Shown one piece after another: positions 1 through 64,000 of a stretch of 64,000 nucleotides of DNA; the first letter of the stretch is position 1; each line of letters begins with the position of its first letter. The DNA comes from Paenibacillus ihbetae (GTDB lineage: Bacteria > Bacillota > Bacilli > Paenibacillales > Paenibacillaceae). The stretch spans positions 1 through 64,000 of the forward strand of contig NZ_CP016809.1 of NCBI RefSeq assembly GCF_002741055.1. The letters are read 5' to 3'. The notes beneath the pieces were generated by a model. It did not search any database, had not been told where the DNA came from, and worked only from the letters and a program-made list of their open reading frames with translations. Position numbers and translations under genes: made by a program.

Positions 1-803
<803 letters not shown>

Positions 804-890
804 TCAAATGAATAACTGCAAATGGCTGCAAATCCCGGGGACGGTACTTGAGAACAGAGATTCCGTTTATAGCCGATTTGCATTACAATC

Positions 891-921
891 AGCTTAGAAC
901 CTTCGTGTTACACGAAGTCAA
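891..921 (-). promoter_or_regulatory. MerR-type promoter and operator for the aldo/keto reductase
   Basis: Read on the minus strand, a -35 TTGACT (916-921) and a -10 TAAGCT (891-896) are separated by 19 bases instead of the normal 17. The spacer holds a perfect 7-bp inverted repeat, CTTCGTG-TTA-CACGAAG (901-917). An over-long spacer with a central dyad is the hallmark of promoters activated by MerR proteins through DNA untwisting. The MerR gene starts 39 bases away on the other strand, so it is the obvious regulator. Confidence 0.8.
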
Positions 922-959
922 GCTTCTTTTTAAGAATTGTTTTTCTAGGAGGATTTCAC

Positions 960-1409
960 ATGCATACAGTTAAAGAAGCCGCCCAGATAACAGGGCTCAC
1001 CGAGCATGCCGTGCGCTTTTACACAGATAAGGGTCTGGTGCCAAGCGTACAGCGCAATCAGAATAATATCCGGATGTTCGATGAAGAATCGATCAACTGG
1101 TTGCATGGCATTAAATGCCTCAAGCAATCCGGAATGCCAATTGAACTCATTAAAAGGTACGTCGATTTATGCCTTGAAGGGGATTCGACCATTCCTCAGC
1201 GCTACACACTCATGATGGAGCATAAAGAGGCGGCGCTTGCTAAGCTCGAGGAAGCGAAACTGCACGTTGCCCATTTGGAGGAAAAAACAACCCTATATCA
1301 GGACATTCTAGAACAACGCTCTCCAGACACAACGAATCCCGGCAACTGGGACAGAATTCTGCATATGCATAGTGACGTATTTTATTCGCCATCTGTTCGG
1401 AAAGTTTGA
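960..1409 (+). CDS. MerR family transcriptional regulator
   Basis: A 149-aa DNA-binding regulator. The N-terminus is a MerR winged helix (MHTVKEAAQITGLTEHAVRF, then YTDKGLVP with the wing to about residue 40), followed by the usual helices and a long dimerisation coiled coil at about 75-118. AGGAGG at 947-952 fixes the ATG. The C-terminal part is short, with no drug-binding GyrI-like domain, as in the AdhR-type aldehyde sensors. Cys53 and Cys71 could be sensing residues (inference). It is divergent from the aldo/keto reductase and most likely activates it through the dyad at 901-917. Confidence 0.88.
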   Translation: MHTVKEAAQITGLTEHAVRFYTDKGLVPSVQRNQNNIRMFDEESINWLHGIKCLKQSGMPIELIKRYVDLCLEGDSTIPQRYTLMMEHKEAALAKLEEAKLHVAHLEEKTTLYQDILEQRSPDTTNPGNWDRILHMHSDVFYSPSVRKV

Positions 1410-1729
1410 GGGAAATACAATGGGTGATGGAGTAGAAGGAACTGTATAACGGACAGGTGCCCATCTGACCCGATTGAAATGAAGATGTATGACAGACCGT
1501 TGTCATATGTCTTCTTGTATTATATTGGGAGATCGGTGTTGCGCTCCCCACTCACATAATAATGTTTTCTATAACGTTGATTCAAGTAGTAGAACTAGCT
1601 GTTTTACGTGCCAATGATACCGCTGATTAGCGGTATACTTTAACTATAATTAGGTATTATCTGTCTATTTCATTATTTCTTTGATACCCTGTTAAATATG
1701 TGATGGTAACACCGAGGGGGTAGCGATTC
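1410..1729. other. Intergenic region with two hairpins
   Basis: No gene is seen here. An imperfect stem (GAAGATGTATGACA pairing with TGTCATATGTCTTC, loop GACCGT) at 1481-1514 could end the MerR transcript, although the run of T after it is poor. A perfect 8-bp palindrome, ATACCGCT-GATT-AGCGGTAT, lies at 1617-1636 just before a TATAAT at 1645-1650. It may be an operator for the kinase gene downstream. Confidence 0.4.
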
Positions 1730-2602
1730 ATGGTTGAGAAAATGCACGTCGACGAAAAGGAACTTGATGAAGCGCTCGTTTCTCGTCTGCTTGTTGCCCA
1801 GTTTCCCCATTGGGCGGATCTATCCCTGCGACGGATTGAGCCGGCTGGCACAGTGAACGCCATCTTTCGGCTAGGCAACGAATATTCAGTCCGGCTCGCG
1901 CGGCGGGAAGGGCCTACGACACCAGAAAGTCCCGAGTTTACTTGGCTGCCTAAGCTTGCTCCATTGCTTCCGCTGGAAGCTCCTGTACCAGTCGCTCTAG
2001 GGCACCCGAATAGCGAATATCCGTGGTTTTGGTATATACACACATGGGTTGAGGGCGAGACGGTACCGATAGAGGAGATTGACGCGATTCAGGCAGCTCG
2101 TGATCTTGCGGAGTTCGTTGCAGCGCTGCAACAAATCGATTCATCGGGTGGGCCGCAGGGACGCGGCATACCTTTGGCTCAAAGGGATGAGGGGTTCCGT
2201 TACTGGTTGGCACAGTTCGATGGCGATGTTGCTGCGGTGTCTGATGTATGGGAATCGGCACTTGCCGCGCCTCCGTGGAGCGGCCCACCAGTTTGGCATC
2301 ACGGCGACCTTGACATGCGTAACTGGCTTGTGCGAAATAAACGAATCACCGGTGTGATTGATTGGGATACAATGGGCGTTGGCGATCCTGCCTGCGATGT
2401 CATGGTCGCATGGAAGTTACACTCTCCGGCAGCACGTGACGCGTTCCGCAAATATCTTCCTACGGATGACGCTACATGGGCAAGAGCCCGCGGATGGGTC
2501 GTATCGCAGGCGGTGGCAGTGCTGGCTTACTACACGCCAGAAAACAATCCAGTTCTGTACCATGAGGCGAAATCCTGGCTCGACCTAGTATTGTCAGAAT
2601 GA
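1730..2602 (+). CDS. Aminoglycoside phosphotransferase (APH) family kinase
   Basis: A 290-aa kinase-fold protein that would transfer phosphate from ATP to a small hydroxylated substrate. The Brenner motif HGDLDMRNW is at 191-199 (catalytic Asp193) and the metal-binding motif is IDWDTMGVGDPACD at about 210-223. The N-lobe (SVRLARRE, then TWLPKLAPLLPLEAP) is typical of the APH family members next to macrolide and aminoglycoside kinases. A purine-rich GAGGGGG site precedes the ATG; an alternative ATG lies four codons downstream. The substrate cannot be read from sequence, so drug resistance should not be assumed. No partner gene is adjacent. Confidence 0.85.
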   Translation: MVEKMHVDEKELDEALVSRLLVAQFPHWADLSLRRIEPAGTVNAIFRLGNEYSVRLARREGPTTPESPEFTWLPKLAPLLPLEAPVPVALGHPNSEYPWFWYIHTWVEGETVPIEEIDAIQAARDLAEFVAALQQIDSSGGPQGRGIPLAQRDEGFRYWLAQFDGDVAAVSDVWESALAAPPWSGPPVWHHGDLDMRNWLVRNKRITGVIDWDTMGVGDPACDVMVAWKLHSPAARDAFRKYLPTDDATWARARGWVVSQAVAVLAYYTPENNPVLYHEAKSWLDLVLSE

Positions 2603-2621
2603 TGCCTGATAATAAACTTTT

Positions 2622-2890
2622 CAGCCCTTTCGCTTCCTAATAGAAGTTCGGAAGGGCGTTATTCGTGTTGCGGGACATTTCCCAATCACCTCTACAGGAG
2701 TTGGCCAACTGGACGCTGCCCACTCGGGCACACCCAGTGCCCGGAGCTCAAGGAGGTGGGTGCGTACCCGTTTCCATTGTCTCCACAAGCACATTCTCAT
2801 GCGCCAGTGATTCCACTGGTCGAATCTCTCACAGTGGTTCTTGGCAGACATATCCAGCCCATGAGCCTGATTGTGTAGTTATGTTATAAG
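2622..2890 (-). pseudogene. Group II intron reverse transcriptase/maturase, C-terminal remnant
   Basis: On the minus strand, one frame reads MRMCLWRQWKRVRTHLLELR then ALGVPEWAAS, the C-terminal DNA-binding region of group II intron-encoded proteins. After a frameshift another frame continues SCRGDWEMSRNTNNALPNFY, then a stop codon, then EAKGL. This matches the canonical ending of these proteins (N-T-R-K-G-Y-W-R ... L-x-N-x-Y-W ... Q-G-L). Only about the last 80 residues survive, with one frameshift and one stop. The reverse transcriptase domain is absent and no intron domain V/VI was recognised. This is a dead mobile-element scar. Confidence 0.75.
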
Positions 2891-2904
2891 TTAGGAATTT
2901 CTGC

Positions 2905-3069
2905 TTATTAAGCTAGCGGGCAATACTGTTATAATAAATTTATTACCGAAGTAAATAGGTCATGCCGGGGGACAAGAACATGTTCCTATTACCGATTAGA
3001 CATATATCTAATTGGTCATAATCTCTCCGATTATTCATAAAACTAACGGGCAGGATAGTTTAATCATAA
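2905..3069. repeat. Dispersed intergenic repeat, copy 1
   Basis: Contains TTAAGCTAGCGGGCAATACT, then GGGGGACAAGAACATG, ATTACCGATTAGA and AAAACTAACGGGCAGGATAG. These modules recur in the same order in the other copies of the family (see findings). It fills the gap between the group II intron scar and the next kinase gene. Confidence 0.7.
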
Positions 3070-3208
3070 TCGTTATTTACCAAATACTCTGCTGTCTTTT
3101 ATTTTATAATTAAAAGAAACTGGAGGTAGTCTAGCGTTAAGCTTAGTCGTCCGTCGGCAATAAAAAAACGCCTCCCCCTACCAATCTGAACCAGGAGCAT
3201 GTGAGAAA

Positions 3209-4285
3209 ATGACAAACTGCGTAATTACCGATCCTACAGATTCTTTGCAATTAAATCTCGATTATATCATTTCCTGCTTAAATCGCGCTGGCAGTCTCGA
3301 GCGTGAAGCACTTCTGACCGACTACCGCTTGGAACGGCTCGGTGCTGACAATTCAATGGTGTATCGGATTCATTTGGTATATGAAGACGCTGTTGGTGAC
3401 TCTCCAGAAAGTTTATTCTTGAAGCTGTGCACCGGAGGCGCATTTGGTCGTTCGGAAGTCGACTATTACACGAAAGACTACTTAGGATTGTGCGGAGTCC
3501 CAATTCCGACTTGTTATGATGCTTGTTACGAGCACTCTTCCTACCATCTCTTACTGGAAGACTTGACGAACACCCATAGAAATAATTGGGGCATTACTCC
3601 TACGTTAGCGTATGGTAAGACGGCAGCTAGAGCATTGGCAAAACTTCACAGTTATTACTGGGGTACAGACCGCCTCCAAAGTGCAGGGTATGACGCCGTC
3701 GACCAAAGTCAGTTGGCACGATATTTGGAGCATATGAGTGTAGGGTTAAGGCCTTTGCTCGAAGAACTTCAAGATGACAGCGGAACAGCGCCCCAAAGAG
3801 ATGTCGTGTCGGACGTATTCAAAAGGCATCCCGATGCGATGGCGAGACGACTTTCGTCTGGCGGACCACTCACATTGATCCATGGCGATGTTAATCCCGG
3901 TAACATATTATCTCAGAAGGACGACTCGTCTAAGGGCATTTATTTAATTGATCGACAGCCATTCAAATGGTCGCTACAAAACTGGGTCGGACCGAGTGAT
4001 TTGTCTTATATGATGGTCTTGTGGTGGGATCCGGAGTACCGTCGAATGCTTGAGCATGACGTGCTGAGCGCATATTACAATTCGCTAATTGAATTTGGAG
4101 TAAAGGACTACACGTGGGAAATGGCATTGTCCGATTACAGGTTATCAGCTTTGCAGTGCTTCTATATCGCAGCTTCATGGTGCATAAATCCGGAAGAACG
4201 CACAAACATGCGTTGGTTATGGAGTTCACAATTAGAACGCGCCTGTGCGTTTTACCAAGACTGGCAGTGTCATGAAGTGCTGTAG
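3209..4285 (+). CDS. Phosphotransferase of the choline/ecdysteroid-kinase-like type
   Basis: A 358-aa protein with an APH/CHK kinase-like fold. HGDVNPGNIL at 225-234 is the catalytic loop, and YLIDRQPFKW at 245-254 supplies the metal-binding Asp. The LLLEDLTN segment at about 114-121 is typical of the EcKinase/DUF1679 branch rather than true aminoglycoside kinases. Length fits that branch. There is a weak GGAG-like site (ACCAGGAGCATG) before the ATG. It stands alone between two repeat copies, and its substrate is unknown. It is the second of three APH-fold genes in the first 12.4 kb. Confidence 0.8.
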   Translation: MTNCVITDPTDSLQLNLDYIISCLNRAGSLEREALLTDYRLERLGADNSMVYRIHLVYEDAVGDSPESLFLKLCTGGAFGRSEVDYYTKDYLGLCGVPIPTCYDACYEHSSYHLLLEDLTNTHRNNWGITPTLAYGKTAARALAKLHSYYWGTDRLQSAGYDAVDQSQLARYLEHMSVGLRPLLEELQDDSGTAPQRDVVSDVFKRHPDAMARRLSSGGPLTLIHGDVNPGNILSQKDDSSKGIYLIDRQPFKWSLQNWVGPSDLSYMMVLWWDPEYRRMLEHDVLSAYYNSLIEFGVKDYTWEMALSDYRLSALQCFYIAASWCINPEERTNMRWLWSSQLERACAFYQDWQCHEVL

Positions 4286-4482
4286 GTTCCCCTGAGAAGG
4301 GGGAGCTTAGGTTATTAAGGCAGATTGAAAAATTACAACTGTCGTTCTTGAATTGGTTCCCACAGTACCCAGTTTATTGAGGAAAAATTGACGATTATAA
4401 GAATTTGGACAGGAGTATAGGAACTTCGAGGAAACACGAATCTTGCTTCTGAAACATTTAGATAACTCTAAATATGATTGAA

Positions 4483-4565
4483 CTATCTGGGAACGATAGC
4501 TCAACAACCAACGACGGCAGCCGGCAAGAAAAATCTGCTGTCGTCGTTACGCTAAAGGGCAGTGT
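4483..4565. repeat. Dispersed intergenic repeat, copy 2 (partial), with hairpin
   Basis: GGGAACGATAGCTCAACAA is followed by a hairpin (AACGACGGCAGC pairing with GCTGTCGTCGTT, 4513-4551) and then AAAGGGCAGTG. The same order recurs at 12352-12425. The hairpin lacks a clear T-tract, so its terminator role for the upstream kinase is uncertain. The rest of the 4286-4640 gap shows nothing recognisable. Confidence 0.55.
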
Positions 4566-4631
4566 TTTGCGCAACTACCATACCTTCGGAATCGTATAAG
4601 AGACAAATATTGACTGGATGCTCCATTAAGG

Positions 4632-5011
4632 CATGCTCTAATTGTTGTGAAGTACCAAGGAAAGTACCTTTTCTTGCATAATAAGTGGAGAAAGAACTGG
4701 GAACTGCCAGGAGGTATTATTGAACCGGGAGAGAATGCTCAACAATGTGTAATTAGAGAATTATTTGAAGAAACCAATCTAAATATTGATTCGGTTGAGT
4801 TCAAGGGACTAATGAAGTTTAGACTTCAGCCAAGTTTTCATGGAGCTGAACGAACATAATATGGGGCTCTGTTTATGGGTGAACTGTATCAACTTGATGA
4901 TTTTGTTGAAAACGACGAAGCTTCCTCAATCATCCTTTGGGATGGTACATCAGAGATTGGGATATCGCCGAAATAGATAGGAAGTTAATTGAATTAGTGC
5001 GTTATATATGA
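4632..5011 (+). pseudogene. Nudix hydrolase, broken (stop and frameshift)
   Basis: The first open piece, from a GTG at 4647, reads VKYQGKYLFLHNKWRKNWEL followed by a nearly complete Nudix box: GGIIEPGE, seven residues, then RELFEETNL, with Asn in place of the last Gly. The frame stops at 4857-4859, but the protein continues after the stop (YGALFMGELYQLDDF, then VENDEASSII) and shifts frame near 4935 to finish DWDIAEIDRKLIELVRYI and a stop at 5011. The N-terminus is also missing. At least three lesions make this a pseudogene. Confidence 0.78.
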
Positions 5012-5149
5012 TTAAACGATCGGAAAACAATAAAACAACTTTCCAACCACTGAAACGTATTCATCAAGGGAGGTCAACGGATAACGTGTGGGGAAAGCGG
5101 TAGGGGTGATAGGAAGCACAACCACACATTCTAAAAGAGGATATTTTCG

Positions 5150-5266
5150 ATACAAGTTCTTGTCCCTAGTCGAGGACAAGAACAAGAGCCGATAACCTAT
5201 TAGATAAGTTTCTAACTATGTTTCCGTGCAATTTCATTAAGCTAGCGGGCAGGATTGCTCAATGCC
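5150..5266. repeat. Dispersed intergenic repeat, copy 3
   Basis: Has GATACAAGTTCTTGTC, TCGAGGACAAGAAC, a degenerate CCGATAACCTATTAGAT, TCTAACTATGTTTC and CATTAAGCTAGCGGGCAGGA in the same order as copy 10. Nothing else recognisable is in the 5012-5520 gap. Confidence 0.7.
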
Positions 5267-5524
5267 ATCATAGAATACCTATTATCGGGTTTGATACTTA
5301 GGAGGACGGAACATCCCTATCGCGATTATCCAGGTGATGCCCATGTACGGGTTCCTGGTTGATGGTGCCACATTTATATAATAATAACTGAAGTTATGCC
5401 CAACACGGGTTACCTTTGACGGTACGATTGATTGGTCTACAACTGTGAAAAAATTGCGGAAACGGGTTATTAAGGAGCAACTGCAATATTGGCCATGAAT
5501 TGGATTAGGAGGATTAATCGGCTA

Positions 5525-5852
5525 GAAAGTTTTTAGCGTTTGAGAGCAAAAGGGCTGGAACATTATCCTAGGGGAAACGAGTGTATGTCACGCTTGAATT
5601 TTCACAAATGGATTTTACAAGTGAAGGTACAACGAGGTTGGTCATCTGCGGAAGATCACCTATTGATAAGAACACGAATCACATCCAATTCAGTAATGAG
5701 AATGGTGAGAACAGACAAATTGTAGAATTCATGAAAACTGATGGCTATGAAGAACAAGTATTTGAGTTAGAGAGGATAACAGACTTGAAGGATAGTGGCG
5801 TTCATCTTCCTAGCTGGGAACCAATTCGACTTTAAAGGGTTCCGCTTTGAAC
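5525..5852 (+). pseudogene. C-terminal remnant of a large glycoside hydrolase (beta-galactosidase-like)
   Basis: From about 5581 the frame reads YVTLEFSQMDF, then GTTRLVICGRSPIDKNTNHI, then QIVEFMKTDGYEEQVFELER. A frameshift near 5785 restores VAFIFLAGNQFDFKGFRFEQ and a stop at about 5852. The F-L-x-G-x-x-F-D-F ending is a beta-sandwich carbohydrate-binding module that I associate with the tails of GH2-type beta-galactosidases of bacilli; that attribution is from memory. A degraded piece (FLAFESKRAG) precedes it. All catalytic domains are missing. It sits just upstream of the sugar isomerase-like gene. Confidence 0.6.
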
Positions 5853-5881
5853 AATAAGAATATAAAGGACGCGGTAAACTT

Positions 5882-6640
5882 ATGAAGTTCTCAGTTTGCA
5901 TTGATTCCGTATTTCGGGATATGGACATGCAAGAGGCACTGTCACTCGTAAAATCTTCGGGTTTTGACGCATTCGAGTTTTGGAATTGGAGACAAAAAGA
6001 CATAAATCTGATGGCGAACGTAATGAAAAGACTAGATCTTTCGGTCTCAACTTTTTGTACGGATGGCGGCACCTTGGTCGATCGGGAATCGCATAAGGAT
6101 TTCTTGCAAGGTCTCAAGGAATCAATTAGTGTGGCTAAGAAACTTGGCTGCAGCACGTTGATAACCCAAACTGGCAATGAACGGACGGGTATTCCGCGTG
6201 AACGTCAAATCGAATCCGTAGTAATGGGGTTACGATTGGCAGCTCCGATAGCAGAGGAAGCTGGAATTACACTTCTTTTAGAGCCTCTCAACACGGCAGT
6301 GGATCATCCTGGATATCTCTTAACCAGTTCTAGCGAGGCATTCGACATTATCGAACAAGTCAGTAGCGATCATGTGAAAGTGTTGTTCGATATTTATCAC
6401 CAACAGATCACAGAAGGGAATATAATCAGTTCTATGCTGGGCAATCTTCAAAGTATTGGCCATTTACATGCTGCCGGTTGCCCGGGGCGCAATGAGTTGC
6501 AATTTGGTGAAGTCCATTATGCTAACGTAATTCAAGCATTGCGCAGTGCGGGGTATTCGAACTATTTCGGTTTAGAGTTTTTTCCTTCCGTTGATCCTGC
6601 ACAAGGATTAGTCTTCGCCAAGAGTTTGATGGATTCATAG
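5882..6640 (+). CDS. Hydroxypyruvate isomerase-like TIM-barrel sugar isomerase/epimerase
   Basis: A 252-aa protein of the AP-endonuclease-2 (xylose isomerase-like) TIM-barrel family, at the family's usual length of about 260. Conserved metal and active-site segments are LLLEPLN (about 136-142), VLFDIYHQQ (about 167-175), GHLHAAGCPGRNEL (about 196-209) and YFGLEFFPS (about 231-239); the two Glu residues are the expected catalytic pair. The pattern is closest to hydroxypyruvate isomerases (Hyi, EC 5.3.1.22), but this family includes many sugar epimerases and inositol enzymes, so the substrate is unsure. It lies between fragments of two galactoside-degrading enzymes and so may once have belonged to a sugar operon. 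Confidence 0.8.
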   Translation: MKFSVCIDSVFRDMDMQEALSLVKSSGFDAFEFWNWRQKDINLMANVMKRLDLSVSTFCTDGGTLVDRESHKDFLQGLKESISVAKKLGCSTLITQTGNERTGIPRERQIESVVMGLRLAAPIAEEAGITLLLEPLNTAVDHPGYLLTSSSEAFDIIEQVSSDHVKVLFDIYHQQITEGNIISSMLGNLQSIGHLHAAGCPGRNELQFGEVHYANVIQALRSAGYSNYFGLEFFPSVDPAQGLVFAKSLMDS

Positions 6641-6658
6641 TAAGGACAGAAGAATAGT

Positions 6659-6690
6659 GGCCGGGCGCTGTTAGCTACCCGGCCATGTTT
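6659..6690 (+). terminator. Probable terminator after the isomerase gene
   Basis: Stem GGCCGGG (6659-6665) pairs with CCCGGCC (6678-6684) and is followed by ATGTTTATTG. The stem is strong and GC-rich; the T-tract is interrupted. Confidence 0.55.
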
Positions 6691-6716
6691 ATTGAATTTA
6701 CAAGATAAGTGCTGAC

Positions 6717-6950
6717 AAGTATCCGGAGCTCGTCATTGAAAATTTCGATAGCGTATGCGTATCGACTATACCTTGTTGAGTCGGCACAGCATCCAGTCTA
6801 CGAGTGATCAAGAAAGCTAATTGCGATACGCAGGCATTGCAGCTGAGCTCGCCACCAGTTCTGACCACCGAGTAGTCGGCTATCTGGTCTATCCACTTCG
6901 AGAGGGAGACGAGGAAGAGGTTGTATTTAACATGATAATCGCCTTATGTT
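6717..6950 (+). pseudogene. GH36 alpha-galactosidase, internal remnant
   Basis: This apparent intergenic stretch encodes a recognisable GH36 piece in two frames: YPELVIENF, then after a frameshift MRIDYTLLSRHSIQSTSDQE, a stop codon, and RYAGIAAEL through YLVYPLREGDEEEVVFNMI. These correspond to the GH36 segments normally written E-N-C-x-S-G-G-M-R-x-D-Y, S-x-Q-S-T-S-D-Q, and Y-P-L-R-x-G-D-E-E-E-x-x-F-N-M. The catalytic acid Asp (T-S-D-Q) is still visible. Both ends of the gene are missing. It abuts the AraC gene convergently. Confidence 0.75.
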
Positions 6951-6951
6951 G

Positions 6952-7812
6952 TTAGTTGCTGCCTATACCTCGCATTATTCTGAATTGTTCAGGAGTCATC
7001 CCCTCAGACTTTCGGAAGCACTGTATGAAGTACGTGCTGTTTGAAAAACCGCTGTACTCCGCAATTTGCTTCACTGTCATATTTGAAGATACCAGTAGGG
7101 CTTTGGATTTGAGAATACGACATTCTGTTAAATACTCAATCGGAGTCTTTCCATTTAAGCGGCGGAACTGTCTGCTGAAATGTGAAGGACTACAATTCGC
7201 CTGCGACGCCATCTGCTCTAGCGTGAGCGACTCATGGCAGTGGGAGAGTATCCACTCCGCCGCCTCGGCTAGCCTGTCTCGCATCCCTGGTTTAGGGATG
7301 CCCTTGATAGCTTCTGCATGCTGGACGAGTAAGGCGACCATCTCATAAGTGATGGCTGATAATCTCGCTGATCCCTCTTGAAACGGTGGCATGCTGCAGT
7401 CTAGCAATTCTGACCAAAGCTGGTCAAGTCGCGCAACACCTTCCCACGAGAAGATCCAAACGTCTCGCTCCCCACGCCCCTGGAGAAGTGAGCCTAGTCC
7501 GCGCCCTGTAAAATGAATCCATCTGATATCCCATGGGTCGATACGGTCAGCGTAATATCGTTGCGGAACGCCGGGCCCATAAAGAAACCCAGAGCCGCTT
7601 CGAAGTTCCACGAATTCCTCTCCGGTCCACACGTATCCCTTGCCTGCGCGAACGAGATGCCAGTTATAGGTTGTTAATCCGTTGGGTCTATTCTCATGGT
7701 GTTCTGTCTCATCGATATAGTGACCGAATGATTCTGGATAACAGAGAAAGCGTTCGAATCGCGGGTTCGGAACAAAGTGATTTATCCGCAATAATGTCAC
7801 CCCGAATAGCAT
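6952..7812 (-). CDS. AraC family transcriptional regulator
   Basis: A 286-aa regulator with an N-terminal cupin-type sugar-sensing domain (about 1-165, including HLVRAGKGYVW and GPGVPQRYYAD) and a C-terminal pair of helix-turn-helices (about 178-280: LTLEQMASQANCSPSHFSRQ, then VKQIAEYSGFSNSTYFIQCF). The ATG at 7812 has no clear ribosome-binding site; a TTG at 7791 (MRINHFVPNP) follows GGGGTGA at a good distance and may be the true start. It is divergent from the GH42 beta-galactosidase, so it probably activates that gene in response to a galactoside. Confidence 0.88.
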   Translation of the reverse strand: MLFGVTLLRINHFVPNPRFERFLCYPESFGHYIDETEHHENRPNGLTTYNWHLVRAGKGYVWTGEEFVELRSGSGFLYGPGVPQRYYADRIDPWDIRWIHFTGRGLGSLLQGRGERDVWIFSWEGVARLDQLWSELLDCSMPPFQEGSARLSAITYEMVALLVQHAEAIKGIPKPGMRDRLAEAAEWILSHCHESLTLEQMASQANCSPSHFSRQFRRLNGKTPIEYLTECRILKSKALLVSSNMTVKQIAEYSGFSNSTYFIQCFRKSEGMTPEQFRIMRGIGSN

Positions 7813-7869
7813 AATTTTGATATACCGAGCAAAAATGAATGATTTATCACTCCATTTTTAAATAATATA

Positions 7870-7903
7870 ATTATTTTGTTGTTATAAACGCAAGCAAAAT
7901 AAT
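7870..7903. promoter_or_regulatory. Inverted repeat in the AraC / beta-galactosidase divergent promoter region
   Basis: ATTATTTTG (7870-7878) and CAAAATAAT (7895-7903) form a perfect 9-bp inverted repeat with a 16-base spacer, 26 bases before the beta-galactosidase start. It is a candidate regulator-binding site; AraC proteins more often bind direct repeats, so this is tentative. Confidence 0.4.
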
Positions 7904-7928
7904 AATACATAAAGTGGAGGATCGAAAT

Positions 7929-9914
7929 ATGAGAATGGGTGTGGATTACTATCCGGAGCATTGGGACCGCTCTATGTGGGAAGAAGATGCTAAGCTCATG
8001 CAAGAGACAGGCGTAAGTTTGATTCGGGTAGCCGAATTCGCCTGGTCACGACTTGAACCGACTGAAGGCAACTATGATTTCACTTGGCTTGATGATGCAA
8101 TAGATACGTTTGCAACACATGGTATCCAAGTGGTCATCGGAACGCCGACCTGCACGCCGCCGAATTGGCTCGTGAATGCGTATCCCGATGTGCTACCACA
8201 AGACGAAAAGCTGCATCCACGTTATCCGGGAATTCGGGGGCACCGTTGTTATAACAGTCCTTCCATGAGACACTATTCGGCATTAATTGTGGAAAGGCTT
8301 GCTCTTCACTATGCGAATAATCCAGCTGTTATTGGTTGGCAGACTGATAATGAGTTTAGTCTGAATGAATGCAACTGCGAGCATTGCAATTCGCGGTTCC
8401 GGATGTGGCTTCAGGATAAGTATGATTCGATCGAATCCATCAACGCGGCGTGGGGTACCGTCGTGTGGAGCGGGGAGTACAGCGATTGGTCGCAAATAAC
8501 AACTCCGCTTGGGGGAACCAATCATAAGAACCCATCCTATGTATTGGATTACAAACGTTTCGAGACTGATTCCGTAGTCGAATTCCAACAGCTGCAATTG
8601 AACATTTTGAGGAAGCATTGTCCAAATCATTTTGTTACGCATAACATCTGGAGTTATCCGATGTCGCTGGATTATTACAAACTTTGCGAGAATCTAGATT
8701 TCGTTTCTCTCGACTATTACCCGAGCACAAGTCCGGAGAAAGCGGAGTCGAGCGGATACAGCGGAGCACTTACATTGGATTTAGCCCGTGGAATTAAACG
8801 GCAGAATTTCTGGATCATGGAGACAATTAGTGGCCCGCCGGGGTGCTGGATGCCGATGTGGCGTACGCCTCATCCTGGATTTATCCGTGCCTTTGCTTGG
8901 CAGAGCATCGCACGTGGCGCAGGTACACTCGTACACTTCCGTTGGCGAAGCGCTCCATCTGGAGCAGAGCAATTCTGGCACGGGCTTATCGATCACAGTA
9001 ACGTGCCCGGCAGGAGATTCGAGGAATACCGCGGGTTGTGCGATGAAGTCCGGAAGCTTGCTCCGCTGTTGGAAGGGACGGAAGTGCAGGGCGAAGTGGC
9101 CATTCTTCATTCGCACGATCAATATAACGCGTTTCAGATTCAACACCAGGTAGAAGGTATGGATTATTTCGATAATCTGAAAACGATCCATCGTGCCTTC
9201 ACTAAGCTCGGCATCATGACGGATGTACTAAACGAGACAGATGATCTGAGCGGATATAAGTTAATTGTGGCTCCTTCGCTCTTCCTGCTCGACCCAGAGA
9301 TTGCGTCTCGTTTAGAGACTTGCGTCAAGAACGGAGCTACGCTGGTATTGATGCCTCGAACGGGCGTGAAGAACCAGAATAACGTATGCTGGATCCAACC
9401 GTTGCCCGGACCGCTTTCCAATGCGGCGGGGGTCACTGTAGCTGAGTATGACCCGATAGGGAGGGATGTACACAACATCCGCTGGCAGAATAAAGCTTAC
9501 TCCTGCAGCCAATGGTGCGATATCCTATCACCTAAAGGTGCTGAGGCAGTGGCATGGTATGAAGACGATTTCTTCGCAGGTGAGACAGCCGCGACTGTTC
9601 ATAAATTTGGCGAGGGCAAGGTTTACTATTTGGGAACGGTTCCCGAGGAGGCATTCTATTTGGACTTCTTTCGGGATGTAGCAGATAATTCGGGCCTGCA
9701 CTTTATCCCTGACTTGCCAGAAGGTATTCAGATTTCGACACGTGTGAAAGGGTCTACGAGATATTTGTTCCTAATGAATCTTACGCGTAAGCAACAGACC
9801 ATGCTGCTTGATGGTACGTTTCGAAGTCTTCTCGGCAGTAGAGAGATCGGCCCAGCACTAACGATGGCTCCTTATGCGGTCGAAATCGTAGAACTTCCCC
9901 AGAAAAATGTATAG
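7929..9914 (+). CDS. Beta-galactosidase, glycoside hydrolase family 42
   Basis: A 661-aa intracellular enzyme that releases terminal beta-galactose. The ATG at 7929 is chosen because GGAGG at 7916-7920 sits 8 bases before it; the GTG at 7914 overlaps that site. The TIM barrel begins MGVDYYPEHWD. The acid/base Glu142 is in WQTDNEFSLN and the nucleophile Glu298 in FWIMETISGPPG. The GH42 zinc-site cysteines are present: Cys107 (GHRCYN) and Cys148/150/153 (NECNCEHCN). A trimerisation (GATase-like) domain from about 390 and a small C-terminal beta domain complete the normal length. It is controlled most likely by the divergent AraC gene. No signal peptide or transporter is nearby. Confidence 0.95.
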   Translation: MRMGVDYYPEHWDRSMWEEDAKLMQETGVSLIRVAEFAWSRLEPTEGNYDFTWLDDAIDTFATHGIQVVIGTPTCTPPNWLVNAYPDVLPQDEKLHPRYPGIRGHRCYNSPSMRHYSALIVERLALHYANNPAVIGWQTDNEFSLNECNCEHCNSRFRMWLQDKYDSIESINAAWGTVVWSGEYSDWSQITTPLGGTNHKNPSYVLDYKRFETDSVVEFQQLQLNILRKHCPNHFVTHNIWSYPMSLDYYKLCENLDFVSLDYYPSTSPEKAESSGYSGALTLDLARGIKRQNFWIMETISGPPGCWMPMWRTPHPGFIRAFAWQSIARGAGTLVHFRWRSAPSGAEQFWHGLIDHSNVPGRRFEEYRGLCDEVRKLAPLLEGTEVQGEVAILHSHDQYNAFQIQHQVEGMDYFDNLKTIHRAFTKLGIMTDVLNETDDLSGYKLIVAPSLFLLDPEIASRLETCVKNGATLVLMPRTGVKNQNNVCWIQPLPGPLSNAAGVTVAEYDPIGRDVHNIRWQNKAYSCSQWCDILSPKGAEAVAWYEDDFFAGETAATVHKFGEGKVYYLGTVPEEAFYLDFFRDVADNSGLHFIPDLPEGIQISTRVKGSTRYLFLMNLTRKQQTMLLDGTFRSLLGSREIGPALTMAPYAVEIVELPQKNV

Positions 9915-10079
9915 CTAAAACGAAAGATAACATCGGGGCAAAGGAGTATGTTAGATATGATGGCACTCCTGCCATGTAGATCAAATTTTTTCACGAAGGT
10001 CCTCAACAGTTGCATATTAACACCGAAAAAAACCGCTATAAATTAAGATTTAAAAGGAGTTTGAAGTTAGTTAACAAGT

Positions 10080-10160
10080 AGGCAGCCGTTATCGAGATCG
10101 GCTGCCTTTGTTAAACTAACGGGCAGATTAGCGTTGAACTGAGCGGTTAGCCTGAAAGGC
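10080..10160. repeat. Dispersed intergenic repeat, copy 4, with terminator hairpin
   Basis: AGGCAGCCG (10080-10088) pairs with CGGCTGCCT (10099-10107) followed by TTTGTT, and then TTAAACTAACGGGCAG. The hairpin is a plausible terminator. The same hairpin-then-motif order is at 11449. Confidence 0.65.
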
Positions 10161-10522
10161 ACTTTCCAGGTGTTGACATAGAAATTCATCATGTGTTAGC
10201 ATTGCAATAATTGATAAGAGCGGAGGGGTTACGTGTGTTAAACTAATTCTTCGATATTCCTTGCACAAATGAATTTAAATAGTGGTTTAAGGCTATTTGT
10301 TTTGCGTGCATCGTGATCGAAGATTGGTTTACCTTCCACGGTAACCTAGTTTAGTACTATGCGATTGGAGACAGGGGTAACTCTAAGCTCATGTTCGTAT
10401 AGACTGGATTTAAGAAAATGTAATGAACCCTTTTGATCTATCCGGTGAGGGGACTGCGAGTCTATCATAGGGTAATCATCTAATTACGTTCATTTTCAAT
10501 TTCTTTATTCGATTACTGCATG

Positions 10523-10550
10523 CACAGGCCGATAGCCTGTGTTTTTTTTA
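10523..10550 (+). terminator. Rho-independent terminator
   Basis: CACAGGC (10523-10529), loop CGATA, GCCTGTG (10535-10541), then a run of T. It lies just upstream of the alpha/beta hydrolase gene, so it would isolate or attenuate transcription entering that gene. Confidence 0.75.
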
Positions 10551-10578
10551 TTTCTACGTTAATATTGGAGGAATTTAC

Positions 10579-11430
10579 ATGAACGAACGATTAATAAAAG
10601 TAAATGGGATTGAAATATGTACCGACAGTTTCGGACTACAAGGTAACCCGGCAATATTACTGATTATGGGTGCCCAATCCTCAATGATTTGGTGGGAAGA
10701 AGAATTTTGCCGGCGCCTGGCAGATACAGGACGATTTGTCATTCGTTATGATAACCGCGATGTAGGACGTTCAACAACTTACGAACCTGGTCAACCGGGC
10801 TATACTTTCGAAGATATGGCAGATGATGCTGTTCGAGTATTGGATGCTTATAAAATTCAGCAGGCACACATCGTAGGCTTGTCCATGGGTGGTATGCTGA
10901 CTCAAATGATAGCTCTGCGGCATCCAGAAAGAGTTTTAACCATTACCCTCTTATCAACGTCCAATTTTGCTCCGGATCTCCCCCCGATGGAGGAAAGGAT
11001 TATGGATTTTTTCTCGAATGTGGGGGCAATAGATTGGAATAATGAACAATCGGTAGTCGAATTTGCAATAGATAGATCAAGAATCCTAGTGGGTTCAAAG
11101 CATCCTCTTGATGAGAAAAAAGTTTATCATTTGGCACAAGAAGAAATAAAAAGAAGCAAAAATATTGCCAGCATCCATAATCATGGCATGCTCACAGGTG
11201 GAGAATCCTATTTGTCTAGGACGGGTGAAATAAACGTGCCCGCTTTGGTTATACATGGCACTGAAGATCCGATTATCCCTTATGAACATGGAAAAAATCT
11301 TGCTAAAGAAATTCCAGGTGCGGTTTTATTGACATTGGAAGGTACTGGACATGAGCTTCACTATGGCGACTGGGATATAATAATCGATTCTATTTCAAAT
11401 CACACTGCGATACCAAATCAGTTCAGCTAA
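10579..11430 (+). CDS. Alpha/beta hydrolase
   Basis: A 283-aa cytosolic serine hydrolase. The catalytic triad is visible: Ser102 in the nucleophile elbow GLSMGG, Asp230 in HGTEDPIIP and His258 in GTGHELH. The oxyanion region is LLIMGAQSSMIWW and the RYDNRDVGRS segment is typical of the RdmC/aclacinomycin-methylesterase-like and epoxide-hydrolase-like branch. GGAGG ahead of the ATG is well placed. It is a single-gene unit between the terminators at 10523 and 11449. The substrate is unknown. Confidence 0.88.
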   Translation: MNERLIKVNGIEICTDSFGLQGNPAILLIMGAQSSMIWWEEEFCRRLADTGRFVIRYDNRDVGRSTTYEPGQPGYTFEDMADDAVRVLDAYKIQQAHIVGLSMGGMLTQMIALRHPERVLTITLLSTSNFAPDLPPMEERIMDFFSNVGAIDWNNEQSVVEFAIDRSRILVGSKHPLDEKKVYHLAQEEIKRSKNIASIHNHGMLTGGESYLSRTGEINVPALVIHGTEDPIIPYEHGKNLAKEIPGAVLLTLEGTGHELHYGDWDIIIDSISNHTAIPNQFS

Positions 11431-11448
11431 CGATCAATAATCGACACG

Positions 11449-11515
11449 AAGGCAGCCTGCCCGAACGTTCGGCTGCCTTTTCCAAGCTAATTGAACAAAC
11501 AGGATTGTTTTACGG
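11449..11515 (+). terminator. Terminator hairpin within repeat copy 5
   Basis: AAGGCAGCC (11449-11457) pairs with GGCTGCCTT (11471-11479), followed by TTCC. Then comes CCAAGCTAATTGAACAAACA with GGATTGTTTTA, a degenerate version of the ACTAACGGGCAGGAT module. It ends the alpha/beta hydrolase transcript. Confidence 0.65.
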
Positions 11516-11550
11516 TCTAAAGTAAGTCATATCAGGGAGGAATATTTTTA

Positions 11551-12342
11551 ATGTCAAACCATGAAAATGAAGTAATACTAACAGGAGGGAATGTCTCTAA
11601 AGTGTATCGTTCGGGAGATACTGTACGACGCGAATCAAAACCAGATAGTTACAAAATTCATAAGCTATTAAAGCATTTGGAGAACAAAGGTTTCAGTTAT
11701 GCACCTAAATTTTTAGGTATCGATGAAAAAGGAAGAGAGATATTATCATTTATTGAAGGAGAAGCTGGTATTTATCCTTTAAAGGAATACATGTGGTCTG
11801 ATGATGTCTTAATAGAAATAGCGAAAATGCTCAGGTTTTATCATGATTCTGTGAGTGATTTTTCATTTGATGAGAGCTGGAAATCGATAGATAATACCCC
11901 TCTACAGTTTGAAGTATTGTGCCATAATGATTTTGCAATATACAACATTGTTTTTAATCAAGAAAGACCAATAGGTATTATTGATTTTGATGTTGCTGGA
12001 CCTGGTCCAAGACTTTGGGACATAGCATATACGCTTTATACTTGCGTCCCTTTAAGCAGATGTTATCTTTCCGAAACAGGTGAAATTATTTACTATAATT
12101 CATTACAGCATGCTAACCGTATAAAACGAAGAGTTGAATTGTTTTTTGAATCGTACGGTGAAGGAAAGGAAGAAGATTACTTGGAAATGGTTTTGCTACG
12201 ATTAGAAGGGTTATGTAAAACAATCATAAGGAAAGGCAGTGAAGGTGACATCGCTTTTCAAAAGATGATGGATGAGGGGCATCTTGAACATTATCAAAAC
12301 GATATTAAATTCATTCGAGAACATGGAAAAGAGTGGATTTAA
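11551..12342 (+). CDS. APH family phosphotransferase
   Basis: A 263-aa kinase-fold protein. HNDFAIYNIV (125-134) is the catalytic loop with Asn in place of Gly after His, and IDFDVAGPGPRLWDIAY (144-160) contains the metal-binding Asp. The GGNVSKVYRSGDTVRR start is typical of small phosphotransferases often annotated as aminoglycoside or trifolitoxin-immunity-type proteins. GGGAGG precedes the ATG. The gene is strikingly AT-rich compared with the kinase at 1730, suggesting a different origin. Substrate unknown; resistance is not shown. Confidence 0.82.
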   Translation: MSNHENEVILTGGNVSKVYRSGDTVRRESKPDSYKIHKLLKHLENKGFSYAPKFLGIDEKGREILSFIEGEAGIYPLKEYMWSDDVLIEIAKMLRFYHDSVSDFSFDESWKSIDNTPLQFEVLCHNDFAIYNIVFNQERPIGIIDFDVAGPGPRLWDIAYTLYTCVPLSRCYLSETGEIIYYNSLQHANRIKRRVELFFESYGEGKEEDYLEMVLLRLEGLCKTIIRKGSEGDIAFQKMMDEGHLEHYQNDIKFIREHGKEWI

Positions 12343-12351
12343 GGTTAGCTT

Positions 12352-12513
12352 ATGCTCAACTAACGGGAAACGATAGCTCACTAAAGATAAAACTGCAGCC
12401 GACCAGTTGATCGACTGCAGTTTCTTACCAATTATCGAGGGATACGAACATAGTCCCATTGAAAGCCGCTAATTTAGCGGCTTTTTTGTTTTATCGGCAT
12501 AAGTTCTTACTGC
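12352..12513. repeat. Dispersed intergenic repeat, copy 6, with terminator
   Basis: CTCAACTAACGGGAAACGAT is followed by a hairpin (ACTGCAG ... CTGCAGT), then ATCGAGGGATACGAACATAG and a strong terminator: AAAGCCGCTAA (12462-12472) with TTAGCGGCTTT (12474-12484) and further T. The end matches TTATCGG...AAGTTCTT, as in copies 7 and 10. Confidence 0.7.
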
Positions 12514-12538
12514 TGTTTATTTCTGTTTACGAGGATAG

Positions 12539-12706
12539 GTGTCTGCAAATAAATTATATCAATCAGAAGTTGTCTACAAAGCAATATGTGATTCTAAAAT
12601 TGTTGCGGAACTAGCCGTTGCATCCCGAAAGACGAATATAAACCCAGAATTACAAGAGTTTTTGAAAATAGCGAAAGGCAAGGCGATGAACACATTTACA
12701 AAGTGA
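12539..12706 (+). CDS. Possible 55-residue small ORF, unknown
   Basis: A GTG-started frame, MSANKLYQSEVVYKAICDSK continuing to a TGA at 12706, follows a GAGG a few bases upstream. The sequence looks protein-like rather than random but I do not recognise it. It may be the tail of a lost gene. It has no partner and lies between a repeat copy and a permease stub. Confidence 0.3.
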   Translation: MSANKLYQSEVVYKAICDSKIVAELAVASRKTNINPELQEFLKIAKGKAMNTFTK

Positions 12707-12876
12707 CGAGAAAGTGACAAAACTGTTAGTTTGAACGAAAGGTTTGTAAGAAAGTTCGATGGTTTCCTCCTTTTTTTTAAATTATATTGAAAATGAAGAA
12801 AGAAGAAGGAAATGTCCTACTCATGGTGATACCTATTTTTATGAAAAAGTAAAAAAAGCGGGGGAGCGGACGGAAG

Positions 12877-13002
12877 ATGACATTTTCTCAGCTCGCGTTT
12901 AAAAACGTTAGTCGAAATATACGTACGTATGCCGCATATTTTTTAAGTGAAAACGTCATGTTAGAGAAAAAACAGTACATTCACATAGTAAGAAGTAGTT
13001 AA
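12877..13002 (+). pseudogene. BceB/FtsX-type ABC permease, N-terminal stub
   Basis: After GGGGGAG the ATG opens MTFSQLAFKNVSRNIRTYAA then YFLSENVM, closely resembling the start of BceB-type antimicrobial-peptide exporters (T-F-x-Q-L-A-x-K-N-V-x-x-N-x-R-x-Y-A-A-Y-F-L-S). After about 24 residues the similarity stops and the frame ends at 13002. The other roughly 600 residues of the permease are missing. It lies 200 bases before a bacitracin-type ABC exporter but is a different permease family. The rest of the 12707-13197 gap shows nothing clear. Confidence 0.6.
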
Positions 13003-13206
13003 GTCCCATTTAAACCTTTTTTCCCATCCTTGTTTTGTACGTTCCCTAAACCTAAAAATACATATACTGGGGATAATTTTGCGGGCTAGAACAAGAACCC
13101 TGTCACTAAGCCATTGAGAAATGAGCTCGTAGCTGATTTTTATTTCAGGCTGTTTTTAATGAATTCATGAAATGAGGCTACACTTATAATGTAAGGAGTG
13201 GGACAA

Positions 13207-14157
13207 TTGAAAACGGTACTATCGGTGCAACAACTAACGAAAGAAATCAAGGGCAAGTTGATTGTGCGAGACATATCGTTCGATGTGGTAGAGGGAGAGA
13301 TTATTGGACTGCTTGGTGCGAACGGAGCGGGCAAGACAACCACGATGAAGATGATAGTTGGTCTAAGCACAATAAGTGACGGGGACGTGCGGATTGCAGG
13401 CTACAGTATTAAGAGTCAGTTTTCTAAAGCACTCTCCAATGTAGGGGCAGTGATTGAAGCACCTGCATTCTATCCTTATTTGAGTGGGTACGAAAATTTA
13501 CGTCAATATCAGCGTTTGCACAAAAATGCGGATAAGGATTGGTTGCTGGAGGTAGCCAGTCTGACTGGGATAGAACATGCGCTTAAGCAGCGAGTAGGCA
13601 CGTACTCCATGGGAATGAAACAACGCTTGGGAATCGCACAAGCACTACTGCGAAAACCAAAGTTGCTTGTGTTAGATGAGCCGATGAATGCACTTGATCC
13701 TGCTGGTGTCCGTGAAACCCGGAACTATTTAAATAGAATTGCGGCAGATTTGGGCGTAGCAATTGTGATCTCCAGTCATCAACTGTCTGAGATTGAGCAG
13801 ATGGCACGCCGAGTGGTTATTATACAGAATGGCCGCTTAGTGAGAGAGCAGCGGATTGATGATGGGTTAAGTGATGGAAACTTCTGTATTACTCTTCACA
13901 TTGATAATATTGAGCTTACAAGCGAGGTTGTGGTTAACTTGTTTGGGGATGATCATCATGCATTGGATTATATGCAGACAGAGAAATTATCTAACGGTTT
14001 GCATACTATGACAGTAGCTATTGATGAAGGTCAAGTTCCAAAGCTGATTCGAGCATTGTGTGATGCCGGGGTGGAAGTTCATCGGGTGTTGCCGACACAT
14101 ACGAGTCTAGAGGATAAGTTTTTAGAATGGACAACTGCGCGCAGTGAGGTGAGTTAA
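13207..14157 (+). CDS. ABC transporter ATP-binding protein, bacitracin/lantibiotic-export type
   Basis: A 316-aa ATPase of the BcrA/DrrA class, which powers the membrane protein encoded next. Walker A is GANGAGKT (37-44), the signature is SMGMKQ (134-139), Walker B is LLVLDEP (153-159) and the switch His is in ISSHQLSE. TATAAT at 13185-13190 may be the -10. AAGGAG at 13193-13198 sits 8 bases before a TTG at 13207, which I take as the start; the GTG at 13198 overlaps that site. The stop is one base before the permease start, so the two are translationally coupled. It could confer immunity to a peptide antibiotic or export a lipid; no lantibiotic genes are nearby. Confidence 0.9.
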   Translation: MKTVLSVQQLTKEIKGKLIVRDISFDVVEGEIIGLLGANGAGKTTTMKMIVGLSTISDGDVRIAGYSIKSQFSKALSNVGAVIEAPAFYPYLSGYENLRQYQRLHKNADKDWLLEVASLTGIEHALKQRVGTYSMGMKQRLGIAQALLRKPKLLVLDEPMNALDPAGVRETRNYLNRIAADLGVAIVISSHQLSEIEQMARRVVIIQNGRLVREQRIDDGLSDGNFCITLHIDNIELTSEVVVNLFGDDHHALDYMQTEKLSNGLHTMTVAIDEGQVPKLIRALCDAGVEVHRVLPTHTSLEDKFLEWTTARSEVS

Positions 14158-14158
14158 G

Positions 14159-14899
14159 TTGTTATGGAATGAATGTTTGAAGATAGTGAATAAAAGAATT
14201 TTTATTCTTTCACACATTGGTTTTATTGTGATGACGGTACTGTTGTCTTGGTCGTACATCAGTAATCTCAAAGCTGATGTTACGGTGGCCCAAATGGTAG
14301 CTGCTTTGCTTGGCCTATCGGGAATGCTTGTTATTCTACCTTGGGCGATCGTTTTGTCACCTCTTATTTGGACGGATGAGTATCATTATGGTACTCTGAA
14401 ACAACTATTCCTGCATACGTCCTCGCGCTCACGGTTGTATGTTGCCAAAATTGCTGCGATGATCTTGCTCATCGTTACGGGTGTTGTTAGTATATTCATT
14501 GTTTCTTTGTTATTGAATCTTCTGATGGCTCCACAAAACATGCAATGGGGCGATATGACGGATGTTATATACTCTATCGGAGCACTCGTATTGCAATGCT
14601 GCCTTTATGCAAGTCTAGCATCCTTGATTGGTGTGTGGACGAGATCAGCTGCTATCGCAGTAGGCGGGAGTTTAGTGCTATACTTTCTTCAAATAATTTT
14701 TGGAAGTAGTCTCTTATCTACATCATGGACTCACATTCTATTCATTCATCATGATGATTTAAGTGTCTATTGGAGCACATCACAATATAAATCGGAATTA
14801 GTTGGTTTACCTATGTCGTTAGCGATAGATATCTCCTATATTTTGTTTTTCTTTGCAATTGGATTATGGTTGTTCGTCAAAGAGAGAGGAGCAGGCTAA
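14159..14899 (+). CDS. ABC-2 type permease, partner of the upstream ATPase
   Basis: A 246-aa integral membrane protein with six predicted helices (for example FILSHIGFIVMTVLLSW, MLVILPWAIVLSPLIW, VAKIAAMILLIVTGVVSIFI and a C-terminal IDISYILFFFAIGLWLF). The WTDEYHYGTLKQLFLHTSSR segment after helix 2 is the conserved cytoplasmic motif of BcrB-like ABC-2 permeases. It starts at a TTG at 14159, directly after the ATPase stop. Together the two genes form a complete half-size exporter. Confidence 0.88.
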   Translation: MLWNECLKIVNKRIFILSHIGFIVMTVLLSWSYISNLKADVTVAQMVAALLGLSGMLVILPWAIVLSPLIWTDEYHYGTLKQLFLHTSSRSRLYVAKIAAMILLIVTGVVSIFIVSLLLNLLMAPQNMQWGDMTDVIYSIGALVLQCCLYASLASLIGVWTRSAAIAVGGSLVLYFLQIIFGSSLLSTSWTHILFIHHDDLSVYWSTSQYKSELVGLPMSLAIDISYILFFFAIGLWLFVKERGAG

Positions 14900-15249
14900 A
14901 CATAACACGGAGCTAAGAATGAGCAAAATAGGATACAGTTATGTCGCTTATGCCGATATTCGGGATAACGGTATGGAAGACGAAAACAATGAATGTGAAA
15001 CTGAAAGTAGCCAATAATGATAAGTGACAATTGATTACGCTAGTCCAATAAACCAGCAACAGTCTAGGACTTTATTTTTCTGTGAAAATAAAAATGCTTG
15101 GGTCACCCAGTTATTATTTTTGATCAGGCTGGGAAACCTTATAAACAAGCTAAAAAAGCCAATAAGAAAACTAAGCTACCACCACCTGTTGGAGGGTATC
15201 TTTGTATAAATCTATTTGCTTTTGGTTATATTAATTAACTTGCATTTCT

Positions 15250-15336
15250 TAAAATGGCTCCTTGTTGATGAGCATGGAGTAAATAATCCGAAGCATTCGA
15301 TGCGATAAAGCTACGAGTGCTTTTTTCTTTTGCAGC
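15250..15336 (-). pseudogene. IS110-family transposase, C-terminal remnant
   Basis: Minus-strand translation gives LQKKKALVALSHRMLRIIYS followed by MLINKEPF and a stop. This is the typical ending of IS110/IS1111 transposases (K-K-A-x-V-A-x-x-R-x-L-x-x-I-x-Y-x-M-L-x-x-x-x-P-F). Only about 28 codons remain. Confidence 0.6.
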
Positions 15337-15566
15337 TATTGACCAGTTTTTCGTTGCTAACCAGCGATTCCTACACCTTGAAACAGCTCATGCAGCTTCG
15401 CACAGTGCTGATTTAATATGGGGATTTCCCTTTACAGTCCTAATCAGAAGCCAGCGCATCTGGTTCTAGAGGAGTTGTACGAGCGCTGAACAAAATAATG
15501 AAGAAGTGAAGCAGTTGATCAAAAAGTTGGAACAAGATATGAGTTGGAAACGCAGGGAGGTCGTTC

Positions 15567-15705
15567 CTTGTCGAGGGACAAGAACATGGTCCCATTGAAA
15601 GTCGCTATTTGAGCGGCTTTTTTATGTTATCGGTACAAGTTCTTGTCACGAGCCAAGGACAAGAACTTGTACGATTGCCGTAAAGGACAAGATATTGCGT
15701 GGAGC
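15567..15705. repeat. Dispersed intergenic repeat, copy 7, with terminator and long hairpin
   Basis: CTTGTCGAGGGACAAGAACA is followed by a terminator-like stem (AAAGTCGCTA ... GAGCGGCTTTTTT, 15598-15623). Then comes a perfect 15-bp hairpin, GTACAAGTTCTTGTC (15633-15647) with GACAAGAACTTGTAC (15658-15672), and CGATTGCCGTAAAGGACAA. The same modules and order are in copy 10. Confidence 0.75.
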
Positions 15706-15817
15706 TCGAAGAAACATGCTTTCCCTGCCAAACATAAATAGAAACGCGCTATATTGGTCTTTCAGTTGAATTGGCGACGGCATTATTTTCTCTTTACACC
15801 GCAGCGATTAGGTGGTA

Positions 15818-15855
15818 TCATCATTTCTATAATTCCAAAAGTATAGAAATGATGA
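15818..15855. promoter_or_regulatory. ArsR-family operator 1, upstream of the arsR-like gene
   Basis: TCATCATTTCTATA (15818-15831) and TATAGAAATGATGA (15842-15855) form a perfect 14-bp inverted repeat with a 10-base spacer, 21 bases before the regulator start. The core TTTCTATA-N10-TATAGAAA recurs before the next two genes. Confidence 0.8.
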
Positions 15856-15876
15856 TGGGAAGGAGAATATAAATAA

Positions 15877-16158
15877 ATGGACCATGTTGATCACGAACTG
15901 GTGCAAGCTGTTAAAGTATACAAGGCTCTAGGTGAACCTACACGATTAAAAATTGCATTAATGCTGGTAAATGAAAGCAATCAGTGTGTTACTGCGATTA
16001 GTGAAAAGCTTGAAAACGTGGCTGGCTCAACATTATCTCATCACCTTAAGCAACTGACGGATTCGGGCTTAATCCAGTCGCAAAAGAGCGGTTCATTTAT
16101 TCACTACAGTGTTAATCAAGAAGTGGCAAAGAAATTTGCGCCATATTTACTGGCGTAA
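15877..16158 (+). CDS. ArsR family transcriptional repressor
   Basis: A 93-aa winged-helix dimer. The N-terminal helix is VKVYKALGEPTRLKIALMLV; the recognition helix is in GSTLSHHLKQLTDSGLIQSQ and the wing in KSGSFIHYSVNQEVAKK. The metal-binding ELCVCDL motif of true ArsR is absent, and the only Cys is in NQCVTAISEK. That single Cys near the DNA-binding helices could be a redox or electrophile sensor (inference). AAGGAG precedes the ATG. The three operators that share spacing and core indicate that it controls itself and the two genes downstream. Confidence 0.9.
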   Translation: MDHVDHELVQAVKVYKALGEPTRLKIALMLVNESNQCVTAISEKLENVAGSTLSHHLKQLTDSGLIQSQKSGSFIHYSVNQEVAKKFAPYLLA

Positions 16159-16173
16159 ATTTTTTGATAATCA

Positions 16174-16199
16174 TTTCTATACATTTAGAAATATAGAAA
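16174..16199. promoter_or_regulatory. ArsR-family operator 2, upstream of the LLM oxidoreductase
   Basis: TTTCTATA (16174-16181) and TATAGAAA (16192-16199) with the same 10-base spacer as operator 1, 18 bases before the next start codon. Confidence 0.75.
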
Positions 16200-16217
16200 C
16201 GAAAGGAGCGAGCAAAT

Positions 16218-17264
16218 ATGAAAAACCACTCAACACTGGAACTTGGAATCTCTACATTTCTCCACACCAACCCCAATAAAGGAGGCGTTATGCCATGCGA
16301 ACGACTGCGACAAGCCATGGAAGAGATTCAACTGGCTGATCAGGTAGGTCTTGACGTCTATGCTATCGGTGAGCATCATCGCATGGACTACACAAGCTCA
16401 TCGCCAGCAATTATCTTGGCTTCTGCTGCTGCCACTACAAAACATATTCGGCTGTCTAGCGCCGTAACGGTACTGTCTTCGTCCGATCCAGTCCGCGTAT
16501 ATCAGGAATTTGCTACCCTGGATAACTTAACGAATGGGCGGGCCGAGATCATGGCTGGACGAGGTTCTTTCGTCGAATCCTTTCCACTCTTCGGTTATAA
16601 CCTGCAAAATTATGAGGAATTATTCACAGAAAAACTGGAACTTTTACTTAAAGTACGATCTTCAGAGAGAGTAACATGGAATGGCACGCACCGTGCTCCA
16701 CTTAACAATACGGGCGTATATCCGCGTGCGCAACAGTCTCCGCTTCCCGTGTGGATTGCTAATGGCGGCAGTCCAGAGTCGGCAATCCGTGCCGGTCAGC
16801 TTGGTCTTCCTGTGGTCTTCTCCATAATTGGCGGTTTCCCGGAGCGTTTCGCTCCATTAGTGCAGATATATCTTAAAGCTGCCCAACAAGCAGGACACAA
16901 TCCCAGTGCCTTACAGATCGCCTGTCATTCGCATGGTTTTATTGCAAACTCGTTTGCAATAGCCAAAGAAAAGTATTATCCCATCATGGCAGACCAAATG
17001 AATCAAATTGGAAAAGAACGCGGCTGGGCGACTTATACACGAAGCGTATATGAGGAGGCGTTAAGTCCACGTGGGGCGCTTTATGTTGGAGATCCAGAAT
17101 ATGTAGCAGAAAAGATCGTGCGTGCAACTAATCAACTGAGCTTGACTCGTTTTCTTTTATACGTTGATTTTAGTACATTGCCTCATCGTGATTTGTTGAG
17201 AACGATTGAACTTTTTGGTACGAAAGTGGCGCCCCTTGTACGCAAGGAGCTGGCCAGGCATTAA
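16218..17264 (+). CDS. LLM-class (luciferase-like) flavin-dependent oxidoreductase
   Basis: A 348-aa TIM-barrel monooxygenase of the bacterial luciferase-like group, which uses reduced FMN supplied by a partner reductase. Family marks are ELGISTFLHTNP, the GEHHRMDYTSSSPAIILASA segment near residues 55-74, EIMAGRGSFVESFPLFGY, and LPVWIANGGSPES in the phosphate-binding area. Length fits. AAGGAG lies before the ATG. It sits directly behind operator 2, between the ArsR regulator and an MFS exporter. That arrangement suggests detoxification of a small molecule that the regulator senses and the transporter expels (inference). Confidence 0.9.
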   Translation: MKNHSTLELGISTFLHTNPNKGGVMPCERLRQAMEEIQLADQVGLDVYAIGEHHRMDYTSSSPAIILASAAATTKHIRLSSAVTVLSSSDPVRVYQEFATLDNLTNGRAEIMAGRGSFVESFPLFGYNLQNYEELFTEKLELLLKVRSSERVTWNGTHRAPLNNTGVYPRAQQSPLPVWIANGGSPESAIRAGQLGLPVVFSIIGGFPERFAPLVQIYLKAAQQAGHNPSALQIACHSHGFIANSFAIAKEKYYPIMADQMNQIGKERGWATYTRSVYEEALSPRGALYVGDPEYVAEKIVRATNQLSLTRFLLYVDFSTLPHRDLLRTIELFGTKVAPLVRKELARH

Positions 17265-17308
17265 GAAAGTACGTAGTTAAAGAAAATGTAAACCTATATA
17301 AATTTTAA

Positions 17309-17332
17309 TTCTATATATCTAGATATATAGAA
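17309..17332. promoter_or_regulatory. ArsR-family operator 3, upstream of the MFS gene
   Basis: A perfect 24-bp palindrome with arms TTCTATATATCT and AGATATATAGAA. It fits the same core, TTCTATA-N10-TATAGAA, seen at operators 1 and 2, and lies 20 bases before the MFS start. Confidence 0.78.
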
Positions 17333-17352
17333 ATGAAAAGAGGTACAATAAG

Positions 17353-18537
17353 ATGATTAAATCGTGGAAAATCTATATTTTAGCTATTGTTAGTTTTTTA
17401 GTGGGGACTTCGGAATTTATAATTGCCGGAATATTGGATCTGGTTTCCAGAGATGTAGGCGTAACAATTGCTACTGCTGGCCAACTCATTTCGGTTTATT
17501 CGATTGCTTACGCGGTTGGCACTCCAATTCTCATTGCAGCTACCTCAAAAATAAGCCGAAGAAAACTCATGTTGGCTGCTTTGGCGCTATTCTTTATTGG
17601 AAATCTGATCACAGTGGTCACGAACGGCTATACGATGCTTGTTGGAGCTCGGGTTATCTTAGCTCTTAGCACCGGTGTCTTTACGGTGGTTGCGCTAACT
17701 GTATCTGCTCAGATTGCTGGACCTGGCAAACAAGGCACTGCCATAGCAACGATTATGATGGGATTTAATCTATCGCTTATTTTGGGTGTTCCTCTGGGAA
17801 GGGTCATTGCGAGCATCTACGACTGGAAAGTGATTTTTTACGGAATCGGGCTGCTTAGTTTTATCGCGATGCTGGTCATTTCAATCACTATACCAAAGTC
17901 CAAGGGAGATGCAAGTGTGCCTCTTAGAGAACAACTTGCCCTGTTAAAAAACCCCCAACTTTTATTAACTTTGTCGATCAGCTTCTTCTGGATGGTTGGT
18001 TACACGATTATTTACACGTTTATTACACCATTTCTGCTGAACATTACTGGAATGAGCAATAGTATGGTGAGCATTTCGCTATTTGCTTTCGGCATAGCAA
18101 GTTTGCTTGGCGCCCAGGCTGGAGGATATGGTGCAGATAAGTTGGGTATTCCACGTACATTGAATGGAAGCCTGATCCTCCACGCTGGTATTTTGCTCCT
18201 GATGACTATATTTGCTCATTTTTCTATAGCTGTTTTTCCGTTGCTTCTGTTATGGTCGTTTTTTGCCTGGTTTACGGGGCCCGTTCAGCAAGTTTATATG
18301 ATTAGCTTGGCACCAAGCGCATCGGGAATTCTCTTGAGCTTGAATACATCTTTCATACAGTCAGGAATTGCGGTGGGAGCTGTTGTTGGCGGTGTGGTTG
18401 TGGAAAGCTTCTCACTGCAGTCGGTCGGCGTGGCAGGCGCAATTGGTGTTGCAGTCGCACTCCTCCCAGCTATAATATCGCTCTCGATGCGAAGTCAGTC
18501 TGCAAATGGAATAGGATCCGCCGCGGGCAAGCAATAA
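17353..18537 (+). CDS. MFS transporter, 12-TM drug/sugar efflux (AraJ/DHA1) type
   Basis: A 394-aa membrane protein with 12 predicted helices, at the normal length for the DHA1/AraJ group. The first helix carries LVGTSEFIIAGILDLVSRDV, and GVPLGRVIASIYDWKVIFYG in helix 5 is the antiporter motif C region. The loop 2-3 motif A is weak. It is the third gene of the ArsR-controlled cluster, with its own operator, so it is probably an exporter for the inducer or its oxidised product. Confidence 0.9.
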   Translation: MIKSWKIYILAIVSFLVGTSEFIIAGILDLVSRDVGVTIATAGQLISVYSIAYAVGTPILIAATSKISRRKLMLAALALFFIGNLITVVTNGYTMLVGARVILALSTGVFTVVALTVSAQIAGPGKQGTAIATIMMGFNLSLILGVPLGRVIASIYDWKVIFYGIGLLSFIAMLVISITIPKSKGDASVPLREQLALLKNPQLLLTLSISFFWMVGYTIIYTFITPFLLNITGMSNSMVSISLFAFGIASLLGAQAGGYGADKLGIPRTLNGSLILHAGILLLMTIFAHFSIAVFPLLLLWSFFAWFTGPVQQVYMISLAPSASGILLSLNTSFIQSGIAVGAVVGGVVVESFSLQSVGVAGAIGVAVALLPAIISLSMRSQSANGIGSAAGKQ

Positions 18538-18539
18538 AA

Positions 18540-18718
18540 CAGACACGTATGAAATAATGACGACGCTGAAAGGCTTTAATCCGATTGTGGCGACCTCCCA
18601 CTGTCGCGTTCGTCCAGCGGCAGTGATGGCGGTTCGCAAGTTCCATGGGTGAGAGGGAACGGCGTTGGGTGCTGTTTTGGGAAGCTTTGACGCGTTTTAG
18701 CATTGATTCATGAGGCAA
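18540..18718 (-). pseudogene. Transposase C-terminal remnant, probably ISL3-like
   Basis: The minus-strand frame contains CRWTNATVGGRHNRIKAFQR then RHYFIR. This resembles the DDE-domain ending of ISL3-type transposases (N-x-x-V-E-G-x-x-N-x-I-K-x-x-Q-R-R-H-Y-F-x-R), but the conserved catalytic Glu of VEG is Gly here. The rest is missing or out of frame. The family assignment is from memory of the motif. Confidence 0.45.
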
Positions 18719-18729
18719 TCTGCACGGAT

Positions 18730-19560
18730 TTTGCCGAGGCTCGGGCTATTCTCATTCTTCTAGCCATTATTATAAGTATGATCTGCATACCCAGTTGAAC
18801 CAGACGGATTATCTCGGAGACGATAAGACGCGGATCTTGGTCATTTTGACGGTACCAGGGATCGCTTGTATCTTTACAGCAAACAAACCGCTCGTCTATC
18901 TGATGAAATGGATCACGCTTTTGGCGGGTGACAAGTATGAAGCACCTCCGTTAAAACGAAGTTTTTACAAGGGAAATGGAAAGCTGATAAACCCCTATCA
19001 TTTTTACGAAAGGCCTCATCATGCACATGCGCAAACTGACGGCAAACCTGCAAAACATGCCATGGAAAGGGATCGGATGGACGAATTGAAGCGGGAATGG
19101 GGAGCCGGCATATCGCATGATTTGAGAACGCATCTAACGTATATCAAAAGCTATGCTTCCATGCTGCTATCCCCGCAATACGGCTGGAACGATTCGGAAA
19201 AAACGAAATTTTTGTGGGAGATCCAGCAAAAGACCGAACATTTGGAAGTGCTGATTCAGGATTTGAACCTTTCCTTCCAGATGGACCATCAGAACATTCC
19301 GCTGTCCGCGACGAGCGGCGACATCGTCGACTTTGTAAGGCGGATCGCGGCGGATGTGGGGTATAATCCCCGGGCTAGCAAGCATGAACTGAATTACGAT
19401 GCGCATTATCGGGGGAGCACGACGAAGCAAAAGTCCGAGGGAACGGGACTGGGCATGGCCAATGCCAAACAATTGGTTTTAGCGCATCAGAGCGACATTT
19501 CGGTCACAAGCAGGACCAATGAAGGGACTGCCGTTGAAATTTCGCTCCCCAGTTTATCGA
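18730..19560 (+). pseudogene. Sensor histidine kinase, degenerate
   Basis: A membrane-like scrap (RAILILLAIIISMICI) is followed by GISHDLRTHLTYIKSYASML, a good H-box with the phosphorylatable His, and the DHp helix LWEIQQKTEHLEVLIQDLNL. The ATPase domain is gutted: after DVGYNPRAS the N-box and G1 box are missing, and sequence resumes at KSEGTGLGMANAKQLVLAHQ (G2) and GTAVEISLP. Past about 19560 the open frame, which runs to 19712, is unrelated. No response regulator gene is adjacent. The protein cannot bind ATP normally. Confidence 0.75.
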
Positions 19561-19648
19561 CTGGAAAAAAAACACTAACGCCATTAGTACGTTCACTGCG
19601 GCAACGGGACATCCAGATTTTCCATTGTAACCATGCTCTGTTTTTGAA

Positions 19649-19968
19649 CCATTACCCCCCAGTGGTACGAATCGACGACCGAGGAGGAACGGGCTCATTT
19701 AAACGATCTTAAGGATTACCATGAGATCGGTAAGGAAGAAAAGTTAACTTCATTTCCTGAATTCGAATGGAGGGAAGTCTGGAGGGCCAGACACAGAGAC
19801 GATGTGTTTCATGCCCAATGGATGAATGAGCAAGAAAATGTGTACGATCAAATCAAGATACCCGTGGAAATCGAGCCACAAGATGGAGATCTTCTCATTT
19901 ACTACAAAGAACAATTCGATCGTATACTACAGCATTCAATGATTGAACTAACGGGATACGTTAGTTAA
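19649..19968 (+). pseudogene. Unknown gene tail with stop supplied by a repeat
   Basis: An open frame without a good start codon reads YESTTEEERAHLNDLKDYHE, continuing EFEWREVWRARHRDDVFHAQ and DQIKIPVEIEPQDGDLLIYY, and stops at about 19968. The composition is protein-like (charged, no low complexity) but I do not recognise the family. Its final residues (MIELTGYVS) are encoded by repeat copy 8, so the repeat has probably replaced or disrupted the original end. Confidence 0.45.
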
Positions 19969-20092
19969 ACTTTGCTCAGCTGATGATTTACAAAAGCGAG
20001 CCCCTTGTAGAGAAAGAGAGGGCCCGCTTTTTTATGGCAACGAACATATACGCATAAATGTCCTCATAAATAGCGGGCCTTTTGATTTATGA
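19941..20092. repeat. Dispersed intergenic repeat, copy 8, with terminator
   Basis: ATTGAACTAACGGGATACGT is followed by a terminator (AAAAGCGAGCCC with GGGCCCGCTTTTTT, 19992-20033) and then CGAACATATACGCATAAATG and AAATAGCGGGCCTTTTGAT. The last modules match copy 9. Confidence 0.65.
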
Positions 20093-20318
20093 ATATAATC
20101 TTTTGTCCAAAGCCTGTGATAAGAAATTTCTCCTTAACTTCGGCAGATTTTCTTATAAGGCATCTTGGTTTAACAATAACGCCAACGGATATGCCGATAT
20201 GCAGAAATAAATCATTTTCCGGTCACAGCTGAATACTTGTCCTATATTTTGAAATAATTCGAACGATATCAATAAATATTACCAATATATACTGTAAGAC
20301 CGAAGGGGGAGGTGGCAG

Positions 20319-20889
20319 ATGAATCATCAATCTGAATATGCAAGGCTTATTTCGCTTACGCTGGCCGGGAGCCGTGATGCGTTTGGTGAGTTATATGAAG
20401 CAACCATTAAGGACGTGTACAATACTGTTTATTTCCTTACGGGAACCATCAGATGCAGAGGATGTCGTTCAGGAGATTTATATTCAAGTATACCGGTCTC
20501 TTGAAAAGTTTGACGTAAGCAGGCCGTTTCGGCCTTGGTTAATGGGAGTGGTCATGCGGCAAGTTCAGGCTTACCGCAGAAAGAGTTGGACACATGTGCG
20601 GATCATCAAAAAAGCTGAACGGATTGACCAAGCCGTGGTCTACGAGTTCTCAAGTGAGGTGGTCAACAAAGTATCGAATCAATCGCTACTTGCATGCGTA
20701 AATCGACTTTCTTATAAGCTGAAGCTAGTAGTTATTCTGCATTATATGAATGATTACACGCAAGAAGAAATTGCAGCCACATTAGAAATCCCTCTTGGTA
20801 CGGTAAAATCGCGGATTATTGCTGCTCTACAAAAGATGCGCAAAAATAAGAAAAATAGCATTCTGGCTATGGGAAGGTGGAGGAGCTAA
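20319..20889 (+). pseudogene. ECF-type RNA polymerase sigma factor, one frameshift
   Basis: Region 2 begins in the frame from the ATG at 20319, which follows GGGGGAGGTGG: MNHQSEYARLISLTLAGSRD then ELYEATIKDVYNTVYFLT. It continues only after a one-base shift near 20445: EPSDAEDVVQEIYIQVYRSL, with DAEDVVQE the -10 recognition motif. Region 4 is intact: NDYTQEEIAATLEIPLGTVK then SRIIAALQKMRK. About 190 residues if corrected. It resembles SigV/SigY-type sigma factors. The gene is followed immediately by its presumed anti-sigma gene, which is also broken, so decay is more likely than a sequencing error. Confidence 0.8.
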
Positions 20890-21640
20890 ATGAGTCTCGA
20901 TGAAAGATTGAAAACTGCTTTTAAGGAAGAGACCAAAGAATGGAACGCACCAACGGAGCTCAAGGAAAAAATATTAAACAAAGTCGTACACATTCAAGGA
21001 GGAAGGCAAATGAAAAAATGGGTCGTTGTATGTATTTTGGCCGCTACATTGTTAATCCCAACAGGTGCTTTTGCCGGTTATAGCTACATAGCTGATTCCA
21101 TCTATGGTTCGAGGGAAAATATCGGAGTAACTCAAAAACAATATGATGAGCTGGAGGCAAAGCTGCAGACCGCTAAACAAAACCTAAGTGAAGAGGAGTT
21201 TACAAAATGGATGTCCTTACTAAAAGAATTGGGCACCCTTAATTTGAAAGTTGCCGATGCAAATGGGGATTTTAATTTTGAGAAATTAAGCGTAGGAGAG
21301 CAAAAAAAACTATAGAAGGTTAACAACAGAGCTAGAGCCACTCTTTCGTAAATTAAATGAAGTTCAATCAACGAAGAGAGAAGTTAAACTTTTAGATAGC
21401 ACTACTTTCTGGAATGAAGTGCTAGATCAGCAGGGCAAATATTAAGCAAAGAAGAGTTTAATGAGTTTCAAAAATTAGTAAATGAATTAATGGCTTATGA
21501 CGCCAAAACACTTGATCCGGATGGTAGTGTTCATATTGAACGGCTATCAAAGGAAGATCAAACGAATATAGAGCAAGTGGAACAGCAGTTGCAACCATTT
21601 TTTAAGAAGTTGGGCATTACAATTAAGCCGAAAGCTTGAT
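20890..21640 (+). pseudogene. DUF3600-type anti-sigma factor, two frameshifts
   Basis: The first intact piece (20890-21315) is MSLDERLKTAFKEETKEWNA, then a membrane helix WVVVCILAATLLIPTGAFAG, then the extracytoplasmic domain to SVGEQKKL and a stop. The protein resumes in another frame (RRLTTELEPLFRKLNEVQST to VLDQQGKY) and again in a third (ILSKEEFNEFQKLVNELMAY to KKLGITIKPKA, stop at 21640). The architecture of an N-terminal cytoplasmic sigma-binding segment, one helix and an outer domain is that of DUF3600 proteins paired with ECF sigma factors. A poly-A run (CAAAAAAAAC) marks the first break. Confidence 0.75.
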
Positions 21641-21642
21641 CT

Positions 21643-21835
21643 CCACTTGTCGAGGAACAAGAACATGTACGCTTAAAAGTCCGCATAAATAGCGGGCTTT
21701 TTTGATTAGCGGCTTTAGCCAGTTGAGATCGCGAAGCGTGCGAAACAAAGACTTAAGCGGAACAAATGAAAAAATGTCGAGTGTTGGGGGACAAGAACAT
21801 AGTCCGATTACCGATAGATGATCATCTAAATAATA
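21643..21835. repeat. Dispersed intergenic repeat, copy 9 (two pieces)
   Basis: Piece one: CTTGTCGAGGAACAAGAACA, then AAATAGCGGGCTTTTTTGAT. Piece two at about 21786: GGGGGACAAGAACATAGTCC then GATTACCGATAGATG. The modules match copies 1, 8 and 10. Confidence 0.65.
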
Positions 21836-21961
21836 AGCATATGTAGTTAAAACCTTCAATAACACCATGATGCATGACAGTTTTTTCACATTGTTATGGA
21901 ACAACTCTTTGATCGGGTGTATGGGAGCGGACTTTGATCGCCCACCGGCTTCTCTAGACAA

Positions 21962-22066
21962 ATGAAGATGGAAGATCCGTCTAACATCACCATGCAAGTA
22001 TACCGCTGGGCCAGCAAGCTGCTGGAAGAGCATTGGGATGGCTTGCCGGGCTTTTTTTTTATGTAG
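21962..22066 (+). CDS. Possible 34-residue ORF or gene scrap, unknown
   Basis: MKMEDPSNITMQVYRWASKL then LEEHWDGLPGFFFM. It is protein-like but very short and has no good ribosome-binding site. I do not recognise the family. The long minus-strand open frame over this region looks like an artefact. Confidence 0.25.
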   Translation: MKMEDPSNITMQVYRWASKLLEEHWDGLPGFFFM

Positions 22067-22179
22067 AATAATTTGTGTCATCAAAAAATGCAGAAAAGTG
22101 GCCACACTATAGGATTTTGACTCAAATGTGACTACATTATAGAGTAGCCTTCATAGAATCTAACCAGGTCGCAAAATTG

Positions 22180-22245
22180 GCAAGATCTTAAAGGATTTCT
22201 ATCTGTTGATGATTATCATAATCTCGATCAGTCTTTTCGACTTTG
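22180..22245 (-). pseudogene. YafY/WYL-type regulator, N-terminal stub
   Basis: On the minus strand, GGAG then ATG opens MAKSKRLIEIMIIINR followed by a stop. This matches the first helix of YafY-like HTH/WYL regulators (M-x-K-S-x-R-L-I-x-x-M-x-x-I-N). Nothing of the WYL domain remains. Such regulators often sit divergent from VOC-family genes, as here. Confidence 0.55.
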
Positions 22246-22273
22246 CCATTGTAAACTCCATTTCTTGTATTTA

Positions 22274-22288
22274 TGACAAGTTTTGTCA
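22274..22288. promoter_or_regulatory. Inverted repeat between YafY stub and VOC gene
   Basis: TGACAA (22274-22279), spacer GTT, TTGTCA (22283-22288): a perfect dyad in the divergent promoter region. It is a likely operator of the lost regulator. Confidence 0.45.
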
Positions 22289-22360
22289 CTATTGTACGAT
22301 AAGATGCTAATGAAGTCCAAATAACAAATTGGACAATTTCAAGTAAAAGGAGCTGTTTAT

Positions 22361-22792
22361 ATGTCAATGCGCTCAACACCATTTATTATGCTGGATGGAC
22401 AAGCTGCGGAAGCGATTGAGTTTTACCGGGAAGCGTTGAACTCGAAATTACTGTTCAAAACTACGTACGGGGAAGGCACGGATGCCGATGGTTTGCCTGA
22501 TGAAGTGAAGACTCGTATTTCCCATGCTGTGTTGCAAACCGGTGAAAATGATTTGATGGTCGCTGACATCTTTCCGGGGAAATCTATTGTAATCGGAGAT
22601 CAGGTAAATATTTGCATTACAGCTACGCAACAAAGCGAGATTGAAGAAATGTATAAAAAATTCAGTGAAAAAGGACAAGTTATATTCCCGTTGCAAGAAA
22701 CTGAATTCAGTCCCTGCTTCGGAATAGTGAAAGATCATTTTAACATTACATTTCAGTTCTTCATGAATGATACAACAAGCAGTTGGAGCTGA
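22361..22792 (+). CDS. VOC family protein (PhnB-like glyoxalase fold)
   Basis: A 143-aa protein of the PhnB/3-demethylubiquinone-methyltransferase-like branch of the vicinal oxygen chelate superfamily. Marks are RSTPFIMLDGQAAEAIEFYR, the repeat beta-alpha-beta units (SHAVLQTGENDLMVADIFPG, then VNICITATQQSEIEEMYKKF) and the ending GIVKDHFNITFQFFM. AAAGGAG precedes the ATG. The function of most members is unknown. The gene is now probably uncontrolled, because the divergent regulator is a stub. Confidence 0.85.
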   Translation: MSMRSTPFIMLDGQAAEAIEFYREALNSKLLFKTTYGEGTDADGLPDEVKTRISHAVLQTGENDLMVADIFPGKSIVIGDQVNICITATQQSEIEEMYKKFSEKGQVIFPLQETEFSPCFGIVKDHFNITFQFFMNDTTSSWS

Positions 22793-22846
22793 AAATAAAA
22801 GGCCTTGACCGGGGAGGGGAACCGCCCCCTTAATGTAAGACAAATT

Positions 22847-22911
22847 AAAACACCTTCAAGAAAATGCAACCATGTCGTAGGGCATGGAGATCATCTTGGA
22901 GGTGTTTTTTT
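22847..22911 (+). terminator. Terminator with long loop after the VOC gene
   Basis: AAAACACCTTCAAG (22847-22860) pairs with CTTGGAGGTGTTTT (from 22895) and runs into more T. The loop is long and contains a second small hairpin (CCATG...GCATGG). It could be a terminator or a leftover cis-element. Confidence 0.6.
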
Positions 22912-23011
22912 GTCGGCAACTAGAGTTAGCTATCCTGTTGAAGTGAAAATGAAAGCTATTGGTATGAGGGTAGACAGCATTCCGGGAAAAGAAGCCATTG
23001 TCAGTGCTTTT

Positions 23012-23509
23012 TTATTCTGAATTGGGTTCTTGATGTTGTTCATCCAGGACTAATCTCATAGTCGAGTTAAACTTGTTTAAAAAAGTCACATATTGATTCA
23101 ACTGCAAGTCCGTATATTCTCTGAGCATTGAATCTACGTGGTTAGCGAGAGGTCCAAAAAACTGTGCAGTATGTGCTTGGACATTAGGACCGCTATGTAG
23201 AGTAACCATCCGTCGATCGGTAGCTTCGCGAGTACGATATATGTGCCCAGCACGTTCAAGACGGTTGAGCAATGCAGTGGTTGCTCCCGACGATAACGAA
23301 ATACGCTCACTTAACCGTGCAGGCGATAATGGAGAACCAATATCCTCCGCGTAGAAAATCTCTATTAATGCAATAGCGTCAGTAGAATGTAAATTAAGCG
23401 AAGTTGCAAATCGGTGTGAAAGCTCGGCGTAATTCGCACCAAACCGTCGAAGTTCATTTACAATTTGCTCGCGGTGTTCAGTGACGTCTCTAAGTTCTGG
23501 ATTATCCAT
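23012..23509 (-). CDS. MarR family transcriptional regulator
   Basis: A 165-aa winged-helix regulator. I use the ATG at 23509 (MDNPELRDVTEHREQIVNEL) because AAGGAG lies 8 bases before it; a longer frame starts nine codons upstream. The HTH is LSPARLSERISLSSGATTAL with LLNRLERAGHIYRTREATDR, where DRR is the MarR wing motif. It is divergent from a DHA2 drug exporter and is the obvious repressor of that gene. Confidence 0.9.
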   Translation of the reverse strand: MDNPELRDVTEHREQIVNELRRFGANYAELSHRFATSLNLHSTDAIALIEIFYAEDIGSPLSPARLSERISLSSGATTALLNRLERAGHIYRTREATDRRMVTLHSGPNVQAHTAQFFGPLANHVDSMLREYTDLQLNQYVTFLNKFNSTMRLVLDEQHQEPNSE

Positions 23510-23655
23510 GGATACTTTCTCCTTGATTAATATCAATATATCATCTCTAGATTATCACACTAGCTTAATCACCACTATCTTAATGTACTTCAAAGCGACT
23601 GTAAAGGCGTAAACGGATTTATGTTGTATTGGTTATATTGAATGGAAATATTCCC

Positions 23656-23686
23656 TTGACAATATAATTCGATAATGTTGTATAAT
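23656..23686 (+). promoter_or_regulatory. Promoter and candidate MarR operator for the DHA2 exporter
   Basis: TTGACA (23656-23661) and TATAAT (23681-23686) are separated by 19 bases. Between them ACAATA ... TGTTGT forms a near-palindrome, a plausible MarR site overlapping the promoter. The 19-base spacing is long. Confidence 0.5.
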
Positions 23687-23716
23687 AATAAAGCTTTATC
23701 ATAAAGATACTTTACA

Positions 23717-25174
23717 GTGAAGGTATTTAAATTGAAAAGTCGATTAGTAAGTCCCCGTTCACAACTAATTGCTCTAGTTGTCGTCTTAGTTGCGGTTTTC
23801 ATGGAATTGCTTGATGCAACGATTGTCAGTGTAGCTGCTCCTTCGATAGCCGTATCGTTAGGAGCCAGCGAAGCAGAGCTCCAATGGACGGTGGCAGGGT
23901 ACACACTTGCGTTAGCAGCTGGATTAATAACGGGCGGACGAATAGGTGACCAGTTTGGACGGAGACGTGCTTTCTTAATAGGACTTATGGGGTTTACCTT
24001 AGCCTCGTTATTATGTGCGCTTGCTACTAGTCCGGCTTTCTTAATCGCTGCACGTGTTGCGCAAGGGTTAACTGGAAGTTTAATGATACCCCAGGTTTTT
24101 GGCATTATTCGCACAGCGTTTACGCCATCTCAACGAGCTAAGGCATTCGGAGCCTATGGTGCTGTTTTAGGTCTAGCTAGCCTGGCGGGGCCACTGCTTG
24201 GAGGAATACTTGTTAATGCTGATCTTTTGGGATTGGGTTGGCGCACCATTTTTGGGGTGAACGTACCAGTCGGTATCGTCGGTCTTATTCTTGGATTCAG
24301 GTATATACCTGAATCTCGTGGAGCTGGTTCAATGAAACTTGACTTGGGTGGCGCAGTACTAATTTCATTTGCGATGATATTAATTTTGTTACCTATAGTA
24401 CAGGGACGTGAGTGGGGGTGGCCATGGTGGGGCTTCGTAATGCTTGCCTTATCCATCCCATTAATAGCGCTCTTTTTTATGAGAGAAAGCCGCTTGGCCG
24501 CAGGCGGCGACCAACCAATACTTGATCCGGCGCTTTTGCGTATAAGAGCATTTACAAGTGGTCTTTCCGCTTCCCTGTTATTCTTTGGGGGTATAGGCTC
24601 ATTTTTCTTCCTATTTGCCCTTTACCTTCAATTCGGCACCGGACGGGATGCGCTTGAAACGGGTATGGCCATTCTTCCTTACGCGATAGGGTCTATCATT
24701 ACATCTGGCATCGGTGTCCAATTTGCAAACCGGGCCGGTCGCGCCATGCTTGTGTTCGGCAGTTTACTTCTTGCGATCTCTCAGGGAATTCTATTGCTAA
24801 ATGTCAGAGATGGTGTTGATCCATCTTATTGGGCGCTCGCCTTGCCAATGTTTATCGGCGGATTAGGGATCGGTTTTACTGCGCCTATTCTGGTGAATGT
24901 CATTATTGCTGGGGTCCCTGGCAAAGATGCTGGTTCTGCCGGTGCCGTTCTTACTACGATGGGTCAAATAGGCAACTCCATCGGAATTGCGATCCTGGGT
25001 GTCCTTTTCTTCTCTAGGTTAAACTCTTCATTTACCGTTGAAGAAAATCAATTGATTGCTTATGGCGATGCATTGACCTTTATTCTTCCCTGGCTAATTG
25101 CATGTTATGTTATAGCGGCTGCTCTCATGCTTTTGCTGCCAGCAAAAGCAGCCTCTGAGGAACTTCATCACTGA
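23717..25174 (+). CDS. MFS multidrug exporter, 14-TM DHA2 (EmrB/QacA) family
   Basis: A 485-aa membrane protein with 14 predicted helices. The DHA2 motif in helix 1 is LLDATIVSVAAPSIA and motif A is GGRIGDQFGRRRAFLIG; RVAQGLTGSLMIPQ and GAVLGLASLAGPLLGG (motif C) follow. The start is uncertain: GTG at 23717, or TTG at 23732 with AAGG upstream. It is divergent from a MarR gene, a common arrangement for inducible drug efflux. Confidence 0.92.
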   Translation: MKVFKLKSRLVSPRSQLIALVVVLVAVFMELLDATIVSVAAPSIAVSLGASEAELQWTVAGYTLALAAGLITGGRIGDQFGRRRAFLIGLMGFTLASLLCALATSPAFLIAARVAQGLTGSLMIPQVFGIIRTAFTPSQRAKAFGAYGAVLGLASLAGPLLGGILVNADLLGLGWRTIFGVNVPVGIVGLILGFRYIPESRGAGSMKLDLGGAVLISFAMILILLPIVQGREWGWPWWGFVMLALSIPLIALFFMRESRLAAGGDQPILDPALLRIRAFTSGLSASLLFFGGIGSFFFLFALYLQFGTGRDALETGMAILPYAIGSIITSGIGVQFANRAGRAMLVFGSLLLAISQGILLLNVRDGVDPSYWALALPMFIGGLGIGFTAPILVNVIIAGVPGKDAGSAGAVLTTMGQIGNSIGIAILGVLFFSRLNSSFTVEENQLIAYGDALTFILPWLIACYVIAAALMLLLPAKAASEELHH

Positions 25175-25317
25175 TATCAGGGACAGCAAACAATTCGCCA
25201 CCAATTATTCTGTATAAATATGCCATTAATCTTCAGACGTGGGACGAATAAGAACCTGTACTTGGTAGTAGCGCTCGAAACCCAAATCGTCGATGCAGCC
25301 ACGCTGAAAAACACAAG

Positions 25318-25790
25318 TTACGTCAAACTCATGAAGCAGTTCATCATTTTGGATTCAGTCATTTTTAGTAAAATCACAATTTTTACCGGTGTGTCCGGGT
25401 CTGGTAAATCGTCGATTGTCTTTGATACCATCGCTGCAGAAGCGCAGGCGCTGTTGAACGATAACTTCAGTTTGCACTTAATTTCCTGCCTCGCAACCGC
25501 AAGCCGACAATATCGAGAACCTGAGCATGGCGATTGTGGTCGACCAGAAGCGGCTTGGAGGAGGCATGCAATCGACACTCGGCACGGTCAGCGATATTGC
25601 TCCGATGTTACGCTTGTTATTCGAGCGTGTGGGCCAGCCGCAAGTAGGCAATGTCGACCATTTCTCCTTCAATACTACACAAGGGATGTGCCCGGTATGC
25701 AACGGAGTCGGTCGGAAAGTGGGTGTCGATCTGGAGGCTGCCATAGACCAAAGCAAATCTCTGGGGGAGGGAGCCATCTGAACTGCTGAA
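25318..25790 (+). pseudogene. UvrA-like (UvrA2/drug-resistance type) ATPase, broken
   Basis: One frame gives SKITIFTGVSGSGKSSIVFD then TIAAEAQALLNDNFS, the Walker A region of UvrA. After a frameshift another frame gives NIENLSMAIVVDQKRLGGGM, then SDIAPMLRLLFERVGQPQVG and FNTTQGMCPVCNGVGRKVGV, which includes the UvrA zinc-knuckle start CPVCNG. The frame ends at 25781. More than 80% of the protein (usually 750-950 residues) is missing. The short family-specific spacing suggests the UvrA-like antibiotic-resistance paralogues rather than the housekeeping repair gene. Confidence 0.75.
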
Positions 25791-25865
25791 GTCTATACGA
25801 CAACTTATCAGCGTAATAGTAAAGGGTTTAGGCATTTATCCTATCAAGCCTGTTCTGCATAAATG

Positions 25866-26072
25866 ACTTGTCGAGGGACAAGAACATTAAGCCCATAGAA
25901 AGTCGCTAATTTAGCGACTTTTTAGGTTTATCGGAACAAGTTCTTGTTCCGAGTCGAGGACAAGAACTTGTTCCGATTGCCGTAAAGGACAATAATATAA
26001 GCCGATTACCGATTAGATGAGTATCTAACTATGTTTCAAAGAAATTTCATTAAACTTACGGGCAGGGTAGTG
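25866..26072. repeat. Dispersed intergenic repeat, copy 10 (fullest copy)
   Basis: Modules in order: ACTTGTCGAGGGACAAGAAC; terminator-like stem AAAGTCGCTAA/TTAGCGACTTT (25899-25921); hairpin GGAACAAGTTCTTG (25933-25946) with CAAGAACTTGTTCC (25961-25974); GATTGCCGTAAAGGACAA; GCCGATTACCGATTAGATGA; TATCTAACTATGTTTCAAAG; CATTAAACTTACGGGCAGGG. About 205 bases in all. This copy serves as a reference for the family. Confidence 0.8.
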
Positions 26073-26125
26073 AGAGAAAGCTGTGGAATAAATATACAAA
26101 CATTACTGCATAAGGAGGTCGTAAT

Positions 26126-26620
26126 ATGCCATTTCCAACGCATATCGTTGCAACAGGTGGATTTATAGAAGATGAGCAAGGAAATATACTTTTAGTAAAA
26201 ACTCGTGACGGTGGTTGGGTATACCTTGGTGGACAAGTGGAAGTTGGAGAAAATCTGATAGATGGTTTGATTCGCGAAATCAAAGAGGAAAGTGGAATTG
26301 CTGGTGTCTATTCAAATACAGGGATTTTTAAATGGTATGGTGGGGAGTTATTAGCTGTTACTGAGGAAACAACCGATAGTCGCTGGGTGGCGAAGGATAA
26401 AGTTCTTGATTTCATTGAAAACCCCGCTATTCAAGTCTCGTATGCGGGGATGCGTTCCTCGAGTAATACATATGTACAAAATACGAGTTTTGTGAAACAG
26501 ACACAAGTTTCAAAAACGCCCCTGAGCGTTTTAAGTGATTTCACAGTCAATTCCATCCATACACATCATCTATATTCATTCTTACTTTCATACCTCTCTT
26601 GCTCAATGATCCGGACATAA
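26126..26620 (+). pseudogene. Nudix hydrolase with internal deletion and foreign tail
   Basis: The frame is open for 164 codons after AAGGAGG. The Nudix box is GGQVEVGENLIDGLIREIKE then ESGI, intact. However, TGIFKWYGGELLAVTEETTD joins two segments that in relatives are separated by about 20 residues (K-W-x-D-G-V ... F-x-G-x-x-I-G-G-E-L), so an internal strand is deleted. After IENPAIQVSYAG the sequence no longer resembles the family. Probably inactive; it could still be expressed. It converges on the lipase-like gene. Confidence 0.6.
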
Positions 26621-27313
26621 TTCATAAATCTTGGCGATCAATTCTTCAGAGTTCGTTCGGAACGTTTCATTAGCGTCGGCCCAAGACGATTTCAAAAAAT
26701 AAGATGCGTGAAACCGCCAGCCTTGATGATCCGGATTAAAATCCAGTTGAATTTCGCGTCCAGGCTTTCCTTTATATATTTTGGAGCCTGGTTTGCGCCA
26801 GCTGCCGATTTGCGTGATTCGGTCTCGATTTTGGCCTGTTATATACGTAAAACCCTCATTATATGGAATGTCCTTCAAATAAAATTTCGGGCAACCTACA
26901 CCAAACACTCGAATCTGCTGAGCCCCATAGTGTTCTTGCAACTCAAGCCCAGTCCGGTATGCGATCACGCCGCCTGCGCTGTGACCGATCAGAATCAACC
27001 GTTCCACATCGGCTGCATGCGCACGTATGATGTGTGATGCTTCCTTAACTCGCCGCGATTGATCACGAACCAAGTCAAAGCCAGCTTGACTCAATTGACG
27101 GGTCAGCAGCCGGAATAAAGCAGAACCTTGCTTGCCGTTGGCCAAACCGTAGGGGAAAATCATCACAATTTTTGCATGACGATACCTTTTCGCAATTTCA
27201 TTGGCTGCGTCTTCAAAGTTATTCCGGTACGTCAGGATCCCGGCAATAAAACACACCAGGGTGCGACATTTCTCCGTGCATGTGCTGCTTGGTGATATAT
27301 AAGACTCTGTCAT
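26603..27313 (-). CDS. Alpha/beta hydrolase, lipase-like
   Basis: A 236-aa predicted serine hydrolase. The nucleophile elbow is ILIGHSAGGVIAYRTG (Ser in GHSAGG) at about residues 111-126. FIAGILTYRNNFEDAANEIA supplies the oxyanion region and FHASYFL near the C-terminus may supply the catalytic His. No signal peptide. AAGGAGGGGGG precedes the ATG. Its closest general resemblance is to class-3-lipase-like intracellular hydrolases; the substrate is unknown. Its 3' end overlaps the 3' end of the Nudix pseudogene, which is convergent. Confidence 0.75.
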   Translation of the reverse strand: MTESYISPSSTCTEKCRTLVCFIAGILTYRNNFEDAANEIAKRYRHAKIVMIFPYGLANGKQGSALFRLLTRQLSQAGFDLVRDQSRRVKEASHIIRAHAADVERLILIGHSAGGVIAYRTGLELQEHYGAQQIRVFGVGCPKFYLKDIPYNEGFTYITGQNRDRITQIGSWRKPGSKIYKGKPGREIQLDFNPDHQGWRFHASYFLKSSWADANETFRTNSEELIAKIYELCPDH

Positions 27314-27445
27314 GATTTCCCCCCTCCTTATTTTATTGACTTATTATGTGAAATTAATAACAATCATTCATTATAAATGTTTAAACGCTGCGATTGCCAA
27401 TACGCTCCACAAATGACCTTAGTCCCGAGTTTATCGCCAGATTCT

Positions 27446-28588
27446 CTAGAGCATGGTTTCATTCAAGCTTGAATCCGAATCTCTATAGAAAAAATTAGGC
27501 GTCACGATCCGATTGTCGTATGAACGATGAAATATATGTGTCGTGGCGGGCGACAGCGGCGGTATTAGCCATGTCCAATCCCCTGTTACCGGACAGCCTC
27601 TCTTCTCCTCATTCGACTCGAAGCGTTTCAATTGCTTAGCAGCTGTATGATGATCTACAATCGTAACCCCATTCTTCTTATAAGAGTACAAAACAGCCAC
27701 ATTCAATTCAACAAGCGCACGATCGCGCCATAGCGTAGATTCATGCCTTGTAGGCAGCCCCATAATCTCGGCTAGTGTCGGCAGCAAGTTATACCGCTGC
27801 TCATCCGCCAAGTTGCGAGCGCCAATCTCCGTTCCCATGTACCAACCATTGAAAGGAGCTGCCGTATAAGAAATGCCGCCAATCTCAAGCCGCATGTCGG
27901 ACACAATCGGCACTTCGTACCACCGAATGCCGAGCTTACGCAATTGCGGGTATTGCGGGTGCTCGATCGGCACCTCCAGCACAAGCTCCTTGGGGATATC
28001 AAACCAACGGGGTTTCTTTCCCTGTGCACTGATCACCAGCGGCAATACATCGAATGGCGTTCTCATTCCCTCCCATCCGAGTGAATGACATAAAGATGTC
28101 AGCGCAAGCGAATCCGGGTCCCCGACCATCCCATGATCCGTCTCATAGCCAGCATATCGAATAAGCTGATGATTCCATACTCGCGGATCGGGATGATGCT
28201 TCAGAGGATCTGCCGGTCTAAAAACGGTTATTGCAGGACGAATTTGACCGCCATTCGTAGCGTACGCTATATGCTTGAACAAAGCATCCGCCATCTCCTC
28301 ATCGGTAGTGACATGCCGGGCATCAAACACGGTGAGTCCTTCCCAAAACAAGCGGCCAATGCAGCGATTGCTGTTTCTCCATGCCATCCGGCAGCCATGG
28401 GTTAACTCCTCATCGGTATGCTCGTATGTACCCGACTCCATGATTTGCGTTTGTACTTCAGCCAGGCGTTGTTTCATTTCAGCTTCAGGTTTATGTAATT
28501 CGGTGTAACATGCTTGTATAAAATGGGCCGCCTCAAGCTTAAGCCGTTCCAGACCAAATTCATGCTCTTGTACCGGTACCAAAGTCAT
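27446..28588 (-). CDS. nos: Bacterial nitric oxide synthase (oxygenase domain only)
   Basis: Oxidises L-arginine to citrulline and NO using heme and tetrahydrofolate/biopterin. This is the stand-alone oxygenase found in bacilli; electrons come from unlinked flavodoxin or flavodoxin reductase, so no reductase domain is expected. The heme ligand Cys76 is in [10 protein letters not shown] and the substrate-binding Glu254 in [25 protein letters not shown] and the C-terminal [12 protein letters not shown] are also conserved. I use the ATG at 28588 because GAGAGGAG lies just before it; a frame from 28612 adds eight residues. 380 aa fits the family (about 360-390). In Bacillus, NO protects against oxidative stress and some antibiotics (established knowledge). 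Confidence 0.95.
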
Positions 28589-28665
28589 CTTGCTCCTCTC
28601 ATCGCTCCTCATGCCTTCAGGAATATACTACCTTGAAGTCCAGCCATCGATCAAATCCATCCGCC

Positions 28666-28711
28666 TATTGTTCGGGTTTTGCTCACATTATTGTTCGGAT
28701 TTTGCTCACAT
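28666..28711. repeat. Tandem 23-bp direct repeat upstream of nos
   Basis: Two adjacent copies (28666-28688 and 28689-28711) each begin TATTGTTCGG and end TTTTGCTCACAT; they differ at one base (G/A). The repeat is 78 bases before the nos start, so it may be a regulator-binding site. Multiple 20-bp repeats of this kind also occur at the ends of IS21-type elements, so it could be an insertion-sequence scar. Confidence 0.75.
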
Positions 28712-28735
28712 CTTTGTCCTCTATCACAAATAGCA

Positions 28736-28774
28736 AAAAGAACCTCAAATCCAAGGGCGGATTAAGGTTCTTTT
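28736..28774 (-). terminator. Terminator after mqo (bidirectional)
   Basis: AAAAGAACCT (28736-28745) pairs with AGGTTCTTTT (28765-28774). In the minus direction the stem is followed by TTTTTGCT, ending mqo before nos. Confidence 0.7.
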
Positions 28775-28830
28775 GTGAACCGATCATCAATGAAAATTGA
28801 GAGATCGATCTCATCAATATAATTAAAGAA

Positions 28831-30330
28831 TTAACTATGGACGAGTTCTTTTTCGCTTAGACCAAGCGTCTTCGAGGTGGAGTGATGAATTTCTTGCAGC
28901 AGCTCAGGCTGATCCACGAGGGAAACGCCATAGGAAGGAATCATCTCTTTAATCTTCGGCTCCCATTCCTTCATATGCTGAGGGAAGCACTTTTGCAGCA
29001 CTTCAAGCATAACGTGAACGGCCGTAGAAGCACCTGGAGAAGCGCCGAGCAATGCAGCAATCGAGCCATCGGAAGCGCTTATGACCTCCGTACCGAATTG
29101 GAGCGTGCCTTTGCCGGCGTCCGTATCCTTGATAACCTGTACCCGCTGGCCTGCTACGACAATTTCCCAATCCTCGCTCTTGGCGTTCGGGATGAACTCA
29201 CGCAGCTCTTCCATGCGCTTTTCATTGGATAACAGCACTTGCTGGATCAGATATTTCGTCAACGCCATCTCTTTAACGCCGGCTGCCAGCATCGTGAGCA
29301 GATTGTTCGGTTTAACGGAACGGATCAGGTCAAGATTGCTTCCCGTCTTCAAGAACTTCGGCGAGAAACCGGCAAAAGGACCAAACAACAGGGTTTTCTT
29401 ATTGTCGATATATCTTGTATCCAAGTGTGGAACCGACATTGGAGGCGCTCCAACCTTGGCTTTACCATACACCTTGGCATGATGCTGCTCGACAACCTCC
29501 GGATTGTTGCATACCATGAACAGGCCGCTTACCGGGAAACCGCCGATATGCTTGGATTCAGGAATGCCGGTCTTCTGCAGTAAAGGCAGACTGCCTCCGC
29601 CTCCGCCGATGAAGACAAACTTCGCCGTATGCTCCTCAACCGAACCGGTGTCGATATTACGAACTTTAAGTTTCCAAGAACCGTCGCTGCCCCGTTTAAT
29701 ATCTTTCACCATATGCTTGTAGTGAACCTCAACGTTGTGACTCTTCAAGTGGTCGAACAGCATGCGCGTTAAAGCACCAAAGTTAACGTCCGTTCCGGAA
29801 TCAATTTTGGTGGCGGCCATCGGTTCGCTGGAAGTCCGTCCTTCCATGATCAGCGGAATCCATTCCTTCAGCTTCTCCGGATCCTCGGAATATTCCATTC
29901 CTTGAAACAGCGGGTTGTTTGACAGCGCTTCAAAACGTTTCTTTAAAAAGCTAACATTGCTCTCCCCTTGCACCAAACTCATATGAGGAATAGGCATAAT
30001 AAAGTCCTGAGGATTGCGGATCAGATTGCTGCTAACCAGATAAGACCAGAATTGACGCGAAAGCTGAAATTGCTCATTAATTTTAATCGCTTTGCTGATA
30101 TCTATAGTTCCGTCAGGTTTTTCGGTTGTATAATTAAGCTCGCACAACGCAGCATGTCCCGTGCCTGCATTATTCCATTCGTTGGAGCTCTCTTCCCCCG
30201 GACTTGCCAGTTTCTCAAACACTCTGATTTCCCACTCAGGCGCCAGCTCTTTCAGTAAAGCTCCCAATGTCGCGCTCATAATCCCGGCACCAATTAAGAT
30301 GACGTCTGTTTTTTTCTGAATGCTGCTCAT
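28831..30330 (-). CDS. mqo: Malate:quinone oxidoreductase
   Basis: FAD-dependent, membrane-associated enzyme that oxidises malate to oxaloacetate and passes electrons to the quinone pool, bypassing NAD-linked malate dehydrogenase. 499 aa, the normal length. The FAD-binding motif is [20 protein letters not shown] near the N-terminus. Also conserved are [24 protein letters not shown] residues ([20 protein letters not shown]), [10 protein letters not shown], and [28 protein letters not shown] precedes the ATG. Monocistronic. Confidence 0.96.
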
Positions 30331-30663
30331 GATATCCTTCCTTATCCACTATATTTGCAAAAAAAGAGTAGGCGCCGCCGCTTATCCAACCTAAGCAAAA
30401 CGTCACCTCAACAAAGAACCAGTTCCGTTGTAATGATCACCATATCATTCTAGTCTATTATAAATATTTATAGATTAAAATATCTACTACTATCTGATAA
30501 TTATAAACGATTTCAAGCTAGGGACAAGAACTTATCGCATAAAATCACAAAAGCCGCCGGTTTTTGGCGACTTTTGGTCGACTCCGATCTCAACGTGCGG
30601 TTGAATGGCCGCAGGTGAAGCGGGATTGCGTTTTGGCCCGTTAAACGGGCACTACCGCCCCAA
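30331..30663. other. Intergenic region between the M16 protease and mqo
   Basis: Holds the last copy of the dispersed repeat (copy 11, 30516-30580: GCTAGGGACAAGAACTTATC with a hairpin) and a small palindrome GCCCGTTAAACGGGC near 30640. The AT-rich 30430-30520 stretch upstream of mqo probably contains its promoter, but I see no clear -35/-10 pair. Confidence 0.5.
30549..30575 (-). terminator. Terminator for the M16 protease gene
   Basis: AAAAGCCGCC, loop GGTTTTT, GGCGACTTTT. In the minus direction it ends with a T-rich arm. It coincides with repeat copy 11. Confidence 0.6.
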
Positions 30664-33591
30664 TTACTTCTCAAACAAAGGGAGAACTTCCCCGAATAAA
30701 TGTCGCTGGGCTTCTACGCTGTCTTCATTCCCAACCGTGCATTTACTGCCCAACTCGAGCACCGACTCGACTAGCGGAGCAAGACCCGCAACGTCTTCCG
30801 CCGTTGTATTCAGCACCTCGTCCCTTTCTCTCTGCAAATCATCATCATCATAATCGCAAAGATACAAGACCAGCGAGTTCGCTGAAGCGGCAGCAGGGCT
30901 GTTCGCCGGCTCTAGTTCCCGGATCGCCCCGATGATATATCGGGTCATCTCCTGGTCACTCGCCTTAAAGCCCCGTAAATAATCCGGGATTTGGGCATAA
31001 ACCTCATACGTTCGAGCAAGGTTCGGATCGCGGTAGGATACCATATAGCTGTTGCCGTCCCGTTGGAATCCGGTCATGCAGCCGTAAGCACCGCCTTTCA
31101 CCCGGATCTGGTTCCACAGATAATCATAGGACAGAATCATTTTCAGCACCCGCAAAGAACCGGTATACGGATATCCCTTATCGATAAAATTGCCGGTTTG
31201 CGCCGCATATTGAACCTCGGATGACGTCTTAAAGCCTTCATTGCGAAGCTGCGGCGTGAATTCTACAAGCACCCGCTGCACCGGGTGATGATACAGCTTC
31301 TCTTTAAACGCAGCCGCCAGCGGCTTGACACTTGCGAGGCCTTCCTGCTCGGCCGTATAGCTTACCAGCAGATTTTCCGGCCTGAAGATATAGCCGGCCA
31401 GCTCCTTCAATCGATGGATAAGCGCGTCCTTCTCCTCGTCAAAATGGCTTTCCAAATGCTCCAGCAGCCGATAGTGGGAAATCCCGCCGACCCTATCGCG
31501 GAACGCGTACACGGCGGAATGATAGGACAAAGCCCGCTCCCTTGCCGCCAGATGACCCGATGAAATCAGCTTCCGCTGCTCACTGGATTTGAGCTGAGCA
31601 ATCAACTCATACAGCCGTTTCGTATCATCGAAGTTCGAGGACAGGATCATTTCCTGGATCAATTCGAAAGCGGAGCTCAGCTGGCTGTACAGCACCTTCG
31701 CTTGAAATTCAAACACGGCTTTATAGCCATTGACCTGCTTTGCGCTGCCGTATGCTTCGATGCTCGTGTGTATCCCGCCTGTATGAATGTTGATCCGATT
31801 GGCAAGCTGATGGTAGCTGAAACGCTCCGTATTGACGGATCCGATTGCCCCCTCCAATATGCCGGCATAGGCAAGCAAATCCTGTGGAACCTTGTTCAGA
31901 TCAAAGCATAGGCGCAAATAACCGATCCCGTTGGTAAACAGCTTGTGATATAAAATGGAGGTATCATCCAGTCGATCGAGCTCCAGGCCGAGCTTTGGTG
32001 ATTGCGGGTCCAAATCCTCCCGCGAGAGCAAGGGGATCGTTGCCGATTGCTCCTTGGTCGAAGGTTCGTTCTGATATGCCTTAAGAGCCTTGGTGCGATC
32101 GACGAGCTGCTGAAGCTCATCCGGGTTCAACTGATCCCGGTAGGATTGAAGACGTGCTTTAAGCTTTTGCTCGTTTTTGGCGCCCAGCCCTTTTTCCGGA
32201 ACGACAGCGACAACGGATGCATGCGTATTTCGAATCAAATACCGCTCTATCAGCCCCTCGAAATACCCTTTATCCATCTTTTCTTTGAGTCGTTCGAAGA
32301 TATGATGGCTCTCCAGATGCACAAAAGGCGCATGATCATTATAAAGCCAGCTCCCTAGCACTTGCAGCGCATAGCTTAAGCCCTTCGGGTAACGGCCGAA
32401 ATCGGCTTCCCGGTATTGAAATTCGTAGAAGCTGATGCCGGCAAGCAGAGAATCCCTGTCGATGCCCTTGCTTACCAGTTCATTCAAGACATTCGTAATC
32501 GTATCAACGAATAGATCCCGATCGCTCTGGTTGCTCCCTTTCGCAACGATGCTGAAGACCGGCTGATAGATTCGGCTCTGATAGGTTCCATACACCTCCT
32601 TCGCGATCCCTTGGTCCAGGATGGACTGTCGCAAGGGAGCCCCTTGCGATCCCAGCAGCGCATAGTGCAATACTTGAAAAGCGATCGCCAGCTCAGCATC
32701 CAGGCTCGTTCCGATCACTGCATTATACGTCAAATAGGAGCGGTTCTCCTCCGATTCTCCGCCTCCGATCGAATACGAAGTCACCGCCTCCGCCCGTCGA
32801 TGAAACGGAGCTTGGAGCATGATATTGGAAGCTGCATCCGCCCGGTCATAATGACCGAGATATGTCTCGTCAAGCCATTTTAGCTTCTCCTCCATATCCA
32901 TGCTTCCATATAAATAAATATAGCTGTTGGAAGGATGGTAATATTTCGAGTGATAAGCCAGCAGCTCCTGATATTGCAGGTTCGGAATATCATCCGGATG
33001 TCCGCCGGATTCCAAGGAATAGATCGTGTCCGGGAACAGCGAGTTCAACACGGACCGGTATACGACCCGTTCAGGCGAGGAAAAGGCGCCCTTCATTTCG
33101 TTGTACACGACACCGTTATATTTGAGCTCTGCATCCGCCGATTCCAGATTGTAATTCCAGCCCTCTTGAAGAAATATCGCTTCTTCTTGATGAATGTTGG
33201 GATGAAGAACCGCATCCATATAGACATCCATCAAATTGTGGAAGTCTTGGTCATTCCGGCTTGCTACCGGATAAATCGTTTTATCCGCGAAGGTCATCGC
33301 ATTCAGAAAGGTGTTCAGGGAGCCCTTAGACAGCTCTACAAAGGAATCCTTGGCAGGAAACTTGCGCGATCCGCACAGCACGGCATGCTCCAAAATATGC
33401 GTTAGCCCCGTATTGTCGGTTGGCGGTGTCCGAAAACCGATCGTAAACACCTTATTCTCATCGTCATTAGAGAGCAGGATGATTCTGGCCCCGCTGCGCT
33501 TATGCTCCAGCAAAGCTCCGTCGGACTGTATATCGTGCAGCCTTTGATGCTGCAGCAGTTCATATGACGTTAACGAATCCAGTGTCTTCAT
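30664..33591 (-). CDS. Insulinase-type metalloprotease, M16C (presequence-protease-like)
   Basis: A 975-aa zinc peptidase, the length of the M16C subfamily. The inverted zinc motif HILEH (65-69) lies in TGLTHILEHAVLCGSRKFPA, with the family's KDSFVELSKGSLNTFLNAMT following. The C-terminal half repeats the fold and carries RVKGGAYGCM, the conserved substrate-clamp R-x-x-G-(G/A)-Y. I start at the ATG at 33591 (MKTLDSLTSYELLQHQRLHD) because GGAGG is well placed before it; a 57-residue longer frame lacks support. Probably a cytosolic peptide-degrading enzyme. Ordinary housekeeping gene. Confidence 0.93.
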   Translation of the reverse strand: MKTLDSLTSYELLQHQRLHDIQSDGALLEHKRSGARIILLSNDDENKVFTIGFRTPPTDNTGLTHILEHAVLCGSRKFPAKDSFVELSKGSLNTFLNAMTFADKTIYPVASRNDQDFHNLMDVYMDAVLHPNIHQEEAIFLQEGWNYNLESADAELKYNGVVYNEMKGAFSSPERVVYRSVLNSLFPDTIYSLESGGHPDDIPNLQYQELLAYHSKYYHPSNSYIYLYGSMDMEEKLKWLDETYLGHYDRADAASNIMLQAPFHRRAEAVTSYSIGGGESEENRSYLTYNAVIGTSLDAELAIAFQVLHYALLGSQGAPLRQSILDQGIAKEVYGTYQSRIYQPVFSIVAKGSNQSDRDLFVDTITNVLNELVSKGIDRDSLLAGISFYEFQYREADFGRYPKGLSYALQVLGSWLYNDHAPFVHLESHHIFERLKEKMDKGYFEGLIERYLIRNTHASVVAVVPEKGLGAKNEQKLKARLQSYRDQLNPDELQQLVDRTKALKAYQNEPSTKEQSATIPLLSREDLDPQSPKLGLELDRLDDTSILYHKLFTNGIGYLRLCFDLNKVPQDLLAYAGILEGAIGSVNTERFSYHQLANRINIHTGGIHTSIEAYGSAKQVNGYKAVFEFQAKVLYSQLSSAFELIQEMILSSNFDDTKRLYELIAQLKSSEQRKLISSGHLAARERALSYHSAVYAFRDRVGGISHYRLLEHLESHFDEEKDALIHRLKELAGYIFRPENLLVSYTAEQEGLASVKPLAAAFKEKLYHHPVQRVLVEFTPQLRNEGFKTSSEVQYAAQTGNFIDKGYPYTGSLRVLKMILSYDYLWNQIRVKGGAYGCMTGFQRDGNSYMVSYRDPNLARTYEVYAQIPDYLRGFKASDQEMTRYIIGAIRELEPANSPAAASANSLVLYLCDYDDDDLQRERDEVLNTTAEDVAGLAPLVESVLELGSKCTVGNEDSVEAQRHLFGEVLPLFEK

Positions 33592-33912
33592 AAAAATAAC
33601 CTCCAAGACCGTCTCCTTGCGGAGCACGGTAATATGCACTTCTATTTTTGCCGTTCCACAACCGGGTGTAACCTCTCCTCTCCCTATATTCATTCGACGT
33701 ATCTGCTGCACCTCCTCCACACGACGCTTTCGATCAGGCTCGGCCAGGCAGCGTAATAACAAGCATCAAAAAACTTTCAAATGAGGATGTAAGGTTCATG
33801 CCACTATCGAATGGTTCGCTATCAATTGATAAAAATTACAATCGGAGGAAATACTGAGTCAAAATATTCAGTAGCTATGAGCACCGTTAAATCGGGAAAG
33901 GTGTGAGCATCC
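33592..33912. other. Divergent intergenic region, protease / ger operon
   Basis: About 320 bases with no gene. A GGAGG at 33844 is followed by a small hairpin (ACTGA ... TCAGT, about 33855-33874) but no start codon. I could not find a convincing SigG promoter for the ger operon by eye. Confidence 0.4.
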
Positions 33913-35544
33913 ATGTCTTTTTCCAAATGGCAGGGTTCAAACCGGTCAAGAAAGGGGAATTCCGCTGACAAACCGGTGACAAAGCAGGTCGAGGGGCGGG
34001 ACATTTCCGAAAGTCTGGAAGAAACAACCTCAAGCATCAAGGAGCTTCTTGGGGGCAGCGACGATTTTATCGTCCATTCCTTCCAGATATTCGGACAGCA
34101 TGCTGCGGTCCTGTTTTATTTCACGGATATAACGGACCATGCCGTGATCAATAATACAATATTGAAGCCGCTAAAATACGGTCCTCCCCATATCGATGTG
34201 GAGAGCATCCCGCTTCATGCGCTGAGGGATACATTATTAGAAGATACGCTATATCATAGCGAAGGATTCGCTGAACGAAATATTTCAATTCTGATCGACA
34301 GTCTGCTGCGCGGGCAATCCGTCGTCGTTATCGACGGGCTGAACGAGGCGATTGTTATCGAAACCCGGAAGCTTGCCCAGAGATCGATCGAGCAGCCCGC
34401 CACGGAACAAGTCATTCGAGGGGCGCGCGAAGGCTTTATAGAATCCTTGGGGACGAATATTTCCCTTCTTCGTTACCGACTGCAGACACCGGATTTTCGG
34501 GTGAAATCCATGCAGATCGGAACGAAGACCAAATCCAAGGTTGCCGTCTGTTACATGGAGGGAATCACCAACCCGGGCATCGTAAAAGAAGTAAATAAAC
34601 GCCTCTCCTCCATCGATATCGATGCCGTGCTCGATGCCGGCTATCTCGAGCAATTTATTGAAGACAACCATTGGTCCCCGTTTCCGCAAATCCAATATAC
34701 GGAACGGCCGGATAAAGTTGTAGCCAATTTGCTCGAAGGAAGAGTAGCGATTATGGTGGATGGCTCGCCGATGGCTCTAATCGTACCGACGGTCTTCAGC
34801 CAGTTCTATCAGACCGTGGAGGACTATACCGAACGATATGTTCTGATGAGCGCGATCCGGATGTCCCGGCTCGTTGCCCTTGTCTTCTCTTTGGTCTTCC
34901 CTTCACTGTATGTAGCGATCATTTCTTTCAATCCGGAATTGATCCCGACCGAATTTGCCGTGGCGGTAGCCGGCGGACGGGCAGGCGTGCCCTTTCCAGC
35001 CGTCATTGAAGTGCTGGTCATCGAAATTTCCATGGAAGTGCTGCGGGAAGCGACGATTCGTCTGCCGCAGCAGGTTGGCGGGGCTTTATCGATCGTTGGT
35101 GTGCTGGTCATTGGACAGGCTGCGGTGGCTGCAGGCTTCTCCAGCCCGATCACCGTCGTCATCATTGCTCTGACAACCATCGGGTCATTCGCTACCCCTG
35201 CATACAATGCGGCGCTGGCACTCCGGATCCTCCGGTTTCCGTTAATTATTCTGGCCGGCGTGTTCGGTCTCTATGGCGTGATGGTCGGGCTTATTCTCAT
35301 TACCAATCATCTGTTGTCGCTCAAATCGTTTGGCGTTCCTTACCTGAGTCCGTTCGTTCCCGGCAATGTGCAGGGCATGCGCGATCTGCTGACCCGCGGA
35401 CCACTCTGGAAAATGAAGAACAGGCCGTCCTTCCTCCATCCGCAGGACACCACAAGATTGGGCGGCGATATGATCGACCAAGTCGATCATGCTTCGAATA
35501 ACATCATGAGTTCCACCCATCCTAACGGAGATAAGGGGCATTAA
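33913..35544 (+). CDS. Spore germination protein, GerA family A subunit (operon 1)
   Basis: A 543-aa inner-spore-membrane subunit of a germinant receptor. The N-terminal hydrophilic domain (about 1-300) carries the GerA marks VSVVVIDGLNEAIVIETRKL-like sequence (QSVVVIDGLNEAIVIETRKL), VIRGAREGFIESLGTN and FPQIQYTERPDK. The C-terminal part has about five membrane helices starting near LVALVFSLVFPSLYVAIISF, then VPFPAVIEVLVIEISMEVLR. First gene of a four-gene operon (A-B-D-C) with a 3-base gap to the B gene. The germinant cannot be read from sequence. Confidence 0.94.
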   Translation: MSFSKWQGSNRSRKGNSADKPVTKQVEGRDISESLEETTSSIKELLGGSDDFIVHSFQIFGQHAAVLFYFTDITDHAVINNTILKPLKYGPPHIDVESIPLHALRDTLLEDTLYHSEGFAERNISILIDSLLRGQSVVVIDGLNEAIVIETRKLAQRSIEQPATEQVIRGAREGFIESLGTNISLLRYRLQTPDFRVKSMQIGTKTKSKVAVCYMEGITNPGIVKEVNKRLSSIDIDAVLDAGYLEQFIEDNHWSPFPQIQYTERPDKVVANLLEGRVAIMVDGSPMALIVPTVFSQFYQTVEDYTERYVLMSAIRMSRLVALVFSLVFPSLYVAIISFNPELIPTEFAVAVAGGRAGVPFPAVIEVLVIEISMEVLREATIRLPQQVGGALSIVGVLVIGQAAVAAGFSSPITVVIIALTTIGSFATPAYNAALALRILRFPLIILAGVFGLYGVMVGLILITNHLLSLKSFGVPYLSPFVPGNVQGMRDLLTRGPLWKMKNRPSFLHPQDTTRLGGDMIDQVDHASNNIMSSTHPNGDKGH

Positions 35545-35547
35545 GCT

Positions 35548-36642
35548 ATGAATAATCAGCGCCAGATAACCGTGCTGCAGGCATCTGCGGTCACAATCAG
35601 CACGATCGTGGGGGTAGGCGTCCTTGCACTTCCACTCGCCGCGGTGCGGGCAGCGGATGCCGGAGCTCCGCTTGTCACATTTTTGGGGATGCTGTTAGCG
35701 TTTATCGGATTATTCTTTATGACCCGCTTGGGCATGCGCTTTCCCAATGATTCGTACATCCAATATAGCGAAGTTATCATGGGCAGGTGGCTCGGCATGA
35801 TCGGAAGCCTGATATCCATCCTGTTCTTTGCCGTTCTGTGTTCGCTGGTGGCAAGGGAATTCGGTGAGGTGGTCGTCACAGCCGTGCTCAAGAATACGCC
35901 GCTGGAAGTAACCGTATTGGTTATGCTCCTCCTGGCAGCCTTCTCCTCACGCAAGAATATCATGTCTTTTGCCTACATTCATTTATTTTACAGCCCCTTT
36001 ATGCTTATTCCCGCATTGTTGATCGTGGCACTTTCGTTAAAGAACGCAGATATCATCAATGTGCTGCCGGTATGGGGGAATGACCCGAGCGGGATCCCGA
36101 TGGGGATCATTACGCTCTCAACAGTATTTCAGGGATATTTTATTATGATGATGGTCATCCCCGCCATGAGCAGACCCGAGAAAGCGATGCGGGCAAGCAT
36201 TTGGGCAATGCTTGTCACGGGGCTGCTATACACGCTGATCGTTATCGCAACCGTCGGCCTGTTCGGCGCGGAAGAAACGAAGACACTGCTGTGGCCGACA
36301 CTCGAGCTGGCCAAAGCAACCTCCCTGCCTGCCAATGTGCTGGAGCGCCTGGACGCGGTATTTCTTGCCGTATGGGTTACGGCCGTATTCACCTCCCTGT
36401 TCTCTTGCTACTACTTCACCATTTATTCGATTAGCAAGCTGCTGAAGCTGGCCGATCAAGGGATGCTGTCCTTCTTCATTCTGCCGATTCTGTTCGTGCT
36501 CGCGATGCTGCCCCAGAGCTTACTTGAATTAAATGAGTTGAATGCCGTCATATCCAAGTTCGGCCTGCTGATAACCATCGTATATCCAGGCATGCTGCTG
36601 GTGATCGCGAAGCTGCGCAAGAAAAGGGGGGCTTCCCGTTGA
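35548..36642 (+). CDS. Spore germination permease, GerAB/GerKB family (operon 1)
   Basis: A 364-aa B subunit of the germinant receptor, an amino-acid-permease-fold protein (APC superfamily) with 10 predicted helices. Starts QITVLQASAVTISTIVGVGV then LALPLAAVRAADAGAP, the typical helix 1 with its broken GVG region. The B subunit binds the germinant in B. subtilis GerA (established). Its end overlaps the next start by 4 bases (TTGA), indicating coupled translation. Confidence 0.93.
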   Translation: MNNQRQITVLQASAVTISTIVGVGVLALPLAAVRAADAGAPLVTFLGMLLAFIGLFFMTRLGMRFPNDSYIQYSEVIMGRWLGMIGSLISILFFAVLCSLVAREFGEVVVTAVLKNTPLEVTVLVMLLLAAFSSRKNIMSFAYIHLFYSPFMLIPALLIVALSLKNADIINVLPVWGNDPSGIPMGIITLSTVFQGYFIMMMVIPAMSRPEKAMRASIWAMLVTGLLYTLIVIATVGLFGAEETKTLLWPTLELAKATSLPANVLERLDAVFLAVWVTAVFTSLFSCYYFTIYSISKLLKLADQGMLSFFILPILFVLAMLPQSLLELNELNAVISKFGLLITIVYPGMLLVIAKLRKKRGASR

Positions 36643-36848
36643 TCGGAGAAATTTACAGCGGTTATCTGTATGTCGCCATTGCCATTTGGATCTTGACAGG
36701 GTTGTTCAATCTTGTGGTCGACACCCGGAAATATGATGAATCGCAGATGGACAAGGAGAAAAAAGTGTCGCGCGTGTTAGGCTGGACCAACATCGTGCTG
36801 GGCATCGTTATTTTTGTGGGGGCGATGACGTTGAAAATCATTTGGTGA
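36639..36848 (+). CDS. Small two-helix membrane protein, germinant-receptor D subunit type (CLC_0170-like)
   Basis: A 69-aa protein starting at a TTG at 36639 inside the upstream stop, with AAAAGGGGGG as ribosome-binding site. Two membrane helices, GYLYVAIAIWILTGLFNLVV and VLGWTNIVLGIVIFVGAMTL, flank a short charged loop (DTRKYDESQMDKEKKVSR). Small 2-TM D proteins of this size are known in some ger operons and modulate receptor activity. Position between B and C supports that role. The second ger operon here has no such gene. Confidence 0.78.
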   Translation: MIGEIYSGYLYVAIAIWILTGLFNLVVDTRKYDESQMDKEKKVSRVLGWTNIVLGIVIFVGAMTLKIIW

Positions 36849-36887
36849 GCGTGACGCTATGATCCGTATCCGGGGAGGAAGATATCT

Positions 36888-38129
36888 ATGAGAGAACATG
36901 CATCCGCAGGTTACAAGCTGAGGTCCATCATGACCCTGCTTCTTCTCGCCTCGCTGCTGACAGGGTGTTGGGATCGCATGGAGCTTGAAGAACGCGCCGT
37001 CGTCTTAGGCATATCCATCGACACCGCCGGGCCGGATGCGGAGAAGAAGGAAGACGAGGTATCCCACTTAATGGGAAAATACCCCGCTCCAAAGCAAAGC
37101 ATGATTCAGCTGTCCGTGCAAATCGCGCTTCCGGGACGCATCCCCCTGGGACCTGGCGAGAGCGGTGGCAGCGACGACGGTGGAGGAAAGGAAACCGTAT
37201 GGGTGCTCAGCGTCGTCGGTCATACGATCGATGATGCCATGATGAATTTGCAGCAGCAGATATCGGGAAAATTGTTTTTCGGCCACCTGCGGGTCATCGT
37301 GATTTCCGAGGACATTGCGAGAAGAGGCATCCAAAATATAAACGATTATCTTCATCGCAATGCGGAAGTTCGCCGAATGGCATGGATGATGGTTTCGAAG
37401 GGCAAAGCGAAGGCGCTGATGGAAGCTGCTCCGAAGCTGGAGCGTGTCCCGACGCTGTACCTGGCGTCCACGCTGGATGATGCGGTCAGACACGGGAAAT
37501 TCCCGACCAATTACATTGGGACGTTCTGGAGCAATTCCTCGAAGAAAGGCCAGGAAGGGTTCCTCCCTTATATTCAAATCATGGAAGGAGAGAACGTTCA
37601 AATCAGCGGGATCGCTTACTTCAAGGGGGCGAGGATGGTCGGTACGACGAAGCCGTTTGAAATTGCCGGATATTTGGTCATTAAGGGAATCAGCCCTGCG
37701 GGTTACCGGGGGATCATTCATTTAGGCGATGACTCGCAAATCGTTACCATTCATGCGACCAACCGGGAATCAACAACGACGGTTAAAATCAAGGACGGCC
37801 TCCCCCACTTTACGATCACGGCAATGACCGAGGTCAACGTCGAAGAGAAAAACGAAGAGGTAATCCCGATCAACTCGTCCCGCATTCTGGAGGAAATCGC
37901 CACGGAGAACGAGCATTCCGTCAAAGAGCTGATCATCGGGCTGCTTCGGGAAACCCAGGAGAAGGAATCCGACATCTTCGGGTTCGGGGAGCTCGTTCGG
38001 GCCACGAAGCCCACGTACTGGAATCGGAACGTTCAGACGGCCGAGCGGTGGCAAGAGCTGTATAAGAAATCTACGTTCGAGATTCATGTGACATCCAAAG
38101 TCCGCAGAGTCGGAATGAAGGCAGAGTAA
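36888..38129 (+). CDS. Ger(x)C family germination lipoprotein (operon 1)
   Basis: A 413-aa C subunit of the germinant receptor. The signal peptide ends in the lipobox LLTGC with Cys27, so the protein is anchored in the outer leaflet of the inner spore membrane. Family marks are CWDRMELEERAVVLGISIDT, KLFFGHLRVIVISEDIARRG, and a C-terminal three-domain mixed alpha/beta body ending WNRNVQTAERWQELYKKSTF. GGGGAGG precedes the ATG. Last gene of operon 1. Confidence 0.93.
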   Translation: MREHASAGYKLRSIMTLLLLASLLTGCWDRMELEERAVVLGISIDTAGPDAEKKEDEVSHLMGKYPAPKQSMIQLSVQIALPGRIPLGPGESGGSDDGGGKETVWVLSVVGHTIDDAMMNLQQQISGKLFFGHLRVIVISEDIARRGIQNINDYLHRNAEVRRMAWMMVSKGKAKALMEAAPKLERVPTLYLASTLDDAVRHGKFPTNYIGTFWSNSSKKGQEGFLPYIQIMEGENVQISGIAYFKGARMVGTTKPFEIAGYLVIKGISPAGYRGIIHLGDDSQIVTIHATNRESTTTVKIKDGLPHFTITAMTEVNVEEKNEEVIPINSSRILEEIATENEHSVKELIIGLLRETQEKESDIFGFGELVRATKPTYWNRNVQTAERWQELYKKSTFEIHVTSKVRRVGMKAE

Positions 38130-38295
38130 CGATGGTCCAACCGAAACGTTTACCCAACAACTGTGTACCAGCCAACGCTAGTATGGTTGTACCTATATAA
38201 TAAAGTTTCGGCTTTGCCATAAGAGCAGCTGCAAGTGCGGGTGATTATGATTCCAGGAAATAGGTAACCCTTAAGGCATACGACAACTGGTTAAG

Positions 38296-39906
38296 GTGGT
38301 TATAAAGATGTTCTTTTTCAAGAAGCGCAGCCGTTCAGCCGCCCGATCCAAAACCAGAGAAGAGCAGATGTTTCAACAAGTACTGACGGACGGGACCGCT
38401 TTGTCTGATCAGCTGGACATCAATTTGCGCATTATCCGGGAGCGCACAGGCAACAGCCCGGATATTATCATACGGAGGCTGGACCAGGTTGTGGGATGTG
38501 AAATCCGCGCGGCCGTGATTTTTATTGATGGTCTGGTGAATGATCAGATCATCAACCATTCCATCATGGATTCCCTGACGCAGACCAATTCTGTGGACAT
38601 CGCCTCCTCCCCTACCCCCTCTCAGATTGTCGGCTTGATCCAGAACCGGTTTCTATCTAATGGAACCGTCAGCGAGCTAAACAGCATGGATCAGCTGCTC
38701 AATGCGGTATTAGCGGGAAATACGGCGATTCTCGTGAACGGCTCGGTAAAAGGCGTCCTTGCGAGTTCTTTCGGCGGTGAACAGCGCAGTGTGGATGAAC
38801 CTCAGTCACAAACCGTCATTCGCGGACCGAAGGAAGGCTTCACCGAAAATATCCGGACGAACACTGCCTTAATTCGCCGGAAAATCAAAAGTCCTGACCT
38901 GTGGATCATCAACCGAAAAATCGGACGCCAGACGCAAACCGATGTATCCATTATGTATCTGCATGGGATTGCCGATGAGAAGATCGTGAAAGAGATCCTT
39001 CAGCGATTGGACCGGATCGATACGGACAGCATTTTGGAGAGCGGATATATCGAAGAGTTTATCCAGGACCGGACCTTCACGCCTTTTCCGACGATCACGA
39101 ATACGGAGCGGCCCGACGCGGTTGCCGGTGCGGTCTTGGAAGGCAAAGTGGCGATTCTGGTCGATGGGACTCCGTTTGTGCTTATCGCGCCTATCACGAT
39201 CTTCAAGCTGTTTCAATCCAGCGAGGACTACTATCAGAAGCATGACATCGCCACATTTCTGCGCTTGCTGCGCATGGTTTCGTTCGTGTTATCCATGCTT
39301 CTGCCCTCTCTCTATATCGCGATTACGACCTTTCACCAGCAGATGCTCCCAACCCTGCTCCTGATCAGTTTGGCCGCGCAGCGGGAGGGTGTTCCCTTTC
39401 CAGCGTTGGTCGAAGCGTTCGCAATGGAAATTACGTTTGAAGTCCTCAGGGAGGCCGGCGTTCGCATGCCGAGAGCGATCGGTTCGGCGATTTCGATTGT
39501 GGGAGCCCTGGTTCTTGGCCAAGCTGCGGTTCAAGCCGGCTTGGTATCGGCTGCGATGGTCATTATCGTATCCTTTACGGCCATTGCCAGCTTCGTTGCC
39601 CCATCGATCAGTATTTCGAACTCGGCGAGGCTGCTGCGGTTCGGCTTTATGATCCTGGCCGCCACCTTGGGTTTATTCGGTATCATTGCCGGGATGATCG
39701 CAGTACTCATCCATTTGAGCGGGCTGCGTTCCTTCGGAATTCCCTATCTGGTTCCAGTCGCGCCCTTCATTCCTTCCGATCAGAAGGACACTTTAATCCG
39801 GGTTCCGTGGTGGGCCATGAAGCGCAGACCGAGATTGATCAATACAGAGAACGTTACACGGCAAAGCAAAAATCTTAAACCATCGCCATCGGAAGACAAT
39901 CAATAA
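38296..39906 (+). CDS. Spore germination protein, GerA family A subunit (operon 2)
   Basis: A 536-aa A subunit, clearly paralogous to that of operon 1 (shared VIRGPKEGFTENIRTNTALI, FPTITNTERPDA, and membrane part MLLPSLYIAITTFHQQMLPT then VPFPALVEAFAMEITFEVLR). The start has AAGGTGG upstream. The 166-base gap to operon 1 contains a TATAATA near 38199 but no convincing paired -35, so independent transcription is likely but unproved. Followed by C and B subunits, an A-C-B order. Confidence 0.94.
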   Translation: MVIKMFFFKKRSRSAARSKTREEQMFQQVLTDGTALSDQLDINLRIIRERTGNSPDIIIRRLDQVVGCEIRAAVIFIDGLVNDQIINHSIMDSLTQTNSVDIASSPTPSQIVGLIQNRFLSNGTVSELNSMDQLLNAVLAGNTAILVNGSVKGVLASSFGGEQRSVDEPQSQTVIRGPKEGFTENIRTNTALIRRKIKSPDLWIINRKIGRQTQTDVSIMYLHGIADEKIVKEILQRLDRIDTDSILESGYIEEFIQDRTFTPFPTITNTERPDAVAGAVLEGKVAILVDGTPFVLIAPITIFKLFQSSEDYYQKHDIATFLRLLRMVSFVLSMLLPSLYIAITTFHQQMLPTLLLISLAAQREGVPFPALVEAFAMEITFEVLREAGVRMPRAIGSAISIVGALVLGQAAVQAGLVSAAMVIIVSFTAIASFVAPSISISNSARLLRFGFMILAATLGLFGIIAGMIAVLIHLSGLRSFGIPYLVPVAPFIPSDQKDTLIRVPWWAMKRRPRLINTENVTRQSKNLKPSPSEDNQ

Positions 39907-39940
39907 CAAGCATCACGGCAGCTAAAGAGGTGGATGACGT

Positions 39941-41167
39941 ATGGGCCGCATACGGCTATTTCCTATAATTATGCTAATCTTCCCGCTGCTCCTGGTCGGA
40001 TGCTGGGACAGCAACGAATTGAACTCCCTGAGCTTTGTTTCCGCAACGGCAATCGACCGGGACGAGGATCAAAAACAATGGATCATTTCCTTCCAGGTTG
40101 TCATTCCGCAGGCCATTGCCACGCAAACCGGCGGCGGCGTCGGAGGCAGCCAGTCCCCGGTCACGATCTTCTCGACACGAGGCCGAACAATCCGTGAAGC
40201 CATGCAGAACGCAAGCCTGGAGACGTCACGAACCCTTTTCTTCGGTCATAACTCGGTCATGATCATGAATGAAAGCGTAGCCCGCTCCGATGGGGTTAAA
40301 CAGATTCTGGATTTCTTTCTGCGTCCGATCGAAAGCCGGGAAACGATGTCGGTCCTTCTGACCAAGGAAAAGGCCTCCGATTTATTAGAGGTGTTCATCC
40401 CGCTTGAGAAAATAAACGGCAACGCCATTCAACGGGTCATCGAACAAAGCCATGACAATTTATCGCAGGTCCAGAACATTAGTCTCATCGACTTCGCAAC
40501 AATGGTTGCCAACCCGTTCACCGATGGCAAAGTTCCCGAGGTAAGGATTTCCGGCGATAAGCAGGCGCAATCCTCGCTGGACGCGCTCAAATCCTCTCGA
40601 AGCGAGGCCGTTATCAAGCTTGGCGATCTTGGCGTATTCCGCAGGGATAAATTGATCGGTTGGATGAATCGCCGGGAAAGCCGCGGCGTCGCCTGGTTAT
40701 CGAACGATGTCAAAAGAATGATTATTGTGTTTCCGTGCGACGAGAAAAATCCAGCACAGCTCTCGAGCTACCGCGTGATACGAGCATCAACCCAGCTTGA
40801 GCCAAAGTTGAAGGCGGATGGGATTACCTTGGATGTTCGTGTAAAAACCGAAGGCGTAATCGATGAAATGAGCTGCCCAAAGAAACTGAGAGACCCGGAA
40901 GTCATCAAGGGATTGGAGCGGGTCATCGAGGATGAAATCAAGGAAGAAATCCAAGCTGCATGGAGCAAGATGAGGGAATTGAACGTTGATGTGGCAGGCA
41001 TCCGAAATGCGATTCACCGAAAACAGCCCGCTGCCTGGGAAAGGCTGAGCCAATCGAAGCGGCCGCTCGAGCAAATCGACATCCGTCTGCATATAAACAC
41101 CAGCATCGAGAATACCAATATGCTCTATCAGCCGTTCTCGAATATGCTGGAACCGAACAAGAAGTAG
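39941..41167 (+). CDS. Ger(x)C family germination lipoprotein (operon 2)
   Basis: A 408-aa C subunit. The lipobox LLLVGC gives a lipidated Cys21, then WDSNELNSLSFVSATAIDRD. Later blocks include SRTLFFGHNSVMIMNESVAR and the C-terminal IEDEIKEEIQAAWSKMRELN, then VDVAGIRNAIHRKQPAAWER. AAGAGGTGG lies before the ATG. Placed directly after the A subunit gene, with the B gene last. Confidence 0.93.
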   Translation: MGRIRLFPIIMLIFPLLLVGCWDSNELNSLSFVSATAIDRDEDQKQWIISFQVVIPQAIATQTGGGVGGSQSPVTIFSTRGRTIREAMQNASLETSRTLFFGHNSVMIMNESVARSDGVKQILDFFLRPIESRETMSVLLTKEKASDLLEVFIPLEKINGNAIQRVIEQSHDNLSQVQNISLIDFATMVANPFTDGKVPEVRISGDKQAQSSLDALKSSRSEAVIKLGDLGVFRRDKLIGWMNRRESRGVAWLSNDVKRMIIVFPCDEKNPAQLSSYRVIRASTQLEPKLKADGITLDVRVKTEGVIDEMSCPKKLRDPEVIKGLERVIEDEIKEEIQAAWSKMRELNVDVAGIRNAIHRKQPAAWERLSQSKRPLEQIDIRLHINTSIENTNMLYQPFSNMLEPNKK

Positions 41168-41218
41168 GATCATGCAGCAAATCTCTTCAAGGACTAAGGA
41201 CAATATCTTAAGGATGAT

Positions 41219-42361
41219 ATGGATATGGAAAAAATTGATAAGTATCAACTGATCGCAATGACCATATTATTCATCATCGGAAGCTCGCCTTTGTACCAGC
41301 TGGGGATTGAAGTGAACCAAGACGCCTGGCTGGTTATGCTCACCGGGATGCTGGCCGGGTTATTGCTGCTCTTCGTCTATCTCTATATTCAGAAACAGAA
41401 TGCCGGAAAGGGTCTTTTTCAGATTCTGAAGCATCATTTCGGACGATTAATCGGTACAATCTTGGCCATTGCGTATATCTTCTATTTTATCTATGAATCC
41501 ATGAGAAACACCCGCGAATTCGGAGACATTATCAATGTGGCTTTTCTTCCGAATACCCCGTTGTTCCTCTTAATGCTCATCATGATTGTCTTGTCCGGGT
41601 ACGCCGTGTCCAAAGGAATCGAGGTGTTCTTTCGGGTGGTCGAGTTTTTACTCCCGATTACCATGATCGGCTATTTTCTGCTCGTTATGATGTTCATCTC
41701 GACCAATTTGATTCATCTCGAACGACTGCTTCCGATTCTTGAAAACGGGGTAATGCCCGTCATCAACGCGGCAATTCCGAAAGTCATCAGCTTTCCGTTC
41801 GGTCAGATCGTCGTATTTCTCGTGTTCTGGAGCCATCTGAACAACCGAAAGCCGTTAACCAAGGTAACGGTGCTGTCTTACCTGTTCGTCGGAGTGTTCC
41901 TGCTAATCTTCAGCATATTGAACCTTGCCATTCTGGACCCGACCATAACTAGCATCTCAACGCTTCCGATGCTCCGCAGCGTCCGCCTGATCCAGATTGC
42001 GAATTTCCTGGAGCGGCTGGATCCGATCATTATGATGCTGATCTATATCGGCATCTTCGTCAAGATGACGGCCTTTTACATGGCGGCGGTGCTTGGTCTT
42101 TCGCAGCTGATCAAGATAAGCCATAAAATGCTCACACTGGCCGTTGGAGGATTTATATATGCGATTTCCTTTATTTCGCCGAATCTTATCCATCATTTAT
42201 GGATTGGTTTTGAGCAAAATTTGAAATACCATTTCCCCATCTTTCAAATTTATGTCCCCCTTCTGCTCGCCCTGATCATAATGCTTAGAAGCATATTTTC
42301 TTCCATGCGCAAAGGGGGCACGAAGCCGTCGCCGGCTTCAAAAAAGGATGGTCAAACATAA
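41219..42361 (+). CDS. Spore germination permease, GerAB family (operon 2)
   Basis: A 380-aa B subunit with 10 predicted helices. Begins MDMEKIDKYQLIAMTILFII then GSSPLYQLGIEVNQDAWLVM. HFGRLIGTILAIAYIFYFIY and NLIHHLWIGFEQNLKYHFPI fit the endospore germination permease family. It belongs to a different sub-branch from the operon 1 permease (shorter helix 1 pattern, GVEVFFRV-like KGIEVFFRVVEFLLPITMIG). An alternative start is the second Met at 41225. Confidence 0.92.
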   Translation: MDMEKIDKYQLIAMTILFIIGSSPLYQLGIEVNQDAWLVMLTGMLAGLLLLFVYLYIQKQNAGKGLFQILKHHFGRLIGTILAIAYIFYFIYESMRNTREFGDIINVAFLPNTPLFLLMLIMIVLSGYAVSKGIEVFFRVVEFLLPITMIGYFLLVMMFISTNLIHLERLLPILENGVMPVINAAIPKVISFPFGQIVVFLVFWSHLNNRKPLTKVTVLSYLFVGVFLLIFSILNLAILDPTITSISTLPMLRSVRLIQIANFLERLDPIIMMLIYIGIFVKMTAFYMAAVLGLSQLIKISHKMLTLAVGGFIYAISFISPNLIHHLWIGFEQNLKYHFPIFQIYVPLLLALIIMLRSIFSSMRKGGTKPSPASKKDGQT

Positions 42362-42384
42362 AAAAACCGGCCAATGCGGCCGGA
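42361..42384. terminator. Bidirectional terminator between ger operon 2 and the sugar-binding protein gene
   Basis: AAAAAACCGGCC, loop AATGC, GGCCGG. In the minus direction it is followed by TTTTTTA, a textbook terminator for the ABC operon at 42474-45759. In the plus direction it lacks a T-tract. Confidence 0.75.
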
Positions 42385-42473
42385 AATCCTAAATGTACAT
42401 ACAAATTGGAATATTTTATGATGTGCTGTTCATATACTCATCATGGTTAGGCCCGTCTATCCATGATTGGAAG

Positions 42474-43856
42474 TTACTTCAAATTGGCGGACCATTTCTC
42501 AGCGCGCGACTGAAGATCATCCAGGAATTTCTGGATATCCGGCGCGTTGCCGGAGGCCGCTTGGCTGATAAACCCGTTGATTGCCGGCGCGATGTCGCTC
42601 ATGTAGAACGGATTGGCTTCATCCATCAGCTCGGAATGGCCGACTTCTGCGATTTCAAGCGCCTTTTTCACATATTTGTCCTCCGGCGTAACAAAATCGG
42701 CGTTTTTCAAGGTTGGTGTACTGGAGAAGTTCTCGTATCGGTATTTCTGCGTCATATGACCGCTCAAGAATTTGAGCACTTCCCATGATGCCTCCACATC
42801 CTTGGCATTCTTCGCCATGACGAACGGATCGACCGCCACCCATCCTTCTCCGTCAGGCCCCATGTTCATCACGGGCTCGAAACGGTCCAGAAGCTCTTTG
42901 TTCTGCTTTGAGCGGTATTCGCTCATGGTGGATCCTCCGGTGGAATCGAGCGCAATCGCGATGTTGTTTTTCTCCAGACCGAAATTTTCAGCGCCCTGTG
43001 CATTCACGAAGCCTGCCGGCGGCAGCTTGGCAGCTTCCTTCAGCCATTCCAGCACCTTGACCATCTCCGGAGAATTCAGATGCCACTTGATGCTCTTAAC
43101 ATCCTTCAGCGTTCCTTCCGCTCCCTTGGCGCCGTACGCGAGGGTCAATGCGACAAAGGTGGAGCCGTTTAACGAGTTGCCGCTCCAGAAGAGGCCGTAA
43201 TTATCTTCGCCAGTCTTCGGATTTTTCCCGGTCATTTTCTTGGCCTTCTCGAGAATTTCATCGGGACCAGGCTTAGCCGAGAGCGGTTCAACACCCCAGT
43301 CTTCAAACAGCTTCTTATCGTAAATCGTCATTCTGCGGCCGAGAACGGCAGGAATGCCAAATTGCTTCGTTCCGTCCGGCGACTTGGTGCTGTACGAATT
43401 GTTCATGATTCCTTCCAGATAAATGCCTGGATCGAAGGAGGAATCATTGGCTATCAGATCATCCAGATCGCGCAGGAGTCCATCCTGATACCACTGGGAA
43501 GCGAACGCGCCGCCGGTATACAAGACATCGGCGTCACCGGATAAGAGCATGGCGGACTGCTTGGCTTTGACATTTTCCCACGGGATCTGGTACACCTCGA
43601 GCTTGATGTTCGGGTACATGATCTTGAACGTCTTATCCAGGTATTCATTGAGACCAATCACTGGATTGCCGGTCAGCGCGTCGATGCCATTCTCCAGCTG
43701 CCAGCCGGCGAGGGCGACCCGCACTGTTCCTTCCATGTCCGACACCTTTTCGATCTTGACGCCGCCCGTCACATCGGTATTCGAACCGCCTGAGCAAGCG
43801 GCCAGCGTAAACGCCAGCACGAAGGATAAGATGAGCAGCACAGCCTTCTTCAACAT
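42474..43856 (-). CDS. Sugar ABC transporter substrate-binding lipoprotein (importer 1)
   Basis: A 460-aa extracytoplasmic solute-binding protein, family 1 (CUT1). Signal peptide with lipobox FTLAAC (Cys21) followed by a SGGSNTD linker. The body contains YLDKTFKIMYPNIKLEVYQI, LSGDADVLYTGGAFASQWYQ and FVMAKNAKDVEASWEVLKFL, typical of maltodextrin/oligosaccharide-binding proteins. Last gene of a three-gene minus-strand operon behind its two permeases. No ATPase is encoded nearby; bacilli commonly use a shared MsmX-type ATPase (established knowledge). The ligand is unknown. Confidence 0.92.
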   Translation of the reverse strand: MLKKAVLLILSFVLAFTLAACSGGSNTDVTGGVKIEKVSDMEGTVRVALAGWQLENGIDALTGNPVIGLNEYLDKTFKIMYPNIKLEVYQIPWENVKAKQSAMLLSGDADVLYTGGAFASQWYQDGLLRDLDDLIANDSSFDPGIYLEGIMNNSYSTKSPDGTKQFGIPAVLGRRMTIYDKKLFEDWGVEPLSAKPGPDEILEKAKKMTGKNPKTGEDNYGLFWSGNSLNGSTFVALTLAYGAKGAEGTLKDVKSIKWHLNSPEMVKVLEWLKEAAKLPPAGFVNAQGAENFGLEKNNIAIALDSTGGSTMSEYRSKQNKELLDRFEPVMNMGPDGEGWVAVDPFVMAKNAKDVEASWEVLKFLSGHMTQKYRYENFSSTPTLKNADFVTPEDKYVKKALEIAEVGHSELMDEANPFYMSDIAPAINGFISQAASGNAPDIQKFLDDLQSRAEKWSANLK

Positions 43857-43895
43857 TTCATGACACCTCCGAATGAATAAGCTTTCCCTGTCGAG

Positions 43896-44765
43896 CTACT
43901 GCTTGATGCCGGACAGCGCGATACTCTCGATAATATAGCGCTGCAGGAACAGATAAACGGCGATAACCGGGATCAGACTGGCCGTCGTCGCTGCCATGAT
44001 GATGGATGGCTGCTGGTTGATGCCGTTATTGTAGGTAAACATCGCAAGGCCGATCTGAATGGTGTATTTGGCTGCCGATTTCAGAATGAGCAGAGGCCAC
44101 AGCATATCATTCCATACGCCAAGAAACAGCAGGATCACCATCGTGGCAATAATCGGCGTGCACAGCGGCAGATACACCCGGCCGAACACCGTGAATTCCT
44201 TGGCACCGTCCAGCACGGCCGCCTCCCTTAAGCTGCTGGGCAGCTGATCGAAGAATGCCTTCGCCAGGAACGTCCCGAACGCATAGTTCATCGCCGGCAA
44301 ATAAAAGGCGAGATAATTGTCAACGAGGCCGAGCTCGCTGAACAGCAGGTACTGCGGAATCATCGTCATTTCAAACGGGATCATCATGGTGCTCAGGGCA
44401 AGAAGCAGTACGATGTTCGCTCCCTTGAAACGGAGCTTGGATAAAGCATAACCGGACATTAGTGCCGATAGTGAGCTAATGAGAATGACGCCAGCACTGA
44501 CGAGCGCCGAATTGCCGATATAGAGAAACATTTTGATGTTCGTGAAAGCAACCTCATATGTTCGAATGGACGGCTCCTCCGGCCAGATTTTTGGCGGGAA
44601 CGTAATATTCAACCGCGCTGCCCAATCGAAGCTGGTAACGAGCATCCATAAGAACGGTACGATCATTATGAAGGAACCGGCGAACAGTACGATCGTCAGA
44701 ATCAATTGATTGATCGACAACCGTCTGCGGGGCACAGGCTCCTTAGAGACAGCTGTACCGGACAT
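43896..44765 (-). CDS. Carbohydrate ABC transporter permease, MalG-like (importer 1)
   Basis: A 289-aa permease with six helices. The EAA motif that docks the ATPase is LREAAVLDGAKEFTVFGRVY then LPLCTPIIATM. N-terminal helix LILTIVLFAGSFIMIVPFLW MLV is typical of the second CUT1 permease. GGAGGGAGAC precedes the ATG. Second gene of the operon, 43 bases after the first permease. Confidence 0.93.
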   Translation of the reverse strand: MSGTAVSKEPVPRRRLSINQLILTIVLFAGSFIMIVPFLWMLVTSFDWAARLNITFPPKIWPEEPSIRTYEVAFTNIKMFLYIGNSALVSAGVILISSLSALMSGYALSKLRFKGANIVLLLALSTMMIPFEMTMIPQYLLFSELGLVDNYLAFYLPAMNYAFGTFLAKAFFDQLPSSLREAAVLDGAKEFTVFGRVYLPLCTPIIATMVILLFLGVWNDMLWPLLILKSAAKYTIQIGLAMFTYNNGINQQPSIIMAATTASLIPVIAVYLFLQRYIIESIALSGIKQ

Positions 44766-44808
44766 GGTCTCCCTCCTGTCTTCATGATATGTTCACTGCT
44801 AGGCGGCA

Positions 44809-45759
44809 TTAATCTAGACTGTCCTTACGCCGGTTCAACAGCATGAGGCAGACTGTCAGAATGAGAATGATCAGGAATAACAGGTAGGATACCGCGGTGG
44901 CAAGCCCCATCTGGGAAGCCAGAAACGCATTCCGATAGATATACAGCACCACGGTCATCAAGCTTCCGCCCGGATTGCCGGCGGTCCCCCCGATTAACCA
45001 CACATCGGTAAACCGCTTCATCCCGCCGATCGTCCCCATAATGAGCATGAACACGAAGATCGGACGCAAATAAGGAATCGTAATGTACAGCCATTTCCGA
45101 TACGTACCCGCTCCATCCACCTCTGCCGCTTCGTACAGATCGCGCGGAACGCTTTGCAGTCCAGCTAGAAAAATAATGGTGTTATAGCCGAGCGCCCCCC
45201 AGAGACTCATAAGCACAATGCTGTACGGCGCCACTTGCGGATTCGTGAACCATCCGATGGGCTCTATGCCGAATAATCCGATGACAAAGTTGATCAGCCC
45301 TTCCTTGGACGGAAAGAACAGAAAAGAAAACAACAGCGTCGTGGCCACACCGGATACAACGTTCGGCAAGAAATAGACCGCTTTGAAAAAATTCCTTCCC
45401 AGGTTCCACTTCAGGTTGTTGATCAAGCTCGCCAGGATGAAAGAAAAAGCGATGCCGAGCACGACCGACCACAGTCCCATCAAGAACGTGTTCGAAAGCG
45501 CCTGCCAGAATATAGGATCCCCTAACGCGTACTTGTAGTTGTTCAACCCAACCCAAGTACCGGTCAGATTGAGCCCGGACGTCTGATGAAAGCTCATGAA
45601 CAGCGCGGCAAACATCGGGTAAATGGCGAACACCAGTACGCCAATGATCAACGGGGCACTGAACAAATACCCCATCCAATCATTGCGGGTAAACCGGAAT
45701 TTCCGCTTGGGCAGGCCTCCATGAACCGCAGGCCACTTCCCCTCCGGGGTGGATGACAC
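44809..45759 (-). CDS. Sugar ABC transporter permease, MalF-like (importer 1)
   Basis: A 316-aa permease with six helices and the EAA motif LYEAAEVDGAGTYRKWLYIT then IPYLRPIFVFM. MGYLFSAPLIIGVLVFAIYP is helix 1. I place the start at a GTG at 45759 because AAAGGAGG lies at a good distance; an ATG at 45780 overlaps that site. First gene of the operon, so its promoter should lie in 45760-46200. Confidence 0.92.
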   Translation of the reverse strand: MSSTPEGKWPAVHGGLPKRKFRFTRNDWMGYLFSAPLIIGVLVFAIYPMFAALFMSFHQTSGLNLTGTWVGLNNYKYALGDPIFWQALSNTFLMGLWSVVLGIAFSFILASLINNLKWNLGRNFFKAVYFLPNVVSGVATTLLFSFLFFPSKEGLINFVIGLFGIEPIGWFTNPQVAPYSIVLMSLWGALGYNTIIFLAGLQSVPRDLYEAAEVDGAGTYRKWLYITIPYLRPIFVFMLIMGTIGGMKRFTDVWLIGGTAGNPGGSLMTVVLYIYRNAFLASQMGLATAVSYLLFLIILILTVCLMLLNRRKDSLD

Positions 45760-46208
45760 AACCAATCCTCCTCCTTTCATATAATCGCCGGATCTACCGC
45801 CCGGCAGCCGGACAAGGATTTCCTGTCCATTCTGTACAAGGTTATGTGGTGGATTCCGGATTGATTCCGGATTGTGCTTGTTTCTTTTTTCCCCTTATAT
45901 CGACGCTCACGGGAAGACATCCTTATCGAACCATTGATAAATCTGCAGATTGCTGGAGGTTGGCGGTTTGTGGATCCCCGTTTTAATCGAATGGGCAGTT
46001 AGTTGTCCATCTTGATGTCATGTTCCGGAACAGAGATATAGTGATAGTGATAGAGATATAAAGAAAAAGAGATAGAGATACGGATAGAGATACGGATAGA
46101 GATAAGGATAGGGATACATATAACGGTATGAGATGTCTAAGATCTTTAGAGCTTGTCATTAAATAGTTTGACATATAATATATTATGTAAACTATTAACT
46201 TCAAAAAG
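45760..46208. other. Promoter region of importer 1 with a GATAGA-type simple repeat
   Basis: About 450 bases without a gene. A purine-rich array of GATAGA/GATACG units (GATAGAGATA repeated with variants) spans about 46033-46115. A 12-bp palindrome, ATAATATATTAT, is at 46175-46186, resembling the AT-rich palindromes of the neighbouring glycan operon. A TTTACA box on the minus strand overlaps it. Confidence 0.5.
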
Positions 46209-46238
46209 AGGACCTTATCGATTCAACGATAAGGTCCT
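46209..46238 (-). terminator. Terminator of the GH38-GH106 operon
   Basis: AGGACCTTATCG (46209-46220), loop ATTCAA, CGATAAGGTCCT (46227-46238): a perfect 12-bp stem. In the minus direction it is followed by CTTTTTG. It separates the long enzyme operon from importer 1. Confidence 0.85.
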
Positions 46239-46378
46239 TGTCTTTGAATCCAGGAAGGGCATCCTCGAATGATAGGTTCTCCGTCTTTTGAAACCCGGAT
46301 TGTCTATCTTCCAATGATAGGCCCTCCGCCTTTTTCATCACGGACTATCTATCCTTCCAATGCTCGCTTTCTCGCATT
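46234..46378. repeat. Degenerate 45-bp tandem repeat downstream of the GH106-like gene
   Basis: The segment AATGATAGG recurs at 46268 and 46313, with AATGCTCG at 46359; each is preceded by a similar CTCCGTCTTTTG / CTCCGCCTTTTT, then a CCGGA-type block and TCTATC. Periods are 45 and 46 bases, with a weaker unit before 46268. It lies in the 3' untranslated part of the enzyme operon. Confidence 0.6.
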
Positions 46379-46383
46379 TGTAA

Positions 46384-49300
46384 CTAGGATGTCGAGGATG
46401 ACCCCGCGATCCGCCGCACCAGCTTGACTTGTCCAAGCACGCCAGAAGGCAGAGCCTTTTTGCCGTATAGATTTTCGAGCGTATTCGCGGCTTCAATGCG
46501 GAAGACGTTATCCCCTTGCTTTATATAAGAGGTGACGTTCCAGCTGTAGGGCGGCCACAGCCGTACGCCGGCATCGTGTTCGTTCACGTAGAGCCGCGCT
46601 GTCTCCCGAATATCCTCGGCCTCCAGCCAAATTTCTTCTTCCGTAGCCGGATCCATATCGGTAATCGACAGCTGCTGCGAGTAACCCCCGATTCCTGCGT
46701 AGTATGGATAACCGGCTTTGCACCAATCGCCTGACAGAAGCTCCGGCTGAACGGTTAAACGTTGACCATGGGCTGCAAAGGGGCCGATCAGAAAAGCCGG
46801 ATACGAAACAGCAGGCATGGGCTCCAGCAACGAAACCGTAAGCACCTCAAGCACATTCTCCCCCTCCGTAAGATGCGGAGTGATGTCGACTGCCGAGTAA
46901 TACGGATCTTGCCAGCGGGACGGGCGCAAGCTTTCCTGCCGAGCTCCATTGACGAAAATTTCGATATTTCGGCGGCGCTGCAGAAAACCGATATGGGACG
47001 GGATGCGCTGCTCTACATCGTCAAGGATCAGTTCGATTGACGGCTGGGTCGGCGATCGTGCAGAATCCAACATAGTCTGGCTTGGTTGTGCATTTGGCCC
47101 ACGTGCTTCCCGCAGCCAATCGATCAGCTCTGCAGATACGGTAAAGATCGTCCGGTACGTATTCACTTGCCCTGGCATCGTCGCATTCATCCGTGACTCG
47201 CGGTCATTCAGCGTGACCTGCCACCGGTCGAGCAGGAGCACGTTGGGTCCATGGCTTCGGAACAGCCAAGAGTCTCCAAGCGGCAGCTCGCCTGTTATCC
47301 TCAGATCGGGAGCGTGTTGCTCACCGGTTCGGTTATCGGTTTTAACATCGTTTCGGTCATCGGCCAAGTCCTCGCCCCGATCTGGCTGCAGCGAAATCAC
47401 ACGCAGCTCGCCAGGGGCGAAGCGCAGCTCCGCACTGTCGGTCATACGAGCAACGCCCCCGCTCTCCAGATCCCACTCATATCGTGCATTGCTGCGGGAG
47501 TCGCTGCTGCTTACCCGGACCGTTACGTCTTGATCCGACCAATTCAACAGCCATATAAAAGGCGTATCCTCCCGATATCGTTCCACCATGACGATATCCT
47601 CATGGGTCCCCATCGTCAAATCCAAGGACAAAATAGGCTGTCTTTTCAATATCGACCGAAGAAGCGAACAAACGTTCTCGAAACACCTTTCTTCAAGGTT
47701 CCGGTCACTTCCCGAACCAGCTGCCTCGTTAAGGTCCGCGCTGCCCAGGGCGAAATATGCCACAGCCCCTTTCCCGACATTGTTAACGACACCATGATGA
47801 GAAGCTCCGAACAAAGCGTCCATATGACGCATGACTTCAGGATCTTGCCGCTGGCATTCACTGTGCTGCGGGATTGCGCCTACTGCAATCAAGACTCCGC
47901 CTTCTGAAACAAAGGATACTAACCGTGCCGCAATTTCTCTCGACATCACTTCTAGTCCCGGCAGAATCAGTATCCGATACCCGTCCTCCTGTCCCGTAAA
48001 GCGAAATCCGCTACCTTGAACGATCTCCGCTTCGCGCAGCTGACACTCATCGACATAATCAAAATCCAACGAATGCCGAAGCAGACGATCCGACAGCAAA
48101 GAGAAGAACCGGTCGCATGCGGGATGCTTGTCCGATAGACCCGACACGAACATACGATCGTATACCGTGTGGATCGGTGACATTATGAGCATTTCAGGCC
48201 GTCTTCTCGTGCAAGCCCCAAGCAAGCTGAGACGTCCGATGTAATCAGCGAAGCTCCGATAATGCGGCCAATGCGGGGCATGATAAAATTCCGTCGGCGG
48301 AAAATCCGTCTTCCGATAGCCAACAAAGGAATAATAGAACGCATGCGGGATGAATAGATTGACGCCAAGAAAAGCCATAAAGTTCGCATCCAGCCGCCGC
48401 TGGCGCATGGAGTAGGCATGACCGCTTGCCCCGAAGGACTCGCATACGACCCGCTCCTTGCCTTCCAGCTGTGCTACGGATGCCGCCGTCTTCACGGACA
48501 CGATCCGATGCGGATGATCCTTGGTGCCTATACCCGACGTTAAATAATCTACGCCCGTATAATGAAACTGCTGCAGAACGCGGGTCTGATTGCCTTGGGA
48601 ACGGGCCTGTCCCCACACGGGCTCCTCCAAGGTATGGCCGATGTATAACAGGCCATGCCGCTCGCACCAGGTACGGATCGCCGCATGATAGCCGCCGACA
48701 TACCACCTGGTAATCGTCTCATAATATTGCTGCCGAAACGACCGGCTTCCGTCAGCCATGCCGTACAGCAATGCGCCCAAATGCGGAATCGGGTCGTACC
48801 CGTTCTCGTCCCGGAACCGTTCAACCATGCCATGCGACCAGGCAAACACCATGCCCGGCAGCGTTGCCTGCACGTTATGGACGTCCGTCCGGATCGCTTC
48901 GACGCCGAAGAAGCCGTCATGAATCATGAGTCCCGGCTCGTCGGTAAACACGCCTTGGATGGTCTTCCCGTACTGCCCTTTCAATCGCAGCAGCGGCTCA
49001 TACGATAACCGGATGAATGCTTGAACCGCTTCCGGATTCAGCGTATCGAGGTAGTAACCTTGCGCGAACGTCATTCCTTCCGCAATCTCGCAGGACCAGC
49101 ACGCAAGGATAACGTAGGGATCGTCCGTCTTGGGGACCCACTCCTGGTTCAGGAAGCCTGTAATATTCTCGGGATTGCTGCATAGCAGCCACTCCCCATC
49201 CCGCTGAATCGCGCGGTATGCCAGGATGGCGATAAGCGCTTGATGCTCGTAAGAGGCAAAATCGAGCTTCAACGAGGCTGCCGCCCCGCCTCCTGGAAGT

Positions 49301-49707
49301 CTTCGTTCTTCCACCCGAAGGTACCGCATGCGATATTCCGGATACTGCCGCGTCAGCTTGCCGCCGACCGTTCCGCTTGGCCAGTTATCCTCATCATAAA
49401 GCCACACCACCATGTTTCGTTTGCGGCACTCCTCCGTACTGAACTCCAGCGCATCCATGAACTCATCCGAAAGAAAGTCCGATTGCATCCCGTGCCGTGC
49501 ATGCAGCACGACTCCGCCGACACCCGCCTTATGCATGGCCTCAATCTGTTGCTCCAGCTCCGGCTTCTCCAGCCTGTGGTTGAGAAACCAGAAGGGTTGG
49601 GGGCGGAAAATGGGAGCGGGATTCCGAAACTGTGCTTCCAGTGAATCCTCTCCTAACGGTTGTCGCGACATATCCCGCAGGGCATCTTGTGTTTTGAACG
49701 TTTGCAT
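46384..49707 (-). CDS. GH106-like alpha-L-rhamnosidase / unassigned glycosyl hydrolase
   Basis: A 1107-aa enzyme without signal peptide. The N-terminal TIM-barrel reads QPFWFLNHRLEKPELEQQIE, then GVGGVVLHARHGMQSDFLSD and VVWLYDEDNWPSGTVGGKLT; these blocks characterise the GH106 family and its close uncharacterised relatives. GVFTDEPGLM (about 247-256) has a candidate catalytic Glu. A middle domain (LILPGLEVMSREIAARLVSF) resembles a GATase-like fold, and the C-terminal NRESRMNATMPGQ and IEIFVNGARQ region forms jelly-roll domains. GAGGTAACC lies upstream of the ATG. Last gene of the minus-strand enzyme operon, 5 bases after the DUF4965 gene. Rhamnosidase activity is probable, not certain. Confidence 0.68.
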   Translation of the reverse strand: MQTFKTQDALRDMSRQPLGEDSLEAQFRNPAPIFRPQPFWFLNHRLEKPELEQQIEAMHKAGVGGVVLHARHGMQSDFLSDEFMDALEFSTEECRKRNMVVWLYDEDNWPSGTVGGKLTRQYPEYRMRYLRVEERRLPGGGAAASLKLDFASYEHQALIAILAYRAIQRDGEWLLCSNPENITGFLNQEWVPKTDDPYVILACWSCEIAEGMTFAQGYYLDTLNPEAVQAFIRLSYEPLLRLKGQYGKTIQGVFTDEPGLMIHDGFFGVEAIRTDVHNVQATLPGMVFAWSHGMVERFRDENGYDPIPHLGALLYGMADGSRSFRQQYYETITRWYVGGYHAAIRTWCERHGLLYIGHTLEEPVWGQARSQGNQTRVLQQFHYTGVDYLTSGIGTKDHPHRIVSVKTAASVAQLEGKERVVCESFGASGHAYSMRQRRLDANFMAFLGVNLFIPHAFYYSFVGYRKTDFPPTEFYHAPHWPHYRSFADYIGRLSLLGACTRRRPEMLIMSPIHTVYDRMFVSGLSDKHPACDRFFSLLSDRLLRHSLDFDYVDECQLREAEIVQGSGFRFTGQEDGYRILILPGLEVMSREIAARLVSFVSEGGVLIAVGAIPQHSECQRQDPEVMRHMDALFGASHHGVVNNVGKGAVAYFALGSADLNEAAGSGSDRNLEERCFENVCSLLRSILKRQPILSLDLTMGTHEDIVMVERYREDTPFIWLLNWSDQDVTVRVSSSDSRSNARYEWDLESGGVARMTDSAELRFAPGELRVISLQPDRGEDLADDRNDVKTDNRTGEQHAPDLRITGELPLGDSWLFRSHGPNVLLLDRWQVTLNDRESRMNATMPGQVNTYRTIFTVSAELIDWLREARGPNAQPSQTMLDSARSPTQPSIELILDDVEQRIPSHIGFLQRRRNIEIFVNGARQESLRPSRWQDPYYSAVDITPHLTEGENVLEVLTVSLLEPMPAVSYPAFLIGPFAAHGQRLTVQPELLSGDWCKAGYPYYAGIGGYSQQLSITDMDPATEEEIWLEAEDIRETARLYVNEHDAGVRLWPPYSWNVTSYIKQGDNVFRIEAANTLENLYGKKALPSGVLGQVKLVRRIAGSSSTS

Positions 49708-49712
49708 GCCGG

Positions 49713-51749
49713 TTACCTCTTTTCATGTAACGCCCGGCCTGCCGCCGTTCGTTGCGAGAGCAGCAAAGGCAGGAAAAAGCCGCCCACGACTGACCGGTTC
49801 TGGAAATTCATCTGCTTGCCGGATTTCGTATCATACCAATCCGTAATGGGCACGCGGCTTTCCGTTTCATTCAGAAAGTCCCAGAACGGAGCGATCAGGC
49901 GTTCGAACTGCGAACGGGTTCCCATCGAAGCGCTCCAGATGAGCCAATCCGCCTTGGTATACGATTCGCGGCTGTCCAGCGGCACGCCGTATTGATTCTG
50001 CCGCTTCAGATAATAGTCAATCTCCTTGACCGCCACCTCTTCCGGGAACAAGCCGAGCGCAAGCAGCCGGTCCCACACGAGGTTGTATTTCAGGCTCCAC
50101 GATTCGACCGGGCTGTCGAAGGTAAGCTTGTAGTGATCCCCGGCATCCGCCATGGACAGCCACTCGCTGGCCATTGTTTTGGCCGCTGCCCTGTATTCTT
50201 CCGCAGACTCATCCATACCGAGCAGGCTGCACATCGAGGCATAAGCGCCGATACCGACAATCGCTTTGATCGACAGGTTGGCATTGTGGGCAAGATGCCC
50301 GGCAAAGTCATCGGTACAGAGCTGATTGTCCGGATCAAGCCCATGCGCAAGCAAATAACGCGCCCACTTGGACAGCAGCTCCCAGTTCTCCTTGGCAAAA
50401 TCCCCGCTGTCCTCGTATTTGCAAACGGCCGCTGCCATCAGCAGCATATTGCCGCATTCCTCGATCGGCATCTGGTATTCCAGCTTGTTCTCGCCGTATA
50501 CCTGACCATTGGCTTTCGGATACGTGCCCACATCGTGAGGGGCAAAATCAAATGCCCATTGGCCGCTTCCCGCATAATCGAAGATCGGGCGCATCATCCC
50601 CTTGACCAGCTCCGGCTTATACTTCAGGAAGAGAGGCATCGACGGGTAGCTGACATCGACGGTGGCGATGCAGCCGTTGCTGAAATTCTCTTTGGAGAAA
50701 AATAAGATCCGCCCCGATCCGTCCGTGACCAGTTTATGAGCGGCGATCGCTTGCCGGTATGCCAATGCCGCGATATCGCTGAACGCGTCGCCGCCCGCTT
50801 CAGCGCTCTCTTTAAGCAGCTCTGCATTAAACGCTTCGCAGCGCTGCAGGATATCCTCATATTCGTCCGCAGCCGAGAGCAGCATCTCCTGAAAGGACGC
50901 CTCGTTTCGCTTCCAATAAGCGTCCAGCGGCTGATGAAAATATTCAATGGAATGCACATCGTCATAGGCGAGCATCAGGAACTGTGACACAGGCTCGGCG
51001 CCGATGCGCCCCATATCGACTTCGGCTGCGAGAACCGGCATATTTTCCCCGGCAGGCCTCGGCTTAGCTGCATCATCGGCAGCCGGCAGTTCGCCGGTTC
51101 GAAGATACGCTTCCCTTCCGGCTGCGGAATGAATGACGGTTCGTATGCACTCTGATTTAGAATGGGCGAGGTACATATATCCCCAGTCGATTCGCGTATC
51201 ATCCCCGGCGCGCTGCAGTACCGTCTGGGATACAGTTCCGATCGACAAAGCGAACAAACGTTCCGATTCCTCGTGACGATCCCAGGTGACGACCTGATCC
51301 GGGGTATGGACACACCACTCGCTGGTAACATCGAAATAGATTTTCACTTGATGGGATTGCCCGTCGATGGATATCGCTTGATACGTGACATAGGTGACGG
51401 GACGGGACAAAACATCCAGATCATCCGGCAGCAGCGGCGATGTGAAGCTAACGTCCAGACGGATGCCTTCACCTTCGAACGCGTACCGGGTCGTTAGCGG
51501 TTCAACGACCAGCCCGGTTTGTTCCAGCACCTCCGGCTCCGCCGGACCGGACGGCTCATCCTGCAATCCAACCCGTCCCATGAACTTCCTCGGTTTGCCG
51601 TCAATCAGGATCAGGCCGACCATACCGTAGCGTTTATTCGTCCAATGCCGGATATGGTCGTCATACAGATGGTCGGCTGCCGACCACGCGCTAAAATACG
51701 GGTCAATCGTGACCAGCGGCACGGACGGAGGTCTTAAACTTGTCTTCAT
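49713..51749 (-). CDS. DUF4965 / glutaminase A-like protein
   Basis: A 678-aa protein with an N-terminal DUF5127-type beta domain (VPLVTIDPYFSAWSAADHLY, HWTNKRYGMVGLILIDGKPR) and a C-terminal alpha/alpha barrel of the DUF4965/DUF1793 type (FSKENFSNGCIATVDVSYPS, YAGSGQWAFDFAPHDVGTYP, LKYNLVWDRLLALGLFPEEV). Fungal members are called glutaminase A, but bacterial members usually sit in glycan operons and may be six-hairpin glycosidases. No signal peptide. I use the ATG at 51749 (MKTSLRPPSV); a GTG two codons earlier fits GGGAG spacing about as well. Confidence 0.82.
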   Translation of the reverse strand: MKTSLRPPSVPLVTIDPYFSAWSAADHLYDDHIRHWTNKRYGMVGLILIDGKPRKFMGRVGLQDEPSGPAEPEVLEQTGLVVEPLTTRYAFEGEGIRLDVSFTSPLLPDDLDVLSRPVTYVTYQAISIDGQSHQVKIYFDVTSEWCVHTPDQVVTWDRHEESERLFALSIGTVSQTVLQRAGDDTRIDWGYMYLAHSKSECIRTVIHSAAGREAYLRTGELPAADDAAKPRPAGENMPVLAAEVDMGRIGAEPVSQFLMLAYDDVHSIEYFHQPLDAYWKRNEASFQEMLLSAADEYEDILQRCEAFNAELLKESAEAGGDAFSDIAALAYRQAIAAHKLVTDGSGRILFFSKENFSNGCIATVDVSYPSMPLFLKYKPELVKGMMRPIFDYAGSGQWAFDFAPHDVGTYPKANGQVYGENKLEYQMPIEECGNMLLMAAAVCKYEDSGDFAKENWELLSKWARYLLAHGLDPDNQLCTDDFAGHLAHNANLSIKAIVGIGAYASMCSLLGMDESAEEYRAAAKTMASEWLSMADAGDHYKLTFDSPVESWSLKYNLVWDRLLALGLFPEEVAVKEIDYYLKRQNQYGVPLDSRESYTKADWLIWSASMGTRSQFERLIAPFWDFLNETESRVPITDWYDTKSGKQMNFQNRSVVGGFFLPLLLSQRTAAGRALHEKR

Positions 51750-51899
51750 GTTCACTTCAGCTCCCTTTATTCCGATATTTTGACGGATACAACATGAACC
51801 CATCGAGCAGGAGATGCGAATTGCTGCGTAAATATTATCCTAACAGTTCTGCATGACATCCGAATTTCCTTTGAATGAAACGGTCTTTTATGCGAAAGA

Positions 51900-51931
51900 C
51901 TTCGCAATCCTTGATGACAAGGACAGCGAAG
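51900..51931 (-). terminator. Stem-loop between binding-protein gene and DUF4965 gene
   Basis: CTTCGC-AA-TCCTTG, loop ATGA, CAAGGA-CA-GCGAAG. It lies in the 263-base gap after the binding-protein stop. The T-tract is weak (TCTTTCGC), so partial termination or 3'-end protection, giving more binding protein than enzymes, is likelier than full stop. Confidence 0.5.
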
Positions 51932-52012
51932 CCTGTTCTTTCTCCCGCAGACCTTTTGTATTCGAGTCCATCGCTCAAGCTGTAGAAATGAGTGCTTGTA
52001 CCAAACCATGGG

Positions 52013-53674
52013 TTAGTTCGGCATTTGAACCGTGACGACTTCTTTTCCCTTCAGATTGTCGTTCGTAAACTTCATCGCCTGGTCATACCCGGTCTTTCGG
52101 AGTTGCTCTCGAAGCTCGTTAATGATGCTCAGCGCCGCTTCATCGGATTTGGCAAACACGGCTTCCTTCCAAGCATCGCCCATTCGGTCCATCGACGGCT
52201 TGAGCATTTCCCACTCCGGCGCTTTCGTGATCACATCGCCCGGATTGTAGGCCGTAATCACATGAATGCCTTTCGGACGGAGGATTTTACGCGCGTTTTC
52301 CATCGCGGCTACCCGCTCCTGATCGGCCCAGATGTCGCCGCCGGCAGCCGAATTGATGCGGTCCAGTCCAGTAAGCGATTCCAAACCGATGCTGATGCCC
52401 TCGCTCTTGCGGAGCTTCATGTTCGTGTCCGTGCTGAATTTGTCGAACCATTCCTGAATCGCAACCGGCTTGCCCTCCTTCATCTCCCAATGAACGCCCT
52501 CTACGCCGTATCTCGCTAGCATGAATCCTTCATCGGAAGCCATGAAATCCAGGAACTTCAACGCCGCATCCACGCATTCGCCCTTGCAGTTCTTCGTTAT
52601 GGCTGTCACGTTGTTGCCCTGGATCGCCAGGTCCACCGGCCGGTCCGGCTCAACGTCGGCGCGCTCCAACGGACCGAGCGGGACGAACTCGCTGCCCGGA
52701 TGGGCGGATGCGTACTCCTTGGACGCATCAAGAATGGCCGGATAATGCGCCGCCAGAATCGCGATGCGGCCTTGGTTGATTTTCTCCTTGGCGATCGGGT
52801 CCGTCTGCGTAAACGTCTCCGGATCCAGCAGCCCTTCCTCGATCAGCTTCCGGTAGAAGAGCGTGTATTCCTCATAGCCTTTCGTAAAAAAGTTATGCTC
52901 TACCGTTCCGTCGCCCTTATCGACATAGGAGGCACCCGAATAGAACATCGTGTTGCCGATGCCGACCGCCCAGCCGTTGCTGAACCCGCCGAGCGGAAAG
53001 ACGGGCTGTCCGTTCACCTGAAGATTGGCGTCCTTGATCTTCTTGAGGAAGTTATAGAAATCCTCCTTCGTCTTCACGGATTGCGGATCGACTCCAAGCT
53101 TCTCGGCGATGTCCTTGCGAACATAGAAGCCGTACAGCCAGTCCATGCCATCCTCGTTCGTGGCCGGCTGGTTTTGCAGCAGCAGATATTTTTTGCCGTC
53201 ATAGGCATCGATCGCCTTCTCATATAAAGCCGGCGGCACGTTCTCCGGCGCAATGGACTTCATCAGATTCGGATAGCTGCTAAGCTTGTCCGATATATCC
53301 ACCAGCTGGCCTTCCTTGGCAGCTTTGATGATGCCGTCCAGCTCGCCGCCCCATGCAGGTCCGGTATAAATGTCAGGCAGGTTCTGGGTCGCGAAGATCT
53401 GGTTCACCTTTTCCGTCTCGCTGCCTTTTGTATATTCCCACTCCAGCGTGACGCCGGTTTTCTCTTTAATCACCTGCTCAACCGGCGTCATCCCGTTATC
53501 CGAGCCGGTCGAGCCGTTCCAGTTGTGCAGTATCTTCAGCTTATATGATGTCTCTCCTTCCTTGCCTTCGCCGCTGTCGTCTTTTCCTGGTGTGTTCGTG
53601 CAGCCGATCAGTAATCCTCCAACCATGGCGGACATAAGCAAAATGGATACGCCTTTCGACCAAATCCTTTTCAA
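52013..53674 (-). CDS. LplA/YtcQ-type solute-binding lipoprotein (importer 2)
   Basis: A 553-aa extracytoplasmic binding protein, the larger type found with LplB/LplC permeases. I place the start at a TTG at 53674 because CAGGAGG lies 8 bases before it (MKRIWSKGVSILLMSAMVGG); the lipobox LLIGC gives Cys25. The body contains LKILHNWNGSTGSDNGMTPV, GVTLEWEYTKGSETEKVNQI and DIYTGPAWGGELDGIIKAAK. The C-terminal REQLRKTGYDQAMKFTNDNL is typical of the group. Third gene after the two permeases. Ligands in this group are complex oligosaccharides or uronides; this one is unknown. Confidence 0.9.
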   Translation of the reverse strand: MKRIWSKGVSILLMSAMVGGLLIGCTNTPGKDDSGEGKEGETSYKLKILHNWNGSTGSDNGMTPVEQVIKEKTGVTLEWEYTKGSETEKVNQIFATQNLPDIYTGPAWGGELDGIIKAAKEGQLVDISDKLSSYPNLMKSIAPENVPPALYEKAIDAYDGKKYLLLQNQPATNEDGMDWLYGFYVRKDIAEKLGVDPQSVKTKEDFYNFLKKIKDANLQVNGQPVFPLGGFSNGWAVGIGNTMFYSGASYVDKGDGTVEHNFFTKGYEEYTLFYRKLIEEGLLDPETFTQTDPIAKEKINQGRIAILAAHYPAILDASKEYASAHPGSEFVPLGPLERADVEPDRPVDLAIQGNNVTAITKNCKGECVDAALKFLDFMASDEGFMLARYGVEGVHWEMKEGKPVAIQEWFDKFSTDTNMKLRKSEGISIGLESLTGLDRINSAAGGDIWADQERVAAMENARKILRPKGIHVITAYNPGDVITKAPEWEMLKPSMDRMGDAWKEAVFAKSDEAALSIINELREQLRKTGYDQAMKFTNDNLKGKEVVTVQMPN

Positions 53675-53757
53675 TCCAATCGCCTCCTGGAATATGGATA
53701 TCAACTTCGTGAGCCACTCTACGATGCATGCTTCTAATCACGAGCAGGAAACAAATC

Positions 53758-54654
53758 TTAACCTTTGACGGAACCGATCATGACCCCCTTTACGAAATAC
53801 CGCTGCAGGAACGGATAGATGCACAGAATCGGGAATACCGTAATGACGAGAAGTGCCATCCGCAGCGATTCGGGCGTTGCTCCCGCTCCGCTTGCCATGC
53901 CCACCGTCTGCCCGCCTTGCTGAGATGCCCGCTGCATGGAGTTTGAGAGCGCCTCGGCTTCGGTCAGCATTTCCTGGAGCAGCGTCTGTACCGGAATCAG
54001 TTCTTTATTGGAGACATAGTAGGCCCCGGAGAACCAGTCGTTCCAATGAGCGACCCCGATAAAGAGCGAAATCGTAGCGAGCACAGGGCCGGACAGCGGC
54101 AGGATGATCCGCAGGAAGATCTGAAAATCCCCGTAACCGTCAATCTTCGCCGACTCCTCCAGCTCTTCCGGTATGCCTTGCAGAAACGTCCGGATAATGA
54201 CGATATGCATGAAGTTATACAGCATCGGCAGGACATACACCCAGAACGTATTGATTAGATGCAGCTTTTGCAATGTGATGAAGAACGGAATGAATCCCGC
54301 GCTGAAAATCGTCGGAAGAAAAATGTAAAACGTGAAGAATGACCGTCCCGGCAGCGTTTTTTTCGACAGCGCATACGCCATAAGCGTGCACAATACCACA
54401 TGCAAGAACGTGCCGATCAGCGTGCGCATAATGGTGATCCGGTACGCCTGCCAGATTCGGGCGTTGTCAAACACCTGGGCGTAATTCTCGAGCGTGAATT
54501 TGCGCGGCAGGAAATAAATCGAGCCCATCATCGAGTCTTTGCCGTCATTCAATGAATAAGCCAGAATGTAAATGAACGGATAAATCATGGCAAAGCCAAC
54601 CAGAGCCAGAACCGTGTAATTGAATATTGAGAAAAAAGACCACTTGCGTTTCAT
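53758..54654 (-). CDS. Carbohydrate ABC transporter permease, LplC-like (importer 2)
   Basis: A 298-aa six-helix permease with the EAA motif LEESAKIDGYGDFQIFLRII then LPLSGPVLATI. The start LVGFAMIYPFIYILAYSLND and the ending LCIYPFLQRYFVKGVMIGSV, then KG, are diagnostic of the LplC/YtcP group. AAGGAGG lies just before the ATG. 12 bases separate it from the LplB-like gene. Confidence 0.94.
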   Translation of the reverse strand: MKRKWSFFSIFNYTVLALVGFAMIYPFIYILAYSLNDGKDSMMGSIYFLPRKFTLENYAQVFDNARIWQAYRITIMRTLIGTFLHVVLCTLMAYALSKKTLPGRSFFTFYIFLPTIFSAGFIPFFITLQKLHLINTFWVYVLPMLYNFMHIVIIRTFLQGIPEELEESAKIDGYGDFQIFLRIILPLSGPVLATISLFIGVAHWNDWFSGAYYVSNKELIPVQTLLQEMLTEAEALSNSMQRASQQGGQTVGMASGAGATPESLRMALLVITVFPILCIYPFLQRYFVKGVMIGSVKG

Positions 54655-54666
54655 ATCGTCACCTCC

Positions 54667-55590
54667 TTAGAACAGAGATACATCGCTGACTTTTCGGGCA
54701 ATCCGGTTCACCGTCAGGATCAGGATCAGTCCGATAATGCTCTGGAACAAGCCGACGGCAGCGGCATAGCTGAGCCGTCCTTCCCGGATCCCGGAGTTGA
54801 TGGCATGTACATCCAGTACGCTGCCTATGCTCGCGGTTGCAGGGCCATTCAATAGAAGGAGCTGCTCGTATCCGGCGCTCATCAGGTTTCCGACCGCCAG
54901 GATAAACAGAATGATCGCGACGTTTCGGATCCCAGGCAAGGTAATATGCCACATTTGGCGAAAGCGTCCGGCACCGTCCATTTTTGCGGCTTCATACAGC
55001 TGCTGGTCGATGCCCGCAATCGCAGCCATGAAGATAATGGAATTCCAGCCGATGTTCTTCCAAATATCGGAGCCGACAATCATTTGATAGAACCATGTCG
55101 GGTTGTTCAGGAATTGGATCGGATCGGCACCCAGCATTGACACCACATCATTTACCGGTCCGCCGTATGGCGTTAAAAGACGCTGCATTAGAGTCACCAC
55201 GACGATCCATGATACAAAGTAAGGCAGGTACGATAAGGTCTGGATCGTCTTCTTGAACCTGATCTTCCGCACCTCATTAAGTAGAAGGGCCAGGATGATC
55301 GGCATCGGAAATCCGATGAGCAGCTTCATCAGGCTGATAATGACCGTATTGCGAATGATGTCGCCGGATTGATAATAATTAAAAAATTGCTCGAAATATT
55401 TGAATCCGGCCCAAGGGCTTCCGGTGAAGCCCCCGATAAAGGTGTAATCCCGGAAAGCCACTTGAATTCCGTACAGCGGGACATAGGAAAATAGAAAAAA
55501 CCAGATGATGCCCGGCAGCATAAACAAGTAAAACAGCTTGTGCTGCCATATGCGTTTCCCTAATCGGCTGTTTTCCAGTCGATTTTTCAT
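54667..55590 (-). CDS. ABC transporter permease, LplB-like (importer 2)
   Basis: A 307-aa six-helix permease. HKLFYLFMLPGIIWFFLFSY then VPLYGIQVAFRDYTFIGGFT at the N-terminus is typical of LplB. The EAA motif is LYEAAKMDGAGRFRQMWHIT then LPGIRNVAIIL. AAAGGAGGTG precedes the ATG. First gene of the importer 2 set. The 368-base gap upstream, which includes a low-complexity stretch, separates it from the alpha-mannosidase gene. Confidence 0.94.
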   Translation of the reverse strand: MKNRLENSRLGKRIWQHKLFYLFMLPGIIWFFLFSYVPLYGIQVAFRDYTFIGGFTGSPWAGFKYFEQFFNYYQSGDIIRNTVIISLMKLLIGFPMPIILALLLNEVRKIRFKKTIQTLSYLPYFVSWIVVVTLMQRLLTPYGGPVNDVVSMLGADPIQFLNNPTWFYQMIVGSDIWKNIGWNSIIFMAAIAGIDQQLYEAAKMDGAGRFRQMWHITLPGIRNVAIILFILAVGNLMSAGYEQLLLLNGPATASIGSVLDVHAINSGIREGRLSYAAAVGLFQSIIGLILILTVNRIARKVSDVSLF

Positions 55591-55628
55591 CTTGTATACA
55601 CCTCCTTTCCCGTCTTGGGCCCTTGAAG

Positions 55629-55661
55629 CCCCCAGCTCAGCGATGTGATCGGCTCCAGGGG
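55629..55661 (-). terminator. Possible hairpin in the leader of importer 2
   Basis: AGCCCC ... GGGGCT with an inner GAGC/GCTC-type pairing. No T-tract follows. It could be an attenuator or a processing site between the mannosidase and transporter genes; support is weak. Confidence 0.3.
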
Positions 55662-55679
55662 CTACAGAGGGGCATGTAA

Positions 55680-55935
55680 TTAATGGGTTTCATATGCTTC
55701 ATGGGCTTTATTCGGTACATACGATTCGTGCTTTATGGACGTTCACGCGTTTCATGCGATCCGTGCAATTCATACGATCCGTGCAATTCAGCTTTTCTTA
55801 AAAACCATGCTTCATGCGCTTGCATGCTTTCATGCCATAAGTGCTGCATTTCATGCTCTTTTAGGCTTCATGCATTTCATGCTCTTTAAGTGCTTCATGT
55901 GTGCTTCATGCGCTGCCAGGAATCATGGATGTCAT
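55680..55935. repeat. Low-complexity TTCATGC-rich array
   Basis: Many imperfect copies of TTCATG(C/G) and CTTCATGCG occur across about 250 bases. They include an exact local duplication, GATCCGTGCAATTCA (about 55759 and 55776). All three forward frames give Cys/His/Phe-rich nonsense. It fills the gap between the alpha-mannosidase stop and the LplB start. Confidence 0.65.
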
Positions 55936-55958
55936 AAGGCTGCTCGGGAATCTTGGCG

Positions 55959-58900
55959 TCATGATGCCTTTTCTGCCTTTAGTCGGAGCGTAATGATCTC
56001 GAACGGCGCTAAGGTAAGAGGAATTTGTCCGCCGTTCTCCAAATCCAGCCGGGCGAGCCTGCGTTCCAGCAGATCGGCTGTCCAAGCCTCCGCAGCCGCA
56101 AACCCGAGATGCAGCCTCGTCTGGATGCCGGAGCCTGAGATTTCGAAGAGGCGGACGATGATATCGTCCCCGTCCTCGGCTTTCTTGACGGACTCCACCA
56201 TCACATGCGGGTGGCTCACTCTCAGGAACGATGTTGTATCCCTCAGCCCATAGGACGCAGCCTGCGGATCGGGGGAAGCTTCCACGATATGGAGCGGGAT
56301 GTTCAGCTCATACCCTCTTTTGTACACCTCGGCCTGAACATGGTTGCCCAGATGCGGATACAACGAATAGGTGAACCGATGCTCGGCCAGGTCCGCATCC
56401 GGATCGGGATAGGAGCTGCTGCGCAGCAGATTCAGATCCAGCACATTCCCGTTGGCCCGGTGGCCGTACTTGCAGTCGTTCAGCAATGCAACGCCGTAAG
56501 CCGGCTCAGACATATCGATCCACTGGTGCGCGCAGATCTCGTCTTTGGCGAAGTCCCACATCGTATTGCGATGGGTGGGACGGCTGATGCTGCCGAATTG
56601 GATATCACACGTGACATGCTCCGATCTCACGTTCACCGGGAAGGAAGTCCGCAGCATTTTCCCCCGCTCCCTCCAATCGACAATTGTTTCAAAATCAATC
56701 CGGCGGCTCCCTTCCTCCAGCTTAACGGTCTGCGTCAGCTCGGATTCGCCGAAACGATAGCGAAAGATCCATCCGGTTATCGGCCCGTTGTCATAAGCCT
56801 GCACATCCTTTAGCGATATCGGCTGTCCGGCAGTAGCGGCATAATCATGGCGGAAATCCCAGGCGTCGCCTTCATCTTCATACACTTGCAGCCGATTGCC
56901 GGCCTTCCCCGGGGGGATAACCTCGCGCCCCGCCTCTTTATCCATAACCGAACGGATGGTGCCGTCCGGGAGAAACGTGACGATCAGCTTATCGTTCTCC
57001 AGCGTTCGTTCATCGGCGGATGTCCGGACGGCTTCTTCATATCCGGCCGCGAATTGCATAGCGGCAGCGCGGGAGTCCCCAGGGCTCGCCTCTGCCTTTT
57101 CGCCAGCATCAGGCTGAATTGTGACGGTAGTATAGCCCATGGCCGGAACCTGTACCTTTTGCCAATGTCCATGGATCTCGACCCATTGTTCCCGCTTCCA
57201 TGGGAGTGAATTAAAGACAACAGCCCGGCATGCTTCACCTCTTGCGGCGATCCGATCGGCCAGCCCGGCATACGCTTCCCGGATCATGGCTTCCGTCTGC
57301 CTGAGCAGCACCTCATACCGCTGCAGAGACTCATCATATACGCGCTTGATGGATGAGCCGGGGAGGATGTCATGGAACTGGTACAGGAGCACTTCCTTCC
57401 AGATCGCCTCCAGCGTTTCAGCAGGGTACGCCTTGCCCGTCTCGGTGCATGCAAGAACCGAAGCGAATTCCAGCTCCCGCAGCGCCTTTTCCATCTTCCG
57501 GTTATACCGCTTGCTGCGCGCCTGGCTCGTTAACGTCCCTTGATGCTTCTCCAGATACAGCTCCCCCCGCCAAGTCTGAAGCCTTCCTCTCTCTTCATGC
57601 AGCCGTTCGAAGAATCGCCAGGAAGGCTCCTGAATGACCGGTGAAAGGCCCAGCAGATTCTTCTCCCGATCCAGCCGTTCGAGATGCTCTTCTCCCGGAC
57701 CGCCCCCGCCGTCGCCAATGCCGAACAGCATCAGGGCATGGCCGGATACGTTCTTGTCGAGATATTCCCGTTCTATCTTGGCGATGGACCGGGGAGCGGC
57801 CGGGCTATTGTACGTATCCTCCGGCGGCATATGCATCAACACCCTCGATCCGTCGATGCCCTCCCATAAGAAGGAATGGTGCGGATGGCGGTTATATTCG
57901 CTCCAGGACAGCTTCTGGGTCATCATGTACTCGACGCCGGCTTTGCGAAGCAGCTGCGGCAGGCTTGCTGTATAACCGAACACATCAGGCATCCACAGCG
58001 ATTTCATCTCCAGCCCGAATTCCTGCATAAAATATCGTTTGCCGTACAGAAGCTGCCGAACGAGCGATTCGCCTCCCGGCACATTGGTGTCGGATTCGAC
58101 CCACATGGCTCCTTGTGGCTCCCATCGGCCTTCGCTGACTTTCAACTTAATCTGTTCGTACAGCTTCGGATAATGCTGCTTCATCCATTCGTACAGCTGC
58201 GGCTGGCTGGCGCCGAACACGTAATCGGGATACCGCTCAAGCATGCGGAGCGCCGTGGAGAAGGTTCTGGCTCCCTTGCGGATCGTTTCACGGATCGGCC
58301 ACAGCCAAGCCAGGTCGATATGCGCATGCCCGACGGCGCTGATCGTCAGCACCGAATCCCCCCCGCGCAGCATCAGCTGTTCTTCGAGAAGACGACGCGC
58401 ATGCTGAATGCGCTCCGGCGTCATCAAGGAAAGCTGCAATGATGCATCATACAGCGCTTGGAGAATCCGTTCCCTGCGTGCGCTGCCGCTCGGTAGATGC
58501 TCCGCGGTTTCCAGCAGCACTTCGGTGTCGTAATACAAGCTCCGTACCTCTTCATGGCAGATGGCAAGGAGCGCTTCCTTGACCGTACCGCCCCGATATT
58601 TTCCGAACAGGTCGTTATTGCCGGCATCGGCCCACACTTCGATCTGATCGCCTTGAACGAACGTCTCTCCGAGTTCGACAACCCGTTTGCCCGGAAGGCC
58701 GAGCGTGAAATCAAATTCCGAGTTGACGGTGGTCAATCCTTGATAAGGCGATCCTTCCCGGTCTACCAGGCAGAGCTCCCCGTTTACGTCAATCAGAAGC
58801 ACGAGCTTCTCCTTCGCTTCGAATGTCCGGGACGGAATCCGGCCCGTAAATCGGAACCAGGCACAATCCCACAGCTCACCCCAACGTTCTCCGCGCGCCA

Positions 58901-59057
58901 GCTTCATCGGCCTCCCCGTCATTCGCTCCTCATAACGTACAGGCTCCGCTGTCGCCCAAGCTGTGATTTCCAATTCTGCAACCGGCTCATAGATAGCTTC
59001 CCGGAGCTTGTTTAGCACGTGCTTTAACCGCTCCAGCCTTATCGGTTCGTATGGCAT
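55959..59057 (-). CDS. Alpha-mannosidase, glycoside hydrolase family 38
   Basis: A 1032-aa cytosolic retaining zinc mannosidase at normal family length. The metal-binding HxD is in AVGHAHIDLAWLWPIRET (His246, Asp248), and the nucleophile Asp358 is in LWMPDVFGYTASLPQLLRKA. RWEPQGAMWVESDTNVPGGE and LMHMPPEDTYNS are also conserved. The C-terminal half is the usual beta-sandwich. The ATG at 59057 follows GAGAGGAGAAG. It lies 30 bases downstream of the unassigned TIM-barrel gene in the same operon and would trim alpha-mannose from the imported oligosaccharide. Confidence 0.95.
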   Translation of the reverse strand: MPYEPIRLERLKHVLNKLREAIYEPVAELEITAWATAEPVRYEERMTGRPMKLARGERWGELWDCAWFRFTGRIPSRTFEAKEKLVLLIDVNGELCLVDREGSPYQGLTTVNSEFDFTLGLPGKRVVELGETFVQGDQIEVWADAGNNDLFGKYRGGTVKEALLAICHEEVRSLYYDTEVLLETAEHLPSGSARRERILQALYDASLQLSLMTPERIQHARRLLEEQLMLRGGDSVLTISAVGHAHIDLAWLWPIRETIRKGARTFSTALRMLERYPDYVFGASQPQLYEWMKQHYPKLYEQIKLKVSEGRWEPQGAMWVESDTNVPGGESLVRQLLYGKRYFMQEFGLEMKSLWMPDVFGYTASLPQLLRKAGVEYMMTQKLSWSEYNRHPHHSFLWEGIDGSRVLMHMPPEDTYNSPAAPRSIAKIEREYLDKNVSGHALMLFGIGDGGGGPGEEHLERLDREKNLLGLSPVIQEPSWRFFERLHEERGRLQTWRGELYLEKHQGTLTSQARSKRYNRKMEKALRELEFASVLACTETGKAYPAETLEAIWKEVLLYQFHDILPGSSIKRVYDESLQRYEVLLRQTEAMIREAYAGLADRIAARGEACRAVVFNSLPWKREQWVEIHGHWQKVQVPAMGYTTVTIQPDAGEKAEASPGDSRAAAMQFAAGYEEAVRTSADERTLENDKLIVTFLPDGTIRSVMDKEAGREVIPPGKAGNRLQVYEDEGDAWDFRHDYAATAGQPISLKDVQAYDNGPITGWIFRYRFGESELTQTVKLEEGSRRIDFETIVDWRERGKMLRTSFPVNVRSEHVTCDIQFGSISRPTHRNTMWDFAKDEICAHQWIDMSEPAYGVALLNDCKYGHRANGNVLDLNLLRSSSYPDPDADLAEHRFTYSLYPHLGNHVQAEVYKRGYELNIPLHIVEASPDPQAASYGLRDTTSFLRVSHPHVMVESVKKAEDGDDIIVRLFEISGSGIQTRLHLGFAAAEAWTADLLERRLARLDLENGGQIPLTLAPFEIITLRLKAEKAS

Positions 59058-59087
59058 GCTCCCACTTCTCCTCTCTGATCTGCAGCG

Positions 59088-61310
59088 TCATTGGCTTGTG
59101 CCCTGCTCTTGCGCCTCCCAATTAACCTGAATCTCGGAGCGGTTTCCCTTGCCGTGCTCGTAACGCAGGAGCACGGTTCGCGTGGCCGAATCCCATTCCC
59201 AGGCAACGGAAGCCGTCCTGTCTTGCGTTGCAGACACTGGTTTGACCGGGCAGTATATTCTGGCGGTCGCCTTCAATTTGGCCGGCCCCCGAGCAATAAA
59301 GCGAAAACCGCTGGACATCCGGGTCAGATCTTCCACTCGGGAGGAAGCGGAGATGACAGCAACTCCGTCTTCGGACGGCCGTCCGGCTTCCACATCATAT
59401 AGCAGGGCTTGCTGACCCGGATTCAGGCGGACCTCTGTCAGAACGCCGAGCTGAGGATCGAATACGTCGACCACCGGCCCCCGGATCACGAGCGGATCAG
59501 AGCTGATGGATTCCTCCAGTACGGCAGCAACCCAGTAAGGGCCCCGTCTAATCTTGTAGTAATGTTTCGGCTTCCAATCGGATCCATCCCCCGATAGCAG
59601 CGTAATCGCCTTCTGGACGGACTGGCGAAGCATACCCGCACCGGTTTTACTCCGGGCTAGGCTGGAGGGGTTCTTCTGCAGCCACCCGAACACTCCTTTT
59701 CCCATCTGCCTGATGTCTTCACCCGACTCCAATTGCCCTGAATCAACCAGTCCCAGCTGTTCAAACAGATGTTCACGTGGAGAACCGTAGGTGCGCCCAT
59801 AATCACCACCATCATTCCACCAATGCCAGATGCGGTGATATGGATCGGAATCGTCCCCAACATAGATCAGAGCCCCTCCTTCCTGAACCCACTGGGCGAT
59901 TGCATGGTGGATATCCGGATATTCCGGTTTCATGAATTCGTAGCTCAGCACTAGCACCCGATATGGCGCCAAATACTCCGGATATCGCCTTACGTTGTCC
60001 AGCTGTACCGGCCGAACCGGTATACCATGCTTCAGCAGCGGGAGCGCGAGGCCGTAGAAGGGGGAAAAATCGAGCAGCTCGGTATCCCCTTCCTGCTGAA
60101 AGCCATCGGGATCCGTACCGTCATATTTTCCGGCATCCGGTGCCCCTTCCTCCGGTCTCATACGCTGGAACATCGCTGAATCCGCAATCAGAACGCCGAC
60201 TTGAAGCGGCTCTCCCTCGGTCTCATTCACCTCGTGCGCCATATTTCCAAGCGTGTGCATGACATTGAGAAGTGTGGTCGCGTACGTCGGCGGGATCGAT
60301 TCTTTGCCGGACCCGTCTTCGGCGGGATAGATCCCTTTAAAGATTCTCCGCGGCCACGGAGCAACCTCATAATGAGAAATGCCGGGATGCAGCAGCGAGG
60401 CGGTTACAGTCTTCAAATAGTTCTGTTTATAATCCGCCCAAGTATGGTTCGGGTTATCTTCGATCGGATCGTGCAGGAACCACATTCTTCGGTCCGTTCC
60501 CCTTACGAGCTCCTGCATCATGCCATACTCCAGGTAAGCGGTTTCAAACGTACGTTCCTTTCGCACCCCTTCATACACGTTCGGCGTTCGGGAAGTTCCG
60601 GTCCAGATTTGAGCGATATAACCATCAACGGCCGGGAGCTCGATTAACCGAGATTGCGGACTGACGATCCGCCACTGCGTGTAGTTGATCAGGCTGTGCG
60701 TCGGAACATAGAAGCGAAGCACGCGGCCATATCGCTTCAATGCGTATTCCTTCATCTCGCCGCATAATCGGTCCAGCATCCGCGTATATAAGAATGCTTT
60801 CAATTTGGAGGCCCGGAATTGCGCATCGGCGGAAGTATGCGGCGGGATCCACGGCTCCTTGTAATACAGCTGCCACTCCCGCTTAAATGCCTCCGAGTAC
60901 CCCCCATTCACCCAAAATTCCGGCTCCTCTAGATGAATCGCCTCCACACCGGCGTCCACGGCGATACGGATACGCTCCGCAAGATACCGGCCAAAAGATA
61001 TGGTCGGCACCATATAAGGAATAACGGGCTTCGTCCCGTGGAGGATCATCTTTCCGCTGCGATCCGTCTGGGCTTCATCCCAATGAGGTTCGCCGTCCAC
61101 CTCGCCGTCCAGATATCTGTTGTAATCCCCCCAAGCCACTCCTGTCATCAGGTGTACGATATAACCCTGCTCTTTCCACTGCCTGATTCGCTCCGGCATC
61201 GTATCGTCAATACCGTATACCATGACAAAGTCCGTCTGCAGATCATAATCGGGATGATACGGCGCTGATTCTTGAAATCCGGTACGTTCTTGCGATCGGT
61301 CTCTCTGCAC
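59088..61310 (-). CDS. Unassigned glycoside-hydrolase-like TIM-barrel protein
   Basis: A 740-aa protein I cannot place in a named family. Residues about 25-370 look like a (beta/alpha)8 barrel: VYGIDDTMPERIRQWKEQGY, VEAIHLEEPEFWVNGGYSEA with two Glu in a strand-end position typical of clan GH-A acid/base sites, and YVPTHSLINYTQWRIVSPQS. A Rossmann-like GATase domain follows (VLVLSYEFMKPEYPDIHHAI, GGALIYVGDDSDPYHRIWHW), as in GH42, and then a beta-rich end. No signal peptide. The start is uncertain: AGGAGG at 61320-61325 lies 9 bases before GTG 61310 and only 3 before ATG 61316. First gene of the enzyme operon, so it probably acts on the same glycan. Confidence 0.7.
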   Translation of the reverse strand: MQRDRSQERTGFQESAPYHPDYDLQTDFVMVYGIDDTMPERIRQWKEQGYIVHLMTGVAWGDYNRYLDGEVDGEPHWDEAQTDRSGKMILHGTKPVIPYMVPTISFGRYLAERIRIAVDAGVEAIHLEEPEFWVNGGYSEAFKREWQLYYKEPWIPPHTSADAQFRASKLKAFLYTRMLDRLCGEMKEYALKRYGRVLRFYVPTHSLINYTQWRIVSPQSRLIELPAVDGYIAQIWTGTSRTPNVYEGVRKERTFETAYLEYGMMQELVRGTDRRMWFLHDPIEDNPNHTWADYKQNYLKTVTASLLHPGISHYEVAPWPRRIFKGIYPAEDGSGKESIPPTYATTLLNVMHTLGNMAHEVNETEGEPLQVGVLIADSAMFQRMRPEEGAPDAGKYDGTDPDGFQQEGDTELLDFSPFYGLALPLLKHGIPVRPVQLDNVRRYPEYLAPYRVLVLSYEFMKPEYPDIHHAIAQWVQEGGALIYVGDDSDPYHRIWHWWNDGGDYGRTYGSPREHLFEQLGLVDSGQLESGEDIRQMGKGVFGWLQKNPSSLARSKTGAGMLRQSVQKAITLLSGDGSDWKPKHYYKIRRGPYWVAAVLEESISSDPLVIRGPVVDVFDPQLGVLTEVRLNPGQQALLYDVEAGRPSEDGVAVISASSRVEDLTRMSSGFRFIARGPAKLKATARIYCPVKPVSATQDRTASVAWEWDSATRTVLLRYEHGKGNRSEIQVNWEAQEQGTSQ

Positions 61311-61390
61311 GAGCATTTCCCTCCTCGCCATTCTAATAGTCCGCTTATCGTCTTAGATCAAAACTTCGTTTACATCTTTTTCTAGAATAT

Positions 61391-61411
61391 AATATATAAT
61401 ATAAATATATT
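61391..61411. promoter_or_regulatory. AT-rich inverted repeat upstream of the enzyme operon
   Basis: AATATAT (61391-61397) and ATATATT (61405-61411) flank AATATAA. The 13-mer AATATATAATATA here is repeated exactly at 62789-62801 before the regulator gene. Candidate operator of the GntR-LacI regulator; AT-richness makes chance matches possible. Confidence 0.45.
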
Positions 61412-61542
61412 CAATATGTTTTTGTTGAATAATCTTTCATGTTCTCAAAGTCAACGGCTATATTCTGTCGGTTCAAGGTCTATTCAATTAGTCTTCATGC
61501 CTTATCTGGTTTACGCAGAACATGTCGCCGCAAGAAAACGAA

Positions 61543-61575
61543 AAAAATGCCTCCCCCCCTTATATTGGGAGAAGG
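61543..61575 (-). terminator. Terminator of the regulator gene
   Basis: Read on the minus strand: GCCTTCTCCC, loop AATATAA, GGGGGGGAGGC, then ATTTTTTTCG. It ends the regulator transcript before the enzyme operon. Confidence 0.75.
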
Positions 61576-61602
61576 CTTTCTTTCTATCCGGGCTGCGTTC
61601 GG

Positions 61603-62751
61603 CTACGTACGCGGAACAGGGCCCGAGGTTTGCCGGACGACAAGCTCGGGCTCGATGAGCATTTTGCTGTAGTGCTTTACTTCTTCGCGGTTGCGGACCA
61701 CATCGAGCAGTTTCATAGCCGCCCGATAGCCCATATCCCGCTCGAACTGTTTCACATGCGTGAATATGCTGAACTCATCCACGATGGACGTGGGATCGTC
61801 AAAGCTTACGATCGATACATCCTCAGGCACCCGAAGGCCTGCCTGCCGGGCCATCTGGTAAATTTGCACACCCAGTCTTCCGTTCAGCGAAATATACGCG
61901 GTAACCATCCGGTTCCGGATATACCGGTAAAGCGGGTGGGCCTCGGCGTCTTTCAGCACGCTGAGCGGCTTGAAATCAGTGATCATATGCGCCGGATTAA
62001 TCAGCGCGCCCTTGTTCTTCAAAGCATCGATATACCCTTCTATGCGCTCCTGGACTGTAACCGTTTGAAGCGGCGAATCCGAGCAGATCGCGATATCGCG
62101 ATGACCGAGCTCCCATAAATGCTCCACGGCAAGCTGTGTTCCCTTCCGGCCATCCGCGGCGATATAGTGGGTTTCCACCCCTGGCAGGTACCGGTCGATC
62201 AGAACGAACGGGAAACCCGCCAGCTTCATCCCAAGGATTTCCTCGTTGTAATTTTCCTCATCGATCGGGAAAATCAGCAGCCCCTCGGCCCCGAGCGACT
62301 TCAGCTCTTTGATCGCTTCCTGTTCTTTGTCCAGCTTGCCGTGGGTCAATATGATCATGCTGCGGTATCCTTCATTCATCAATGCGCGCTCGATCCCTTC
62401 GACGAGCCGAATCGCAAAATAATCATGGATGCTGGGCATAATGACGCCGATTAAGCCCGCAGCCTCCGAAATCCCGTTTAACCTCGCCGCCGGTTCCCCG
62501 GCAGACGGCGCGAGGACCGCATCTGCTTCCTTGGCTACAAAGCTTCCCTTGCCCGGTACCCTTGAGATAATCTTCTCGTTTGCTAAGCCGGTCAAAGCAT
62601 TGGCTACCGTAATTTTGCTGACCCGAAACTGATCCATCAGCTCCTTCTCGGTCGGAATGCGGTCTCCGGGCTTCATATTTTCGGTTGCGATGACCTGTTT
62701 AATGTAATCCTGGATTTGCTGGTATAGCGGAATACGATCGTTTACACTCAT
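61603..62751 (-). CDS. GntR-type HTH with LacI-type sugar-binding domain (AraR-like regulator)
   Basis: A 382-aa hybrid repressor. The N-terminal GntR winged helix is IPLYQQIQDYIKQVIATENM then PTEKELMDQFRVSKITVANA (about 5-75). The rest is a periplasmic-binding-protein-like effector domain as in LacI: LIGVIMPSIHDYFAIRLVEG, FPFVLIDRYLPGVETHYIAA, LGHRDIAICSDS and VSIVSFDDPTSIVDEFSIFT. This domain order is that of AraR. I use the ATG at 62751 (MSVNDRIPLY); a GTG at 62760 is possible. It is encoded upstream of the enzyme operon and is divergent from the GxGYxYP gene, so it probably represses both. Confidence 0.92.
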   Translation of the reverse strand: MSVNDRIPLYQQIQDYIKQVIATENMKPGDRIPTEKELMDQFRVSKITVANALTGLANEKIISRVPGKGSFVAKEADAVLAPSAGEPAARLNGISEAAGLIGVIMPSIHDYFAIRLVEGIERALMNEGYRSMIILTHGKLDKEQEAIKELKSLGAEGLLIFPIDEENYNEEILGMKLAGFPFVLIDRYLPGVETHYIAADGRKGTQLAVEHLWELGHRDIAICSDSPLQTVTVQERIEGYIDALKNKGALINPAHMITDFKPLSVLKDAEAHPLYRYIRNRMVTAYISLNGRLGVQIYQMARQAGLRVPEDVSIVSFDDPTSIVDEFSIFTHVKQFERDMGYRAAMKLLDVVRNREEVKHYSKMLIEPELVVRQTSGPVPRT

Positions 62752-62788
62752 TCTAATCACATCACCAATTCATTCATGATATTTGTAA

Positions 62789-62802
62789 TATATAATATAT
62801 CC
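62789..62802. promoter_or_regulatory. AT-rich candidate operator upstream of the regulator gene
   Basis: AATATATAATATAT shares an exact 13-mer with 61391-61403. It lies 38 bases upstream of the regulator start, consistent with autoregulation. Confidence 0.4.
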
Positions 62803-62939
62803 TTACACAACCATGCGCAATAAACAAGCGTTTGTCGAGCGCCCCATCCTTATCGCAGCCATAATAATCACCGAATTCAGTGGCTAATCCGCAAGAATTT
62901 CAGGAAGTTTTGTCGAACCTCTTGTAAAAATATTGTTGT

Positions 62940-62954
62940 ATATATTAAATATAT
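62940..62954. promoter_or_regulatory. AT-rich perfect palindrome upstream of the GxGYxYP gene
   Basis: ATATATT-A-AATATAT, preceded by TTGT and followed by GTTG. It lies about 115 bases before the secreted-protein start and has the same AATATAT half-site as 61391. Confidence 0.45.
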
Positions 62955-63067
62955 GTTGGGTGGTGATGTGTCAAAATACATGGAGAGCTAATGGCAAAGG
63001 AGGGATATGATGACGATCCGACACACGCACTCTGATCCCCAAAAATGAATGACAAGGAGTGAAACCT

Positions 63068-64000
63068 ATGGCCCGTAAATTCTCGATTATTTGTCTAGCG
63101 ATTATTTGCTCATTCACCCTAACATCCGGATTCGCATTCGCATCGGAATCCAAAGTGCAGGCAGCCAAACCGGGAATCACGAAACATCGCGAGCTTCCAA
63201 GCTTCAAGAAACCAAAGCATTTGGACGCTGCCGATATTTACGATGCTCCGGGAGACGTGAAGCTGCTGCTAGGAACACTTCAAGGACTTGTAAACCGTGA
63301 GCTTCCCCGAATTTATTTGCTTGAGTCCGATGAGGAAGGGAAAACGACCTGGCTCAAAGATCTGGCAGTGCCTTATACGCTCCACGAGAACTACTGGGAG
63401 ATATTCGATCGTTATCGCAGCGAGGCAGCCGGCTTGATCGTTTATGATCCTGACGTTCCGGATACCATCAATGTGGCCACAACGCTCGCCGGACTCAAGG
63501 ATGCTGTCGTTGCTAGTCCGGAGCTGGCCGAGAAATTGTCCGCCGCACCATACCATATGAATATTCTTGAGGATCTGCGAGGCAAATTCAACAGCCGGAT
63601 CGAGGCCTATAACTGGCAGTATGAGCATCTGTGGGATCAAACGACGCATCAGATGCTAGTGGGATTAGCGCCCGATACAGCGATCCGCATCCCTCCAGGT
63701 CTCCCTGAATCCTTCGTTACGATTGCCGAGGAGAATGAGCAGATCCGTGACGCAAGCAATCGGGATGTATACAGCCTGAACCTTACCCCCCTGCTCGGTA
63801 AATCGGCGGTTTATCTCCGCTTCGACGACGCCTTTCCGCAGGACGGCTGGGGCCCGGCCATTCACGAAGTGACGGTGAAGGCAGACGGGCAGACGATCGC
63901 CAGCTTCATTGCTGGCAGTTCCGAAGAAGAATCCTACCTCTATGATCGGCAAAACTCAAAGTTTTTGGAAGGTCAAGGCGGACATCGCTTTGCCGATAAC
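63068..64000 (+). CDS. Secreted GxGYxYP-type carbohydrate-active protein, partial (runs off right edge)
   Basis: 311 codons are visible. An N-terminal signal peptide (ARKFSIICLAIICSFTLTSG then FAFASES) indicates export. The mature start, HLDAADIYDAPGDVKLLLGT then LQGLVNRELPRIYLLES, and ADGLIVYDPD-like AAGLIVYDPDVPDTINVATT, match the N-terminal domain of GxGYxYP putative glycoside hydrolases. A second segment from about 240 (RDVYSLNLTPLLGKSAVYLR) looks like a beta-sandwich insertion. AAGGAG precedes the ATG. The signature G-x-G-Y-x-Y-P itself would lie beyond the window. Divergent from the regulator, it may be the extracellular step of the glycan pathway. Confidence 0.72.
   Translation, partial: MARKFSIICLAIICSFTLTSGFAFASESKVQAAKPGITKHRELPSFKKPKHLDAADIYDAPGDVKLLLGTLQGLVNRELPRIYLLESDEEGKTTWLKDLAVPYTLHENYWEIFDRYRSEAAGLIVYDPDVPDTINVATTLAGLKDAVVASPELAEKLSAAPYHMNILEDLRGKFNSRIEAYNWQYEHLWDQTTHQMLVGLAPDTAIRIPPGLPESFVTIAEENEQIRDASNRDVYSLNLTPLLGKSAVYLRFDDAFPQDGWGPAIHEVTVKADGQTIASFIAGSSEEESYLYDRQNSKFLEGQGGHRFADN

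Follow-up and report, generated by a model that had tools for sequence, protein, structure and literature searches.

One of the closest described counterparts of the locus analysed here is the xanthan locus of Paenibacillus taichungensis I5, which in the available part of PMC12827396 is likewise Gram-positive and has a GH38 enzyme, a pair of binding proteins and enzymes that lack signal peptides. It also has GH9, PL8, GH88 and GH92 enzymes, all four of which are missing from the Paenibacillus ihbetae locus. That paper was not among the literature matches for GxGYxYP or DUF4965/5127/4964. GxGYxYP proteins have been putative hydrolases since 2014; in the accessible text of PMC4071793 their catalytic triad (Glu272, Asp331 and Asp333) is a prediction, and the GxGYxYP genes BT3857 and BT3859 lie within an alpha-mannan-responsive locus. 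For the GtaA proteins, the portion of PMC9668830 at hand reports a Streptomyces homologue with no glutaminase and weak beta-galactosidase activity. Among the matches listed for GxGYxYP, DUF4965/5127/4964, Paenibacillus GH38, N-glycan loci, GH106, rhamnomannan and Firmicutes alpha-mannan, which are available partly as excerpts and come from a search with most subscription journals outside it, the gene set as a whole is not described; those listed for rhamnomannan describe no bacterial locus for using that glycan. Glutaminase A and GH92 together gave no literature match.

We analysed the locus in the first 64,000 nucleotides of the P. ihbetae contig NZ_CP016809.1 (the whole stretch is called the window here). 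We read it, with a probability of roughly 0.7, as a Gram-positive locus for the use of alpha-mannan-type glycans; fungal cell walls, with their decorated mannans or O-glycans, are the likeliest source. This reading is supported by the gene set, by its conservation, by a similar locus in another genome that lacks both TIM and GtaA, by a common operator-like box and by repeated fusions of the TIM protein with alpha-mannan enzymes.

Locus layout, operator box and importers

The core of the locus comprises positions 46384-62760 and a divergent gene running from 63059 to genome position 65122. It encodes a GntR/LacI regulator, a 747-residue protein termed TIM, a GH38 enzyme, importer 2, a GtaA-type protein, a GH106-like protein and a secreted GxGYxYP protein. 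The locus fits the definition of a Gram-positive polysaccharide utilisation locus given in the available part of PMC12827396 (degradative enzyme, transporter and regulator together). GerA-type spore-germination operons are found on both flanks. Pfam scans of the locus genes placed every gene where an earlier note, written from the sequence alone, had put it:

42474..43856, minus strand: importer 1 solute-binding lipoprotein, neighbour of the core (PF01547)
43896..44765, minus strand: importer 1 permease G, neighbour (PF00528)
44809..45780, minus strand: importer 1 permease F, neighbour (PF00528)
46209..46238, minus strand: terminator-like 12-pair hairpin where the core operon ends (consensus match only)
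46384..49707, minus strand: GH106-like protein (PF17132, 59.6 bits, cut-off 29)
49713..51803, minus strand: GtaA-type DUF4964-DUF5127-DUF4965 protein (PF16334/PF17168/PF16335)
52013..53704, minus strand: importer 2 solute-binding lipoprotein (PF01547; lipobox-like LLIGC near the N-terminus)
53758..54654, minus strand: importer 2 permease G (PF00528)
54667..55590, minus strand: importer 2 permease F (PF00528)
55959..59057, minus strand: GH38 alpha-mannosidase, Ams1/bifidobacterial type (PF01074/PF09261/PF07748/PF17677)
59088..61331, minus strand: TIM, 747 aa, enzyme family without assignment (no Pfam/NCBIfam/PDB match)
61404..61419, minus strand: operator-like box ACATATTGAATATATT ahead of the TIM operon (perfect match to ACATATTRAATATATT)
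61549..61576, minus strand: terminator-like hairpin 3′ of the regulator gene (consensus match only)
61603..62760, minus strand: GntR/LacI hybrid regulator (PF00392, GntR helix-turn-helix; PF13377, LacI-type sugar-binding domain)
62940..62955, plus strand: second operator-like box, between the GntR and GxGYxYP genes (2 mismatches in the own genome)
63059..64000 in the window, ending at genome position 65122, plus strand: secreted GxGYxYP protein, 687 aa (PF14323/PF20957/PF20958/PF16216)

In the 6.59-Mb genome only the box upstream of TIM matches ACATATTRAATATATT perfectly. Within two mismatches it was found in all 15 TIM upstream regions tested (the own one and 14 from the 46 TIM loci), and before GxGYxYP in 12 of 13, ten of them with 0-1 mismatch. 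In one locus, L005, the GxGYxYP gene is placed differently and has no box (6 mismatches). The reversed pattern occurred in none of the TIM, GxGYxYP and importer 1 upstream regions tested, and genome-wide there are 21 sites for the box and 5 for its reversed pattern. A paralogous GntR gene and its importer account for two of the 21 box sites. This paralogue at 5.139 Mb is 63% identical to the regulator, resembles it closely in the helix-turn-helix, has operator-like sites in its vicinity, and belongs to a unit that is 87-94% identical to GH38-containing units in two other genomes (G016 and G067). The box was defined on the promoters of TIM and GxGYxYP, so that only the results for the paralogous locus and for importer 1 are independent of this choice. 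The box overlaps promoter-like hexamers. The GntR/LacI hybrid is a probable repressor of the locus, and TIM probably starts its own transcript, given the hairpin after the regulator gene.

Both CUT1-type importers of the earlier note, each a binding lipoprotein with two permeases (importer 2, 52013-55590; importer 1, 42474-45780), were recovered, and no ATPase gene was found in the locus: Pfam scans of 12 locus genes gave none, and of the 150 ABC_tran matches scored (out of 269 first-look candidates) not one lies within 42474-65122. A MalK-type ATPase is encoded outside the locus (L110). That the two importers form one system is not supported. Importer 1 is set off from the core by the 12-pair terminator-like stem (46238-46209), and the box was found in none of seven upstream regions tested; the own 603-bp gap contains at best a match with 4 mismatches, and an AT-rich palindrome-like stretch near 46180 was discarded as a candidate box. 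The importer 1 binding protein is 83-99% identical in 20 other genomes, 3 of which are without TIM. In L053 AP_endonuc_2 and GFO_IDH_MocA genes come after importer 1, and L054 looks alike by gene size. For these reasons importer 1 was rejected as part of the core and is best read as a separate neighbour; the co-occurrence of its binding protein with TIM, in 18 of 21 genomes with the own one counted, may reflect a looser link.

Enzymes of known families

The GH38 protein contains the N-terminal, middle and C-terminal domains, with four Pfam domains above cut-off, and its best PDB matches are 7vqo and 7ufr. Its motifs GHAHID (at 243) and WMPDVFGY (at 355) align with GHAHID and WLPDSFGY of 7ufr; in GH38, HxD is the zinc-ligand motif and WxPDxFG the motif of the catalytic Asp. 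No signal peptide was seen by eye.

The GH106-like protein matched PDB 6q2f (9.3e-22) and 5mqm by profile, but its sequence is far removed from those of GH106 enzymes with solved structures. Counted by hand, its E423 aligns with E644 of RHA-P, which we take to be the general base, and thereby with the general base position (E593 of BT0986). The general acid of BT0986, E461, is not aligned at the same place, and the locus protein has an Asp-Glu pair in FTDEP at 254. In the accessible text of PMC6828813 the general base is conserved in RHA-P, and the Ram106B enzymes likewise carry an Asp-Glu pair that does not match BT0986 E461; the locus protein shares with this subgroup the general base and an Asp-Glu pair in place of the Asp-Ser of BT0986. 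It is possibly an alpha-L-rhamnosidase of the Ram106B type.

All three domains are present in the GtaA-type protein (PF16335 is now named GtaA_6_Hairpin), and PDB searches with it gave no match. It has the same domain set as the proteins in the available part of PMC9668830 and, unlike their description there, no signal peptide by eye and a linkage to TIM and GH38. It is probably a glycosidase rather than a glutaminase.

The GxGYxYP protein has N-terminal and C-terminal domains (four Pfam domains), a signal peptide as judged by eye and a match to PDB 3sgg (3.4e-32). Its family domains are those of BT2193 (3sgg), BT3857 and BT3859, and of the three acids proposed as catalytic, two are identical: with the chain numbering from the accessible part of PMC4071793 and counting by hand, E411 corresponds to Glu272 and D469 to Asp333, while E467 replaces Asp331. 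Unlike the BT proteins as described there, it is located in a Gram-positive ABC-importer locus beside TIM and GtaA.

TIM and its partners in other genomes

TIM matched nothing in Pfam, NCBIfam or PDB; its own sequence (P0001) is without a Pfam match even at E up to 10, and PDB searches gave nothing usable (best E 0.87 and 1.8). The earlier note had called it an unassigned TIM-barrel protein: a gene without family match is indeed present, and no sequence match demonstrates the barrel. Among 7997 scored candidates 6767 are homologues, and E135, E136, D288, D292 and E322 are invariant in 65 of 65 diverse members. The protein has no signal peptide by eye and is a candidate new glycoside hydrolase. 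A stretch at about residues 431-489 is similar to the GH42 trimerisation-type domain, with 56% by hhalign against 1% for the reversed control. Some homologues bear GH42 beta-galactosidase-type names in their source. Membership in GH42 was rejected, as there is no Pfam GH42 match and the N-terminal part (1-375) scored only 0.3% against the GH42 catalytic domain (hhalign).

Elsewhere TIM is fused to other enzymes. Among 120 listed proteins, counted by reading the domain listing (partner domains rescanned for eight and confirmed for seven), the commonest partner is GH76, the endo-alpha-1,6-mannanase family, with 16 clean cases in both orders. GH92 was found in 5 (4 with full TIM), GtaA in 5 (3 with full TIM), GxGYxYP in 2, GH29 in 5, GH43 in 1 and a sulfatase in 1. 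Three proteins with several overlapping barrel matches (P0262, P0263, P0278) were not tallied as GH76 fusions, and others without a Pfam domain or with partners of doubtful relevance (e.g., PF03372, PF22244, PF04450, PF00144) were left out. P0329 (TIM and GH38) and P0324 (TIM and GtaA) were rejected because TIM is truncated at the join; they look like deletions or misassemblies of adjoining genes. On a single quick tree of 87 TIM domains with long branches flagged (32 fused, 37 from alignment A1 and 18 labelled unfused, some of which, e.g., P0322, carry an N-terminal part of unknown kind), parsimony gave 11 label changes, corresponding to about ten joins, and the starred branches force at least six changes of the label "none". 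P0253 (GH92) and P0268 (GtaA), with shortened TIM, were excluded from the tree, in which TIM-GH29, GH43-TIM and sulfatase-TIM are each a single protein. As neighbours, GH125 and GH38 genes adjoin TIM in G057, and GH92 and GtaA in L043 and L045. These fusions and neighbours tie TIM, GtaA and GxGYxYP to alpha-mannan breakdown, and mannose as a component of the substrate is well supported by the links of TIM to GH76, GH92, GH125 and GH38.

High-mannose N-glycans would be a different substrate: an endoglycosidase encoded elsewhere would release them, importer 2 would import them, GH38 would remove the alpha-mannoses and TIM or GtaA would cut the beta-linked core. The locus GH38 is closest to Ams1 and the bifidobacterial GH38, and GH38, GH125 and GH92 are also N-glycan enzymes; however, the locus proteins include no GH18, GH85 or GH20 domain and the most frequent fusion partner of TIM is GH76, which makes this substrate improbable.

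The gene set is conserved in relatives and is more than a chance neighbourhood. Within flanks of at most 10 kb per side, the 46 TIM loci contain GH38 in 29, GtaA in 30, GxGYxYP in 22, GH38 with GtaA in 27 and all three in 21, and the gene order of the window is repeated in, e.g., L002-L004, L007-L010 and L014. In fourteen loci the available DNA contains no GH38 and no GtaA gene; ten of these are Clostridia MAGs, and L035 is just 3.5 kb long. Across 100 genomes of the genus, the own one included, TIM occurs in 23 (E<=1e-100). All 16 genomes with GtaA (E<=1e-60) are in the TIM set (hypergeometric p 1.8e-13, relatedness ignored), as are 20 of the 21 with GxGYxYP (E<=1e-60; p 6.7e-17, relatedness ignored). 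GH38 is found in 82 of the 100, so that its presence alone says little, and TIM lies more than 5 kb from GH38 or without it nearby in 10 of its 23 genomes; in four genome stretches without GH38, TIM is together with importer 2 genes. The genome G010 has GxGYxYP, GntR, GH38, importer 2 and the GH106-like gene, and both TIM and GtaA are absent at the thresholds used. TIM is absent, at E<=1e-100, from all 294 further genomes drawn from the class to which G101 belongs.

That the genes are chance neighbours between the flanking GerA-type operons, with no common pathway, fits importer 1, which does look like an unrelated neighbour, but against the conserved neighbourhoods, joint absence, common box and fusions it is extremely improbable for the locus. 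The gene-neighbourhood comparison suggested in the earlier note, the co-occurrence and the box common to the transcripts support its view of a locus that imports and dismantles a glycan.

Substrate and proposed pathway

That note had favoured a heteroglycan containing mannose and rhamnose, of plant, fungal or bacterial origin. The rhamnosidase features of the GH106-like protein, the GH78-type rhamnosidase that L047 has close to TIM and GtaA, and the fusions to GH29, GH43 and sulfatase, which show that the partner of TIM is not always a mannosidase, agree with a plant or bacterial one, such as a gum, exopolysaccharide or O-antigen. However, no lyase, GH88 or pectin enzyme is encoded among the locus proteins, unlike in the Paenibacillus xanthan locus as far as described in PMC12827396, and the GH106-like gene occurs in 12 of the 100 genomes versus 23 for TIM. 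We consider this substrate rather unlikely. Rhamnose itself is plausible as a substrate sugar, with a distant GH106 relative pointing to it; fungal rhamnomannan would account for both mannose and rhamnose.

For the alpha-mannan-type glycans preferred here, the secreted GxGYxYP protein would open or trim the polymer outside the cell, and importer 2 would take in the oligosaccharides, powered by an MsmX/MalK-type ATPase encoded elsewhere. Judging from their families, TIM and GtaA would remove side groups or particular linkages in the cytoplasm, the GH106-like protein would take off terminal rhamnose and GH38 would strip alpha-mannose. By sitting on ACATATTRAATATATT-like boxes, the GntR/LacI regulator would keep the two divergent transcripts in check until it binds an oligosaccharide. 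Several observations speak against the alpha-mannan reading: the locus itself has no GH76, 14 of the 46 TIM loci are without GH38 and GtaA, TIM is often apart from GH38 (10 of 23 genomes) or missing (class of G101), some of its fusion partners are not mannosidases, and the one GtaA homologue assayed had weak beta-galactosidase activity. More tentatively, at well short of even odds, TIM may be the founder of a glycoside hydrolase family not yet described, with conserved EEPE and DPxED motifs in an N-terminal catalytic domain and a GH42-like middle domain. Together with GtaA and GxGYxYP it would cut a decorated alpha-mannan linkage beyond the reach of GH76, GH92, GH125 and GH38; joined in this clade by the Ram106B-type rhamnosidase, the three might dismantle fungal rhamnomannan.

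Neighbourhoods, joint absence, box and fusions join three families of unsettled function, TIM, GtaA/DUF4965 and GxGYxYP, in one pathway. The function of GxGYxYP and DUF4965 proteins thereby becomes directly testable on alpha-mannan oligosaccharides, and the locus would also hint at the way in which bacteria of the soil draw nutrients from the walls of fungi.

Gene content and boundaries of the glycan locus

The window covers the initial 64 kb of a genome that consists of one contig of 6.59 Mb. The TIM protein (747 aa) is 90% identical to its homologue in locus L002, and the source is a Paenibacillus near P. lactis.

Features of the locus and strongest terminator-like sites
62760 downwards, minus strand, in this order: GntR/LacI hybrid regulator, TIM, GH38, importer 2, GtaA, GH106-like protein, importer 1
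minus strand: importer 2, permeases F and G, then binding lipoprotein (SBP2)
63059-65122, plus strand, divergent: GxGYxYP protein, signal peptide by eye
61576-61549: terminator-like 10-pair stem and T run, 3' of the regulator gene
46238-46209: terminator-like 12-pair stem, 3' of the GH106-like gene
42383-42367: terminator-like 7-pair stem, 3' of importer 1

Altogether, 26 terminator-like sites were seen compared to 16.7 expected from shuffles, and therefore only the strongest ones were used. According to these, the core operon would span TIM to the GH106-like gene. An ATPase gene was not found in the locus, as none of 150 scored ABC_tran matches lies within 42474-65122. Five ATPases of similar length encoded elsewhere in the genome were scanned; the one in L110 (4.08 Mb) contains OB_MalK and TOBE domains and the one in L112 a TOBE domain. 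The GH38 protein is of the Ams1/bifidobacterial type and has intact motifs. The GtaA protein contains PF16335, a domain once named DUF4965, as well as DUF5127 and DUF4964.

GerA-type spore-germination operons are located on both sides of the glycan locus, two in tandem before it (33913-42361) and one after it (L001:2777-6570, on the adjoining stretch). A few kb past the locus (L001:8596-15475) are genes for a third binding protein and permeases; an AP_endonuc_2 gene is also there, as is one for an AraC-type regulator bearing a Cache-like domain. At 30664-33762 a gene for a PreP-type M16C peptidase lies beside that for malate:quinone oxidoreductase.

The TIM protein family and its fusions

TIM (P0001) matches no Pfam family at E values up to 10, and profile search revealed no PDB relative (best E 0.87); 37 members compared with Pfam showed scattered weak matches only. 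Among 7997 candidates scored, 6767 are homologues. The middle part of TIM resembles the corresponding parts of the GH106-like proteins (hhalign 74.5%; reversed control 0.3%) and of GH42 (56%; reversed control 1.0%), and the N-terminal part matched none of the four families tried. Residues E135, E136, D288, D292 and E322 are invariant in 65/65 diverse members. It is reasonable to regard TIM as a candidate barrel glycosidase.

To search for fusions, the TIM region was taken from a GH92-TIM protein of L045 and compared with proteins 0.55-1.75 times its length, which gave 153 matches; partners were tallied by reading from the 120 of these that were listed. Among these 120, the partners were GH76 alone (16), GH92, GtaA and GH29 (5 each), GxGYxYP (2), and GH43, sulfatase and GH38 (1 each); three more have GH76 among overlapping matches, and the remainder either lack Pfam domains or have one whose relevance is unclear. 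The TIM span was located in 118 new proteins of this listing. It is essentially full length on either side of GH76 (after it in P0250, before it in P0256) and also with GH92 (4/5), GtaA (3/5) and GxGYxYP (2/2). Two shortened joins, P0329 (with GH38) and P0324 (one of the five with GtaA), were not accepted as real fusions. Rescanning of eight proteins confirmed the partner domains in seven; the N-terminal part of P0322 had no Pfam match in this rescan. In P0322, P0325, P0330 and P0331, each about 1200 aa long, TIM lies at the C-terminus and is preceded by an N-terminal region of some 520 aa.

A quick tree was built from 87 TIM domains. On it the fusion labels need 11 changes, GH76 fusions appear in three places, and the starred branches force the unfused label to change at least six times. 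If taken as gains, these changes would amount to about ten joins, gains and losses not being separable with certainty. A common pathway is supported most strongly by the repeated joins to alpha-mannan enzymes, GtaA and GxGYxYP; those to GH29, GH43 and sulfatase show that TIM also has other partners.

Conservation of the neighbourhood and a putative operator

The contig collection contains 46 TIM-encoding loci, and neighbours were counted up to 10 kb on either side: GtaA in 30, GH38 in 29, GntR in 27, GxGYxYP in 22, SBP2 in 20 and the GH106-like gene in 12. GH38 and GtaA occur together in 27/46 and are both absent in 14/46. The gene order of the window recurs, for example in L002-L004, L007-L010 and L014. 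In L020, L023-L025 and L029 the order is a different one, GxGYxYP-GntR-another importer-GH38-TIM-GtaA. Ten TIM loci of Clostridia MAGs (L028, L030-L032, L034-L038, L040) had no GH38, GtaA or GxGYxYP match in the sequence examined, which is short for L035. L034 contains one GH28-like gene.

Cut-offs of E≤1e-100 (TIM, GH38) or 1e-60 (all other proteins) were applied to 100 genus genomes, the own one included: 23 have TIM, 16 GtaA, 21 GxGYxYP, 12 the GH106-like protein and 82 GH38. GtaA (16/16), GxGYxYP (20/21) and the GH106-like protein (11/12) fall within the TIM set. The binding protein of importer 1 (SBP1, in 21/100) does so too (18/21, p 1.2e-12); thus co-occurrence partly reflects relatedness, and linkage weighs more. 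By coordinates in these genomes, TIM lies within 12 kb of GtaA in 12, within 5 kb of GH38 in 13 and within 5 kb of GxGYxYP in 9. G010 retains GxGYxYP, GntR, GH38, importer 2 and the GH106-like gene, with TIM and GtaA both absent at these thresholds. The stretches of G012, G016, G021 and G067 have TIM with importer 2 genes and without GH38 or GtaA, three of the four with GntR; in G057, GH125 and GH38 genes adjoin TIM.

The box ACATATTRAATATATT was derived from aligned upstream regions of the own locus and 14 of the 46 TIM loci. At up to two mismatches it is present before TIM in 15/15, before GxGYxYP in 12/13 and before importer 1 in 0/7 regions; in these regions the reversed pattern gave none and pair-shuffled sequences ≤0.5%. 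The whole genome contains 21 such sites versus 5 for the reversed control, and the sole site without mismatch is the one before TIM. Two of the other sites, at 5.1386 and 5.1403 Mb, precede a GntR paralogue (63% identical) and its importer, whose identities to importer 2 are 50, 52 and 32%. Since these sites were not built into the motif, they support ACATATTRAATATATT as a putative operator of this regulator type. The box overlaps promoter-like hexamers, so its conservation may partly be that of a promoter. G067 and G016 have units that share 87-94% identity with the paralogous unit and in which a GH38 gene lies between regulator and importer. The paralogous unit itself (L135, 5.133-5.146 Mb) lacks this GH38 gene, and a GFO_IDH_MocA gene adjoins it.

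Importer 1 and the predicted substrate

The earlier note had treated the two importers as one system, which is not supported: importer 1 looks like a unit separate from the core operon. Its binding protein is found with 83-99% identity in 20 other genus genomes, three of which (G007, G061, G096) have no TIM match, and the box is lacking before importer 1 in 7/7 regions. In G011 it is followed by AP_endonuc_2 and GFO_IDH_MocA genes (L053; L054 is similar by gene size).

The substrate had been proposed to be a heteroglycan with mannose and rhamnose, a reading that stays as a rival. Mannose is well supported, as TIM is joined to alpha-mannan enzymes. GxGYxYP proteins are described as putative hydrolases with members in an alpha-mannan locus (PMC4071793). 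Rhamnose is the weaker part of the proposal, with a single lead. In the GH106-like protein the general base is conserved, and the Asp-Glu pattern given for Ram106B rhamnosidases is present (PMC6828813). A fungal peptidorhamnomannan, which carries alpha-rhamnose on alpha-mannose chains with an alpha-1,6-mannose core (PMC4196476), would account for both sugars. For a GtaA homologue, PMC9668830 reports that glutaminase activity was absent and beta-galactosidase activity weak.

The locus is a real and conserved, predicted alpha-mannan-type utilisation locus. It holds one enzyme family absent from the libraries searched, TIM, and two of unsettled activity.
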